Shown here: positions 1 through 40,690 of the stretch, one piece after another
How the letters are laid out: each line of letters opens with the position of its first letter
Position numbering within the stretch: position 1 is the first letter of the stretch
Origin: an uncultured Lachnospiraceae bacterium
Lineage (GTDB): Bacteria; Bacillota; Clostridia; Lachnospirales; Lachnospiraceae
Direction of reading: 5' to 3'
Assembly: GCA_947630485.1 (NCBI GenBank)
Contig: CANRHU010000029.1
Coordinates: 1 to 40,690, forward strand
DNA: 40,690 nucleotides
Program-made: the position numbers and the translations under genes
The notes under the pieces: generated by a model
What the model was told of the DNA's origin: nothing
The model's database searches: none
What the model saw: only the letters and a program-made list of their open reading frames with translations

Positions 1-179
1 GCGATAGCCGCCAGGACGATGGACGCCAGAATCACGAAACCGAAGCTGGCCTGATGGGTGCCGGTAAAGCTTGCCGTCTGCGTCAGAAAGCCGGGGCCGA
101 TGGCCGATGTCGCCATGATAAACGCCGCTCCCAGCAGTGCTCCGCCGCCGCTTTTCTTCTTAGTGTTGTTGTCTGCCAT
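1..179 (-). CDS. NRAMP-like divalent-metal permease, N-terminal fragment
   Basis: This is the first 59 or so codons of a gene that runs off the left edge. The start is an ATG preceded by AAGGAGG about eight bases upstream. The peptide has a short Lys-rich cytoplasmic lead, then a hydrophobic segment with Ala-rich and GPGF motifs like the first helix of NRAMP-family Mn/Fe/Mg transporters, then the start of a second helix. When anchored on GPGF, the place of the classical metal-binding DPGN motif reads FTGT, so this belongs to a divergent branch lacking the usual Asp and Asn ligands in helix 1. The substrate cannot be stated from this fragment. A strong promoter and a roughly 127-nt leader lie upstream. 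Confidence 0.6.
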   Translation of the reverse strand, partial: MADNNTKKKSGGGALLGAAFIMATSAIGPGFLTQTASFTGTHQASFGFVILASIVLAAI

Positions 180-293
180 AATGATATCCTCCTTTTTGAC
201 TGTCCATCTCCCGGTCTCCCCAATCCCCTTTTTCAGTTCTGACACCAAAGCGTCCGCGGAAAGCGGCTCCCGGTATCCAACGGGAAATGACTT

Positions 294-306
294 CATCACT
301 GTGATG
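294..306. promoter_or_regulatory. Perfect 13-bp palindrome at the permease transcription start
   Basis: CATCAC and GTGATG arms surround a single central T. The element covers roughly +1 to +13 of the transcript predicted from the promoter at 313-341, a position where a bound repressor would block initiation. No regulator family is recognised from the sequence, so this is a candidate operator only. It does not resemble an MntR box. Confidence 0.3.
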
Positions 307-312
307 CAATGC

Positions 313-341
313 ATTATAATGGAGTTTTTTCCGTTTGTCAA
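313..341 (-). promoter_or_regulatory. Sigma-A promoter for the NRAMP-like permease
   Basis: On the minus strand a consensus -35 TTGACA and a consensus -10 TATAAT are separated by exactly 17 bases. The predicted start near 306 gives a 127-nt 5' leader. The leader contains small GC-rich hairpins but matches neither the M-box nor the yybP-ykoY metal riboswitch by eye. The rest of the gene-free stretch 342-560 is AT-rich and holds only the weak terminator at 407-440. Confidence 0.75.
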
Positions 342-406
342 GCAGGAAAACAATGTAAATCATGTAATTATCACAGTCAAATGATTGTATCTCGTGAAAA
401 TAACGA

Positions 407-440
407 CAAAAGACGGTCTTTTTTCAGTTCGGGCCGTCTC
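407..440 (-). terminator. Possible weak terminator downstream of the acyltransferase gene
   Basis: On the minus strand AGACGG pairs with CCGTCT over a 17-nt loop and is followed by TTTTG. It lies about 120 bases past the acyltransferase stop codon. The short stem and large loop make it a weak candidate. Confidence 0.35.
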
Positions 441-560
441 TGCCTATTTGTGAAAATTCCTATATTTAATCAATTTATTGATTTTTTTCTCACATAATTT
501 CCAAAAAAGAAAGAAAATCCTACAGTTTTTTTCTTGTACATCGATTTCTCATATTGATAA

Positions 561-1613
561 TTATGCATTGGACCTTCGCAGAATCCGATTCTCTGCCTTC
601 CGAAACAGGCTGCTTTGCAGAACCGCGTCCGTGACCACCCGGAGAATCCAGGCGCGGAGCACGATATAGACCATAACCAGCGCCATCAGAAGGAACATGC
701 CGCGCACGGAGCTGGGATTCTTTGCGTTCACAAATTCCAGGATCGTCACATGCTGCATCAGAAAAATGCCAAAGGAAAGCCCGCCAAGCCATCCAAACAG
801 GGAGCGCAGCGTCCCGGACAGTGCAAAAATACGTTTTCCCAGATCATAGAGCACGACAAAGCAGCAGAGCGCCATCAAGTGGACGGAGACATTGGCGTTC
901 AGCGGAAGCGTGACCGCCGCAAACAGCACCGCCCCTGCCCAGCAGACCGCCACGACCCGTACGTCGTCCAGTAATTTCCGATGCCGCGCAATCTCCATCC
1001 CCATCCAGAAGCTGAACATGCAGGAAATCAGGTTTCGGAAATCGTCCAAAACGAATACATTTCCAAACCGGTACAGAAGAAGCATCCCGGCGTACAGCGC
1101 CGTCATGGACACCGCCGTAAAGCGCTCGGAACGCCGGAACGCCCAAAGGATCAGCGGAAACAAAAGATACAGAAGAATAATCGCGCCGGTGAACCATTCT
1201 CCCAGGATATAATAGTTATCCGGGAAACGGTAATAAAGATAACCGTCCAGCCCCGCGAAGGTCTGAATCAGCAGCCAGGGAGCGCCCCGGAAGAAGATTG
1301 CCCCGCTGCCCCGGACAATCTTTAAAAAATACCACGCATAGGCCGCGTAATACATGGGAAAGATGCTTTTCCAGCGTTTATAATAGAACTCCTTTAGCTC
1401 CCGGCCCGTCGCGACGCGTTGATACCGCAGACACAGAAGCGTCCCCGACAGCATGAAAAACACCGTAGAGCAGACATTGCCCCAGACGCCGTTCTTATAC
1501 AGGAAAAAGGGCTTTGACGGACAGTTGGTATAATTGGAAAAATGAAATGCGACAATGCCGAATGCCGACATCACGCGGATAAAGTCAAATGCTGCGATCC
1601 GTTTCTCTTTCAT
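561..1613 (-). CDS. Acyltransferase-3 family membrane protein
   Basis: A 350-residue integral membrane protein. It begins with a basic lead followed by an AFDFIRV motif and an AFHFSN segment, typical of the first helix of the OafA/acyltransferase-3 family, whose members transfer acyl groups (often acetyl) onto sugars of the envelope. About ten hydrophobic segments follow, and FFMLSG, a recurring family motif, occurs near residue 55. The ATG is preceded by GCAGGAGG at good spacing. It lies 62 bp downstream of recU, separated by a GC-rich hairpin, and is probably its own unit or read through from recU. The acceptor sugar or polymer cannot be inferred. AT content rises sharply just past its stop. 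Confidence 0.8.
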   Translation of the reverse strand: MKEKRIAAFDFIRVMSAFGIVAFHFSNYTNCPSKPFFLYKNGVWGNVCSTVFFMLSGTLLCLRYQRVATGRELKEFYYKRWKSIFPMYYAAYAWYFLKIVRGSGAIFFRGAPWLLIQTFAGLDGYLYYRFPDNYYILGEWFTGAIILLYLLFPLILWAFRRSERFTAVSMTALYAGMLLLYRFGNVFVLDDFRNLISCMFSFWMGMEIARHRKLLDDVRVVAVCWAGAVLFAAVTLPLNANVSVHLMALCCFVVLYDLGKRIFALSGTLRSLFGWLGGLSFGIFLMQHVTILEFVNAKNPSSVRGMFLLMALVMVYIVLRAWILRVVTDAVLQSSLFRKAENRILRRSNA

Positions 1614-1663
1614 GCGTGTCCTCCTGCATCCCTTTTCATGCGTTTCCTCTCCTAGCTCCGAAA

Positions 1664-1687
1664 CGGCGCGGCCGCCTAGCCGCGCCG
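1664..1687 (-). terminator. GC-rich hairpin spanning the recU stop codon
   Basis: CGGCGCGGC and GCCGCGCCG form a perfect nine-pair stem with a six-base loop that contains the recU TAG. It is followed by only TTT, so it is at best a partial terminator between recU and the acyltransferase gene. Confidence 0.45.
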
Positions 1688-2209
1688 GCTCAAATCCTTC
1701 TGAAGCATCTCCAGATAATGCACCAGCACATCCCGCCTCCGGCCGATCTGCCAGGACTTATCGATCTCCTCATAGGTAAAGCTCTTTCTTCCGCCCTCCT
1801 GCATCCTCTGCCAGAAACCGAAAAGCTCGTCGAACGGAATATAGTAAATCTCATCCAACGCCGTCCAATGCAGAATAAGAAACGCTATGCCGCCCTGCTC
1901 CTCGAATTCCCGCATGAAGCGGACCTGATGCTCATGCACATTCTGCAGGGGAAAAGTCGTCACCGCGCACTCCTTGGCGTCGAAACAGACCGGAATTCCC
2001 TGCACCGCGCCGATGTAGTCCACCGTGCTCTTCTGGTCAAAATACGCCAGCGTAATGTGCCGGCTCTCTTTTTCTATATTAATGGGCGTGATCGGCGTAG
2101 GCACTTTCTGAATCAGCGCCAGCTTCCTTTCCCGATAAACATCGTTGGTGTGATTGATCATATCCTCGAGCGTCGATCCCCGCAGGCCTCTGGAATTCCA
2201 GGTTCCCAT
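1676..2209 (-). CDS. recU: Holliday junction resolvase RecU
   Basis: A 177-residue RecU-type nuclease, which cleaves four-way DNA junctions during recombination and repair in Firmicutes. The N-terminus carries the family NSRG motif, followed by a KVPTPI block, then the catalytic core with STVDYIG and FDAKE (family: TDY and E-A-K-E); the last position after AKE is Cys where Thr is common. The ATG is preceded by GAAGGAGG, and the first 52 bp overlap the end of the upstream RluA-type gene, suggesting translational coupling. In many Firmicutes recU sits with pbp1A; here it follows a pseudouridine synthase instead. Confidence 0.9.
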   Translation of the reverse strand: MGTWNSRGLRGSTLEDMINHTNDVYRERKLALIQKVPTPITPINIEKESRHITLAYFDQKSTVDYIGAVQGIPVCFDAKECAVTTFPLQNVHEHQVRFMREFEEQGGIAFLILHWTALDEIYYIPFDELFGFWQRMQEGGRKSFTYEEIDKSWQIGRRRDVLVHYLEMLQKDLSRRG

Positions 2210-3189
2210 CCCGTCTCATCCTCCTTCTCCCAGGCAAGCCGTTTCAGTTCCTCCGGCAGCGGCGCCGTAAATGTCCGTCCGCTCAGATATTCCATCGGCG
2301 GGGGAAGCGTCGGAAACGTGATCTGCCAGGAATGAAGCATCTGATGCCGGATGCCGAAGCGTCTTCCCAGCTCCTCATTCAGCCGCGACGCGCCGTATTT
2401 GGCGTCTCCCGCCACCGGATGGCCGATGGAGGCCAGATGGGCGCGGATCTGATGCGTCCGCCCGGTCACGAGCCTCACTTTAAGAAGCGTATACTCCAGA
2501 CCGGCCCCGGCGCTTCCGTACCTCTGCGGCTCGTATTCCGTCACGATTTCCGCGCCGCCCGGAACCGGGCCGGAATGGACCGTCACCTGATTCGTCCGCT
2601 CGTCCTTCGTCAGATATCCGGAAATGACCTGCCTTTCCGCGACCTTTCCCCAGACGACGCACAGGTAATCCTTATGGACCGTGCGGCTGCGAAATACCTC
2701 CGACATGATCCGAAGCCCCGTCAGGGATTTCCCGGCCACAATCAGACCGCTGGTATTGCGGTCCAAGCGGTTGCAGACCGCGGGACGGAAGGTCCTTAAG
2801 GCCTCCTCTGTCAGTTCGCCCTGTTCCAGAAGATACGCCGTCACATACTCCACCAGGGAACGGTCGTCCTCCTTCGCCTTCTGGGAAAGCATACCGGCCG
2901 GCTTATTGATCAGCAGAATATGCTTATCCTCATAAATGATATCTAATCTTTTCCGGAAAGCGTCCTGTTCCTTTGTAAACTTCCGAATCGTCTCCTCCGA
3001 CAGAAAAAGCCTGATCTCGTCTCCCGCCGCCAGGCGCTCCGCACCGTCGCAGCGTTTTCCGTTCAGCGTGATATTTTTCTTGCGCAGCATCTTGTAGAGG
3101 AAACTCTTCGGGGCAAGATTCATATATTTGGCCAGCAGCCGATCCAGCCGCTGACCGGCTTCGTTCTCCGTGACGACCAGACATTTCAT
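2158..3189 (-). CDS. RluA-family 23S rRNA pseudouridine synthase (RluC/RluD-like)
   Basis: A 343-residue RNA-modifying enzyme that converts uridine to pseudouridine, probably in 23S rRNA. The first 70 residues form an S4-like RNA-binding domain. The catalytic domain has the INKPAG motif and the family motif II as NRLDRNTSGL, whose Asp is the nucleophile; the usual leading His is Asn here. RTHQIRAHL is present further on. The chosen ATG has an AGGAGG upstream; longer starts would overlap the gene before it. The exact target uridines cannot be deduced. It sits between a small membrane protein gene and recU on the same strand. Confidence 0.9.
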   Translation of the reverse strand: MKCLVVTENEAGQRLDRLLAKYMNLAPKSFLYKMLRKKNITLNGKRCDGAERLAAGDEIRLFLSEETIRKFTKEQDAFRKRLDIIYEDKHILLINKPAGMLSQKAKEDDRSLVEYVTAYLLEQGELTEEALRTFRPAVCNRLDRNTSGLIVAGKSLTGLRIMSEVFRSRTVHKDYLCVVWGKVAERQVISGYLTKDERTNQVTVHSGPVPGGAEIVTEYEPQRYGSAGAGLEYTLLKVRLVTGRTHQIRAHLASIGHPVAGDAKYGASRLNEELGRRFGIRHQMLHSWQITFPTLPPPMEYLSGRTFTAPLPEELKRLAWEKEDETGWEPGIPEACGDRRSRI

Positions 3190-3205
3190 AAATTCCGCGC
3201 TCCTC

Positions 3206-3772
3206 CTACATGGACATGCTCTTAAGCACTCCCGCCGCATAGTCCACGCTTCCGTCATCCTCATACGCCGACGCCGGCTTTAAGCCGTCAAGCCGCTTCA
3301 AAAACTGCCTCTCCTCCGTGATAATCCGAAGATTCGGGTCCAGCCTCTGCGCTTTAAGCGCCGCGTTCAGCGTCTTCTCCGCTTTCTTCACATCCGTCTT
3401 TTCTGCCGGGCAGAAGGCAAACACGCCGGTTGGATGCACCATCGCCGCGTCGAACGGCAGAATCTGCTCTTTTGTGGTGACCACCAAATCGTACAGAAGA
3501 ATTCCCTTTTCCGCGTAAACGGACACCTTTTTCCGAAATTCCTCCCCCGGCGTGCCGTAGCGCACCGCCGCCAGAAACGGAGCCGCCACGTTGGCCGTAG
3601 GCAGAACCGAGAGGATCGCCATCAGCGTCAGCACATTCTTTGCCGCCTGGTTGTCCGTGAAATTTCTGGCAAACAGCTGAATCAAAATCGCCGCGGCGCC
3701 GAACAGAATCTCCCCAAACTGCACCTTTCTCCGGTAATTGCGGTAACCGTATTCCCCTTTTTGTTTCTTCAT
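3206..3772 (-). CDS. Conserved-looking small membrane protein of unknown function
   Basis: A 188-residue protein with two predicted transmembrane helices near residues 18-35 and 44-70, followed by a soluble C-terminal domain of about 115 residues containing alternating beta-like and charged stretches. No catalytic motif was recognised. The start has an AGGAG at good spacing. It lies 16 bp upstream of the RluA-type gene and 28 bp downstream of the SDR gene, so it is probably co-transcribed. It resembles small two-helix membrane proteins seen in Lachnospiraceae genomes, but no function is known to me. Confidence 0.65.
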   Translation of the reverse strand: MKKQKGEYGYRNYRRKVQFGEILFGAAAILIQLFARNFTDNQAAKNVLTLMAILSVLPTANVAAPFLAAVRYGTPGEEFRKKVSVYAEKGILLYDLVVTTKEQILPFDAAMVHPTGVFAFCPAEKTDVKKAEKTLNAALKAQRLDPNLRIITEERQFLKRLDGLKPASAYEDDGSVDYAAGVLKSMSM

Positions 3773-3800
3773 ATTCGCTCCTCCGCTCGGTAATGACGCG

Positions 3801-4565
3801 TCACAATTCCATTCTCTCCAAAATTCCCAGAATCAGACTGTGCGGGAGCAGCCCCACCGCCGCCCGGAACAGCTTCATCACAATTCCGTAGACGGATACC
3901 GCTTTCCCGGCCATGCTGTCGCGCAGCGCGGTCCGCACCACCTTTTTCGGGTCGGCCATGACCAGCTTTTTATAAAATGGAATCGCATCCTCATTTCCCG
4001 CAGTCTTAAAAAATTCCGTCCGCACAGGCCCCGGACATACCGCCGTAACCCAGATCCGCCGCTGCCGAAGCTCCGCCCGCAGCGCGCGGCTGTAACTGAG
4101 CACAAAGGCCTTTGTGGCCGCATAGACCGCAAAGCCCGGCTGCGGAAGAAATGCCGCCGCCGAAGCATACTGGATCACGCGGCTGTTTCTGTCCATATAC
4201 GGCAAAACCATATGGGTCATGGCGCAGAGCGCCTCGCAGTTCAGCCGCACCATCCCGCACGCCGCGTCCCTGTCCAGCGACGCGAACGCGCCCGGCACTC
4301 CAAATCCCGCCGCATTGACCAGAAATTTTACCTGGGGGCGCTCTTTCTGCAGCGCATCCTCGATCTGCGCCCGGCCGGCCGGATCCGTCACGTCAAGCAC
4401 AAAGCAGCGCACCCGGACCGGTATCTGACCGGACAGCCCGCAGAGCCGTTCGCCCCTCCGGGCGACTGCCCAGATCTCGTCGATTCCGGAAAAGCGGTCG
4501 CCGATCTGATACACGGTCTCCCGGCCCATTCCCGACGACGCCCCTGTCACAACCGCAATTCTCAT
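3801..4565 (-). CDS. Short-chain dehydrogenase/reductase (SDR)
   Basis: A 254-residue classical SDR. The Rossmann cofactor motif GASSGMG lies at residues 8-14, the NAAG motif appears mid-protein, and the catalytic YAATK (Tyr and Lys of YxxxK) follows a serine-containing strand. Members reduce or oxidise a carbonyl or hydroxyl group using NAD(P)H; the substrate is unknown. The ATG at 4565 was chosen over an upstream GTG because GGAGAGG lies eight bases before it and because ATGA overlaps the stop codon of the HAD gene, indicating translational coupling. A hydrophobic C-terminal segment suggests weak membrane association. Confidence 0.88.
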   Translation of the reverse strand: MRIAVVTGASSGMGRETVYQIGDRFSGIDEIWAVARRGERLCGLSGQIPVRVRCFVLDVTDPAGRAQIEDALQKERPQVKFLVNAAGFGVPGAFASLDRDAACGMVRLNCEALCAMTHMVLPYMDRNSRVIQYASAAAFLPQPGFAVYAATKAFVLSYSRALRAELRQRRIWVTAVCPGPVRTEFFKTAGNEDAIPFYKKLVMADPKKVVRTALRDSMAGKAVSVYGIVMKLFRAAVGLLPHSLILGILERMEL

Positions 4566-5233
4566 AGGCACACCTCTCCGCTTTCATCAAACAGCTGGCA
4601 AAAATCTTCAATAAAGTAATCGGTCAGCCGCAGCATCTCTCCCCGCAGATGAGCCGCATCCGCATCCGCCACGCCGCAGACCGTCATCCCCGCGCGGCGG
4701 CCGGCAAGCGCTCCGGCCGGCACATCCTCAAAGACCAGGCAGTTCTTCGGTTCCACGCCAAGCGTCTGCGCCACCTTCTGATAGATATCCGGACTCGGTT
4801 TGCCCTCTTTCACCTCACAGGCCGTGGTCACTGCCTGAAAATACGGCCGAATCCCCTGGGAGGCCAGCACCGCTTCCACCAGATCCGCTCCGTTGCTGGT
4901 CGCAATTCCGCAGAGAATCCCGTGCTCCTCCGCGTATTTCAGAAGACGCCTGGCGCCCGGCTTGACCGGGACCTCATGCCGGTACTTATCGATGGACATA
5001 TCCGTCCAGACCGCCTTAATCTCATCGATGGTCAGCGGAAGACGGAAACGCCCGAGAAAATAAGCCGCGGTCTCCGTAAAACTCATCCCCTCAATCTCGC
5101 GCTGGAGATCATCCGGGCAGTCATAACCGTAACGTCCCAAAAACTCGATGTCGATCGCCTTCCACATCCACATGGAATCCACCAGCGTGCCGTCCAGATC
5201 AAAAATAATCGCTTTGATGTTCTCTAATGTCAT
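4562..5233 (-). CDS. HAD-superfamily phosphatase, beta-phosphoglucomutase-like
   Basis: A 223-residue haloacid-dehalogenase-type hydrolase. All four motifs are visible: DLDGTLVDS (nucleophile and acid Asp), ATSN, a Lys in KPSPD, and VFEDVPAG. A helical cap domain lies between motifs I and II, placing it with beta-phosphoglucomutase-like or phosphoglycolate-phosphatase-like enzymes acting on small phosphorylated metabolites. The start at MTLENIKA is supported by GAAGGAG. Its stop codon overlaps the SDR start, and it lies 10 bp past the RsuA-type gene. Confidence 0.88.
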   Translation of the reverse strand: MTLENIKAIIFDLDGTLVDSMWMWKAIDIEFLGRYGYDCPDDLQREIEGMSFTETAAYFLGRFRLPLTIDEIKAVWTDMSIDKYRHEVPVKPGARRLLKYAEEHGILCGIATSNGADLVEAVLASQGIRPYFQAVTTACEVKEGKPSPDIYQKVAQTLGVEPKNCLVFEDVPAGALAGRRAGMTVCGVADADAAHLRGEMLRLTDYFIEDFCQLFDESGEVCL

Positions 5234-5243
5234 GTTTTCTCCT

Positions 5244-6137
5244 TCAAACGACTTCAAACGCGGCAAGTTCCTCATCCGTCAGCGGCCTGTACTGACCGGG
5301 CCGGAGGCTTTCATCCAGCACAAGGCTCCCCATGGAAAGCCGTTTCAGATAAGTCACCCTGCATCCCAGCGTCTCGAACATCCGCTTCACCTGATGGAAT
5401 TTACCTTCCCGAATCGTGACGATCACCTGCCGGCTCTCTCCGCCGTCCGGCAGTACAGAAAACGTGCCACTGGCGACCTTTCCGCATGGAAATGCATCCG
5501 CCGCCTCCAGGCGGGCCGGCATCGTGACCGTACCGTCCGCAAGCACAATCCCCGCCGCAAATTGCTCCGCGGCGTCGTCCGGCAGCCGGCCTTCCACCAC
5601 CGCCAGATACCGCTTGTCCACATGCTTCTTCGGCGAGAGCAGCCGGTGGGCCAGGGCGCCGTCGTTGGTAATCAGCAGAAGTCCCTCCGTGTCGATATCC
5701 AGCCTTCCTACCGGAAACAGATCGCCGCGCTTCCGCTCTCCGATCAGCTCCACCACCGTCTGATACCGGTTGTCCTCGGTGGCGGACACCACGCCCTGGG
5801 GCTTATTTAACATATAATATTCAAACGCGGCATAAGCGACCCTCCTTCCGTCAAAGGTCACCGTATCCTCCTCCGGAAAAAGCTTCCTCTCCGGCCGTTT
5901 TTCCACAACGCCGTTGACCTGAATCCGGCCGTTTTTCGCCGCGTCCCGGATCTGGCCGCGCGTCCCCGCGCCCATCTCTGCCAGGAACCGGTCCAGCCGC
6001 ATCGCGCCCGCGGGCGGCTTTCCCTTTCCCGCAGACTGCCCTGTCCTGCCATCAGACTTTTCTTCCATGCCCGCGGGCTTTTCTTCCATGCTCTCGGACT
6101 TTTCTTCCACGCCCGCGGGCTTCTCTGTCTTCTCCAT
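5244..6137 (-). CDS. RsuA/RluB-family pseudouridine synthase with repetitive N-terminal tail
   Basis: An rRNA pseudouridine synthase of the RsuA/RluB/RluE branch. An S4 RNA-binding domain begins at MRLDRFLAE and the catalytic domain contains GRLDIDTEGLLL with the nucleophilic Asp; REGKFHQVKRM is also typical. About 45 residues of low-complexity sequence built from KPAG and EEKS units precede the S4 domain and are not part of the family. The start is uncertain: ATG 6137 sits two bases past the rsmF stop, and another ATG at 6155 would overlap it; neither has a strong ribosome-binding site, which fits coupling to rsmF. Confidence 0.85.
   Translation of the reverse strand: MEKTEKPAGVEEKSESMEEKPAGMEEKSDGRTGQSAGKGKPPAGAMRLDRFLAEMGAGTRGQIRDAAKNGRIQVNGVVEKRPERKLFPEEDTVTFDGRRVAYAAFEYYMLNKPQGVVSATEDNRYQTVVELIGERKRGDLFPVGRLDIDTEGLLLITNDGALAHRLLSPKKHVDKRYLAVVEGRLPDDAAEQFAAGIVLADGTVTMPARLEAADAFPCGKVASGTFSVLPDGGESRQVIVTIREGKFHQVKRMFETLGCRVTYLKRLSMGSLVLDESLRPGQYRPLTDEELAAFEVV
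6057..6122 (-). repeat. In-frame repeats encoding the KPAG/EEKS tail
   Basis: The N-terminal tail of the RsuA-type protein is encoded by about three imperfect copies of a short unit giving KPAG, EEKS and MEEK motifs. It lies before the S4 domain, consistent with a tolerated minisatellite expansion in a disordered tail. Confidence 0.6.
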
Positions 6138-6139
6138 AC

Positions 6140-7534
6140 TCACATCCACCGCCATCCCGGATAATATTTATTCTTTAACGTCCGCCCATTTCCCTTGGCA
6201 AACCCTAATCCATGCCCTTCCACGCAGACCAGCTGCCAGCCGTGTCTCTCCTCTTCAGCCTCATTCAAAGCGACCGTCTCCCCTTTCAGATAGCGGACCA
6301 CCCGCTCGTCCCCGTGGGCAAAGGAGACACTGTCCGCAAACCGGGAAGCGCCCGGAACCATCGCAAGCGCCTGGGACGGCTCAAAGCGGCCCTTCCGCAG
6401 CGTCCCCACCAAAAGTCCGGTCCGCAGATAACGGATTCCCTTTAACGGAGGCATCTCCTCCGGAAGATAGTAGACGTCGTCTCCCCTCCGCAGAACACGC
6501 TTCTCGTCCCAGGCCAGACCTGCCTGGAGCTCCGCCTTTTCCGCCTGCCGCGGTTTTTCGCCAGGCAGCTTCTCCGGCCGCGCGTTTCCTGGCCGCATTC
6601 TTCCATCAGCTGGCTCCCCGCCAGGCAGCTTCTCCGGCCGCGCGTTCCCCCGCTTCCGCAGAAGAGCCATAAAGTGGCCCTCGCCCTCCACACGATGGGG
6701 GAAGAGGCGCAGACAGCCCGTAAGCCCGATTCCCTCCGACGCGCCTGGAAAATGCGCCAGCGGAACCAGCTCCATCTCCGGATAGTCCGCAAGAAGCCGA
6801 GCCACGTTCTCTTCGTCCTCAAGCCTCGAAAAAGTACAGGTCGAATACAGAAGATGACCGCCCGGACGCAGCATCGACACCGCGCTGCGCAGAATCTCCT
6901 GCTGGATGGGCGCATAGTATTCCGGCCCGCGTTCCAGCCACGCTTTCACCATGTCCGGCTCCTGCCGGAACATCCCCTCTCCGGAACAGGGCGCATCCAC
7001 CAGAATCCGGTCGAAGAATTCAGGACAGCACTCCGCCAGATGCCGCGGCGTCTCGCAGGAGACATAGAGATTCGGAATACCGAACAGTTCCAGATTCTTA
7101 AGAAGCGCTTTGGCCCGGGAACTGCTGATATCGTTGGCCCACAAAAGCCCCTCTCCGCGCAGCCGCGCCCCAAGTTCCGTGCTCTTGCCGCCCGGGGCCG
7201 CGCACAGATCCAATACCCGGTCTCCCGGCCTAACCGGCAGAAGCTGGGCCGGGGCCATGGCGCTTGGCTCCTGCAGATAGTAAAGTCCCGCGAAATAATA
7301 CGGATCCTTTGACAGCCGGCGCCGCGGGTCACAGTAGAAACCGTTTGCCGTCCACGGAATCGGATCCGGCTTAAGCCCCAGACAGCGGATCGCTTCCTCC
7401 GGCTTCCATTTCAGCGTATTGACACGCAGGCCCGGCCGGCAGGACTTCTCCATCGCGGCAAGATACGCATCGTACTCCCCGCCCAAAAGCTCCCTCATTT
7501 CTCTCTTGAATTGTTCCGGCAAATCCTGTCTCAT
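6140..7534 (-). CDS. rsmF: RsmF-type rRNA cytosine-C5 methyltransferase (NOL1/NOP2/Sun family)
   Basis: A 464-residue SAM-dependent RNA m5C methyltransferase. The catalytic core shows motif I DLCAAPGGKS, the acceptor strand NDISSSRAK, motif IV VDAPCSGEGMF with one catalytic Cys, and motif VI STCTFS with the second. A C-terminal PUA-like domain (RYLRTGLLVG and GRFEPS) fits RsmF-like enzymes that modify 16S rRNA. A linker of about 40 residues between the domains contains two copies of a GNARPEKLPG unit. The start at MRQDLPEQF has GGGAG upstream. A promoter with an extended -10 precedes it, and RsuA, HAD and SDR genes follow on the same strand. Confidence 0.88.
   Translation of the reverse strand: MRQDLPEQFKREMRELLGGEYDAYLAAMEKSCRPGLRVNTLKWKPEEAIRCLGLKPDPIPWTANGFYCDPRRRLSKDPYYFAGLYYLQEPSAMAPAQLLPVRPGDRVLDLCAAPGGKSTELGARLRGEGLLWANDISSSRAKALLKNLELFGIPNLYVSCETPRHLAECCPEFFDRILVDAPCSGEGMFRQEPDMVKAWLERGPEYYAPIQQEILRSAVSMLRPGGHLLYSTCTFSRLEDEENVARLLADYPEMELVPLAHFPGASEGIGLTGCLRLFPHRVEGEGHFMALLRKRGNARPEKLPGGEPADGRMRPGNARPEKLPGEKPRQAEKAELQAGLAWDEKRVLRRGDDVYYLPEEMPPLKGIRYLRTGLLVGTLRKGRFEPSQALAMVPGASRFADSVSFAHGDERVVRYLKGETVALNEAEEERHGWQLVCVEGHGLGFAKGNGRTLKNKYYPGWRWM
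6559..6646 (-). repeat. 28-bp direct repeat in the rsmF linker
   Basis: Two identical 28-bp copies occupy 6559-6586 and 6619-6646, sixty bases (20 codons) apart and therefore in the same reading frame. Both encode a NARPEKLPG unit between the methyltransferase and PUA-like domains. Confidence 0.85.
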
Positions 7535-7575
7535 GCAATGCTCCCGGCGCGTTTGTGCGCTGTTTCTTTTTCCAC

Positions 7576-7604
7576 AGTATAACATAAAAAACGGTTCTTT
7601 GGAA
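7576..7604 (-). promoter_or_regulatory. Extended -10 promoter for rsmF
   Basis: On the minus strand the -10 TATACT is preceded by a TGn extension (ATGTTATACT). A weak -35, TTCCAA, sits 17 bases upstream and abuts the stop codon of the M23 peptidase gene. This gives a leader of about 35 bases. Confidence 0.5.
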
Positions 7605-8417
7605 TCAATACTCGTATTTTAACCGATATTTTTCCAGATAACGGAGAATCCAATAGGGATTGACGCTCATTTCCTCATAATGATCCGTTCGCAGATACAT
7701 TCCCAGATGCAGATGCACATCGAAATTGCCGACGGTTCCGGGCACAGCCGAGTAGCCGCTGTCGCCCATGAATCCCAAAAGCTGGCCGGCCTTTACCGCG
7801 TCCCCGACCTTCCACTCCTGCGCATAGTCGTAGAGATGCGCATAGTAGAGATACAGTCCGGACGGAGCGCGGATTCCGATCCGCCATCCGCCTTTTTCCA
7901 GCCACCCCACCTTTTCGATCACGCCGTCCGTGACGCTGACCACCGGATAGGAACCTCTGGGCAGACCGCTTCCCATAATGTCGCAGCCCTCATGGCCCCT
8001 CTCACCGCCGTATGTCCTCCGTTCCAGCCAACCGTTCTCATAGACCACATCCGGCGTATCCGCTTTCGTGCTGGCCGGTATGGGAAAATACACAAGATCC
8101 GCCAGAACCGCGGCATAGGCGCCGCGAAGCTTTCGGTATTCTTCCGGCCGGCGTTTCAGCGCCGGATTGACGGCCGGCGCCTCAAGCGCAGACGCTTGCG
8201 CACCGGTTAAGTCAAACTCCATCCGAACCATGGCTGCCGTCAGGCCATCCGGATCCAGGCGTTCCAGTCCCGCCGCCGCCTCGCCCAGACGCATCGCCCG
8301 GAACTCCCCGCTCTCCCAGGTGTAGGCGTCCAGCTGATAGAAATCAGGATTTTCGATCAGATAGTCCCGCAGGCACAGATTCACCACGGCCAGAAGAATT
8401 ACGAGAAAAATCCGCAT
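7605..8417 (-). CDS. M23-family cell-wall peptidase, membrane-anchored
   Basis: A 270-residue protein with an N-terminal hydrophobic segment (signal anchor or uncleaved signal) and a C-terminal M23 zinc-metallopeptidase domain. The metal motifs are visible as GHEGCDIMG (HxxxD) and VHLHLG (HxH), and the domain is LytM-like, with YYAHLYDY and GDAVKAGQLLGFMG. Such enzymes cleave peptidoglycan cross-bridges or stem peptides. The middle 100 residues are family-unspecific. Start MRIFLV was chosen for its spacing to GGAAGG; an ATG two codons earlier is possible. It is divergent from ylbJ, which may hint at a sporulation or envelope role, but this is inference. Confidence 0.85.
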   Translation of the reverse strand: MRIFLVILLAVVNLCLRDYLIENPDFYQLDAYTWESGEFRAMRLGEAAAGLERLDPDGLTAAMVRMEFDLTGAQASALEAPAVNPALKRRPEEYRKLRGAYAAVLADLVYFPIPASTKADTPDVVYENGWLERRTYGGERGHEGCDIMGSGLPRGSYPVVSVTDGVIEKVGWLEKGGWRIGIRAPSGLYLYYAHLYDYAQEWKVGDAVKAGQLLGFMGDSGYSAVPGTVGNFDVHLHLGMYLRTDHYEEMSVNPYWILRYLEKYRLKYEY

Positions 8418-8443
8418 ATCCATTTCCTTCCGACTCATACATT
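8414..8443 (+). promoter_or_regulatory. Sigma-E-like sporulation promoter for ylbJ
   Basis: GCATATC at 8414-8420 matches six of seven positions of the sigma-E -35 (KMATATT). CATACATT at 8436-8443 matches the -10 (CATACANT). The spacing is 15 bases. Mother-cell sigma-E control is established for B. subtilis ylbJ (spoVV). The element overlaps the first codons of the divergent M23 gene. Confidence 0.65.
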
Positions 8444-8471
8444 GCTGTAAAACCATTCTATTCCGGTTCCT

Positions 8472-9518
8472 ATGGAAAAATCCTCACGCTTTACTGCTCT
8501 TCTATCCGTCCTTACTCTGCTTCTGATGCTTACGCACCCGGCCCTGACCCTCTCCGGCGCCAGAGACGGCCTTCTTCTGTGGTCGCGCACCGTGCTGCCG
8601 ACGCTTCTGCCTTTTATGATCTGTTCCAATGTGATCGTTTCGGCTGGCGGTCTCCCACTGCTCATGACCCCGCTGCGGCCGCTTCTTGGCGGGCTTTTCG
8701 GGCTGTCGGACGCAGGCGGCTATGTGCTCGTGACCGGCCTGCTGTGCGGCTGCCCTATGGGAGCCAAAACCTGCGCGGAATTTCTGAAAGAGGGCCGCAT
8801 CTCCCGCCCGGAAGCCCGATACCTTCTGGCGATCGCCAATCATCCGAGCCCTATGTTCGTGCTGGGTTATATAGGAACCTGCCTAAGCCCGCAGATCCCT
8901 GCCGGCCTTGTGGCCGTCTGTCTGTATCTGCCGGTTCTTCCGCTGTCCTTCCTGGCGCGGAAATTCTACCGGTTTATCCCGGAAAAACAGTCCGGCCCGT
9001 CAGAAACAGCCGCCGCGGCGGAACAGCCCGATTCCGCCTCCTTTGACGCGCTCATGATGCGCTCCATCGAGGTCATGGTGCGAATCGGCGGATATATCAT
9101 GCTCTTTTCCATCCTGGCCGCCTTCATCGCCGGTCTCACCATGCTTCCCGCGCTTCCCAAAGCCCTCGCCCTGGGCGCCGCGGAGATCACCACCGGAATC
9201 CGGGCCATATCCGAGGCCGCGGACGGTCCGCTGCGGGGCCTCTGTCTGACCGCCGTCACCGCCTTCGGCGGTCTGTCCGGCATCCTCCAGACGAAAAGTG
9301 TTATTGAAACAAAAAACAATGCCGGATTATCCATCCGGCATTACATATTCTGGAAGATTCTGCATACGCTCACCGCGTGTCTTCTGTTCATTCTCCTCCT
9401 GACTGCGTCTCCATACCTGCGCCTGCCGCGGAACCCGCAGCATCCTGCGGCTGCTGCGGCAAGTACAGCTCGCTGCGGTTACTGGTCACCCGGTCAAAGC
9501 TCTGCTTCATCTCGTTGA
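8472..9518 (+). CDS. ylbJ: Sporulation integral membrane protein YlbJ (SpoVV-type)
   Basis: A 348-residue polytopic membrane protein with about eight hydrophobic segments. It contains the family blocks VLPTLLPFMI, GGYVLVTGLLCGCPMGAKT and ANHPSPMFVLGYIG. In B. subtilis the homologue SpoVV is needed in the outer forespore membrane for dipicolinic acid uptake into the spore. No clear ribosome-binding site precedes the ATG, but an upstream sigma-E-like promoter fits. The last 131 bp overlap the 3' end of the convergent coiled-coil gene, and the reading frame also runs through the intrinsic terminator of that operon. The C-terminal 40 or so residues after the last helix are Ala-rich and probably not conserved. 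Confidence 0.85.
   Translation: MEKSSRFTALLSVLTLLLMLTHPALTLSGARDGLLLWSRTVLPTLLPFMICSNVIVSAGGLPLLMTPLRPLLGGLFGLSDAGGYVLVTGLLCGCPMGAKTCAEFLKEGRISRPEARYLLAIANHPSPMFVLGYIGTCLSPQIPAGLVAVCLYLPVLPLSFLARKFYRFIPEKQSGPSETAAAAEQPDSASFDALMMRSIEVMVRIGGYIMLFSILAAFIAGLTMLPALPKALALGAAEITTGIRAISEAADGPLRGLCLTAVTAFGGLSGILQTKSVIETKNNAGLSIRHYIFWKILHTLTACLLFILLLTASPYLRLPRNPQHPAAAAASTARCGYWSPGQSSASSR
9311..9342 (-). terminator. Terminator of the rsmD-coaD operon, inside ylbJ
   Basis: On the minus strand AATGCCGGAT and ATCCGGCATT form a perfect ten-pair stem with a five-base loop, followed by G and six Ts. It begins 45 bases past the stop of the coiled-coil gene. All of it lies within the ylbJ coding sequence on the other strand. 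Confidence 0.8.
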
Positions 9519-9990
9519 TGTAAGCGTCAAAACGACTCTGTGCCGCCTCGACCGAATGCGCGATGATATTCTGCAGGCCGCGGAGCGCGTCGTCCGTATA
9601 CTGAATCGCGCCCTGGCGGATATTGTTGGCATCGTTGACAGCCGCGTCCAAAATTGCCTGCGCCTGCACATTGGCGTCGTCAATAATCTGATTCGCCGCC
9701 GAGTAGGCAGCCTGGGTGATCTCGTGCTCGTTCACCATCTCGTTGGTCTGGCTCTTGGCCTCCTGCAGCATGGCGTCCGCCTGAGTCCGGGCATCGTTCA
9801 TGATGGCCTCCTGATTGCTGATCACGCGCTGATACTGCTTGATCTCGTCAGGCACGCGCAGTCTGAGCTCCACCAGAAGCTCCTCCAGCTCCTCGCGATT
9901 CACAAGAATCTTATTATTCGAAAACGGAGACGCCTTGCATCCGTCGATATACTCCTCAATCTCTTCAATTAACTGCTCGATCCTGCTCAT
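9388..9990 (-). CDS. Coiled-coil protein of unknown function (downstream of coaD)
   Basis: A 200-residue, largely helical, acidic protein. Residues 1-30 form a short helix, then a conserved-looking SNNKILVNREEL motif, then roughly 130 residues of heptad-like Ala, Gln and Asn-rich sequence resembling DivIVA or ATP-synthase-b-like coiled coils. The C-terminal 30 residues are Gln, Ala and Gly-rich. Proteins of this type follow coaD in many Lachnospiraceae and are usually annotated vaguely as ATPase. There is no nucleotide-binding motif. An AGGAGGGAG precedes the ATG at rather long spacing. It is the last gene of the rsmD-coaD operon and overlaps ylbJ tail to tail. Confidence 0.75.
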   Translation of the reverse strand: MSRIEQLIEEIEEYIDGCKASPFSNNKILVNREELEELLVELRLRVPDEIKQYQRVISNQEAIMNDARTQADAMLQEAKSQTNEMVNEHEITQAAYSAANQIIDDANVQAQAILDAAVNDANNIRQGAIQYTDDALRGLQNIIAHSVEAAQSRFDAYINEMKQSFDRVTSNRSELYLPQQPQDAAGSAAGAGMETQSGGE

Positions 9991-10011
9991 ACTATGTACT
10001 CTCCCTCCTGA

Positions 10012-10497
10012 TTATGATTCCCCCGCGAATTTGGCACGTATCTTCTCGGCTATGGATGGATGCACAAAGGCACTGATATCGCCGCCGTACATGGCGATCT
10101 CCTTTACTATGCTGGAACTCAGATATGAATATTTCAGGTTCGTGGTCAAAAATATCGTATCAACCCCAGGCGCGATCACGCGGTTCGTCTGGGAAAGCTG
10201 CAGTTCATATTCAAAGTCCGTTACCGCACGAAGTCCGCGGACAATCACATCCGCGTGATTCTTCCTCACAAAATCCACCAAAAGCCCGTCGAAGGCCTGC
10301 ACCTCCACATTGGGGAGATGCTTTGTGACATCTATTAACATATTAACACGTTCTTCCACAGAAAACAACGGCGATTTTGAAGAATTATTCAAAACCGCCA
10401 CAATCAGCCGATCCATGATCGCGGCGCTCCTCTGAATAATATCAAAATGACCGTACGTAACCGGGTCAAAGCTTCCCGGATAGACACCGACCGCCAT
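10012..10497 (-). CDS. coaD: Phosphopantetheine adenylyltransferase (CoaD)
   Basis: A 161-residue enzyme catalysing the fourth step of coenzyme A synthesis, joining 4'-phosphopantetheine and ATP to give dephospho-CoA and pyrophosphate. The nucleotidyl-transfer motif [12 protein letters not shown] with the HxGH-like TYGH and the C-terminal SSSIVKE signature are both present, and the length is normal for the family. The start has GGAAGG upstream. It follows rsmD by six bases, the classical bacterial arrangement. Confidence 0.97.
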
Positions 10498-10503
10498 ACT
10501 ATT

Positions 10504-11070
10504 TCACTCTCTTCCTTCCAGTCTCTTAAAAAACAGATGTTTATTCGTCTTATACCGCTTCTCCCGAACCGTCTGCCAGCCCAGCGCCTCCGCATAGGAA
10601 AAATCGGTATCGAGGGACGCTTCCACAATAACCAGCGTCTCCGCGTCCGCCAGGCAGGATGTCTTCAAGTATTCCAGCACCTGACGCTCCCACTGCTGAT
10701 GATACGGAGGGTCCATGAAAATGACGCCGAACGCACTGCCCTCCGCCTCCAGCCTGCGCAGTCCGCCAAGAATATCGCAGGTCATAACGCGCCCGCGCTC
10801 TTCCAGATGCGTCGTCTTCAGATTACCGCGGATACAGGCGGCGGCTTTGGGATTCTTCTCAATAAAGACGGCGTCGGCCGCGCCGCGGCTTAAAGCCTCG
10901 ATTCCGATCGCCCCGCTTCCGGCAAAGCAGTCCAGAAAGCGCACCTGAACCACATCATGCTGGATCATATTAAATAAAGTCTCCTTGATCCGGTCGGTTG
11001 TGGGTCTCGTATCCAATCCGTCAGGCGTTTTTAACTGCAGCCTTCTGGCCGTTCCGGCTATCACTCGCAT
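10504..11070 (-). CDS. rsmD: 16S rRNA guanine-N2 methyltransferase RsmD
   Basis: A 188-residue SAM-dependent methyltransferase that modifies G966 (E. coli numbering) of 16S rRNA. Motif I appears as DCFAGSGAIGIEALSRGA and the catalytic tetrad as DPPY. The N-terminus MRVIAGTARR is typical and supports the chosen ATG, which has AAAGGAG nine bases upstream; a longer reading frame upstream is unlikely to be used. First gene of the rsmD-coaD-coiled-coil operon. Confidence 0.95.
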   Translation of the reverse strand: MRVIAGTARRLQLKTPDGLDTRPTTDRIKETLFNMIQHDVVQVRFLDCFAGSGAIGIEALSRGAADAVFIEKNPKAAACIRGNLKTTHLEERGRVMTCDILGGLRRLEAEGSAFGVIFMDPPYHQQWERQVLEYLKTSCLADAETLVIVEASLDTDFSYAEALGWQTVREKRYKTNKHLFFKRLEGRE

Positions 11071-11129
11071 GAGACGCGCTCCTTTCCTGTACCGCGGGTC
11101 GATTCGGCCGCTGTCCAAGACTTTTTCTC

Positions 11130-11158
11130 AGTATAATATGAAAAATGAATTCCTACAA
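11130..11158 (-). promoter_or_regulatory. Sigma-A promoter for rsmD-coaD
   Basis: On the minus strand -35 TTGTAG and -10 TATACT are 17 bases apart. The predicted start is about 52 bases before the rsmD ATG. Confidence 0.6.
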
Positions 11159-11259
11159 GTATTTTATTGAAAACAAAAAGCCGCAGGGCAGCCGCCGCGC
11201 ACGGCGCGCAGCGCGCAGACTCCGCGTTTTGTCTCTGGTAATTTTTCAAAAATATGCTA

Positions 11260-11288
11260 GTGTATTATTTTTTGCCGGACACATAATA
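11260..11288 (+). promoter_or_regulatory. Sigma-G-like promoter for the spore protein gene
   Basis: CATAATA at 11282-11288 matches the sigma-G -10 consensus (CATNNTA), and GTGTA 17 bases upstream matches four of five positions of the -35. Forespore sigma-G control is the rule for alpha/beta SASP genes. Confidence 0.5.
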
Positions 11289-11337
11289 GGATTGTAACAC
11301 AAAAACACATCGTTAGATGAGAAGGAGGCGTTTTATC

Positions 11338-11544
11338 ATGTCAAGCAATTCTTCTAACACGACCAATGTTCCTGAGGCCAAGGAGGCTATGGACAAGTTC
11401 AAAATGGAAGTAGCCAGCGAGATCGGCGTGCCGTTAACCAATGGTTACAACGGCAACCTGACTTCTGCGCAGAATGGTTCTGTGGGCGGCTATATGGTCA
11501 AGAAGATGATCGAGGCCCAGGAGAAGCAGATGGCCGGCAAGTAA
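11338..11544 (+). CDS. Alpha/beta-type small acid-soluble spore protein
   Basis: A 68-residue SASP that coats and protects DNA in the dormant spore and is degraded by the Gpr protease at germination. The family features are present: the region KMEVASEIG around the Gpr cleavage site, then NGYNGNLTSAQNGSVGGYMVKKMIE. The start at MSSNSS is placed by GAAGGAGG; an in-frame upstream ATG would include the ribosome-binding site and is rejected. Its stop is followed by a single copy of the window's hairpin repeat and then a terminator. Confidence 0.95.
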   Translation: MSSNSSNTTNVPEAKEAMDKFKMEVASEIGVPLTNGYNGNLTSAQNGSVGGYMVKKMIEAQEKQMAGK

Positions 11545-11550
11545 ACAGCC

Positions 11551-11588
11551 GAAATACGAACAAAGCGTCACTGGCGCTTTGTTCGCAT
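11551..11588 (+). repeat. Hairpin repeat, copy A (after the SASP gene)
   Basis: The 27-bp core at 11558-11584 is an eleven-pair hairpin with the conserved TCACTGG loop. It is flanked by GAAATAC on the left and GCAT on the right, as in the copies near 25.5 and 35.6 kb. It begins seven bases after the SASP stop and precedes a terminator. Confidence 0.8.
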
Positions 11589-11604
11589 ACTGACGTAATA
11601 CGAC

Positions 11605-11657
11605 AAGAAGCCGTTACTCTATCGATGTTCAATCCATGGAGCAACGGCTTCTTTTCT
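11605..11657 (+). terminator. Intrinsic terminator of the SASP gene
   Basis: AAGAAGCCGTT pairs with AACGGCTTCTT across a 27-nt loop and is followed by TT and a T-rich stretch. The loop is larger than usual. Confidence 0.6.
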
Positions 11658-11758
11658 GCTGCCTTACATTTCCCTTACTTTTGCCGGAAAAACGTGCCGT
11701 GAGACAGATTTTATGGTAGGATAATACAGATTCCCAAAATAAGGAGGGAGGATCTCCC

Positions 11759-12466
11759 ATGAGCGCCGACTATCTGAAACAAAAACGCATTCTCCTGGTC
11801 GATGACGAACCTGACCTGCTGACGCTGGTCGCCAATATTTTACGGCAGGACGGCTACACCGACGTCCGGACCGCCGATTCTTTTGCCAACGCCCTGCATC
11901 AGGCGGAGGTGTCGGCTCCGGAACTAGCCGTCCTGGACGTGATGCTGCCGGACGGCAGCGGCTTCGGGCTTCTGAAACGGCTGCGCGGCTTTACCGACTG
12001 TCCCGTTTTGTTTCTCACCGCACGCGGCGAGGAGGAAGACCGTATCCGCGGCTTCGGTCTCGGGGCCGACGACTACATGGTGAAGCCGTTTTCCCCGAGG
12101 GAGCTTCTGTACCGCATCGCGGCGATTCTGCGGCGCACCTACCGCAGCGAGGATCCCCTCGTGGAGCTTGACGGAAGCCGGATCGACTTTGCCAGGGCAG
12201 AAGTCATAAGAGACGGCGAACAGATTCCTCTGACCGCGAAGGAATTTGCGCTTCTCTCCGCCCTCTGCCGCAACGCCGGCCGCATTGTAACCATCGACGC
12301 CCTCTGCACCGCCGTCTGGGGCGATAATCCTTACGGCTACGAGAATTCGCTGATGGCTCATATCCGCCGCATCCGCGAAAAAATCGAGACCGATCCGTCC
12401 CATCCGGTGTCCCTGGTGACGGTAAAGGGGCTCGGCTATAAACTGATTCTGAAAAGCCGTAAATAG
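11759..12466 (+). CDS. OmpR/PhoB-family response regulator
   Basis: A 235-residue two-component regulator. The receiver domain (residues 1-125) has the acidic pair in LLVDDEPD, the phosphoacceptor Asp in AVLDVMLPDGSG, the Thr in LFLTARG and the Lys in YMVKPFSP, so it is fully equipped for phosphorylation. A winged-helix DNA-binding domain follows, ending in VTVKGLGYKL. The ATG has AAGGAGGGAGG upstream. It lies 38 bp before its partner sensor kinase. The regulated genes are unknown. Confidence 0.95.
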   Translation: MSADYLKQKRILLVDDEPDLLTLVANILRQDGYTDVRTADSFANALHQAEVSAPELAVLDVMLPDGSGFGLLKRLRGFTDCPVLFLTARGEEEDRIRGFGLGADDYMVKPFSPRELLYRIAAILRRTYRSEDPLVELDGSRIDFARAEVIRDGEQIPLTAKEFALLSALCRNAGRIVTIDALCTAVWGDNPYGYENSLMAHIRRIREKIETDPSHPVSLVTVKGLGYKLILKSRK

Positions 12467-12504
12467 ACGAAAGCCGCCCGCAGAGGCGGCAGAATGGAGA
12501 CGCA

Positions 12505-13899
12505 ATGAACAGCATTCTGAAACTGATCCGCCGCTTTGTCGGTATTATGGTTTTGAGTTTTGTTCTTCTGATTCTTCTGAATCTTTCCCTTCTGGCCGCA
12601 ATCGCCGCACGCCAGGCGGCGAACCAAAGTCCCTGGACAATCGCCATGGAAACCGCTCAGGCCTTGAAGCCGGCAGACAGCGGCTTTACGGTGACTTCGG
12701 AAGCCTTCGCGTCGCTTCGCGCCTGCGGCGCCTGGGCCGTTCTGATCGATGAATCGACAGGAGAGGTCGTCTGGCAGACGGAGGATCTGCCGGTCACCGT
12801 TCCTATGCACTATACATACTCCGACATCGCCGCACTGACCCGCGGCTATATCGACAGCTATCCCACCTTCCCGGCCGCGTCCGCTTACGGACTGATGGTG
12901 CTGGGCTTTCCGCGCACCAGCTATTGGAAGCATATGTGGCCAAGCTGGGATTACCAGCTGATCGCCCACGCCCCGCAGATCGCGCTGACGGCGGCGGCGC
13001 TGAATCTGATTCTAATTCTTCTGATCTATCTGACCGCAAACTACCGGCTGCTTCGGTCCGTACAGCCCCTTGCTTCCGGCATCCAGACGCTTCCCTCCGG
13101 GGAGCCCGTCTTCATTCCGGAGCATGGCCTTTTATCGGAACTGGCCTCCAGCCTGAATCGGACCTCCGGTCTCCTCCAGTCGCAGAAATACGAACTTCGG
13201 AAAAAGGAGACCGCGCGCGCAAACTGGATTGCCGGCATCTCCCACGATATCCGCACGCCCCTGTCCATGGTCATGGGTTACGCGGAACAGCTGAAAGACG
13301 ACGCCGCGCTCTCCCGCGGACAGCAAAAAAAGGCCGCCGTCATCCTCCGCGAAAGCGAACGGATGCGGGACCTCGTCAATGACTTAAATCTCGCTTCCAA
13401 ACTCGAATATAACATGCAGCCGGCACATTTGCGGACTGAAAATCTGACCGCCATTGTAAGGCAGGCGGCAGTGGATTTTATCAATGCGGATATCGCCGGA
13501 AAATACCCTGTCGAATGGACCGGAAACCAGCCGCAGATCCCCTGCACCGCCGATGTGGATCGCGAACTGCTGACGCGGGCCGTCATGAATCTCTTTCACA
13601 ACTGCCGAAACCACAACGAAGAGGGATGCACCATTTACATCTCCATCCGCCGCTCGGAAGCGTCCTGGGACATCCGCGTCGAAGACGACGGCGTCGGATT
13701 AAGCGACGAGGAGCTGAACCGTCTGCGCGACGCATCCCAGGGCGCGGCCTGCGGCGCCGGTATTGACGGACAGAGGCACGGCCTGGGTCTTCAGCTGGTC
13801 CGCCAGATCGCCTCGGTCTTCGGAGGGGAAATCCTGATGGATCACAGCAACTATGGGGGATTTTCGGTTACCATTTCTCTCCCCGCGGCGGATACCTAA
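12505..13899 (+). CDS. Sensor histidine kinase, partner of the upstream regulator
   Basis: A 464-residue membrane sensor. Transmembrane helices near residues 12-35 and 152-175 bracket an extracytoplasmic domain of about 115 residues that shows no domain recognised here. The cytoplasmic part has a HisKA dimerisation domain with the phosphorylated His in ISHDIRTPLS, and a HATPase domain with N box (NLFHNCRNH), G1 box (VEDDGVGL) and G2 box (GQRHGLGLQL). The ATG is preceded by GGAGAC. The signal sensed cannot be inferred. Immediately past its stop lies the linker motif of the hairpin repeat family and a bidirectional terminator shared with glgD. Confidence 0.93.
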   Translation: MNSILKLIRRFVGIMVLSFVLLILLNLSLLAAIAARQAANQSPWTIAMETAQALKPADSGFTVTSEAFASLRACGAWAVLIDESTGEVVWQTEDLPVTVPMHYTYSDIAALTRGYIDSYPTFPAASAYGLMVLGFPRTSYWKHMWPSWDYQLIAHAPQIALTAAALNLILILLIYLTANYRLLRSVQPLASGIQTLPSGEPVFIPEHGLLSELASSLNRTSGLLQSQKYELRKKETARANWIAGISHDIRTPLSMVMGYAEQLKDDAALSRGQQKKAAVILRESERMRDLVNDLNLASKLEYNMQPAHLRTENLTAIVRQAAVDFINADIAGKYPVEWTGNQPQIPCTADVDRELLTRAVMNLFHNCRNHNEEGCTIYISIRRSEASWDIRVEDDGVGLSDEELNRLRDASQGAACGAGIDGQRHGLGLQLVRQIASVFGGEILMDHSNYGGFSVTISLPAADT

Positions 13900-13903
13900 G
13901 CGG

Positions 13904-13959
13904 CGCATGGAAATACAAAAAAGCGCCCCAAAAGTTATTTTGAAATGACTTTTGGGGCG
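13904..13959. terminator. Bidirectional terminator preceded by a repeat-family linker
   Basis: The hairpin at 13924-13959 has a 16-pair stem (one G-U) with loop TTGA. It ends sensor-kinase transcripts on the plus strand, and on the minus strand it is followed by a T-rich run for glgD. The 12-bp linker GCATGGAAATAC of the repeat family lies at 13905-13916, six bases after the kinase stop, without an intact hairpin core. Confidence 0.8.
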
Positions 13960-13983
13960 TCCCTCTTCTCTTTCCTTTGCTCC

Positions 13984-15129
13984 TTAGACCACTTTGTGCT
14001 TCGCGATGTAGACCGGGAAGCTGTCGGTGCCCCGAAGCTCCTTGTCGGCCGTGATCGTCACCTTCTTGTCGGTGATCACATATTCCACATCGGCCCCGGC
14101 CTCGATGACCGTATCCTGCATCAGAATGCAGTTCCTGACCTTCGCGCCCTTTCCAATCTGCACGCCCCGGAACAGGATGCTGTTCTCGATCTCGCCCTCG
14201 ATGATGCAGCCGTCGGCCACAAGAACATTCTCCGCCTTCGCGCCCTCAATATAACGGGTCGGGTTATCGTCACGGATCTTTGTGTAGATCGTGCTGGGTC
14301 CGAACAGCGCGTCCAGATTCTCGTCGTCGAGAAGACGCATATTCTCGTCATAATAGCTCTTCAGATCACTGATGCGCGCCACATAACCGTCATATTTGTA
14401 ACCATAGACCTTCACCTTATCCAGATGCGGCGCAAGCATGTCCCTCTCAAAGAACTGCATGCCGCGGACGCTGGCTACCGTGATCATATCGATCAGCAGC
14501 TCGCGGTTGATCACGTAATAATTCATACAGAAGTTCGTGATGCCGTCCTGCGTCGGATTCATATACATATAGGTGACACGGTTCTGCTCGTCCATATCGA
14601 TGGTATAGTACAGATCCATGCCCTGACCGTGAACGAGCTTTGCGGATACGGGAAGTTCATCCTCCGTATACGCCACCGTCACATCGGCGCCGGTTTTAAT
14701 ATGCCGGTCGATCAGCTTATTGAAATCAAAGTTTGCAATGATGTTCGTGTCGGCCAGAACCACATAGGTCTCCTTCTGGCTGCGCAGGAAATCCAGAATG
14801 CTGGCCATGGCCTCCACGCGGCCATTATACAGCTTCACGGTCTTCTGCGCAAAGGGCGGAATGATATTCAGGCCGCCGTTCTTGCGGGCTAAATCCCACT
14901 CGCGGCCGGAGCCCAGATGATCCATCAGGGAATGGTAATTCCTGCGGACGATCAGGGAAATATTGTCAATGCCGCAGTTTACCATGCTGGAAAGGACGAA
15001 ATCAACGACACGGTAACGTCCGCCAAATGGGATCGAGGCCATCAGACGCTCGTTCACCAGCTCCGGCACCAGAGAATCATAACTGTTCGGGAACAGAACT
15101 CCTATTACGTCTGCGTTGGATTTTACCAC
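13984..15129 (-). CDS. glgD: GlgD, regulatory subunit of ADP-glucose pyrophosphorylase
   Basis: A 381-residue GlgC-like protein of the GlgD branch, which in Firmicutes forms a heteromer with GlgC for glycogen synthesis. The nucleotidyltransferase fold is recognisable ([16 protein letters not shown]), but the N-terminal GGxGxR substrate loop is replaced by IGVLFPNSY, as expected for a non-catalytic subunit. A left-handed beta-helix C-terminal domain follows. The start is a GTG that overlaps the glgC TAA by seven bases, indicating tight coupling. Shares a bidirectional terminator with the sensor kinase. Confidence 0.93.
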
Positions 15130-16331
15130 TGCTCCTCACCGCCTTTCACATTATTCCTGACCATGGCGTTCGGCCCGATCTTAGCGCCGTCGCCGATAAA
15201 TACGTTATTGCCTACGGTCGCCACGCCCTTTTCGTCTCCCGTGGGCATAGCGCCGACAATGGCATTCTCTCCGATCTCCACGTTCTCCGCGATAATGCAG
15301 TGCTTGACCACCGCGCCGGAGCGGATAACCGTACCGCCCATAACGACGGCGTCCTCCACCTCAGCGCCTTCCTCCACCTGCACGCCTGCGAACAGGATGG
15401 AATGCTTCACCTTGCCGTAGATACGGCAGCCGTCAGTGATCATGGAATTCTCCACGATGCCTCCCTTGCCGATCTTATGGCCGGTCATGCCGCTGTTGCG
15501 GCTGTAGATCTTCCAGTCGTCATCGAACAGGTTGATGCCGCTGTGCTCCGGATCCAGAACCTCCATATTGGCTTCCCAGAGGGAAGAAATGGTCCCCACG
15601 TCCTTCCAGTAGCCGCTGAAATGGTACGCATACATTTTCCGATTGTCCCGGAACAGGTTCGGGATGATGTTCTTGCCGAAGTCATTCTCAGAATTCGGGT
15701 CGGCCTCATCCTCCTCCAGATACTGCTTCAGGATATCCCAGTTGAAGATATAGATTCCCATCGACGCCAAATTGGACTTCGGCTGCTTCGGTTTCTCCTG
15801 GAACTCGGTGATCCTGTCGTTTTCGTCGGCCACCATGATGCCGAAGCGGGAAGCCTCCTCCCACGGCACCTCCATGACGGCCACGGAGAATTCCGCTCCC
15901 TTCTCCTTATGGTAGCGCAGGAAATCGCTGTAATCCTGCTTACATATCTGGTCGCCGGACAAAATGATGACATACTGAGGATCGTACCTCTGAATAAATG
16001 AGATATTCTGGTAGATGGCATTCGCCGTGCCTTTGTACCAGTCAGAACCGGAAGCCTGCTGATAAGGCGGGAGCACATGGACACCGCCATGAAGACGATC
16101 CAAATCCCAGGGCTGTCCGTTGCCGATGTACTCATTCAGAACCAGGGGCTGATACTGGGTCAGGATTCCCACGGTATCGATGCCGGAGTTGACGCAGTTC
16201 GAAAGCGGAAAATCGATAATCCTGTATTTGCCGCCAAAGGGAACTGCAGGTTTTGCCAGATTCTGGGTCAGCGTATACAAACGGGAACCCTGTCCACCGG
16301 CAAGAAGCATTGCTATCATTTCTTTTGCCAT
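15123..16331 (-). CDS. glgC: Glucose-1-phosphate adenylyltransferase (GlgC)
   Basis: A 402-residue catalytic subunit that makes ADP-glucose from glucose-1-phosphate and ATP, the committed step of bacterial glycogen synthesis. [10 protein letters not shown] provides the nucleotide-binding loop, [15 protein letters not shown] the family signature, and the C-terminal hexapeptide repeats the beta-helix. The ATG is preceded by GAGGGGGAG. It is the first gene of glgCD. The remaining glg genes (synthase, branching enzyme, phosphorylase) are not in the window. Confidence 0.97.
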
Positions 16332-16366
16332 GATAATCTCCCCCTCATATCGTTTGAGTTACTATA

Positions 16367-16395
16367 ATTCTACCATAAAATTGTAAACTTTGATA
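16367..16395 (-). promoter_or_regulatory. Probable promoter for glgCD
   Basis: On the minus strand TAGAAT has a TGn extension (TGGTAGAAT). A weak -35, TATCAA, lies 17 bases upstream. An overlapping TTTACA/TATAGT pair at 15-base spacing is less likely. Confidence 0.4.
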
Positions 16396-16518
16396 CCCTT
16401 TTCGGAAAATATTTTGTAAATTATGGCAAAAAATACAATCGCCGTGGATAGGTGTTGTTATTCTGCCCAAAATGCGATGGTTTTATAAGCGGTCAACCGG
16501 AAACGCAGCGGCGGCATT

Positions 16519-17280
16519 TTATGTCTGTGGATTATGTTCGCGCCCGGCCTCCTCCAGTTCCCGCAGGTCAATCTGCAGTTCTTCCTCCACCTCGCTTCGG
16601 ATCTCCTCGGCGCGGACCGGATCCATATCCGGAAGATTCTCCGTGGAACCAATGCCGAAGCGGCGCAGAAATTCTTCCGTGGTTGCGAAAAGCGCCGGCC
16701 GGCCGGGGGCATCCAGTCTGCCGATCTCCTGAACCAGATTATACTCCACCAGACGGTTCACCGCGTGATCGGAATTGACGCCGCGGATCTTCTCGATCTC
16801 CATACGGGTCACCGGCTGTTTGTAGGCGATGATAGACAGCGTCTCCAGGGCTACGTCCGTCAGCACATGCCGCTTCGGAGCGGCCGCAACACGGATCAGG
16901 TTTTCATAGAACCGGCCGCGGGTACAGAGCTGATAGCTGTCTTCCAGACGGATCACCTCCATGCCGCGGTTCTCCTCCTCATAGCGCTTAAGCAGTCTCT
17001 CCACCGCCTTTTTCGCCACATCCGCAGGCTGGCCGATGGCCGCCGCCAGCTGTTCCAGCTCCACAGGCTGTCCCATCGTGAACAAAACCGCCTCCACAAT
17101 GGCCTCATAATCTGTCTCCGGATTGCCAAGCGGAGCTGGCGGTACATCTGGTTGCTCCTGCGCAGGCTCCGCCTCAGGCGCGTCCGGCTCATGCCGCGCA
17201 AGTTCCGCCTCAAGCGCGTCCTGACGCGCCTGAATGGCCTCTATATCGAATTCCTCATCATCCCATTCTCTGTCCATCAT
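16519..17280 (-). CDS. scpB: Segregation and condensation protein ScpB
   Basis: A 253-residue kleisin-associated winged-helix protein of the SMC-ScpA-ScpB condensin complex, which compacts and segregates the chromosome. The core begins at AIVEAVLFTMGQPV near residue 60 and includes IIAYKQPVTRMEIEKIRGVNSD, the most conserved block of the family. The N-terminal 55 residues are acidic and Pro-rich and look disordered. The start at MMDREWDDEE follows the scpA stop by seven bases with a GGGGGA upstream; longer starts would lie inside scpA. Confidence 0.95.
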   Translation of the reverse strand: MMDREWDDEEFDIEAIQARQDALEAELARHEPDAPEAEPAQEQPDVPPAPLGNPETDYEAIVEAVLFTMGQPVELEQLAAAIGQPADVAKKAVERLLKRYEEENRGMEVIRLEDSYQLCTRGRFYENLIRVAAAPKRHVLTDVALETLSIIAYKQPVTRMEIEKIRGVNSDHAVNRLVEYNLVQEIGRLDAPGRPALFATTEEFLRRFGIGSTENLPDMDPVRAEEIRSEVEEELQIDLRELEEAGREHNPQT

Positions 17281-17287
17281 ATCCGTC

Positions 17288-18085
17288 TTATCCCCCAAAG
17301 TCCTCCAGGCCGTCCAGATCCAGCTCCTCCAGCCCGCTCTCCGTATCCACCGCCTCAATATCCATATCGTCAAACAGCGCTTCCTGCGTCAGGCGGATCC
17401 GTCCCATCCTCATCAGTTCCAGAATCGCTAAGAACGTGACTACCACCTCCGTCTTGTCCGCCCGGCCCGTAAACATCTGGCTGAAGCGGAAGCGGCGGTT
17501 CTGTCTGGCATATTCCAGGACTGAGCCGATTTTCTCTTCCAGGCTTACGCTCTCCTTTTTGATTTCGCCGAAGCGGCTACGGATCGGATCCACCCGATCG
17601 TCCTGCCGCTTCATAAGCGAAGCGAAGATACTTTGAAGCCTGGAAAGCGTCAGCCCGCCGAGGAGTGCGTCCAGATCCACAGGGGGCTCGTATTGCGCCA
17701 CCTCGTCCGGGACGGTCGGCGCTTTATAAAAATGCTTCTCCGCGTCCTTTTCCATCCCCTGAAGCTGATACGCCATCTGCTTGTACATCTTGTATTCCAG
17801 AAGTCTGGCCACCAACTCCGCCCTGGGATCTTCCTCCTCGCTGTCCGCATCCTCCGAAACCGGCAAAAGCATCCGGGATTTGATATCGATCAGCGTAGCT
17901 GCCATAACCAGGAATTCGCTGACCACATCCAGATTCTCTGTCTCCATATGGCTGACGTATTCCAGATACTGCTCCGTAATCAGCACGATCGGAATATCAT
18001 AAATACTGACTTTATTTTTCTCAATCAGATGAAGAAGAAGGTCCAGCGGGCCTTCAAAATTCTCCAGCTTATAGGATATGCTCAT
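17288..18085 (-). CDS. scpA: Segregation and condensation protein ScpA
   Basis: A 265-residue kleisin subunit that bridges the SMC heads. The N-terminus YKLENFEGPLDLLLHLIEKN and the following IYDIPI block are diagnostic, and the C-terminal winged helix binds the SMC cap. GGAAGGGT lies 13 bases before the ATG, a slightly long spacing. It heads the scpA-scpB operon. Confidence 0.96.
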   Translation of the reverse strand: MSISYKLENFEGPLDLLLHLIEKNKVSIYDIPIVLITEQYLEYVSHMETENLDVVSEFLVMAATLIDIKSRMLLPVSEDADSEEEDPRAELVARLLEYKMYKQMAYQLQGMEKDAEKHFYKAPTVPDEVAQYEPPVDLDALLGGLTLSRLQSIFASLMKRQDDRVDPIRSRFGEIKKESVSLEEKIGSVLEYARQNRRFRFSQMFTGRADKTEVVVTFLAILELMRMGRIRLTQEALFDDMDIEAVDTESGLEELDLDGLEDFGG

Positions 18086-18186
18086 CCGTCGTAAATACCC
18101 TTCCTGCCTGAAATTTGTCTGCTGCCTGCGATTTTCATCCGCAGACCAGACTGTTTTCCATCACACCGGCAATCCTGTGCCGTCCC

Positions 18187-18215
18187 AGTATACCAGAAAT
18201 ATCCGCTTATGTAAA
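18187..18215 (-). promoter_or_regulatory. Sigma-A promoter for scpAB
   Basis: On the minus strand -35 TTTACA and -10 TATACT are separated by 17 bases, with a TGn extension before the -10. The leader is about 95 bases. Nothing else is recognised in the rest of the 208-bp gap 18086-18293. Confidence 0.65.
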
Positions 18216-18293
18216 TGCCGGCCTGCCGCCGGTCCGATCCCGTCTATCCGCGCATCTGCGGCCGTCTTGTTCTTTCCAAAGGATTCCCTTCTC

Positions 18294-19178
18294 TCAGCCG
18301 CGGCCGGCTTTTTGTCCGGACCCCTTCACCTCTTGCCCGGGCCTCACCTTCACGACCACCAGCTGGGCCCTGTCGTTCAGGCGCAGGTTGATCGAATGGG
18401 TTCCCAGCCCGCGGCTGACAATCATACACCGCTTTCCCTTTTTATGAAGGCCCTGACAGTCCTTCCGGAAAAACTCGTACTGCGGCGTCATGACGCCGCC
18501 CAGAAAAGGCAGCCAGATCGTCCCGCCGTGATAATGACCGGTCAGCGCCAGATCAGCCCCCCAGCTACAGTACGCGTCAAAAAACTTGGGAGAATGCACC
18601 AAAAGGATCTGGAAGCGCCGTCCATCCGCCTGTCCGAGACGCCGGCTGATAAATCCGTCCGCAAGCAGGGATGGGCACCGCTTCCGATAGTATTTTCTCG
18701 GCAGATCCAGACCGCTGATCTGCACTTCGCCGTCAAAAACGGCGCTGGCGTCGGACAGATACGTGACGCCGGCCGCCGTAAGTCCCGAGACATATCGGTC
18801 GTAGCGGTCGCCGTAATGACGCCTGTCCCGATCCAGACGGTTCTCATGATTGCCGTTGCCGCAGTAAACCGGATAGCGGCGGGCCAGACGTTTTAGGAAA
18901 TACAGGGCGTTTTCAATCTCCACCCCCTGTTTCACCACCATCATATCGCCGCCGATCAGCACCGCGTCCGGCCGGACGCGGTCTATCGCAGCCAGAAGCC
19001 GCCGCTGTCCCGGACCGAATTTGTTATCGTGCAGATCCGAGAGAAAGGCAAAGGTATATTCCTTCGTCACCTTCTCCGATCGCAGCTCATAGACGTCCGT
19101 AGTAAATACCTTCCGCTCAAAAGCGGAGCGCAGGCAGAGCCACACAGCGGTGGCTGCCGCCACGATCCACATCCACAT
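18294..19178 (-). CDS. Membrane-anchored calcineurin-like metallophosphoesterase
   Basis: A 294-residue protein with an N-terminal transmembrane anchor (residues 2-18) and a metallophosphoesterase domain. Metal-binding motifs appear in order: FLSDLHDN (D-x-H), IGGDMM (GD), GNGNHEN (GNH[E]) and TGHYHGG (GHxH). Similar proteins (YkuE or YaeI-like) act on lipid-linked or other phosphoesters at the membrane; the substrate is unknown. The start at MWMWIV is supported by ACAGGAG nine bases upstream. It lies 28 bp after rubrerythrin and is probably co-transcribed with it. Confidence 0.88.
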   Translation of the reverse strand: MWMWIVAAATAVWLCLRSAFERKVFTTDVYELRSEKVTKEYTFAFLSDLHDNKFGPGQRRLLAAIDRVRPDAVLIGGDMMVVKQGVEIENALYFLKRLARRYPVYCGNGNHENRLDRDRRHYGDRYDRYVSGLTAAGVTYLSDASAVFDGEVQISGLDLPRKYYRKRCPSLLADGFISRRLGQADGRRFQILLVHSPKFFDAYCSWGADLALTGHYHGGTIWLPFLGGVMTPQYEFFRKDCQGLHKKGKRCMIVSRGLGTHSINLRLNDRAQLVVVKVRPGQEVKGSGQKAGRG

Positions 19179-19206
19179 ATTCTGTTCTCCTGTCCCGCCG
19201 TACAGC

Positions 19207-19800
19207 TTACCGGATATACGGCGCCATTTCCAGGCGGATGAAATACCCCTGCTCATGACTGCACACCGGACATTTCTCCGGTGCCCGGGCCGCCTGAACC
19301 ACAAAACCGCAGTTCAGGCACATCCAGCCTGTCGATACCTCCGATACGAACAGCTTCCGCTGCTCCAAAAGCTCCGCAAACATGCCAAAGCGGTCTCCAT
19401 GCACCTTCTCGATCTCCGCGATCTGATGAAAGATCCTTCCAATCTCCGAGAATCCTTCCTCCTTCGCTTTGTCGCCGAACTGACGGTAAACCACATCGTG
19501 CTCCTCGTACTCGTTATCCGCCGCTGCGCGCAGAAGCTCCACGGTACGCTTCGAAAGATTCACCGGATATCCGCCGTCCACAGTGATCTTCCCGCCGTTT
19601 AACTCCTGCAGATATCCGTAGAAAACCTCCGCATGTTCCTTCTCCTGCCCCGCCGTAAACTGAAAAACTGCTTCGATCACCGGGAGCTTTTCTTTCTTCG
19701 CCGTGCTGGCCGCAAAGGTATAGCGGTTGCGGGCCTGGCTCTCGCCGGCGAACGCCCGCATCAGATTCTTCACCGTCTCGCTGTCTTTAAAATCCTGCAT
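19207..19800 (-). CDS. rbr: Rubrerythrin
   Basis: A 197-residue non-haem diiron protein that reduces hydrogen peroxide in anaerobes. The ferritin-like four-helix domain has the paired carboxylate and His ligand motifs (ESQARNRY, EKEHAE, YEEHD and EKVHGDRF), and the C-terminal rubredoxin-like domain has CLNCG and CPVCSHEQGYF, which hold one iron. The start at MQDFKDSE is supported by AGGAGG. Together with class III NrdD it indicates an anaerobe exposed to occasional oxygen. Confidence 0.97.
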   Translation of the reverse strand: MQDFKDSETVKNLMRAFAGESQARNRYTFAASTAKKEKLPVIEAVFQFTAGQEKEHAEVFYGYLQELNGGKITVDGGYPVNLSKRTVELLRAAADNEYEEHDVVYRQFGDKAKEEGFSEIGRIFHQIAEIEKVHGDRFGMFAELLEQRKLFVSEVSTGWMCLNCGFVVQAARAPEKCPVCSHEQGYFIRLEMAPYIR

Positions 19801-19965
19801 CACACATCTGCCTCCTTCCTCTTTCCGCGGTCCAAACCGCCCGGCATCCGCCGCAGCCATTTTATGAATGGCTCCGAACCGAATGCCGCAGAGGTAGTAT
19901 GCGAAAACAGCAGGCTGCTTATGCGCTCTTTGTACGCGGAACGGCAGACAGCCTATGCGCGCCGG

Positions 19966-20739
19966 TTATTTCTGGTTCTTAAACACCGGATCCGCCGGAT
20001 GCCCTCCCACCAGCTTCTGCATGGTTCGCTGCACAGCGTCACGGGAGTTCTTCCAGTCCTTATCCTTGTTCAGATAATCATACTTCTCAATCAGCCAGTC
20101 GATATCCTCCTGAATCCGGTCCAATTCCCGGTTCATCTGCTCAAACAGCACCGGAAAGACCTTCTCCTGCTCCTTCTTGTCGAGCCCCTGGCCGCAGGCA
20201 TCGACCAGATCCGCGAAATGATGTACGCAGAAGCCCTTGGACTGCTTCACCAGCTCCAGGAAATCGCTCTCATGCCTTACCTGATGGAGGAAGGTATCGA
20301 TGACGCGCCGGTAAGTCTCATCCACCCGGGCGCAGACATAGCAGTGGCTCTCCTCCTGGCGGATCCAGCCGCCCACGGAAGTTCCGCCCGCTGCCGGCTC
20401 TTTCTTCTTAAAACGGTCAAACACGGACGTCTGCGCCGGCTCCGCCTTGAAGGACGCCATCTCCTTGCGGAGTCCCTCCCGCACATGCTTCATCCGGGTT
20501 TTCAGAATCCAGGCATTGCCCAGACTGTTGCCGTAATCGTACATCATCTTCGTGTGATGCCGGCAGAAGCCCTGACGGTCCGTCTGATCCCTCGTATCGC
20601 TCTCCATATAGGACGAGCCCAGCACAAACTCGATCGCCTTCTGCTCCAGATCCCGTTCCAGATAGCAGAACGGACACTCATCGCCGGAAAGCAGCGCGTC
20701 GTGAAGTTCTATGGTATACAGTTTTTCTTTCAAAATCAT
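19966..20739 (-). CDS. DUF6062-type protein with duplicated CxxC...CxHH motif
   Basis: A 257-residue soluble protein that resembles the DUF6062 family of Clostridia, whose function is unknown. It contains two copies of the same arrangement: CPFC at residues 22-25 with CRHH at 59-62, then CYVC with CVHH about 90 residues later. CxxC followed after about 35 residues by GFCxHH suggests two metal (zinc or iron) or redox sites created by an internal duplication. The start at MILKEKLY is placed by GGGGGTGG; the longer frame runs into a repeat-rich leader. A good promoter lies 135 bases upstream. Confidence 0.75.
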   Translation of the reverse strand: MILKEKLYTIELHDALLSGDECPFCYLERDLEQKAIEFVLGSSYMESDTRDQTDRQGFCRHHTKMMYDYGNSLGNAWILKTRMKHVREGLRKEMASFKAEPAQTSVFDRFKKKEPAAGGTSVGGWIRQEESHCYVCARVDETYRRVIDTFLHQVRHESDFLELVKQSKGFCVHHFADLVDACGQGLDKKEQEKVFPVLFEQMNRELDRIQEDIDWLIEKYDYLNKDKDWKNSRDAVQRTMQKLVGGHPADPVFKNQK

Positions 20740-20775
20740 CCACCCCCGTATCTTCTTTCTTCTATCCCGGTTCCC

Positions 20776-20850
20776 CGCTGACAAAGACCTTTCCGGCCTT
20801 CGCTGACAACGAGTTTTCCGGCCTTCGCTGACAACGAGTTTTCCCAGTCC
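20776..20850 (-). repeat. Three tandem 25-bp repeats in the leader of the DUF6062-type gene
   Basis: Units occupy 20776-20800, 20801-20825 and 20826-20850. Units 1 and 2 differ at three or four positions, and unit 3 diverges only in its last bases. The array lies between promoter and start codon, so it is transcribed in the 5' leader. Confidence 0.85.
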
Positions 20851-20881
20851 TCGCCGGCGCAGAACGGAACCTTCATAGTAC

Positions 20882-20911
20882 ATCATACACGGTAAAACAC
20901 TTTCCCGTCAA
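20882..20911 (-). promoter_or_regulatory. Sigma-A promoter for the DUF6062-type gene
   Basis: On the minus strand -35 TTGACG and -10 TATGAT are 18 bases apart. Transcription would start near 20875 and run through the 25-bp repeats. Confidence 0.55.
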
Positions 20912-20933
20912 GCAGAGAATATGCGATTCTATC

Positions 20934-20953
20934 TAGGTCGAATTGTCGACCTA
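20934..20953. promoter_or_regulatory. Perfect inverted repeat between divergent genes (candidate operator)
   Basis: TAGGTCGA and TCGACCTA are perfect eight-base arms around ATTG. It lies upstream of the -35 of the DUF6062-type gene and about 85 bases before the divergent HTH gene, so it could serve either. The neighbouring HTH protein is an obvious candidate ligand, but this is inference. Confidence 0.4.
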
Positions 20954-21038
20954 TTTCGTGCTTTTTCCAATATTATCCAAATATGGTCAATGTACAAGTG
21001 AAGATTTCTGTCGTTTAATGGAAATATGAGGTGAAAAC

Positions 21039-21290
21039 ATGATTATTTACGAACCACTATGGCAGACGATGAAACAGAAAAAGATTACACAATACCGTCT
21101 GATCAATTATTTCGGGGTAAGTCCCGGACAGATCAGCCGGCTTCGGAAAAACGAGTATGTCTCCACGCACACCATCGGCATGCTCTGCACCATCCTCGAC
21201 TGCTCGGTTCAGGAGATCATGGAATTCCGCATGGACGACAGCGAATACAAGCTGTCGTCAGAACGCCTCAAAAAGAATAAAAAGGAATAA
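21039..21290 (+). CDS. Small Cro/C1-type (XRE) helix-turn-helix regulator
   Basis: An 83-residue protein that is essentially one HTH domain: the helices around QYRLINYFGVSPGQISRLRKNEY fit the Xre fold, followed by THTIGMLCTILDCSVQEIMEF, typical of the short YozG/HTH_26 type. A basic C-terminal tail ends it. AGGTGAAAAC precedes the ATG. It is divergent from the DUF6062-type gene and convergent with the response-regulator-like gene, with a shared hairpin between. Targets are unknown. Confidence 0.85.
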   Translation: MIIYEPLWQTMKQKKITQYRLINYFGVSPGQISRLRKNEYVSTHTIGMLCTILDCSVQEIMEFRMDDSEYKLSSERLKKNKKE

Positions 21291-21329
21291 CAACCGGCTG
21301 TATTTCGAAATCCCGAAATCAGCCGGTTG
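21291..21329. terminator. Shared hairpin between convergent HTH and regulator genes
   Basis: CAACCGGCT pairs with AGCCGGTTG, and an inner ATTTCG/CGAAAT stem extends it. It covers the last codons and the stop of the minus-strand regulator gene. The T-runs are short on both sides, so termination strength is uncertain. Confidence 0.55.
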
Positions 21330-22068
21330 TCAGTTTATAGCCCAGACGGCGCATGGTCACGATCGACACATGAACCTGAAGGGCTTTCAGTTTCTTGCGG
21401 AGAAATGAGATATAGACCTCTACGTTATTATCGATGGCCTCCCCGCGGCCGCCCCAGACCCGCATGAGCAGCGTATCCTTGGAGACCACAATACCGCTGT
21501 TCACCATAAGGATACGCATCACGTCGAATTCCTTCCGACCCAGCTGAAAGGAGCCGGCCGGTCCGGACAGCGTAAATGTGGCCTGATCCAGAAAAAGATC
21601 CCCTACAGACAGGCGCTCGGGGAGAAGATCTCCCCGCCGCCTGTCAAGCGCCTTCAGCACAGCCAGCAGTTCCCCGCCGTCCACCGGCATACTCAGGCAG
21701 TAATCCGCTCCGCTCTCCAGCGCCTGTATTCTCTCCAGGACGTCAGCGGAACGGCTGCTCCGCTCCGTCGCCGTGCGCTCCGCTAAGCCGCCTTCGGCCC
21801 TGTACTCCCTCCGCCTTCCGGCTTCCTCGCCAAACAGCATGAGAACCGGGGTTCTGCAGCCGCTCTCGCGGATTCTCTTAAGCAGCGAGAGTCCGTCCGC
21901 GTCATCCAGGGTCTCGCCCAGAATTACCGCGTCGTAATTTCCCTGCTGTAATGCGCAGAGTCCCAAATCGGCTTCCGTCCAAACATCCGTCTCACACCAG
22001 ACCTGGCGGAGCGCTTCCTGTATATATCTGACCGTCTGCCTGTCATTTTCCAAAACCAGCACTCTCAT
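21319..22068 (-). CDS. OmpR-like regulator with a degenerate, non-phosphorylatable receiver domain
   Basis: A 249-residue protein with a receiver-like N-terminal domain and a normal winged-helix C-terminal domain (LGRKEFDVMRIL through MRRLGYKL). The key residues of the receiver are lost: Gly51 in VILGETLDDADG stands where the phosphoacceptor Asp should be, Phe79 where Thr/Ser should be, and Met127 (YCLSMPV) where the invariant Lys should be. About 30 Arg/Glu-rich residues are inserted between strands 4 and 5. It should therefore act without phosphorylation. No kinase is nearby. It is the last gene after the NEW3-ABC genes, 45 bp past the permease stop, and is probably their regulator or is controlled with them. 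Confidence 0.85.
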   Translation of the reverse strand: MRVLVLENDRQTVRYIQEALRQVWCETDVWTEADLGLCALQQGNYDAVILGETLDDADGLSLLKRIRESGCRTPVLMLFGEEAGRRREYRAEGGLAERTATERSSRSADVLERIQALESGADYCLSMPVDGGELLAVLKALDRRRGDLLPERLSVGDLFLDQATFTLSGPAGSFQLGRKEFDVMRILMVNSGIVVSKDTLLMRVWGGRGEAIDNNVEVYISFLRKKLKALQVHVSIVTMRRLGYKLTTG

Positions 22069-22113
22069 AGGACTTTCTTCCTTCTTCCACCTCTCAAGAC
22101 TTGCTGTCCCCGC

Positions 22114-23121
22114 TCAGCGGCTCCGTACTTCCCTGCGCATGAATCCGATATAGGAGCAGGCAAACATCACCGCGGTCAGGGCCAGAAGCCCGACCATATG
22201 CGGCCATACGAGAAGCACGCTCTGTCCCAGGGACAGATAACCGGTAATCGCGCCGGACAGCTGCTGCGGCAGAACCAGATTCGTCGTCCGGACTGACGGA
22301 TCCATAATCGTGGACACCGCCTCGCTGTACAAGTAGTACGGCGACATCCGGTTGATCATCGTCTGACATTCATAATTGTCCAGCACCTGCCCCACTGTCG
22401 CCATATCATTGATCGGATACAGGGCTCCGGCCACAATCGAGGCTACCAGGCTCATAAACAGGGCGAAAAAGATCCACAGCCCGATCCCCAGCATGGCCGA
22501 GGTGGCCGCGTGCCGGCAGATAACGGAGAACAGAATCGCCAGCGCCAGCCAGAAACAGATATAGACGGCCGTAAAAATCAGAAATACGGCTGCTCTTCCC
22601 ACTTCCTCCGCGGAGGGCGGAATCCCCGTCTTTAAGATACCAACAGCGCCGATAAACAGTCCCATGGACAGCACCATCACAAAGATAATCGTAGCCCCCG
22701 CCAGGAATTTGCCGTTAATCACCGCGTCCCGGTAAATCGGCTGGGAAATCAGGCGGTTCAGGGTTCCCTCGGATCTCTCGCTGTTAATGGCGTCGAAGCC
22801 CAGGGTCAGTCCCACAAACGGGCCCAGAAGCGCGATAAACGTTGTAAACGACGGAATCGTGCTGCCGCTTAACGTAAACAGCTTTAAGAAAATGAAATCC
22901 GAGTCCTGGCTCACCGCGTCCGACAGATTGGACACCGCCCCATAGAGGCTTGCGTAGCTGGTCAGAATAATCAGACCCAGCACGATCAAAAACCGGCCAC
23001 TGTTCAGATGATCGGCCATTTCCTTTCGGTAAAGGGCGGCCAGACCGCCGTGCACACGGACAGTCTCAGTCTGCGCGCCGGAATCCGAAGCGTTTTGCCT
23101 TCTTTTCAAAACCGCTTTCAT
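22114..23121 (-). CDS. ABC-2 type transporter permease
   Basis: A 335-residue membrane protein with an N-terminal cytoplasmic part, a first helix near residues 45-65, then five more in the second half: the layout of ABC-2/GldF-like export permeases. The block INSERSEGTLNRLISQPIYRDAVINGKF is the coupling-helix region typical of this group. The extracytoplasmic loop between helices is substantial. The start at MKAVLKRRQ has GGTGAG upstream and overlaps the ATPase gene by 56 bp. The substrate is unknown. Confidence 0.88.
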   Translation of the reverse strand: MKAVLKRRQNASDSGAQTETVRVHGGLAALYRKEMADHLNSGRFLIVLGLIILTSYASLYGAVSNLSDAVSQDSDFIFLKLFTLSGSTIPSFTTFIALLGPFVGLTLGFDAINSERSEGTLNRLISQPIYRDAVINGKFLAGATIIFVMVLSMGLFIGAVGILKTGIPPSAEEVGRAAVFLIFTAVYICFWLALAILFSVICRHAATSAMLGIGLWIFFALFMSLVASIVAGALYPINDMATVGQVLDNYECQTMINRMSPYYLYSEAVSTIMDPSVRTTNLVLPQQLSGAITGYLSLGQSVLLVWPHMVGLLALTAVMFACSYIGFMRREVRSR

Positions 23122-24085
23122 GCTTCTCACCTGCCTCCTCTGCTTCCTCAAAATATCTGCGGTAAATCTCGTCCAGATCGTTCTCCCGCTGCCGCAGAAG
23201 CGACAGGGTATAACCTCCGTCCAGAGATTTTCGCAGCAGCTCCCTCTTTACGTCACAGCGGGAACGCACGACATAGAAATCCCCTGTCCGCTCCACGCTG
23301 TCCACATTTCCAAGCCCATTCAAAAGCTCCCGAAAGCCCGCGTCGTCCGGGAACGCGGCAGTCTCCAGAATACTGATTCCCTCCTGCTGCATGCTGCGGG
23401 CCAGCTCATCGATCTTGCCGCAGGCCACCAGCTGTCCCTCAACGAACAGCCCTACGCGGTCGCAGATCTGCTGGATCTGATAAAGCTGATGGGAGGAAAT
23501 CAGGATCGTCCGTCCATCCTCCGCCGCCAGCTGCCGGATCAGTTCCATCAGTTCCCGCATTCCCTCGGGATCGATGCCAAGGGTCGGCTCATCCATGATG
23601 ACCACCTTGGGATCCTTCATCAGCACGTCCGCTACTCCCAGTCTCTGGCGCATACCGCGGGAATAGGTGCCCGTCTTCTGGTTGGCGGCCTCCGTCATGC
23701 CAACCTTCTCCAAAAGCTCATCGATCCGCCGCTCGATCAGGCTGTCCGGCAGACCGTTCAGCTGTCCCGTAAAACGCAGGTTTTCACGGCCTGTCATATC
23801 GGAATAGAAGCCCACGTTATCCGGAAGATATCCGACCATGCGCTTGATCGCGATCGGCTCACGCGTGCAGTCCTTCCCGTCAATCTGCGCACTGCCGGAC
23901 GTAGGCTCCGAGAGTCCCAGAAGCATCAGCGTCGTCGTGGTCTTACCGGCGCCGTTCGGCCCTAAAAGTCCGAAGATCTCGCCGGGATAGATGTCCAGGT
24001 TTAAGTCGGATACAGCCACTTTGGAACCATAGCATTTGGTCAGCCCCTCCGTATGGATGATCGGGCTTTTCTCTGTCACATCCAT
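23066..24085 (-). CDS. ABC transporter ATP-binding protein
   Basis: A 339-residue ATPase with Walker A GPNGAGKTTT, Q loop, signature YSRGMRQRLGVA (an RG variant of LSGGQ), Walker B VVIMDEPTLGIDP and the H loop ISSHQ. The C-terminal 100 residues form the extra domain found in Ccm/GldA/BcrA-like export ATPases. AGGAGG precedes the ATG at good spacing. It lies 22 bp after the NEW3 gene and overlaps the permease gene, so the three form one transport unit. Confidence 0.95.
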   Translation of the reverse strand: MDVTEKSPIIHTEGLTKCYGSKVAVSDLNLDIYPGEIFGLLGPNGAGKTTTTLMLLGLSEPTSGSAQIDGKDCTREPIAIKRMVGYLPDNVGFYSDMTGRENLRFTGQLNGLPDSLIERRIDELLEKVGMTEAANQKTGTYSRGMRQRLGVADVLMKDPKVVIMDEPTLGIDPEGMRELMELIRQLAAEDGRTILISSHQLYQIQQICDRVGLFVEGQLVACGKIDELARSMQQEGISILETAAFPDDAGFRELLNGLGNVDSVERTGDFYVVRSRCDVKRELLRKSLDGGYTLSLLRQRENDLDEIYRRYFEEAEEAGEKHESGFEKKAKRFGFRRAD

Positions 24086-24107
24086 CGCATTTCCTCCTCT
24101 CCTGCTC

Positions 24108-25352
24108 CTAGCGTCTGCCGAACTTGCGGAATACATATTCCAGTCCAAGCGCCACGACAACAATGATCAGGATCGCCACGGCGCCCCACATGGTGCTCGT
24201 CTTCACGGATACGCGGAACTCCAGCATGTCCGAGGACTGCTCGCTGCTGACGCTGAACGACGTCACATAGTCTCCGGTAATCGCGTCGTTGCTTGGCTTT
24301 ACGCTGGCAATCACCTCTGAGGTGCTGCCTGCCGGCAGCGACTCGATAATATTGTCCTCCAGATTATAGGATACGGTCCATCCGCTGGGAGCGGAGGAAT
24401 TCAGGGACACATTCTCCAGATCCACATTGCCGGTATTCGTGATGTAGAGCGTTACGTCTGCGGCCTTTCCCGCATTGGCGTCAAAGCTGAGACGTCCGTC
24501 CGGCGTCGCCAGCTCCAGGCCGTAGGTTCCCGTAATCGTGACGGTCAGATCGACCGACAGGGTTTCCGTAGCTGACACGGCGCTGCAGGGGATCGCGTAT
24601 TCTCCGGATTCCACACGCTGAGGCGGTGTTACCGACACCGTAACTGCCTGGCTGGAGCCGGCCTCCACGTCAATCGCGGCCACGCCGGCGCTGCCGTCCG
24701 CAGGCACAAAGCTGACATTCCAGCCGGCCGGCGCGTTGGACGACAGGTTATAGGTCTGCGGCTTCAGGCTGTTATTGACCAATGTGGTGCTGAAACTGAA
24801 CGCGGTGCCCGCAGGTCCCTCCTGACTCGGATACTCCGAAGTAAAGCTGCCGCGCCCTGCTTCCTGGCTGGCCGCGCTGAAGAGGAATTCCAGTTCATCT
24901 GCGGCGTCGCTTCCGACTGCCCTGGCCTGAACCTTTACCGTGTAAACGCCCTCCTCCAGCTCGCTCGGAACCGTCATCCGCAGCGTCATCGACGCGCTCT
25001 TCTCTCCTGCCGGAACATGAACCCGGCTGACCTCATAGCTTCCGCCCTGCAGATAGCCTTCCCAACCGTCCGGCATGGCGGAAACCGACACATCCGCATC
25101 CAGCGCCGCGCCCGTCATATTATCCATATCAATCGTCAGGCTTAAACTGTCCCCCGGCTCCACAGACATGCCCGGATAATTCGTATGAAGCTCCAGACCT
25201 CCCTCCGCACGCGCCGGAATCATCCATGCCGCGCAGAGGCAAAACGCCGCCAGAATCGCCGTCAGGAGCTGTAACCACCAAAACTCCCGATGAAGAACGG
25301 CGGTTCTTCCTATCGATTCGCTCTTTCTGATTGACTTGACTGAATGTACCAT
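24108..25352 (-). CDS. Membrane-anchored extracytoplasmic protein with NEW3-like domains
   Basis: A 414-residue protein with an N-terminal membrane segment ending in a signal-like PARAEG, about 340 residues of beta-rich Ig-like repeats, a C-terminal transmembrane helix (roughly 387-406) and a short basic tail. Three repeats share the pattern of the NEW3 (NPCBM-associated) domain, with blocks such as NAPAGWNVSF, SAPSGWTVSY and GSSQAVTVSV; some such domains bind carbohydrate or serve as spacers. The start is placed by AAGGAGGAG. As first gene of an operon with an ABC exporter it probably acts as that transporter's extracytoplasmic partner. Confidence 0.82.
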   Translation of the reverse strand: MVHSVKSIRKSESIGRTAVLHREFWWLQLLTAILAAFCLCAAWMIPARAEGGLELHTNYPGMSVEPGDSLSLTIDMDNMTGAALDADVSVSAMPDGWEGYLQGGSYEVSRVHVPAGEKSASMTLRMTVPSELEEGVYTVKVQARAVGSDAADELEFLFSAASQEAGRGSFTSEYPSQEGPAGTAFSFSTTLVNNSLKPQTYNLSSNAPAGWNVSFVPADGSAGVAAIDVEAGSSQAVTVSVTPPQRVESGEYAIPCSAVSATETLSVDLTVTITGTYGLELATPDGRLSFDANAGKAADVTLYITNTGNVDLENVSLNSSAPSGWTVSYNLEDNIIESLPAGSTSEVIASVKPSNDAITGDYVTSFSVSSEQSSDMLEFRVSVKTSTMWGAVAILIIVVVALGLEYVFRKFGRR

Positions 25353-25503
25353 AATCTCCTCCTTCTGCCGCGTTTCCCGCGGCATTCCCGTTTCTATCGT
25401 CCTTCATCATAGAGCGAAAACCTTTAGCGAATCTGAAGCGTTTATGTAAATATTGTGAAAATGATATACCGCCGGCGGATGTTTTTGCTTACTGACGTAA
25501 TAC

Positions 25504-25542
25504 AAACGGAGCGTCACTGGCGCTTCGTTTGCATGGAAATAC
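25504..25542 (+). repeat. Hairpin repeat, copy B
   Basis: The 27-bp core 25504-25530 has a ten-pair stem with one G-U and loop TCACTGG. It is followed by the 12-bp linker GCATGGAAATAC at 25531-25542. It lies on the strand opposite to copies C1 and C2, with the dacF terminator between them. Confidence 0.8.
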
Positions 25543-25584
25543 AAAAACACCCGAAGCAGCGGAAGCTTCCGCCCCTCGAGTGTT
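25543..25584 (-). terminator. Intrinsic terminator of the DD-carboxypeptidase gene
   Basis: On the minus strand a long hairpin (outer nine-pair stem with one wobble, inner perfect GCGGAAGCTTCCGC palindrome) is followed by TTTTTG. It is about 100 bases past the stop, beyond repeat copies C1 and C2. The 329-bp gap 25353-25681 is accounted for by these elements plus an AT-rich stretch (25440-25490), the presumed promoter region of the NEW3 operon; no clear -35/-10 pair was found there. Confidence 0.75.
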
Positions 25585-25597
25585 CTCCTTTCCATGC

Positions 25598-25663
25598 AAG
25601 CGGAGCGCCGATGACGCCCTGCTCGTATTTCCCTGCGAACAAGACGCCGGTGACGCTCCGTTT
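25598..25663 (-). repeat. Hairpin repeat, copies C1 and C2 (after the DD-carboxypeptidase gene)
   Basis: Two 27-bp cores at 25637-25663 (C1) and 25598-25624 (C2) are joined by a 12-bp linker GCAGGGAAATAC. Each pairs internally only imperfectly, but the 5' arm of C1 pairs with the 3' arm of C2 (nine of ten) and the 3' arm of C1 with the 5' arm of C2 (ten of ten with wobbles), giving one long nested hairpin. They start 18 bases past the stop codon. Confidence 0.75.
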
Positions 25664-25681
25664 GTATTATATCTTTTTGCG

Positions 25682-27028
25682 TCAGTTACCTGTCCATACG
25701 CCGTCCGCATCCAGCGTATAACCGTCTGGCGTCACCGTATTTTTAAGCATCGGCCCCTGGTCCCCCACGTAAAACCATTTGCCGTTGTCCAGAACCCAGC
25801 ATTTCGTCGCCATGGCGCCGCTGCTGTGGAAATAATACCAGTCTCCGTTGACAAACAGCCGCCATCCGGTCGCCATATAGCCGTTGGAATCGATCCAGTA
25901 ATCGGCGTCCTCCAAAAGCAGCCACTCGCCTGCGGCGCGGCTCCCATCCGCCTTCACATAGTACCAGCCGGTTCCGTCCTGAACCCAGCCGAACGACTGC
26001 GCGGACGGGGACGGGGCAGGCTGTGTGGCGGGAGATTGGGCAGGCTGTGCGGACGGGGACGGCTGCGCGCTCCCCGAATCCTGAATGGCGGACGGACCCG
26101 CTGAGGGCAGAACTGCCGGACCCGCCGAAGCGGTCCCGCGGGCCGCCATCTTTGCAAACCCGTAATCCAGAAGCGCCTTGGTATCCGTATAGTGCGTACC
26201 CGAAGCCTTCATCACCACGGCGACCAGACGCACGCCGTTTCTCTCCGCGCCCGTCACCAGCGTATTGCCCGCCAGGGATGTGAAACCGGTCTTGCCGCCG
26301 ATGATCCCCTCATAGTAGCGGGAATCGTTCGGATACATCATTTTATGCCCCATGGAAATCGTCCTCACCGCCGACGTCTTCGTGGCCGGGAGCTTGTAGG
26401 ACAGCGTCGTGTCGATCTCCCGCAGGACCGAATTTGCAAAGGCGGCGCGCGCGATCAGCGCCATATCGTAGGGCGTCGTATAGTGGTTGGAATCATTCAG
26501 TCCGTGGGGATTCACAAAATGCGTGTTCGTGCAGCCAAGCGCCGCGGCCTTCTGGTTCATCAGATCGGCAAACGCGGAAATACTTCCCGCCACATGCTCC
26601 GCTAAAGCGTTCCCAACCTCGTTGGCGGACTTCAGAAGCAGCGCGTAGAGACATTCGCGCACCGTCAGCTGATCTCCCTCCACCATTCCCAGAGAGACGG
26701 CCCCGGATTCCAGATTCGTGGTGGCCGTCTTCGAAAATGTCACCGTGGAGTCCAAACTGCAGTTCTCAATCACCAGGAGCGCCGTCATCAGCTTGGTGAT
26801 GCTGGCCGGATAGTACTTCGTATCGGCGTTCTTCCCATAGAGGATCTCTCCGCTGGCCGCATCGATGACTACGGCACCCTGCGCCTGAATCTGCGGCTCT
26901 GAAAGCGCGGCCGCGCCGGACACGCTGCCCGAGGGAGCCGCGTATATCGTCATCTGCGGCTGCAGCGCCAGGCACACCACCAGCGCCGCGGCTGCGATTC
27001 TTCTCTGAAGCAGCTTATGCTCTTTCAT
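25682..27028 (-). CDS. D-alanyl-D-alanine carboxypeptidase with C-terminal wall-binding repeats
   Basis: A 448-residue secreted penicillin-binding protein of peptidase family S11 (DacA/DacF-like), which trims the terminal D-Ala from peptidoglycan stem peptides. A signal peptide ends near YAAPSG. The active-site motifs are SITK, SAN and KTG. A Pro/Ser/Ala/Gln-rich linker leads to about 100 residues of aromatic and Gly-rich repeats (GWYYVKADG, DWYYFHSSGAMATKCW), like choline- or glucan-binding repeats that attach proteins to the wall. The start is uncertain: ATG 27028 has only a weak ribosome-binding site, and a TTG three codons earlier is possible. Lies 43 bp after trpS. Confidence 0.92.
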   Translation of the reverse strand: MKEHKLLQRRIAAAALVVCLALQPQMTIYAAPSGSVSGAAALSEPQIQAQGAVVIDAASGEILYGKNADTKYYPASITKLMTALLVIENCSLDSTVTFSKTATTNLESGAVSLGMVEGDQLTVRECLYALLLKSANEVGNALAEHVAGSISAFADLMNQKAAALGCTNTHFVNPHGLNDSNHYTTPYDMALIARAAFANSVLREIDTTLSYKLPATKTSAVRTISMGHKMMYPNDSRYYEGIIGGKTGFTSLAGNTLVTGAERNGVRLVAVVMKASGTHYTDTKALLDYGFAKMAARGTASAGPAVLPSAGPSAIQDSGSAQPSPSAQPAQSPATQPAPSPSAQSFGWVQDGTGWYYVKADGSRAAGEWLLLEDADYWIDSNGYMATGWRLFVNGDWYYFHSSGAMATKCWVLDNGKWFYVGDQGPMLKNTVTPDGYTLDADGVWTGN

Positions 27029-27071
27029 CCTGTTCAACTCTTTTCTTTCTCTTTATCGTCCGGAAACCGTC

Positions 27072-28178
27072 CTATTCCGCTCCGTTTTCACGAAACCGCT
27101 GCGACTGCGCGGCAATCAGCTCCTGATCGTCGAAATAATTGATCTTCATAGCCGCCTTCATCTCCGCAAGCGTCACCGCGGCCTTCTTCTCCGCCTTCTC
27201 GCTCCCCGCTTTCAGGATTCTGTAAACCTCGGGGATATTCTGCTCATAGGCTTTGCGCCGCTCACGAATCGGCGCAAGCTCCTCCTGCATGACTTCATTC
27301 AGGAACTTCTTCACCTTCACGTCGCCGAGACCGCCCCGCATATAATGGGCCTTTAACTCGTCCAGGTTCCGATATTCCGGCCAGAATTTTGCAAAATGCT
27401 CGTCCCGGCAGAAAGCGTCCAGATAGGTAAACACCGGATTGCCCTCCACGCGGCCCGGATCCTGAACACGGATATGGTTCGGATCGGTAAACATGCTCAT
27501 GATCTTCTTCCTGACGTCCTCGGGCGTATCCGACAGATAAATGCAGTTGCCCAGGGATTTGCTCATCTTCGCATTGCCGTCGATACCGGGCAGACGGCGG
27601 CAGGACTCATTCTGGGGAATCAGCGCCTCCGGCTCCACAAGCACCTCGTCATAGATATGGTTAAAGCTGCGGACGATCTCACGGGTCTGCTCGATCATGG
27701 GAAGCTGATCGTCGCCGACCGGTACTGTCGTCGCCTTAAACGCCGTGATATCCGCCGCCTGGCTGATCGGATAGGTGAAGAAACCGACCGGTATACTGGT
27801 TTCAAAATTGCGCAGCTTGATCTCATTCTTCACTGTCGGGTTCCGCTGGAGCCTGGATACCGTCACCAGATTCATATAATAAAATGTCATCTCGGTCAGC
27901 TCCGGCACCTGGGACTGAATAAACAGCGTCGATTTCGCCGGATCCAGACCGCAGGACAGATAATCAAGCGCTACCTCGATGATATTCTGCCGCACCTTCT
28001 CCGGATTGTCCGCATTGTCCGTCAGCGCCTGCGCGTCCGCAATCATAATATAGATCTCGTCAAATTTCCCGGAATTCTGCAGTTCCACCCGCTGACGCAG
28101 AGACCCTACGTAGTGCCCCACATGCAGTTTTCCGGTCGGACGGTCGCCGGTCAGTATGATTTTCTTCAAATCAGCCAT
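27072..28178 (-). CDS. trpS: Tryptophanyl-tRNA synthetase
   Basis: A 368-residue class I aminoacyl-tRNA synthetase charging tRNA-Trp. The HIGH-type motif appears as HVGHYVGSL and the KMSKS motif as KMSKSLGN. It is slightly longer than the usual 330 residues and resembles the TrpS variant common in Clostridia. AGGAGGGAATT precedes the ATG. The leader is only about 27 bases, so no T-box riboswitch fits here, unlike many Firmicute synthetase genes. Confidence 0.96.
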
Positions 28179-28211
28179 AATTCCCTCCTAAATTAGCCAT
28201 CATTCGATAAA

Positions 28212-28217
28212 AGTATA
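28212..28217 (-). promoter_or_regulatory. Extended -10 promoter for trpS
   Basis: On the minus strand TATACT is preceded by TGG, giving TGGTATACT, a consensus extended -10. No good -35 is visible, as is common for this promoter class. Confidence 0.55.
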
Positions 28218-28287
28218 CCACTCATTTTCACAAATGCCTACTATATTTTTCTGAAAAATCTCTTACAGAAATGTTTCTATTTCGGTC

Positions 28288-28315
28288 ACGGTTCTTCCGT
28301 TCTCCTCATATCCTA
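28288..28315 (+). promoter_or_regulatory. Sigma-K-like promoter for the SOD-like gene
   Basis: CATATCCTA at 28307-28315 fits the sigma-K -10 (CATANNNTA), and AC at 28288-28289 lies 17 bases upstream as the -35 requires. The motifs are short, so chance matches are possible. If real, the protein is made late in the mother cell. Confidence 0.4.
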
Positions 28316-28336
28316 CCACAGGAAGGAGGATTTCTT

Positions 28337-28987
28337 ATGTCACAGGAACAGACAACACCCTCGGATGTTTTCTCCGGACTTCTAAAGGAAAAGGATGCGC
28401 AGGCTCTTGCATGGATCCGCGGCGGCGCGCACGCGCCCTACTTAAGCGGCCTGGTCAGATTCTTTGAGACCCATTACGGCGGCGTGGTCATTGAGGCAGA
28501 ACTATTCGGACTGCCGGATACAGGCGCTGACGCTTCTTTGAACCTCTATGCCATGCAGCTTCATACTGACGGCGGCCGCGATGTTCAGGACGACATCCGT
28601 CCGTCTGCCGAAAGCTCTTACAATCACGAAGGAAACGTACACCCCCGCCCTTCCACGGCCCTGCCGCCCCTGTTATCCGGTCAGGGTTACGCCTGGCTGG
28701 CCTTCTATGACAGACGTCTCTCCCTGCCGGAGATCATCGGTCAGTCGGTAGACATATATTTTCTCCGCGGCCAGCCGTCCCTTCAACCGAAAGACGACGG
28801 CGCGCTTGGCAGCAGCGGCAACCCGATCAGCGGCAGTCCGATTGGCAGCAGCGGTAACCCGATCAACGGCAGTCCGCTTGGCAGCAGCGGTAACCCGATC
28901 AACGGCGGCCCGGGCAGCGAATGCCCCGTCGGCAGCGGCGTCATCCGTCCATCGGAAAGCGAGAGCCTGACGCTGGCAGCATTTTAG
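28337..28987 (+). CDS. Cu/Zn-superoxide-dismutase-like protein with metal ligands lost
   Basis: A 216-residue protein whose framework follows bacterial SodC: VRFFETHYGGVVIEAELFGLPD, then HPxx...LPPLL, then GYAWLAFYDRRLSLPEIIGQSV and a terminal GSGVI. By that alignment most metal ligands are missing: the FHIH pair reads MQLH, the GHYNP His is Ser, the YHAGD His and Asp are Pro and Ala, and the VIIH His is Tyr; HP and one His remain. The GNAG loop is expanded into three 12-residue GSSGNPI repeats. There is no signal peptide. GGAAGGAGG precedes the ATG. The fold is probably kept but dismutase activity is not expected; a spore-coat role is possible given the sigma-K-like promoter. Confidence 0.75.
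   Translation: MSQEQTTPSDVFSGLLKEKDAQALAWIRGGAHAPYLSGLVRFFETHYGGVVIEAELFGLPDTGADASLNLYAMQLHTDGGRDVQDDIRPSAESSYNHEGNVHPRPSTALPPLLSGQGYAWLAFYDRRLSLPEIIGQSVDIYFLRGQPSLQPKDDGALGSSGNPISGSPIGSSGNPINGSPLGSSGNPINGGPGSECPVGSGVIRPSESESLTLAAF
28808..28915 (+). repeat. Three in-frame 36-bp repeats in the SOD-like gene
   Basis: Units start at 28808, 28844 and 28880 and encode GSSGNPISGSPI, GSSGNPINGSPL and GSSGNPINGGPG. They sit where SodC has its short GNAG loop. Confidence 0.9.
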
Positions 28988-29034
28988 CGCTTCCGCAGCG
29001 CGCTTTGCTTTCGCTCACGGAGCGGAGAAGCGCT
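28986..29034 (+). terminator. Hairpin beginning in the stop codon of the SOD-like gene
   Basis: AGCGCTTC pairs with GAAGCGCT across a 33-nt GC-rich region that also folds. There is no T-run after it, so it may slow rather than end transcription before the convergent tRNA gene. Confidence 0.3.
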
Positions 29035-29048
29035 GTTGCCGCGGACAG

Positions 29049-29076
29049 AAAAAAGAGTCCTCACCTCTGAGGACTC
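29049..29076 (-). terminator. Intrinsic terminator of tRNA-Val
   Basis: On the minus strand GAGTCCTC and GAGGACTC form a perfect eight-pair stem with a six-base loop, followed by six Ts. It starts six bases past the tRNA 3' end. Confidence 0.9.
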
Positions 29077-29081
29077 TCCTA

Positions 29082-29154
29082 TGGAGACAACAGGGCTCGA
29101 ACCTGCGACCCCATGCGTGTGATGCATGTGCTCTCCCAGCTGAGCTATGCCTCC
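29082..29154 (-). tRNA. tRNA-Val (anticodon CAC)
   Basis: The 73-nt sequence folds as a standard cloverleaf: acceptor GGAGGCA with TGTCTCC (one G-U), a D arm with GCTCAGCTGGGAGAGC, an anticodon stem CATGC/GCATG with loop ATCACAC giving anticodon CAC (reads GUG), and a T arm CAGG-TTCGAGC-CCTG. The discriminator base is A and the CCA end is not encoded. Its promoter predicts a start at or within two bases of the mature 5' end. Confidence 0.95.
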
Positions 29155-29161
29155 GTCACAT

Positions 29162-29189
29162 ATTGTACCATAAGACAAAAAAAATGCAA
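29162..29189 (-). promoter_or_regulatory. Promoter of tRNA-Val
   Basis: On the minus strand -35 TTGCAT and -10 TACAAT are 16 bases apart, with a TGG extension before the -10. The -10 ends eight bases before the mature tRNA 5' end. Confidence 0.7.
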
Positions 29190-29298
29190 GCAGTTTTTTT
29201 GAAAATTTTCACTTTCGCGAAAATGATCTCTGCGCATCGCTTTCATGGGTATCTTACTGCGGTATAGGCAGCGCATTGGCCGCGGCGGTGCGCGGCAG

Positions 29299-29335
29299 AA
29301 AAAGGGCGGGCTCTCCGTCGGAGAAGCTCCCGCCC
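29299..29335 (-). terminator. Intrinsic terminator of nrdD
   Basis: On the minus strand GGGCGGG pairs with CCCGCCC, with an inner CTCC/GGAG stem, followed by TTTTTC. It starts 16 bases past the nrdD stop. Confidence 0.9.
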
Positions 29336-29350
29336 TCAGTCCTATATTTA

Positions 29351-31822
29351 TTATTTCCGGCTGTCCGCGAATCGCTTGATATTGCTTGCGTTCACAAATT
29401 TCTCAATCTTTCCGTCCTTCACGAGCACCAGCGTCGGCGCCTGCATAATTCCGAACTCATCGGACAGTTCCGGATTCTCCTCCGCGTCGATCACCTGATA
29501 ATCCACATCCTTTAAGAATTCCTTGGCAATCCTGCAGTTGGGACAGGTCTTGGTCGTAAACAAATAGGTTCCGGAAGCGGAAAGCTGCGGCGCGCCCGCA
29601 CTTGCGGCTCCGGCAGCCGCGTCTTCTCCGGACTTGGCGCCCGCCGCGGAAGCATTCGCATCCGCCGCGCTCCGAAGAATCGCCTGGGCAGTCTTCTCCG
29701 CGACCGTGTCGGCCACATGAACCGCGGCGTCTCCGCCTCTCTTCAGGACGGAATGAGCCACGTCATAGGTCGTGCGGTTCTTGTACTCCTGGGTCTTGCC
29801 CGCGTTCCAGTTCTTCACCGGACGGTAATAGCCGGTGATACGGCTGTAAACCTCGGCCTCATTGCCGCAGATCGGGCAGGTGAAATGCTCGCCGATCAGA
29901 TAGCCGTGATCTTTGCAGATCGAATAGGTCGGCGACATCGTATAGTACGGCAGCCTGTAATTCTCCGCAATGGTGCGCACCAGCTTCGCGGCCGACTTCC
30001 AGGAGGGCAGCTTCTCGCCGAGGAACGCGTGGAACACGGTTCCTGACGTATAGAGAGTCTGCAGCTCGTCCTGAATATCCAGCGCGTCGAAGATGTCCGC
30101 CGTGTAGTCCACCGGCAGATGGGAGCTGTTGGTGTAGTAGGGCGTATCGCCTTCACTTCCGGCGGTAATGATATCCGGATAGCGGCTCTTGTCATGCTTC
30201 GCCAGACGGTAGGAGGTGGACTCTGCCGGCGTGGCCTCCAGATTGTACAGATCGCCGTACAGCTCCTGATAGTCGGACAGGCGCTCCCGCATATGGTTCA
30301 GCACGTCCTTCGTAAACTTCTGGGTCTCCGGATGGGTCAGATCCTTGCGGAGCCATTTCGCATTCAGGCCCACCTCGTTCATTCCCACCAGTCCGATAGT
30401 GGAGAAATGGTTCTCAAAGGTTCCAAGATAACGCTTGGTATAGGGATAGAGACCGTTGTCCAGAAGCTTCGTGATGACCTCGCGCTTGGTCTTAAGGGAT
30501 CTGGCGGAAATATCCATCATGCGGTCAAGTCTCTTGTAAAAATCCGCCTCGTCCTTGGCCAGGTAAGCGATCCTCGGCATATTGATCGTGACGACGCCGA
30601 CAGAACCGGTGCTCTCCCCGGAGCCGAAGAAACCGCCCGTCTTGCGGCGCAGCTCGCGCAGATCCAGGCGCAGGCGGCAGCACATGCTTCGCACGTCGCT
30701 GGGCTGCATATCGCTGTTGATATAGTTGGAAAAATACGGCGTGCCGTATTTGGCCGTCATCTCAAAGAGAAGCCTGTTGTTCTCCGTCTCGGACCAATCG
30801 AAGTCCTTCGTGATGGAGTAGGTGGGGATCGGATACTGGAAGCCGCGGCCGTTGGCATCGCCCTCGATCATGGTCTCGATGAAGGCGCGGTTGACCATAT
30901 CCATCTCCCTCTTGCAGTCCTTGTACTTAAACGGCATCTCCTTGCCGCCGACGATCGCCGGCATCTCCGCCATGTCGTCCGGCACGGTCCAGTCCAACGT
31001 AATGTTGGAGAACGGCGCCTGGGTACCCCAGCGGCTTGGCGTGTTTACGCCGTAGACGAAGGACTCGATGCATTTCTTTACGCTGTCATAATCCAGGTTG
31101 TCCGCCTTCACAAACGGAGCCAGATAGGTATCAAAGGATGAAAATGCCTGGGCCCCCGCCCATTCATTCTGCATAATACCGAGGAAATTGACCATCTGGT
31201 TGCACAGCACGGACAGATGCTTCGCCGGGGAGGACGTGATCTTGCCGGGAATGCCGCCGAGACCTTCCACAATCAGCTGCTTTAAGGACCATCCCGCGCA
31301 GTAACCGGTCAGCATGGACAGGTCATGCAGATGGATGTCAGCGTTTCTATGGGCGTCGGCAATCTCCTTGTCATAAATCTCAGACAGCCAGTAATTGGCG
31401 GTCACAGCGCCGGAGTTGCTCAAGATCAGGCCGCCGACGGAATACGTGACGGTGGAATTCTCCTTCACGCGCCAGTCCTCAACCTTCACGTAGCTGTTGA
31501 CCACATCGCGGTAATCCAGGATCGTGTTTTTCATGTTGCGGATTTTCTCACGCTGCTTCCTGTAGAGAATGTATGCCTTGGCCACATCTGTGTAGCCCGC
31601 CTGCTCCAGCACATGCTCCACGCTGTCCTGAATCTGCTCCACGGTGATCTTCCCGTCCTTCATCTTGCTCTGGAAATCCGCAGTCACACGAAGGGCCAGA
31701 AGCTCCAGAATCTCATGGTTAAACTCCTTCTCCGTGGCTTTAAACGCCTTCTTTATGGCCTCTGTAATTTTAGTCAGATTAAACTCCGCGATCTCGCCGT
31801 CCCGCTTTACTACGCTGATCAT
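29351..31822 (-). CDS. nrdD: Anaerobic (class III) ribonucleotide reductase NrdD with fused thioredoxin-like domain
   Basis: An 823-residue glycyl-radical enzyme that makes deoxyribonucleotides without oxygen. An ATP-cone starts at VVKRDGEIAEFNLTKI (residues 3-90). The catalytic domain follows, then a zinc site (ICKDHGYL...CPICG) and the glycyl-radical loop RITGYYRP with the radical Gly near 664. After a 40-residue Ala-rich linker comes a thioredoxin/glutaredoxin-like domain of about 75 residues with CPNC and a cis-Pro in QAPTL, which could deliver reducing power. No nrdG activase gene adjoins it. AAGGGG precedes the ATG. A promoter with an NrdR-box pair lies upstream. Confidence 0.96.
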   Translation of the reverse strand: MISVVKRDGEIAEFNLTKITEAIKKAFKATEKEFNHEILELLALRVTADFQSKMKDGKITVEQIQDSVEHVLEQAGYTDVAKAYILYRKQREKIRNMKNTILDYRDVVNSYVKVEDWRVKENSTVTYSVGGLILSNSGAVTANYWLSEIYDKEIADAHRNADIHLHDLSMLTGYCAGWSLKQLIVEGLGGIPGKITSSPAKHLSVLCNQMVNFLGIMQNEWAGAQAFSSFDTYLAPFVKADNLDYDSVKKCIESFVYGVNTPSRWGTQAPFSNITLDWTVPDDMAEMPAIVGGKEMPFKYKDCKREMDMVNRAFIETMIEGDANGRGFQYPIPTYSITKDFDWSETENNRLLFEMTAKYGTPYFSNYINSDMQPSDVRSMCCRLRLDLRELRRKTGGFFGSGESTGSVGVVTINMPRIAYLAKDEADFYKRLDRMMDISARSLKTKREVITKLLDNGLYPYTKRYLGTFENHFSTIGLVGMNEVGLNAKWLRKDLTHPETQKFTKDVLNHMRERLSDYQELYGDLYNLEATPAESTSYRLAKHDKSRYPDIITAGSEGDTPYYTNSSHLPVDYTADIFDALDIQDELQTLYTSGTVFHAFLGEKLPSWKSAAKLVRTIAENYRLPYYTMSPTYSICKDHGYLIGEHFTCPICGNEAEVYSRITGYYRPVKNWNAGKTQEYKNRTTYDVAHSVLKRGGDAAVHVADTVAEKTAQAILRSAADANASAAGAKSGEDAAAGAASAGAPQLSASGTYLFTTKTCPNCRIAKEFLKDVDYQVIDAEENPELSDEFGIMQAPTLVLVKDGKIEKFVNASNIKRFADSRK

Positions 31823-31924
31823 CAATAAATCCCCTTTCTTCCCCTCCCACGGGGTCTTCTCAACTGTCCGCTTCTCTTAATCCATTCCGTCTGCCCCCAC
31901 TGCCGCAGAAGCGCCGCTCTTACC

Positions 31925-31953
31925 ATTATAGCAGAGGTCATACAAAAACACAA
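31925..31953 (-). promoter_or_regulatory. Promoter of nrdD
   Basis: On the minus strand a consensus -10 TATAAT lies 17 bases from a -35 TTGTGT that is itself part of the proximal NrdR box, so repressor and RNA polymerase would compete. Confidence 0.65.
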
Positions 31954-31992
31954 TATCTTGTTTTGTATTTTTTCAAAGTCAAGATATTGTGT
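31948..31992. promoter_or_regulatory. Pair of NrdR boxes upstream of nrdD
   Basis: Two 16-bp boxes at 31948-31963 and 31977-31992 resemble the NrdR consensus ACACWATATATWGTGT (about 14 and 13 of 16 positions). Their 13-bp ACACAATATCTTG halves are exact inverted copies of each other. The centre-to-centre distance is 29 bp, near three helical turns. NrdR is known to repress ribonucleotide reductase genes from such tandem boxes; its gene is not in this window. Confidence 0.7.
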
Positions 31993-32022
31993 TAAAATTC
32001 TGTCATGCGCCCAGGCAATTCC

Positions 32023-32059
32023 GGTCCGTCCGTGTGAGTTCACTCACAACGGACGGACC
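32023..32059. repeat. Long stem-loop just past the hflX stop
   Basis: GGTCCGTCCG pairs perfectly with CGGACGGACC; after a one-base bulge TGTGAG pairs with CTCACA around a four-base loop. It starts one base after the hflX stop codon. There is no T-run, so it may stabilise the 3' end or act as an operator near nrdD rather than terminate. Confidence 0.6.
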
Positions 32060-32060
32060 T

Positions 32061-33308
32061 CTACACTAATCTCCCAAACACCTCTGCCGGCACATACGCC
32101 TTCACCCGGATTCCCTCGTCCGTGTACTCTTCCTCCAGAAGCTCTCCATACTCGCGAATCTCCTGAATTCGCCCCGCTTCCCGGTACGCGTAGGTCTTCT
32201 CCAGATAAACCTTCTGCGCCCGCAGAATCTCTTCCAGCGTTTTTAAAAGCGTCTCCATCCCGTCCCCCGTCCGCGCCGAAATCTTTACCTGATAATCCGC
32301 CCGCAAATCCTTAAGAATCACTTCGCGTTCCAGGAGGTCTGTCTTATTAAACACGGTCACAATCACCTTGTCCGCAATCCCCAGCTGCTTTAAGGTCTCA
32401 TAGACAATGTGCATCTGCATCTCCATCTGCGGATTCGCGCAGTCCACGACATGCAGAATGATATCGCAATACTTCGCCTCCTCCAGCGTGCTCTTAAACG
32501 CCTCAATCAGATGATGCGGGAGCTTCCGGATAAACCCGACCGTATCCGTCAAAAGAATCTGCTGTCCGTCCGGCAGCCTTAAGCTGCGCGTCGTCGGATC
32601 CAGCGTCGCAAACAGCTTATCCTCGGCCAAAATCCCCGCATCCGTCAGATCGTTAAGAAGCGTGGACTTTCCCGCGTTTGTGTATCCGACAATCGCCGCC
32701 TGGACCACATGCGCGCGCCCGCGCTGCTGCCGCTGCACCTGGCGGTGCCGCTCCACATCCCTTAAATCTTCCTTAAGCGCTGAAATCCGCTCATGAATCC
32801 GACGACGGTCGATCTCCAGCTTCGCCTCGCCGGGCCCGCGTGTTCCTATACCGCCGCCGAGCCTGGACAGGGAGCTGCGCAGACCAACCAGCCGGGCCGC
32901 CCGGTAACGCAGCTGGGCCAGCTCCACCTGCAGCTTTCCTTCCCGTGTATTGGCCCGCGACGCAAAAATATCCAGAATCACCATGGTGCGGTCCATGACC
33001 TTGCAGTCCAGCGCCTCCTCCAGATTCTTAAGCTGCGCCGGGGACAGTTCGTCGTCACAGACTACTCCCGTAGCCTCCGTCTCCCAGAGAAGCTCCTTCA
33101 CCTCATCGATCTTTCCCTTCCCCAAATAAGTCCCCGGATGAATCTGCTCCCTGTTCTGAATCACGCGGGCCAAGACGACGCCTCCTGCCGTCTTCACCAG
33201 CTCCTCCAACTCATCCAGGCACGCTTTTGCTTCCGTTTCACCTCCGGTATCCACCGAAAGCAATATCACCCTGTCCTGCACATCCTTTATCTCATATAAT
33301 TCCGCCAA
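32061..33308 (-). CDS. hflX: Ribosome-associated GTPase HflX
   Basis: A 415-residue GTPase that binds the 50S subunit and splits stalled ribosomes. The N-terminal HflX domain includes PGTYLGKGK, followed by the signature GGIGTRGPGE, then the G domain with GYTNAGKSTLLN (P loop), DTVGFI (G3) and NKTD (G4). It starts with TTG, well supported by AGGAGG six bases upstream. It is the last gene of the coiled-coil, dUTPase, TPR lipoprotein and HflX cluster, 64 bp after the lipoprotein gene. Confidence 0.95.
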   Translation of the reverse strand: MAELYEIKDVQDRVILLSVDTGGETEAKACLDELEELVKTAGGVVLARVIQNREQIHPGTYLGKGKIDEVKELLWETEATGVVCDDELSPAQLKNLEEALDCKVMDRTMVILDIFASRANTREGKLQVELAQLRYRAARLVGLRSSLSRLGGGIGTRGPGEAKLEIDRRRIHERISALKEDLRDVERHRQVQRQQRGRAHVVQAAIVGYTNAGKSTLLNDLTDAGILAEDKLFATLDPTTRSLRLPDGQQILLTDTVGFIRKLPHHLIEAFKSTLEEAKYCDIILHVVDCANPQMEMQMHIVYETLKQLGIADKVIVTVFNKTDLLEREVILKDLRADYQVKISARTGDGMETLLKTLEEILRAQKVYLEKTYAYREAGRIQEIREYGELLEEEYTDEGIRVKAYVPAEVFGRLV

Positions 33309-33372
33309 AGTTTCCTCCTGTCAGCGTTCTCCTTGCTCCCGCGAAGAGCCTTTTACTGTGAAACAGCCAGCT

Positions 33373-34134
33373 TCAGTCCGCGCGCGTCCGCAGAAAAGCA
33401 ATCTCTTTCTCCACTTCCTCAGTCGGTCCGAATTCCGCGGCATAGGTCTGCAGCGTCCGCAGCGCGGCCGCAAAATCCAGCTTCTTCTCATAGACGGCCG
33501 CCTGATTAAATAGGAGCTTCTCTCTTGCCTCGTCCTCGCAGGCCAAACCTTTTTCAATAAAGGCCAGCGCCTGATCGTACTCTTCGAACTCCAGCTCATT
33601 AAGCGCCAGCTGGTTATAGATTTCTCCATTTCCCGCGCCGTCGTCCACTGCCTGCTGAAAAAGCTCCGTGGCCTCCGCCCCGCGGCCTGCCTCCCGGAGC
33701 GCATCGCCAAGCGCCAGAAGCACCTCCATCGTCTCGCCGCTTTCCGGCTGGGACTTATAAAGCTCCCTGTACTTCTGCCCGGCGTCCTCCAGCTGTCCGG
33801 CCCGGATCCGCGCAGCACAGCAGCGGGTCAGATACTCTGTCTTCTGCCCGTCCGTCTGCCACAGCACATCGTAGGTATCCGCCGCGGCCTCATAGTCCCC
33901 CAGCCGATACTCCGCCTCCGCCCGGTATTTCAGCACATCAAGTTCAAATTCGCCTACCATGCCGCTTGATTTCTCCAGCGCCAGATTCAACGAATCGACG
34001 GCCGCGGCATAATCCCCCGCCTCCATCTGGGCGATGGCCGCCTCCCTGCACTCATATTTTTCCTTCGAACCGCAGCCGGTCATAAGCAGAAGCACCGCCG
34101 CCATGACCGCCAGGTATCGGATTTCTCTCCTCAT
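33373..34134 (-). CDS. TPR-repeat lipoprotein
   Basis: A 253-residue lipoprotein: a short signal peptide ends in the lipobox LMTGC (Cys near residue 20), followed by tetratricopeptide-like helical pairs (AQMEAGDYAAAVDSLNLAL, EYRLGDYEAAADTYDVL, GDALREAGRGAEATELFQQA and ELEFEEYDQALAFIEKGL). Such proteins scaffold other proteins at the outer face of the membrane; the partner is unknown. The start is placed by AGGAGG nine bases upstream; the longer open frame runs through a 30-bp repeat and lacks a signal for initiation. Confidence 0.85.
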   Translation of the reverse strand: MRREIRYLAVMAAVLLLMTGCGSKEKYECREAAIAQMEAGDYAAAVDSLNLALEKSSGMVGEFELDVLKYRAEAEYRLGDYEAAADTYDVLWQTDGQKTEYLTRCCAARIRAGQLEDAGQKYRELYKSQPESGETMEVLLALGDALREAGRGAEATELFQQAVDDGAGNGEIYNQLALNELEFEEYDQALAFIEKGLACEDEAREKLLFNQAAVYEKKLDFAAALRTLQTYAAEFGPTEEVEKEIAFLRTRAD

Positions 34135-34198
34135 CACATGATTCCTCCTATTGCCCCATCCCGCCATTCCGCGCGGACGCGATGACCGCCTTTTTGCA

Positions 34199-34258
34199 GC
34201 GGTATCCGGCTGCTCAGCCGCGGCATCTGCGGTATCCGGCCGCTCAGCCGCGGCATCT
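34199..34258 (-). repeat. Two tandem 30-bp repeats between dUTPase and lipoprotein genes
   Basis: Copies at 34199-34228 and 34229-34258 differ at one position. They begin seven bases past the dUTPase stop, in the 130-bp gap before the lipoprotein gene. Confidence 0.85.
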
Positions 34259-34264
34259 GCCGTC

Positions 34265-34699
34265 TCAGCGAACGCCGGTGCTTCCGAAGCCGCCCCTGTT
34301 TTCCCCGGCCAGATGCTCTGTCGTCTCAAAACAGATCTCCGGCTGGTGCTTCATAATCCGAAACTGACAGATTCGGTCGTTGCACCGGATTTCCGTGTCC
34401 CTCACAGCCAGCGCGGGGAAATACCACTGGTCGCCGTCTCCGCAGTAAGTCTCGTCAATGATTCCGAAATGGTTCGTCTGCAGAATCCCAAAATTCCGGT
34501 ACGTCGAACTGCGCGGCACCACATGGGCCTCGTAGCCCTTGGGCAGTTCCATGGCGACACCCAGCGGGATCAGCCGAAATTCTCCCTTTTTCAGGGAGAC
34601 ATCCTCCGCGGCCCGCAGATCGATCCAGTCCGATTTTCCGTCAATGTACGCCAGCCGGTCAATCTTATCCGTAAAATATTTAATTCGAATGGTTTCCAT
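34265..34699 (-). CDS. dut: dUTP diphosphatase (dUTPase)
   Basis: A 144-residue trimeric dUTPase that converts dUTP to dUMP and pyrophosphate, keeping uracil out of DNA. The five motifs are recognisable: [10 protein letters not shown] (I), [11 protein letters not shown] (II), [10 protein letters not shown] (III, catalytic Asp), RICQFRI (IV) and RGGFGSTG (V, the flexible arm). The start at METIRIKYF follows GGGGAGGAG. Cluster position, 27 bp after the coiled-coil gene, suggests co-transcription from the promoter at 35307. Confidence 0.93.
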
Positions 34700-34726
34700 G
34701 CGCAAACTCCTCCCCTGCCTGCTGCG

Positions 34727-35266
34727 TCAGCAATCCGGATCCTCCTCGATCACTACTCCCTCCGCCGCAGTATCTTCTATATCTTCTGCCTTGACCCCCG
34801 CCGCAGTATCCTCTGCAGCTTCTGCCTTGGCCTCCGCCGCAGCATCCTCTGCAGCTTCTGCCTTGGCCTCCACCGCAATAGCTTTTATATCTTCTGCTTC
34901 GGCCTCCGCCTTTTCCTTCTCCCCAGGCAGAACCGGCCATTCCCTGAGAACCCCGGCCCCGGATTCCTGCCCTCTCGGCGTGCTCTCCGCGGCGGCGCAT
35001 TCCCGAATCTGGCGAATCCGCTCCTTCTTTTCCTCAACCTCCGCCAGTTTCCGCTGGATCGCCTCAAAATGCTTCTCAAACTTTCCCGCATCCACAGCCC
35101 TTTGTCTCCGCATGGAATACATCGTCATGCCTACAGATACATAAAGCTCCTTTATCTCCTTTTCGAGAGCGGCAATCATTCCCCGCAGCTTCGCTTCCTC
35201 AAGAAGAGCAGAAGCCTTCTTCTCAAACCGATCAAGCTGTCTGGCAAGGTTCTTCTTAACTCCCAT
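34727..35266 (-). CDS. Coiled-coil protein with acidic Ala/Glu/Lys repeat tail
   Basis: A 179-residue protein. The first 95 residues form an amphipathic coiled coil rich in Lys and Glu (LARQLDRFEKKASALLEE through EKKERIRQIRECAAAE). The C-terminal third is a 12-residue repeat of the form (A/V)KAEAAEDTA, encoded by 36-bp DNA units, ending in an acidic stretch. No enzymatic motif was seen and no function is known. GGGGAATGTGAG precedes the ATG. It is the first gene behind a near-perfect sigma-A promoter. Confidence 0.75.
   Translation of the reverse strand: MGVKKNLARQLDRFEKKASALLEEAKLRGMIAALEKEIKELYVSVGMTMYSMRRQRAVDAGKFEKHFEAIQRKLAEVEEKKERIRQIRECAAAESTPRGQESGAGVLREWPVLPGEKEKAEAEAEDIKAIAVEAKAEAAEDAAAEAKAEAAEDTAAGVKAEDIEDTAAEGVVIEEDPDC
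34761..34904 (-). repeat. Four in-frame 36-bp repeats in the coiled-coil gene
   Basis: Units start at 34761, 34797, 34833 and 34869; the middle two are nearly identical and the outer ones diverged. Each encodes twelve residues of the acidic tail. Confidence 0.8.
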
Positions 35267-35306
35267 CTCACATTCCCCTCATTCGTACAGGCTGCACCTT
35301 CATTCC

Positions 35307-35335
35307 ATTATACGTTTTGCACTTTCCACTGTCAA
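35307..35335 (-). promoter_or_regulatory. Near-perfect sigma-A promoter of the coiled-coil/dUTPase/lipoprotein/hflX cluster
   Basis: On the minus strand consensus -35 TTGACA and -10 TATAAT are exactly 17 bases apart. The leader is about 34 bases. An array of 14-bp repeats lies directly upstream. Confidence 0.8.
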
Positions 35336-35351
35336 TCCTTTCAGGATGTCC

Positions 35352-35437
35352 GACCGGGGAAAGTATGGCCGTGGAAAGTACGGCCGGGAAAATACAGCCG
35401 GGAAAATACAGCTGGGAAAGTACGGCCGGGAAAGTCC
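35352..35437. repeat. Six tandem 14-bp repeats
   Basis: Units of the form GGCCGGGAAAATAC (14 bp, one of 15) run from 35352 to 35437, ending about 17 bases upstream of the promoter at 35307-35335. Together with the terminator and hairpin repeats past 35516 this accounts for most of the 394-bp gap 35267-35660; 35438-35510 holds nothing recognised. Confidence 0.85.
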
Positions 35438-35515
35438 CTAAAACGAGTCTCTAAGACAAAGTCACCAAACGGCGGCATAAAAGACGCCGCGCAAGCGAAC
35501 GGTGCGGGCGCAAAA

Positions 35516-35557
35516 AAGAAAAATGAGACTGTTGCGAAAAGCAGCCTCATTTTTCTT
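35516..35557. terminator. Bidirectional terminator downstream of copA
   Basis: AAGAAAAATGAG pairs with CTCATTTTTCTT over twelve bases, with an inner GCTGC-type stem. On the minus strand it is followed by a further T-run. It lies beyond repeat copies D1-D3, closing the copper operon. Confidence 0.85.
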
Positions 35558-35565
35558 CTCCATGC

Positions 35566-35658
35566 AGAAAGGGTGCCAGTGCACGCTTTCTGTATTTCCA
35601 TGCAAACGGAACGCCAGTGACACTCCGTTTGTATTTCCACGCGAGCAGGGCGCCAGCC
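35566..35658 (-). repeat. Hairpin repeat, copies D1-D3 (after copA)
   Basis: Reading on the minus strand from the copA stop: a half core D1 (35643-35658), linker GCGTGGAAATAC, full core D2 (35604-35630), linker GCATGGAAATAC, full core D3 (35566-35591), then GCAT. D2 and D3 have unrelated stem sequences that each pair well, and both keep the CACTGG loop. D1 lacks its 5' arm because the copA coding sequence occupies that position. Confidence 0.85.
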
Positions 35659-35660
35659 AA

Positions 35661-35870
35661 TCAGCAGATTGCCGTCACCGTATAATCCTGTGCCTCGACG
35701 GCGGCCTTGAGGACGGAATCGTCAACCGGCGCGGACAGAGTCACGACCGCATTGCCTTTCTCATGGCTGACTTCCGCCGCGCTCACCTGCTCGATCGCCT
35801 CCAGCGCCTTCTTCACGCGCGCCTCACAGTGTCCGCACATCATTCCTTCGATTGTCATTGTCTTTGTCAT
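35661..35870 (-). CDS. copZ: CopZ-like copper chaperone, in frame within the 3' end of copA
   Basis: The last 69 codons of the copA frame start with an ATG that has its own consensus AAGGAGG eight bases upstream, and encode a complete HMA domain with the copper-binding GMMCGHC motif. In other Firmicutes copZ is a separate gene after copA. Here no stop codon intervenes, so the domain would be made as the C-terminus of CopA, and probably also as a free chaperone by internal initiation. Free production is inferred from the ribosome-binding site, not shown. Confidence 0.55.
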
Positions 35871-38240
35871 AACTGTTTCCTCCTTATGGATATTTTTTTT
35901 GTGTTTTATTTTTTTATCCCTCGCTGTACTGCTTATGTCAAACAGGTTCAGACGAAGGGCATTGGTAACGACGCAGAAGCTGGACAGGCTCATGGCCGCC
36001 GCCCCGAACATGGGATTCAGCTTGAGCCCAAACAGAGGATACCACAGACCTGCCGCCAGGGGAATCCCTATCACGTTATAGAAAAACGCCCAGAACAGAT
36101 TCTCATGGATATTGCGGAGGGTTGCGCGGCTTAAGCGGATTGCGGCCGGCACGTCGCTCAGCCGGCTCTTCATCAGCACCACGTCCGCCGCATCGATGGC
36201 GATATCCGTCCCCGCGCCGATGGCGATGCCGATGTCGGCCCGGGTCAGGGCCGGCGCGTCGTTGATGCCGTCGCCTACCATGGCCACCTTCCCCTGCTTT
36301 TTCAGGTCGCGGATCACGCTCTCCTTGCCGTCCGGCAGCACGCCCGCGATCACCTGGTCAACACCGGCCTGACTGCCGATTGCACGGGCTGTCCGTTCAT
36401 TGTCCCCGGTCAGCATCACCACGCGGATTCCCATATTCTGCAGCTGGCGGACGGCCTCGGGACTGTCAGTGCGGATCACATCCGCCACGGCGATGATGCC
36501 CAAAAGTTTTCCGTCCCTGGCAAAATATAACGGCGTCTTGCCGGAGGCCGCCAGCGCGTCGGCCTGGGCGCGCAGTGAATTCGAACAGTGCGTCTCGGGG
36601 CGGCCGTCTTTTAATTGACTCTCAATAAACGCCAGATTTCCGCCGCACACCGTCTCGCCGCATATATTCGCTGTCAGACCATTGCCGGGAATGGCGGAGA
36701 AATCCTCCGCTTCCCCGCCCGAAATTCCTCTTTCCTGCGCGCAGGCCAGAACCGCCCGCGCGAGCGGATGCTCGCTTTTCTGCTCCAGAGAGCAGGCCAG
36801 ACGAAGCAGCGTTTCTTCCCCGACCCCCTCGGCCGGAAGAATATCCGTCACCTTCGGCTCGCCGCTTGTGATCGTTCCCGTCTTGTCCAGGGCCACAATC
36901 TCCATCTTTCCGGTCTCTTCGAGGGACGCCGCCGTCTTAAACATAATTCCGTGCCGCGCTCCCATACCGTTGCCCACCATAATCGCCACCGGGGTTGCCA
37001 AACCGAGCGCACAGGGGCAACTGATGACCAGCACCGAGATACCCATGGAAAGCGCAAACCCGATTCCCTTCCCGGCCAGAAGCCAGCCCAGCGTCGTGAC
37101 CACCGCAATCGTAATGACTGCCGGCACAAAGATGCCGCTGACTCTATCCGCCACTTTGGCAATCGGCGCCTTGGTAGCCGCCGCGTCACTGACCATCTGG
37201 ATGATCTGGGACAAGGTCGTATCCTCTCCGACACGCGTAGCCTGACAGCGGATGAAACCCGACTGGTTTACCGTGGCGGCCGATACCGTATCCCCCGCCG
37301 CCTTATCCACCGGAATACTCTCACCGGTCAGGGCGGCTTCATTGACCGCGCTCGTCCCCTCCAGAACCACGCCGTCCACCGGAATATTTTCGCCGGGACG
37401 CACCACAAAAATATCGCCTCTCTGCACTCGGTCGATGGGAACCTCCGTCTCCACGCCGTCATAGACCACGGTCGCCGTCTTCGGCGCCAGCTTCATCAGA
37501 CTTTTGAGCGCATCTGTGGTTTTGCCTTTGGAACGGGCCTCCAGCATCTTTCCCACGGTGATCAGCGTCAGGATCATAGCCGCCGACTCGAAATAAAATT
37601 CGTGCATATAGGCCATCACGCCGTCCATGTCCATCCGCATCTGGGCGTCCGTCATCGCAAACAGCGCATAAGTGCTGTAGACAAACGCCGCGGTGGAGCC
37701 CAGCGCCACCAGCGTATCCATATTCGGGGCCTTATGCCACAGGGATTTGTAGCCGCTGATAAAAAACTTCTGATTGATCACCATGATGATAACCGTAAGC
37801 AGAAGCTGGAGAAGCCCCATCGCCACATGGTTTCCCGCAAGAAACGCCGGCACCGGCCATCCCCACATCATATGTCCCATGGAAATGTACATGAGCACGA
37901 TCAAAAATCCCAGCGAGGCCGCCAGCCGGCGTTTCAGAACCGGCGTCTCCCGGTCTTTCAGCATCTCTTCCGCCTCAGACGCATATCCGCGGGAAGAGGC
38001 CGCCTCCCCGGTCCGCCCGCCGCCCGCGGACACGCCGCCCCGGCCCTTCAAAGACGCCCCGTACCCTGCCGCCTCCACCGCGCTTATGACGGCTGCCGGA
38101 TCGGCCGTTCCTTCCACGCCCATGGAATTGGTCAGCAGACTCACGGAACAGGACGTGACGCCCTCCACCTTTGACACCGCCTTCTCCACCCGGGCGCTGC
38201 AGGCCGCGCAGCTCATTCCGGTCACTAAATACTGCTGCAT
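35661..38240 (-). CDS. copA: Copper-translocating P-type ATPase CopA with C-terminal HMA domain
   Basis: An 859-residue P1B-type ATPase that exports Cu(I). In order: an N-terminal HMA domain with GMSCAAC (C11, C14), a Gly-rich linker, transmembrane helices, the actuator TGES loop, the ion-binding [11 protein letters not shown] helix, phosphorylation site DKTGT, the HP nucleotide motif in SEHPLARA, and the hinge [10 protein letters not shown]. The usual end of CopA near NALRLNLFD (about residue 765) is followed by a Lys/Asn/His-rich stretch and then a full second HMA domain at 791-859. GAAGGAG precedes the ATG, which overlaps the upstream gene by 16 bp. Confidence 0.96.
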
Positions 38241-38599
38241 GATCCAACATCTCCTTCTATTTTGACAACCTGAAAACCTGCCTGCTCCACCGCCCGGGCA
38301 AGCTCCGCGTCCTCCACAGCGCGGCTTAGGGAAACCACGGCGATATTTTTCTTCAAATCCACCTTCGCCGCAGCGCCGTCGATGCGGTTGATCTGCCGTT
38401 CCACGCTGTTTTTACAGTTTTCACAATGCATACCTTCGATCGTGATAATCTTCTCCCCGATCTTCTCCCCGTCAAGCGTCTTTCGCGGCGCTTTCGGAAC
38501 AGAACCGCCGCAGCAGCCGCTCTTCACGCGCTTTCTCATACTGCGCGCCGCAAAAAAGAGACCGACCGCCACCACTGCAATGATAATAATATCTCCCAT
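38225..38599 (-). CDS. Membrane-anchored HMA (heavy-metal-associated) domain protein
   Basis: A 124-residue protein: an N-terminal transmembrane helix (about residues 3-20), a short basic segment with a CCGG motif (SGCCGG), then an HMA domain with GMHCENC. The layout suggests a copper chaperone tethered to the inner face of the membrane, handing copper to CopA encoded just downstream with a 16-bp overlap. The start at MGDIIII follows GGAGG at eight bases; an ATG five codons earlier has no ribosome-binding site. It is the second gene of the csoR operon. Confidence 0.85.
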
Positions 38600-38693
38600 A
38601 TTCTGAACCTCCATACTTCATCCGCCTTTCAGCTCCGCCAAGCCATCGGCTTTTTCATACTGCGCTTCTGAAAAGTTCTCTCCTCCCGCTCCG

Positions 38694-39002
38694 TCAGCGC
38701 ATCAGCTTCTTAAGCGTCTCCACCAGCTCATCCAGCGTCTCCTCGCGGCCGTCGCGAATATCGCGGACCACGCAGCTTCGGATATGATTCTCCAGAAGCA
38801 CCTTATTGAAACTGTTCAGCGCCGCGTTCACGGCCGCCACCTGCACCAGAATATCCGTGCAGTATATATCATTCTCCACCATGTTCCGGATCCCGCGCAC
38901 CTGACCCTCGATGCGGTTTAAACGATGGATCAGATCCTTGTACTCTTTCTCGGAACGTTCCTTTATCTTCGGATGACAGCATTCCCTCTGTTCCACTGGC
39001 AC
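38694..39002 (-). CDS. csoR: CsoR-family copper-sensing repressor
   Basis: A 102-residue all-helical DNA-binding repressor of the CsoR/RcnR family (DUF156). The Cu(I) ligand set Cys-His-Cys is present: Cys in IYCTDIL, His in ENHIRSC and the following Cys, identifying it as a copper rather than nickel sensor. An extra CCH motif occurs near the N-terminus. It starts with GTG, supported by GAAGGGAG. It heads the copper operon, and its own promoter contains the operator, so it should be autoregulated and released by Cu(I). Confidence 0.95.
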   Translation of the reverse strand: MPVEQRECCHPKIKERSEKEYKDLIHRLNRIEGQVRGIRNMVENDIYCTDILVQVAAVNAALNSFNKVLLENHIRSCVVRDIRDGREETLDELVETLKKLMR

Positions 39003-39065
39003 AACTCCCTTCCGTTTTCGGCGGCACTCGCGGCCGTCCGATCCGCCTCTTTTTGTTCCTTCGTT

Positions 39066-39094
39066 ATTATATACCCCCTGGGGGTATATTGCAA
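39066..39094 (-). promoter_or_regulatory. Sigma-A promoter of the csoR-HMA-copA operon
   Basis: On the minus strand -35 TTGCAA and consensus -10 TATAAT are 17 bases apart, and the whole spacer is the CsoR operator. The leader is about 57 bases. Confidence 0.85.
39069..39089. promoter_or_regulatory. CsoR operator
   Basis: A 21-bp palindrome of five Cs and five Gs around a central T, flanked by ATATA/TATAT, closely resembling known CsoR sites. It fills the promoter spacer, so bound CsoR would exclude RNA polymerase. Confidence 0.85.
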
Positions 39095-39246
39095 GACCTA
39101 ATTTTTATTTTTTCAGGCAGTTAATTCAGGTGCGGCCCCTGACCGCAAAATTCGCACCGGATGACCATGCACGCCGCGCCCCCGCCCTCATATGTTAATG
39201 ATAAACAGACCCGCATAGCCGGCTTCCGCCCCGCAAAGGAGTCCCC

Positions 39247-39798
39247 ATGACTGATCAGAACGAATATTTAACCGCCTTCCGCCGCATTCTCTGCAATATG
39301 ATTCATCACATGACAAACGCCCCCTTAACAGAGAGCGTTTCTCACAATTTTATTGTTCAGATACTCGCGCATCACCGGGCTGCCGTCGAAATGAGCCAAA
39401 ATTTCCTGCGGTTCGGCCCGCATCCATCCATGCAGGCCGCTGCCGGCCAAATCATCCGCGGGCAGACCGCCGAGATTGCCGAGCTGGAACGCCTCCTGCC
39501 ATCCTGCGGCAGCCTGCGCAATTCACCGCGGTGTCTTTGCCTCTGTCAGATTCGGACGAACCAGGCCATGGAGACCATGTTTGCCGAAATGACCTGCGCA
39601 CAGGAGGACGAGAATATCAGCGTCACTTTTTTGCGGGAAATGCTGCCGCATCACGAGGGCGGCATCCGCATGTCGGAAATCGCGCTCCGCTGCAGTCTCT
39701 GCCCGGAGCTGACGCCGCTCTTAAAATCGAGCATTCTCTCCGAACAGCAAAGCGTGCACAGAATGCGGCAGCTTCTCCAGGAAGCCGAAACGGCATAG
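39247..39798 (+). CDS. DUF305-like protein with two His-His motifs
   Basis: A 183-residue helical protein containing two copies of the DUF305 signature, LAHHRAAVEMSQ near residue 40 and MLPHHEGGIRMSE near 140, in ferritin-like helical hairpins; a Cys-rich CLCLC segment and further CxxC-like residues lie between and after. DUF305 proteins often accompany copper or metal resistance genes, and this one is divergent from csoR, so a cytoplasmic copper-binding role is plausible. There is no signal peptide. AAAGGAG precedes the ATG. No second CsoR site was found on its side of the 244-bp gap (39003-39246). Confidence 0.8.
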   Translation: MTDQNEYLTAFRRILCNMIHHMTNAPLTESVSHNFIVQILAHHRAAVEMSQNFLRFGPHPSMQAAAGQIIRGQTAEIAELERLLPSCGSLRNSPRCLCLCQIRTNQAMETMFAEMTCAQEDENISVTFLREMLPHHEGGIRMSEIALRCSLCPELTPLLKSSILSEQQSVHRMRQLLQEAETA

Positions 39799-39818
39799 CC
39801 CGAAAGCTACGCCGTTTC
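39787..39818. terminator. Hairpin between the convergent DUF305 and CAP genes
   Basis: GAAACGGC pairs with GCCGTTTC and an inner TAGC/GCTA stem continues after one mismatch. It covers the DUF305 stop codon. Neither side has a T-run, so it may be inefficient. Confidence 0.45.
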
Positions 39819-39839
39819 CAGAAAACAATTTTATAAAGA

Positions 39840-40418
39840 TCAGTATATAAACAACTGGCACCAGTAAGAAAGGCCGCTTCCGCTGTCCGGATAGTATCCG
39901 ATCCCAATATGCGTATAATCCGGATTCATAATGTTCTCTTTATGGCCCGGGCTGTTCATCCAGGCGCTGACTACATCGCTGGGGGTACGGTAACCGCCCG
40001 CGATATTCTCTCCGCTGAAATGGCTGCTGATTCCCAAATCCGTCAAAACCGTGCGATACCTGCGTCCGTCAGGCCTTATATGGGAGAAAGAGGCCGCAAT
40101 CTCGCGGGCACGCACATCTGCCGCCGCACAGACTTCCGAAGATTTCTCAAGCGGATTCAGGCCGGCCGCCGTCCTCTGTTCGTTCACCAGATCCACGACC
40201 TGCTGAATATAAGGATTCTCCCCCGCTCCGCCGTCCGGTCCGGCCGCCAGCGGAACCTGGCCTTCTTCAATCAGGACCGAACCATCCTCCGGCACGACCA
40301 GCATTCCTGTCACATCCGGTTCTCCACTGTGACCATATTCCCAAATCAAATTCCGCGCCGTGAAAGCTCCGGCCACAATCAGCACCGTCGCCGCCACACA
40401 AACCAAAAACTTCTTCAT
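39840..40418 (-). CDS. Secreted CAP-domain (YkwD/SCP-like) protein
   Basis: A 192-residue protein with an N-terminal membrane segment (residues 4-22, signal or anchor), a low-complexity spacer and a C-terminal CAP domain with LVNEQRTAAGLNPL, SFSHIRPDGR, GENIAGG and SPGHKENIMNP, the usual SCP/PR1 motifs with conserved His and Glu. Bacterial members such as YkwD are extracytoplasmic, and some occur on spores; the biochemical activity is unclear. AGAGGTAG precedes the ATG. A consensus-like promoter lies 115 bases upstream. Confidence 0.9.
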   Translation of the reverse strand: MKKFLVCVAATVLIVAGAFTARNLIWEYGHSGEPDVTGMLVVPEDGSVLIEEGQVPLAAGPDGGAGENPYIQQVVDLVNEQRTAAGLNPLEKSSEVCAAADVRAREIAASFSHIRPDGRRYRTVLTDLGISSHFSGENIAGGYRTPSDVVSAWMNSPGHKENIMNPDYTHIGIGYYPDSGSGLSYWCQLFIY

Positions 40419-40503
40419 CTGCGCTACCTCTTACATTATACTGTACGCCAGAAACCATAACTTTGCCTTCAGCTTCTTCCGTCCTGCCGCTGGAATACCA
40501 AAA

Positions 40504-40520
40504 GCCTCATTTGCCGAGGC
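40504..40520 (-). promoter_or_regulatory. Small leader hairpin with T-run before the CAP gene
   Basis: On the minus strand GCCTC and GAGGC form a five-pair stem with a seven-base loop followed by TTTT, at about +7 to +23 of the predicted transcript. It could be a weak attenuator; no riboswitch class was recognised in the remaining leader. Confidence 0.3.
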
Positions 40521-40532
40521 CCGCTTACCTTT

Positions 40533-40561
40533 AGTATACTCAAAATCCGCCGCATATGCAA
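40533..40561 (-). promoter_or_regulatory. Sigma-A promoter of the CAP-domain gene
   Basis: On the minus strand -35 TTGCAT and -10 TATACT are 17 bases apart. Confidence 0.7.
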
Positions 40562-40609
40562 GGCTTTTCTCAATTTCTCTCACTATCATATACATAGACC
40601 TGCGTCATA

Positions 40610-40690
40610 TCATTTCTCCTTCCTCGCCCGCTTCCGGACCGACAGTTCCAGATCCTGCATGGTCCTTCCCATGACGTCGTCCTTCGCCAC
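40610..40690 (-). CDS. C-terminal end of an unidentified gene
   Basis: The minus strand is open from the right edge to a TGA at 40610-40612, giving the last 26 codons of a protein that ends in a basic stretch (SVRKRARKEK). The fragment is too short to identify, and whether it is coding rests only on the open frame and the basic composition. Confidence 0.35.
   Translation of the reverse strand: MAKDDVMGRTMQDLELSVRKRARKEK

Follow-up and report, generated by a model that had tools for sequence, protein, structure and literature searches.

The DNA of an uncultured Lachnospiraceae bacterium, one of a group of gut bacteria, contains short hairpin repeats next to stop codons and terminators, and this raises the question whether the hairpins act in the transcripts at whose ends they lie or are mobile DNA inserted there. 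The window analysed here comprises the whole 40,690 nucleotides of contig CANRHU010000029.1 (assembly GCA_947630485.1). The original prediction, made from the letters of this window, had left room for both answers. In our best reading the mobile palindromes represent a new family resembling REP and RPE, and we regard it as probable that they are non-autonomous mobile palindromic DNA units.

Structure and abundance of the repeat unit

The unit consists of AATAC, a 27-nt hairpin with the loop TCACTGG, GCAT and a tail. Two tail types occur: GGA, which gives a 39-bp unit, and ACTGACGT, which gives a 44-bp unit. The second type is present at 11589-11596 and 25491-25498 and had escaped the original prediction, which described one linker. 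The element boundaries proposed there hold in part: AATAC is conserved at the 5' end as supposed, but GGAAATAC is not, GGA being part of the 3' tail.

The 12-nt linker GCATGGAAATAC is found in 87 exact copies in the 3.26-Mb source genome and its reversal in none, and a covariance model gave at least 184 matches in the same genome (150 of 2976 candidates scored, opposite-strand duplicates counted), in agreement with the expectation of many genomic copies. Since the model was built from 25 sequences, among them four of the six window copies that the original prediction had named, the linker count (87 versus 0) serves as the model-independent check. The counts below cover the best 150 of 210 and the best 150 of 202 matches; the 60 and 52 weaker matches omitted from the counts are in many cases opposite-strand duplicates. 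The sample comprises 206 arrays, which reduce to 187 distinct loci after merging identical or orthologous ones. Some own-genome stretches and every named relative's locus were chosen for holding matches, so that repeat densities are not unbiased.

Of the arrays, 162 out of 205 open with AATAC on the 5' side. The two bases following the tail are AA in 139 of the 143 arrays whose tail starts exactly with GGA and in 27 of 27 with the tail ACTGACG; arrays beyond these exact tails have degenerate ones. Head-to-tail stacking is seen in 29 of the 31 multi-unit clusters of the own genome, where two identical 35-mers also lie at 6 and 7 separate loci, which points to recent copying. Slippage without any transposition would produce tandem arrays of such exact period, and it would suit the 12 of 109 own units with at least four arm mismatches, several of which have both arms near other known arm types. 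However, it fails to explain identical units at many dispersed loci or precise new insertions, and the pairs of empty and filled sites described below already disfavour it, which makes slippage alone a very improbable origin.

Copies in the window

All copies named in the original prediction are present in the sequence, with covariance-model scores far above chance. Its list was incomplete, as it overlooked a unit at 5449-5487 (+, E 1.3e-4) inside the gene for an RsuA-like RNA pseudouridine synthase (5244-6155, -). This unit is in frame and translated as PCGKVASGTFSVL within a length-variable loop of the protein; its stem arms pair poorly (5 of 10 non-Watson-Crick). The next unit, with a perfect 10-bp stem (GAACAAAGCG/CGCTTTGTTC), starts 5 bp past the SASP stop codon (11550-11588, +, E 8e-16) and is followed by the second tail type and again AATAC (11589-11601, +). 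Past the histidine kinase stop the linker-only trace noticed before does exist (13905-13916, +), a leftover GCATGGAAATAC without hairpin.

At 25491-25542 (+) ACTGACGT, the unit 25496-25534 (E 8e-14) and GGAAATAC together form a block whose 3' end points at a terminator (about 25545-25588) from its far side. Two head-to-tail units (25633-25671, E 0.006, and 25594-25632, E 7e-13) make up the array 25594-25671 (-), which separates the stop of the D-Ala-D-Ala carboxypeptidase gene from the terminator and has its 3' end toward the latter. The array 35562-35638 (-), with units 35600-35638 (E 4e-15) and 35562-35599 (E 2e-10), adjoins the stop of a heavy-metal ATPase gene and likewise has its 3' end toward a terminator. 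A partial third unit, comprising the hairpin tail end, appears to abut the ATPase stop codon (35639-35658, -), as read by eye from the sequence. Pfam confirms the gene products given earlier (SASP, histidine kinase, D-Ala-D-Ala carboxypeptidase and heavy-metal P-type ATPase), the labels dacF and copA being the prediction's own. In the whole window Rfam found nothing at the gathering cut-off but one tRNA; sub-threshold matches at 25480-25690, mostly to miRNA families, were taken as hairpin noise.

Stop codons, terminators and stem pairing

The proposed enrichment after stop codons is supported: 38 of 77 intergenic clusters lie within 60 bp of a stop codon, compared to 26% under the null. In the sample 180 of the 206 arrays are outside genes. 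A terminator stem is found within 20 bp of 47 out of 64 arrays (expected 14.5, sd 3.2) and, with duplicate loci merged, of 44 out of 61 (expected 13.7). Arrays which follow a terminator within 20 bp have their 3' end toward it in 31 of 31 cases (29 of 29 merged). These numbers are based on a home-made terminator finder and a home-made codon-usage gene caller. The order stop, element, terminator had been claimed for all four loci. It is not general, because at the dacF locus the plus-strand copy 25496-25534 sits on the far side of the terminator with its 3' end toward it, and a count over more arrays gives nearly even numbers for the two sides of a terminator (25 after, 24 before).

The variable arms remain complementary, as had been predicted, with a mean arm mismatch of 1.54 versus 3.92 for reshuffled arms, and the stem covaries. 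This covariation, the enrichment near stops and beside terminators, and the fact that some arrays are common to relatives would all suit a functional hairpin in the 3' UTR which stabilises the mRNA or aids termination. However, A·C mismatches are no rarer than G·U (178 versus 147 in 287 units; 146 versus 125 in the 254 units left with duplicate loci merged), and units show no preference for the sense strand of the gene with the adjacent stop (52 antisense, 36 sense; 34 and 16 in tandem contexts only). Adding the terminators on either side, the lack of an Rfam family at the gathering cut-off, the units within genes and the empty orthologous regions (both described below), we consider the 3' UTR function put forward in the original prediction quite unlikely. 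Nor is the hairpin itself built like an intrinsic terminator, as it continues into GCATGGAAA or GCATACTGACGTAA with no T tract directly after it.

Empty and shared orthologous sites

The orthologous regions are without the repeat in all nine cases alignable in the relative G014 and all five in the relative G019 (14 of 14 in total), which on comparison of the sequences points to lineage-specific insertion. Related loci at 95-100% identity carry common arrays (L094/L109, L102/L120, L148/L163, L098/L115 and L156/L142), these loci having been chosen for holding repeats. One pair from two species (L070 13627 and L138 2689) has the same 3' junction with different but paired stems, a difference which is not explained by simple transposition. 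A 1.4-kb segment in L138, orthologous to an own unit site, was considered as an autonomous partner and rejected, as the ORFs in it resemble normal cellular genes; two are presumably similar to an anti-sigma antagonist with a STAS domain and to the partner of this antagonist.

Units inside genes

The element had been suggested to tolerate only 3' ends, but 26 of the 206 arrays (20 of the 187 distinct loci) are located within genes. Because 39 bp are exactly 13 codons, a protein can be read through the insert. The beta-galactosidase of L061 shows an exact 26-residue gap against L132 (80% identity) and against L316, and so does the EPSP synthase of L072 against L142. For the beta-galactosidase of L079 one block is absent, which is 26 long in L298; in L132 and L316 its length is 27. 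L150 is 81 bp longer than the empty L152, the difference being two units and one additional codon. These homologue comparisons are, as far as aligned sequences allow, independent proof of in-frame insertion.

The intragenic 39-bp units sit in several reading frames. All 43 intragenic units have the 39-bp length compared to 244 of 271 elsewhere (Fisher p 0.035; 35 of 35 versus 219 of 245 at merged loci, p 0.055), and the frame-shifting ACTGACG tail occurs in none of 26 arrays inside genes but in 30 of 179 outside (p 0.017; 0 of 20 versus 29 of 166 merged, p 0.047). With duplicates merged, both tests of frame constraint thus lose strength, to p values near 0.05. The stop-containing frame of the unit is used in 0 of 26 intragenic arrays; as the gene caller requires open frames, the in-frame status is partly built in and this number is no independent proof.

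Distribution among genomes and search for the mobilising enzyme

Within 26 genomes of the genus the covariance model found 58-164 matches in ten, 1-11 in six and none in ten. The named relatives with repeats are uncultured Lachnospiraceae. Matches to Zoogloea in the GTDB scan all concern a single stretch, which occurs in four genomes and lacks the hairpin of the unit; they were taken as coincidence, and the Zoogloea loci L097, L110, L144 and L161 were excluded from the relatives' sample. Viral contigs gave 0 matches to a linker-plus-loop pattern, and plasmids and phages nothing matching one 99-bp array. In the one limited library of literature searched, neither the linker string (in the text) nor such a family in Lachnospiraceae (in titles and abstract openings) was found.

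A conserved loop and linker next to free stems would also suit a structure-binding protein, i.e. a DNA site for chromosome organisation which spread and was then kept by selection. Such a role is hardly to be expected for a repeat which 16 of the 26 species compared within the genus lack or hold in few copies, whose sites are empty in both sampled relatives and which occurs within genes.

A further possibility is that the repeats form a genuine REP/REPIN family whose mover is a RAYT, a Y1 tyrosine transposase that was lost or resides in unassembled parts. A Y1 mechanism suits a short palindrome of high copy number and also the 3' location and the stem-independent recognition. Y1 genes occur in G007, G011 and G014, and a Y1 remnant, IS200-like by reading of its sequence, is separated from a unit by about 100 bp. 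This remnant was rejected as the mover, being a truncated pseudogene without genus-wide link. Against a RAYT, six of ten repeat-rich genomes, all of them incomplete, have no Y1 match while five repeat-free genomes do have Y1 genes, the unit is without a GTAG tag, and the multi-unit own clusters are nearly all head to tail. We therefore regard it as possible but doubtful. The presence of RVT_1, OrfB_IS605 and DEDD_IS110 also fails to track the repeats, and the mover probably belongs to none of these four families. Any target duplication amounts to at most a 2-bp AA, indistinguishable from element sequence.

A model for the spread of the units

The REP-like mobile element offered in the original prediction is supported by the lineage-specific sites, the preference for terminator flanks and the in-frame inserts. 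The mobile units may travel as single-stranded or extruded hairpins and would be recognised via structure, loop and foot rather than stem sequence. Insertion would take place at an AA dinucleotide without long target duplication, often in A/T tracts beside terminators; re-insertion at the unit's own AA end could build arrays, and slippage between the conserved loops of neighbouring units could yield hybrid hairpins with unmatched arms. Units near genes would be tolerated without being functional.

More tentatively, and with less confidence than we have in mobility as such, we suggest that the mobile hairpin evolved independently in Bacillota and is moved as ssDNA by an enzyme of unrecognised kind, which reads shape, loop and foot but not the stem and is drawn to terminator-side A/T tracts. 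Its 13 codons and stop-free frames would lead to continuing frame-neutral peptide inserts in enzymes, and its arms would be renewed pairwise, so that older and newer copies at one junction can have different stems that still pair.

Comparison with known systems

In-frame palindromic protein inserts are best known from Rickettsia, and to our knowledge their mover has not been identified. The hairpin family described here sits in a different phylum. Some species carry it in high copy and sister species of the same genus have no detected copy, so that gene presence and absence offer a way to search for the enzyme. Natural protein pairs with and without a 26-residue insert are now available, and the family offers a clear case in which terminator flanks look like insertion targets, not partners.

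According to the portions of PMC2229807 and PMC10969869 used here, Rickettsia palindromic elements (RPE) measure 105-146 bp or about 150 bp, and like our units they are palindromic, dispersed and found both between genes and in frame within them. The Lachnospiraceae repeat differs from them in its 39-bp unit, interchangeable stem sequences, tandem arrays, preference for terminators and host.

Short palindromes with intragenic copies are also described, in the sections of PMC3733652 drawn on, for the CGTC-tagged REP superfamily, which includes RPE-4/6. According to these sections CGTC REPs have no dedicated transposase, and here none was found among the four families tested. However, clusters are described there as rare (PMC3733652, same sections) and are common here, and our CGTC lies within the stem beside the loop, with no terminal CGTC in aligned units. 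With GTAG REPs and REPINs the repeat shares, by the same sections, 20-40 bp palindromes, high copy number, a location near gene ends and known intragenic copies. It differs in having no GTAG foot, its ends being AATAC and GCAT plus GGA or ACTGACGT; unlike in GTAG REPs with a RAYT, the own genome holds one Y1 pseudogene fragment. As hosts of GTAG REPs those sections name Proteobacteria, Cyanobacteria, Chloroflexi and the PVC group; neither Firmicutes nor Clostridi- is found as a word in the main text of PMC3733652.

Finally, the units resemble bacterial MITEs (RUP, NEMIS, ERIC, Bcr1) in being small, non-autonomous mobile palindromes. For several MITEs target duplication is listed, and for RUP a parent IS transposase has been proposed (PMC2229807, in the portion used). 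MITEs measure 70-300 bp and have terminal inverted repeats of 15-30 bp (PMC3733652, in the sections used), compared to the 39-bp unit found here.

Distribution and structure of the repeat family

The hairpin copies originally predicted in the window were borne out by a sequence check and a covariance model, with minor corrections. Each unit consists of AATAC, a left arm of 10 bases, the loop TCACTGG, a right arm of 10 bases and GCAT; a tail of GGA or ACTGACGT comes next, and after it AA. The linker GCATGGAAATAC is present in 87 copies in the source genome (G000) versus 0 for its reversal. Across the whole source genome the model, built from 25 units, yielded 184 matches at E<=1 (150 of 2976 candidates scored), which partly count one unit on both strands because the unit is palindromic. 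In 1.19 Mb of source sequence 210 matches at E<=0.05 were obtained; the best 150 of these represent 128 distinct units in 91 clusters, and 29 of the 31 multi-unit clusters are stacked head to tail.

Among 26 genomes of the genus, searched at E<=1e-4 with 150 candidates scored in each and matches on either strand included, ten harbour 58-164 matches, five 1-11, one a single weak match and ten none. In a family sample of 150 genomes from 149 genera, searched with stricter filters, only G000 and its relative G014 are rich, and two more genomes have 1 and 2 weak matches. The matches listed in a GTDB scan are uncultured Lachnospiraceae MAGs named Lapin, taken to be from rabbit gut (French lapin, rabbit), and four Zoogloea loci, which were regarded as coincidence. 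The largest contigs of G000 and G014 (L033-L051, L272-L311) are unit-poor and smaller contigs unit-rich, which may reflect an uneven spread of the units or contigs that broke at repeats during assembly.

All 11 source units with the right arm CGCGTTTTTT have the ACTGACG tail and all 13 with CACCCTTTCT the GGA tail, and therefore subfamilies exist. Within the 25 seed sequences 95.2% of the stem cells are paired (83.7% in shuffles) and the covariation score is 0.432 versus 0.225 (0 of 500 shuffles as high). In the same sequences pairs changed on both sides are in mild excess (9 versus 6.9; 23 of 500 shuffles as high) and further pair types in no excess (equalled or exceeded in 459 of 500 shuffles), as expected if few discrete arm types underlie the covariation. 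The arms of a unit differ by 1.5 mismatches on average, arms taken from different units by 3.9. At least four mismatches occur in 12 of 109 source units, several of which combine two known arm types joined at the loop; slippage between neighbouring loops would give such hybrids. At one locus of two species (L138, 2689-2766; L070, 13627-13665) the 3' junction GCATACTGACG beside the same terminator is common to both and the stems differ, each being paired, which could mean that stems were replaced or that insertion recurred at the site.

An RNA helix under selection is expected to contain more G·U than A·C mismatches. We counted 49 G·U versus 55 A·C in the source units and, when gapless units from all groups were pooled (287 units), 147 versus 178 (p 0.096); with duplicate loci merged (254 units) the counts are 125 versus 146. 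These counts give no sign that the unit strand is selected as RNA. A mild tilt (66 versus 94) is seen among the 226 units that have no more than two mismatches; it would mean a preference for G·U if the opposite strand is read.

Location relative to genes and terminators

Called genes make up 87% of the source sequence surveyed and are overlapped by 11 of 91 clusters. Among the 77 intergenic clusters that have two neighbours, a stop lies within 60 bp in 38 (null 26%, p 9e-6) and a start in 11 (null 30%, p 0.002). Units are antisense to the gene whose stop adjoins in 52 cases and sense in 36; in tandem contexts the ratio is 34 to 16 (p 0.015).

With a simple terminator finder 25 of 172 intergenic arrays were placed after a terminator, 24 before one and 4 between two; for 88 no terminator was found, 21 lack an adjacent stop and 10 have one more than 200 bp away. 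In terminator-holding regions 47 of 64 arrays lie within 20 bp of the terminator stem (14.5 expected; 44 of 61 versus 13.7 with duplicate loci merged). Among these close arrays, those after the terminator direct their 3' end towards it in 31 of 31 cases, those before it in 8 of 16 (merged 29 of 29 and 7 of 15). Because the 3' flank of the units is A-rich on the unit strand, the insertion target is likely the T tract seen on the opposite strand. The 3'-end bias of the original prediction is thus accounted for with no need of an RNA function.

The window also contains other repeats. Roughly 120 bp separate the array at 35562 from about six copies of a 14-bp tandem repeat similar to GGAAARTACRGCCG (35358-35442). 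The GGAAAATAC of this repeat is similar to the array linker GGAAATAC, from which it might derive. Two 36-bp tandem repeats lie at 34759-34938, inside a minus-strand ORF (34727-35266) without a Pfam match, and at 28787-28912, inside a plus-strand ORF (28337-28987).

Units inside genes

Within the source and related sequence 26 of 206 arrays are intragenic (8 in the source genome, 15 in named relatives, 2 in G014, 1 in the relative G019), or 20 of 187 after merging repeated sightings and relatives' copies of one locus. The length in bp of each of the 26 is divisible by 3, and each of the 43 units in them measures 39 bp. Of the six reading frames they use three on the same strand (8, 7 and 2 cases) and two on the opposite strand (7 and 2); the sole unused one is that which holds TGA. 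As the gene caller prefers open frames, independent proof of in-frame insertion comes from homologue comparisons. The beta-galactosidase of locus L061 has exactly 26 residues more than those of L132 (80% identical) and L316, and the EPSP synthase of L072 exactly 26 more than that of L142 (78%); against L132 and L142, respectively, the insertion is exactly two units. Another beta-galactosidase (L079) has one additional block, which aligns as 26 residues with L298 and as 27 with both L132 and L316. In the rsuA-like gene of the window the unit falls in a loop of variable length, so that no clean 13-residue gap is seen against homologues. The sequence sampled contains no homologues of the unit-bearing GNAT, PtsI and ZnuA genes and only a distant one (24%) of the ABC protein. 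Pfam matches place the PtsI insert between two domains; that of the ABC protein directly precedes a stretch matched by further ATPase models.

Empty sites and shared arrays

Further filled and empty sites differ by two units plus one codon (L150 versus L152, +81 bp) and by one unit (L296 versus L134); at most AA is clearly common to both ends in such pairs. Where both flanks of source arrays aligned within 1.5 kb, a unit was found in 0 of 9 orthologous regions of G014 and 0 of 5 of G019, the latter being itself a low-copy genome. These samples (0.8 and 0.4 Mb) were selected independently of repeat matches. The 14 comparisons, four of which are intragenic and two of which fall on one G014 beta-galactosidase gene, represent 13 distinct arrays. 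However, arrays shared by relatives count against this result: the repeat-selected loci include 21 related pairs and 4 identical pairs, the latter including one G014 sequence taken twice and two arrays of one locus. Such sharing is seen, for instance, at the L070/L138/L170 locus and in an intragenic array common to L111, L136, L141 and L172.

Three locus pairs from CANQGA or CANQFR versus CANREE MAGs (L148/L163, L102/L120, L094/L109) are 98.7-100% identical around shared arrays, a value above that of most loci compared within the genus. This could reflect recent transfer, a close relationship or cross-contamination between bins.

Search for a mobilising enzyme

Y1_Tnp is found in four of the ten repeat-rich genomes (in G000 as a broken fragment only), in one low-copy and in five repeat-free genomes, and no association of Y1 transposases with the repeat was found across the genus. 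Among the repeat-rich genomes RVT_1 is missing from G003 and G007, OrfB_IS605 occurs in G012 only and DEDD_IS110 in G000, G007 and G011 only; the genomes are incomplete and gene absence is no proof. The broken Y1 fragment (L031, G000:C33:31116-31271), IS200-like by inspection, has a repeat unit about 100 bp away.

Comparison with known palindromic elements

According to PMC3733652, GTAG REPs are paired with RAYTs, CGTC REPs, RPE-4 and RPE-6 among them, have no dedicated transposase, and intragenic copies are known for both. PMC2229807 and PMC10969869 describe RPEs as elements of 105-146 or about 150 bp with in-frame insertion. The Lachnospiraceae family works like REPs and RPEs, but it carries neither the GTAG nor the CGTC tag of REPs, and it differs from both groups in its head-to-tail stacks, its interchangeable stems and its unit of exactly 13 codons. 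We file it as a family of REP/RPE-like mobile palindromes outside the GTAG and CGTC superfamilies.
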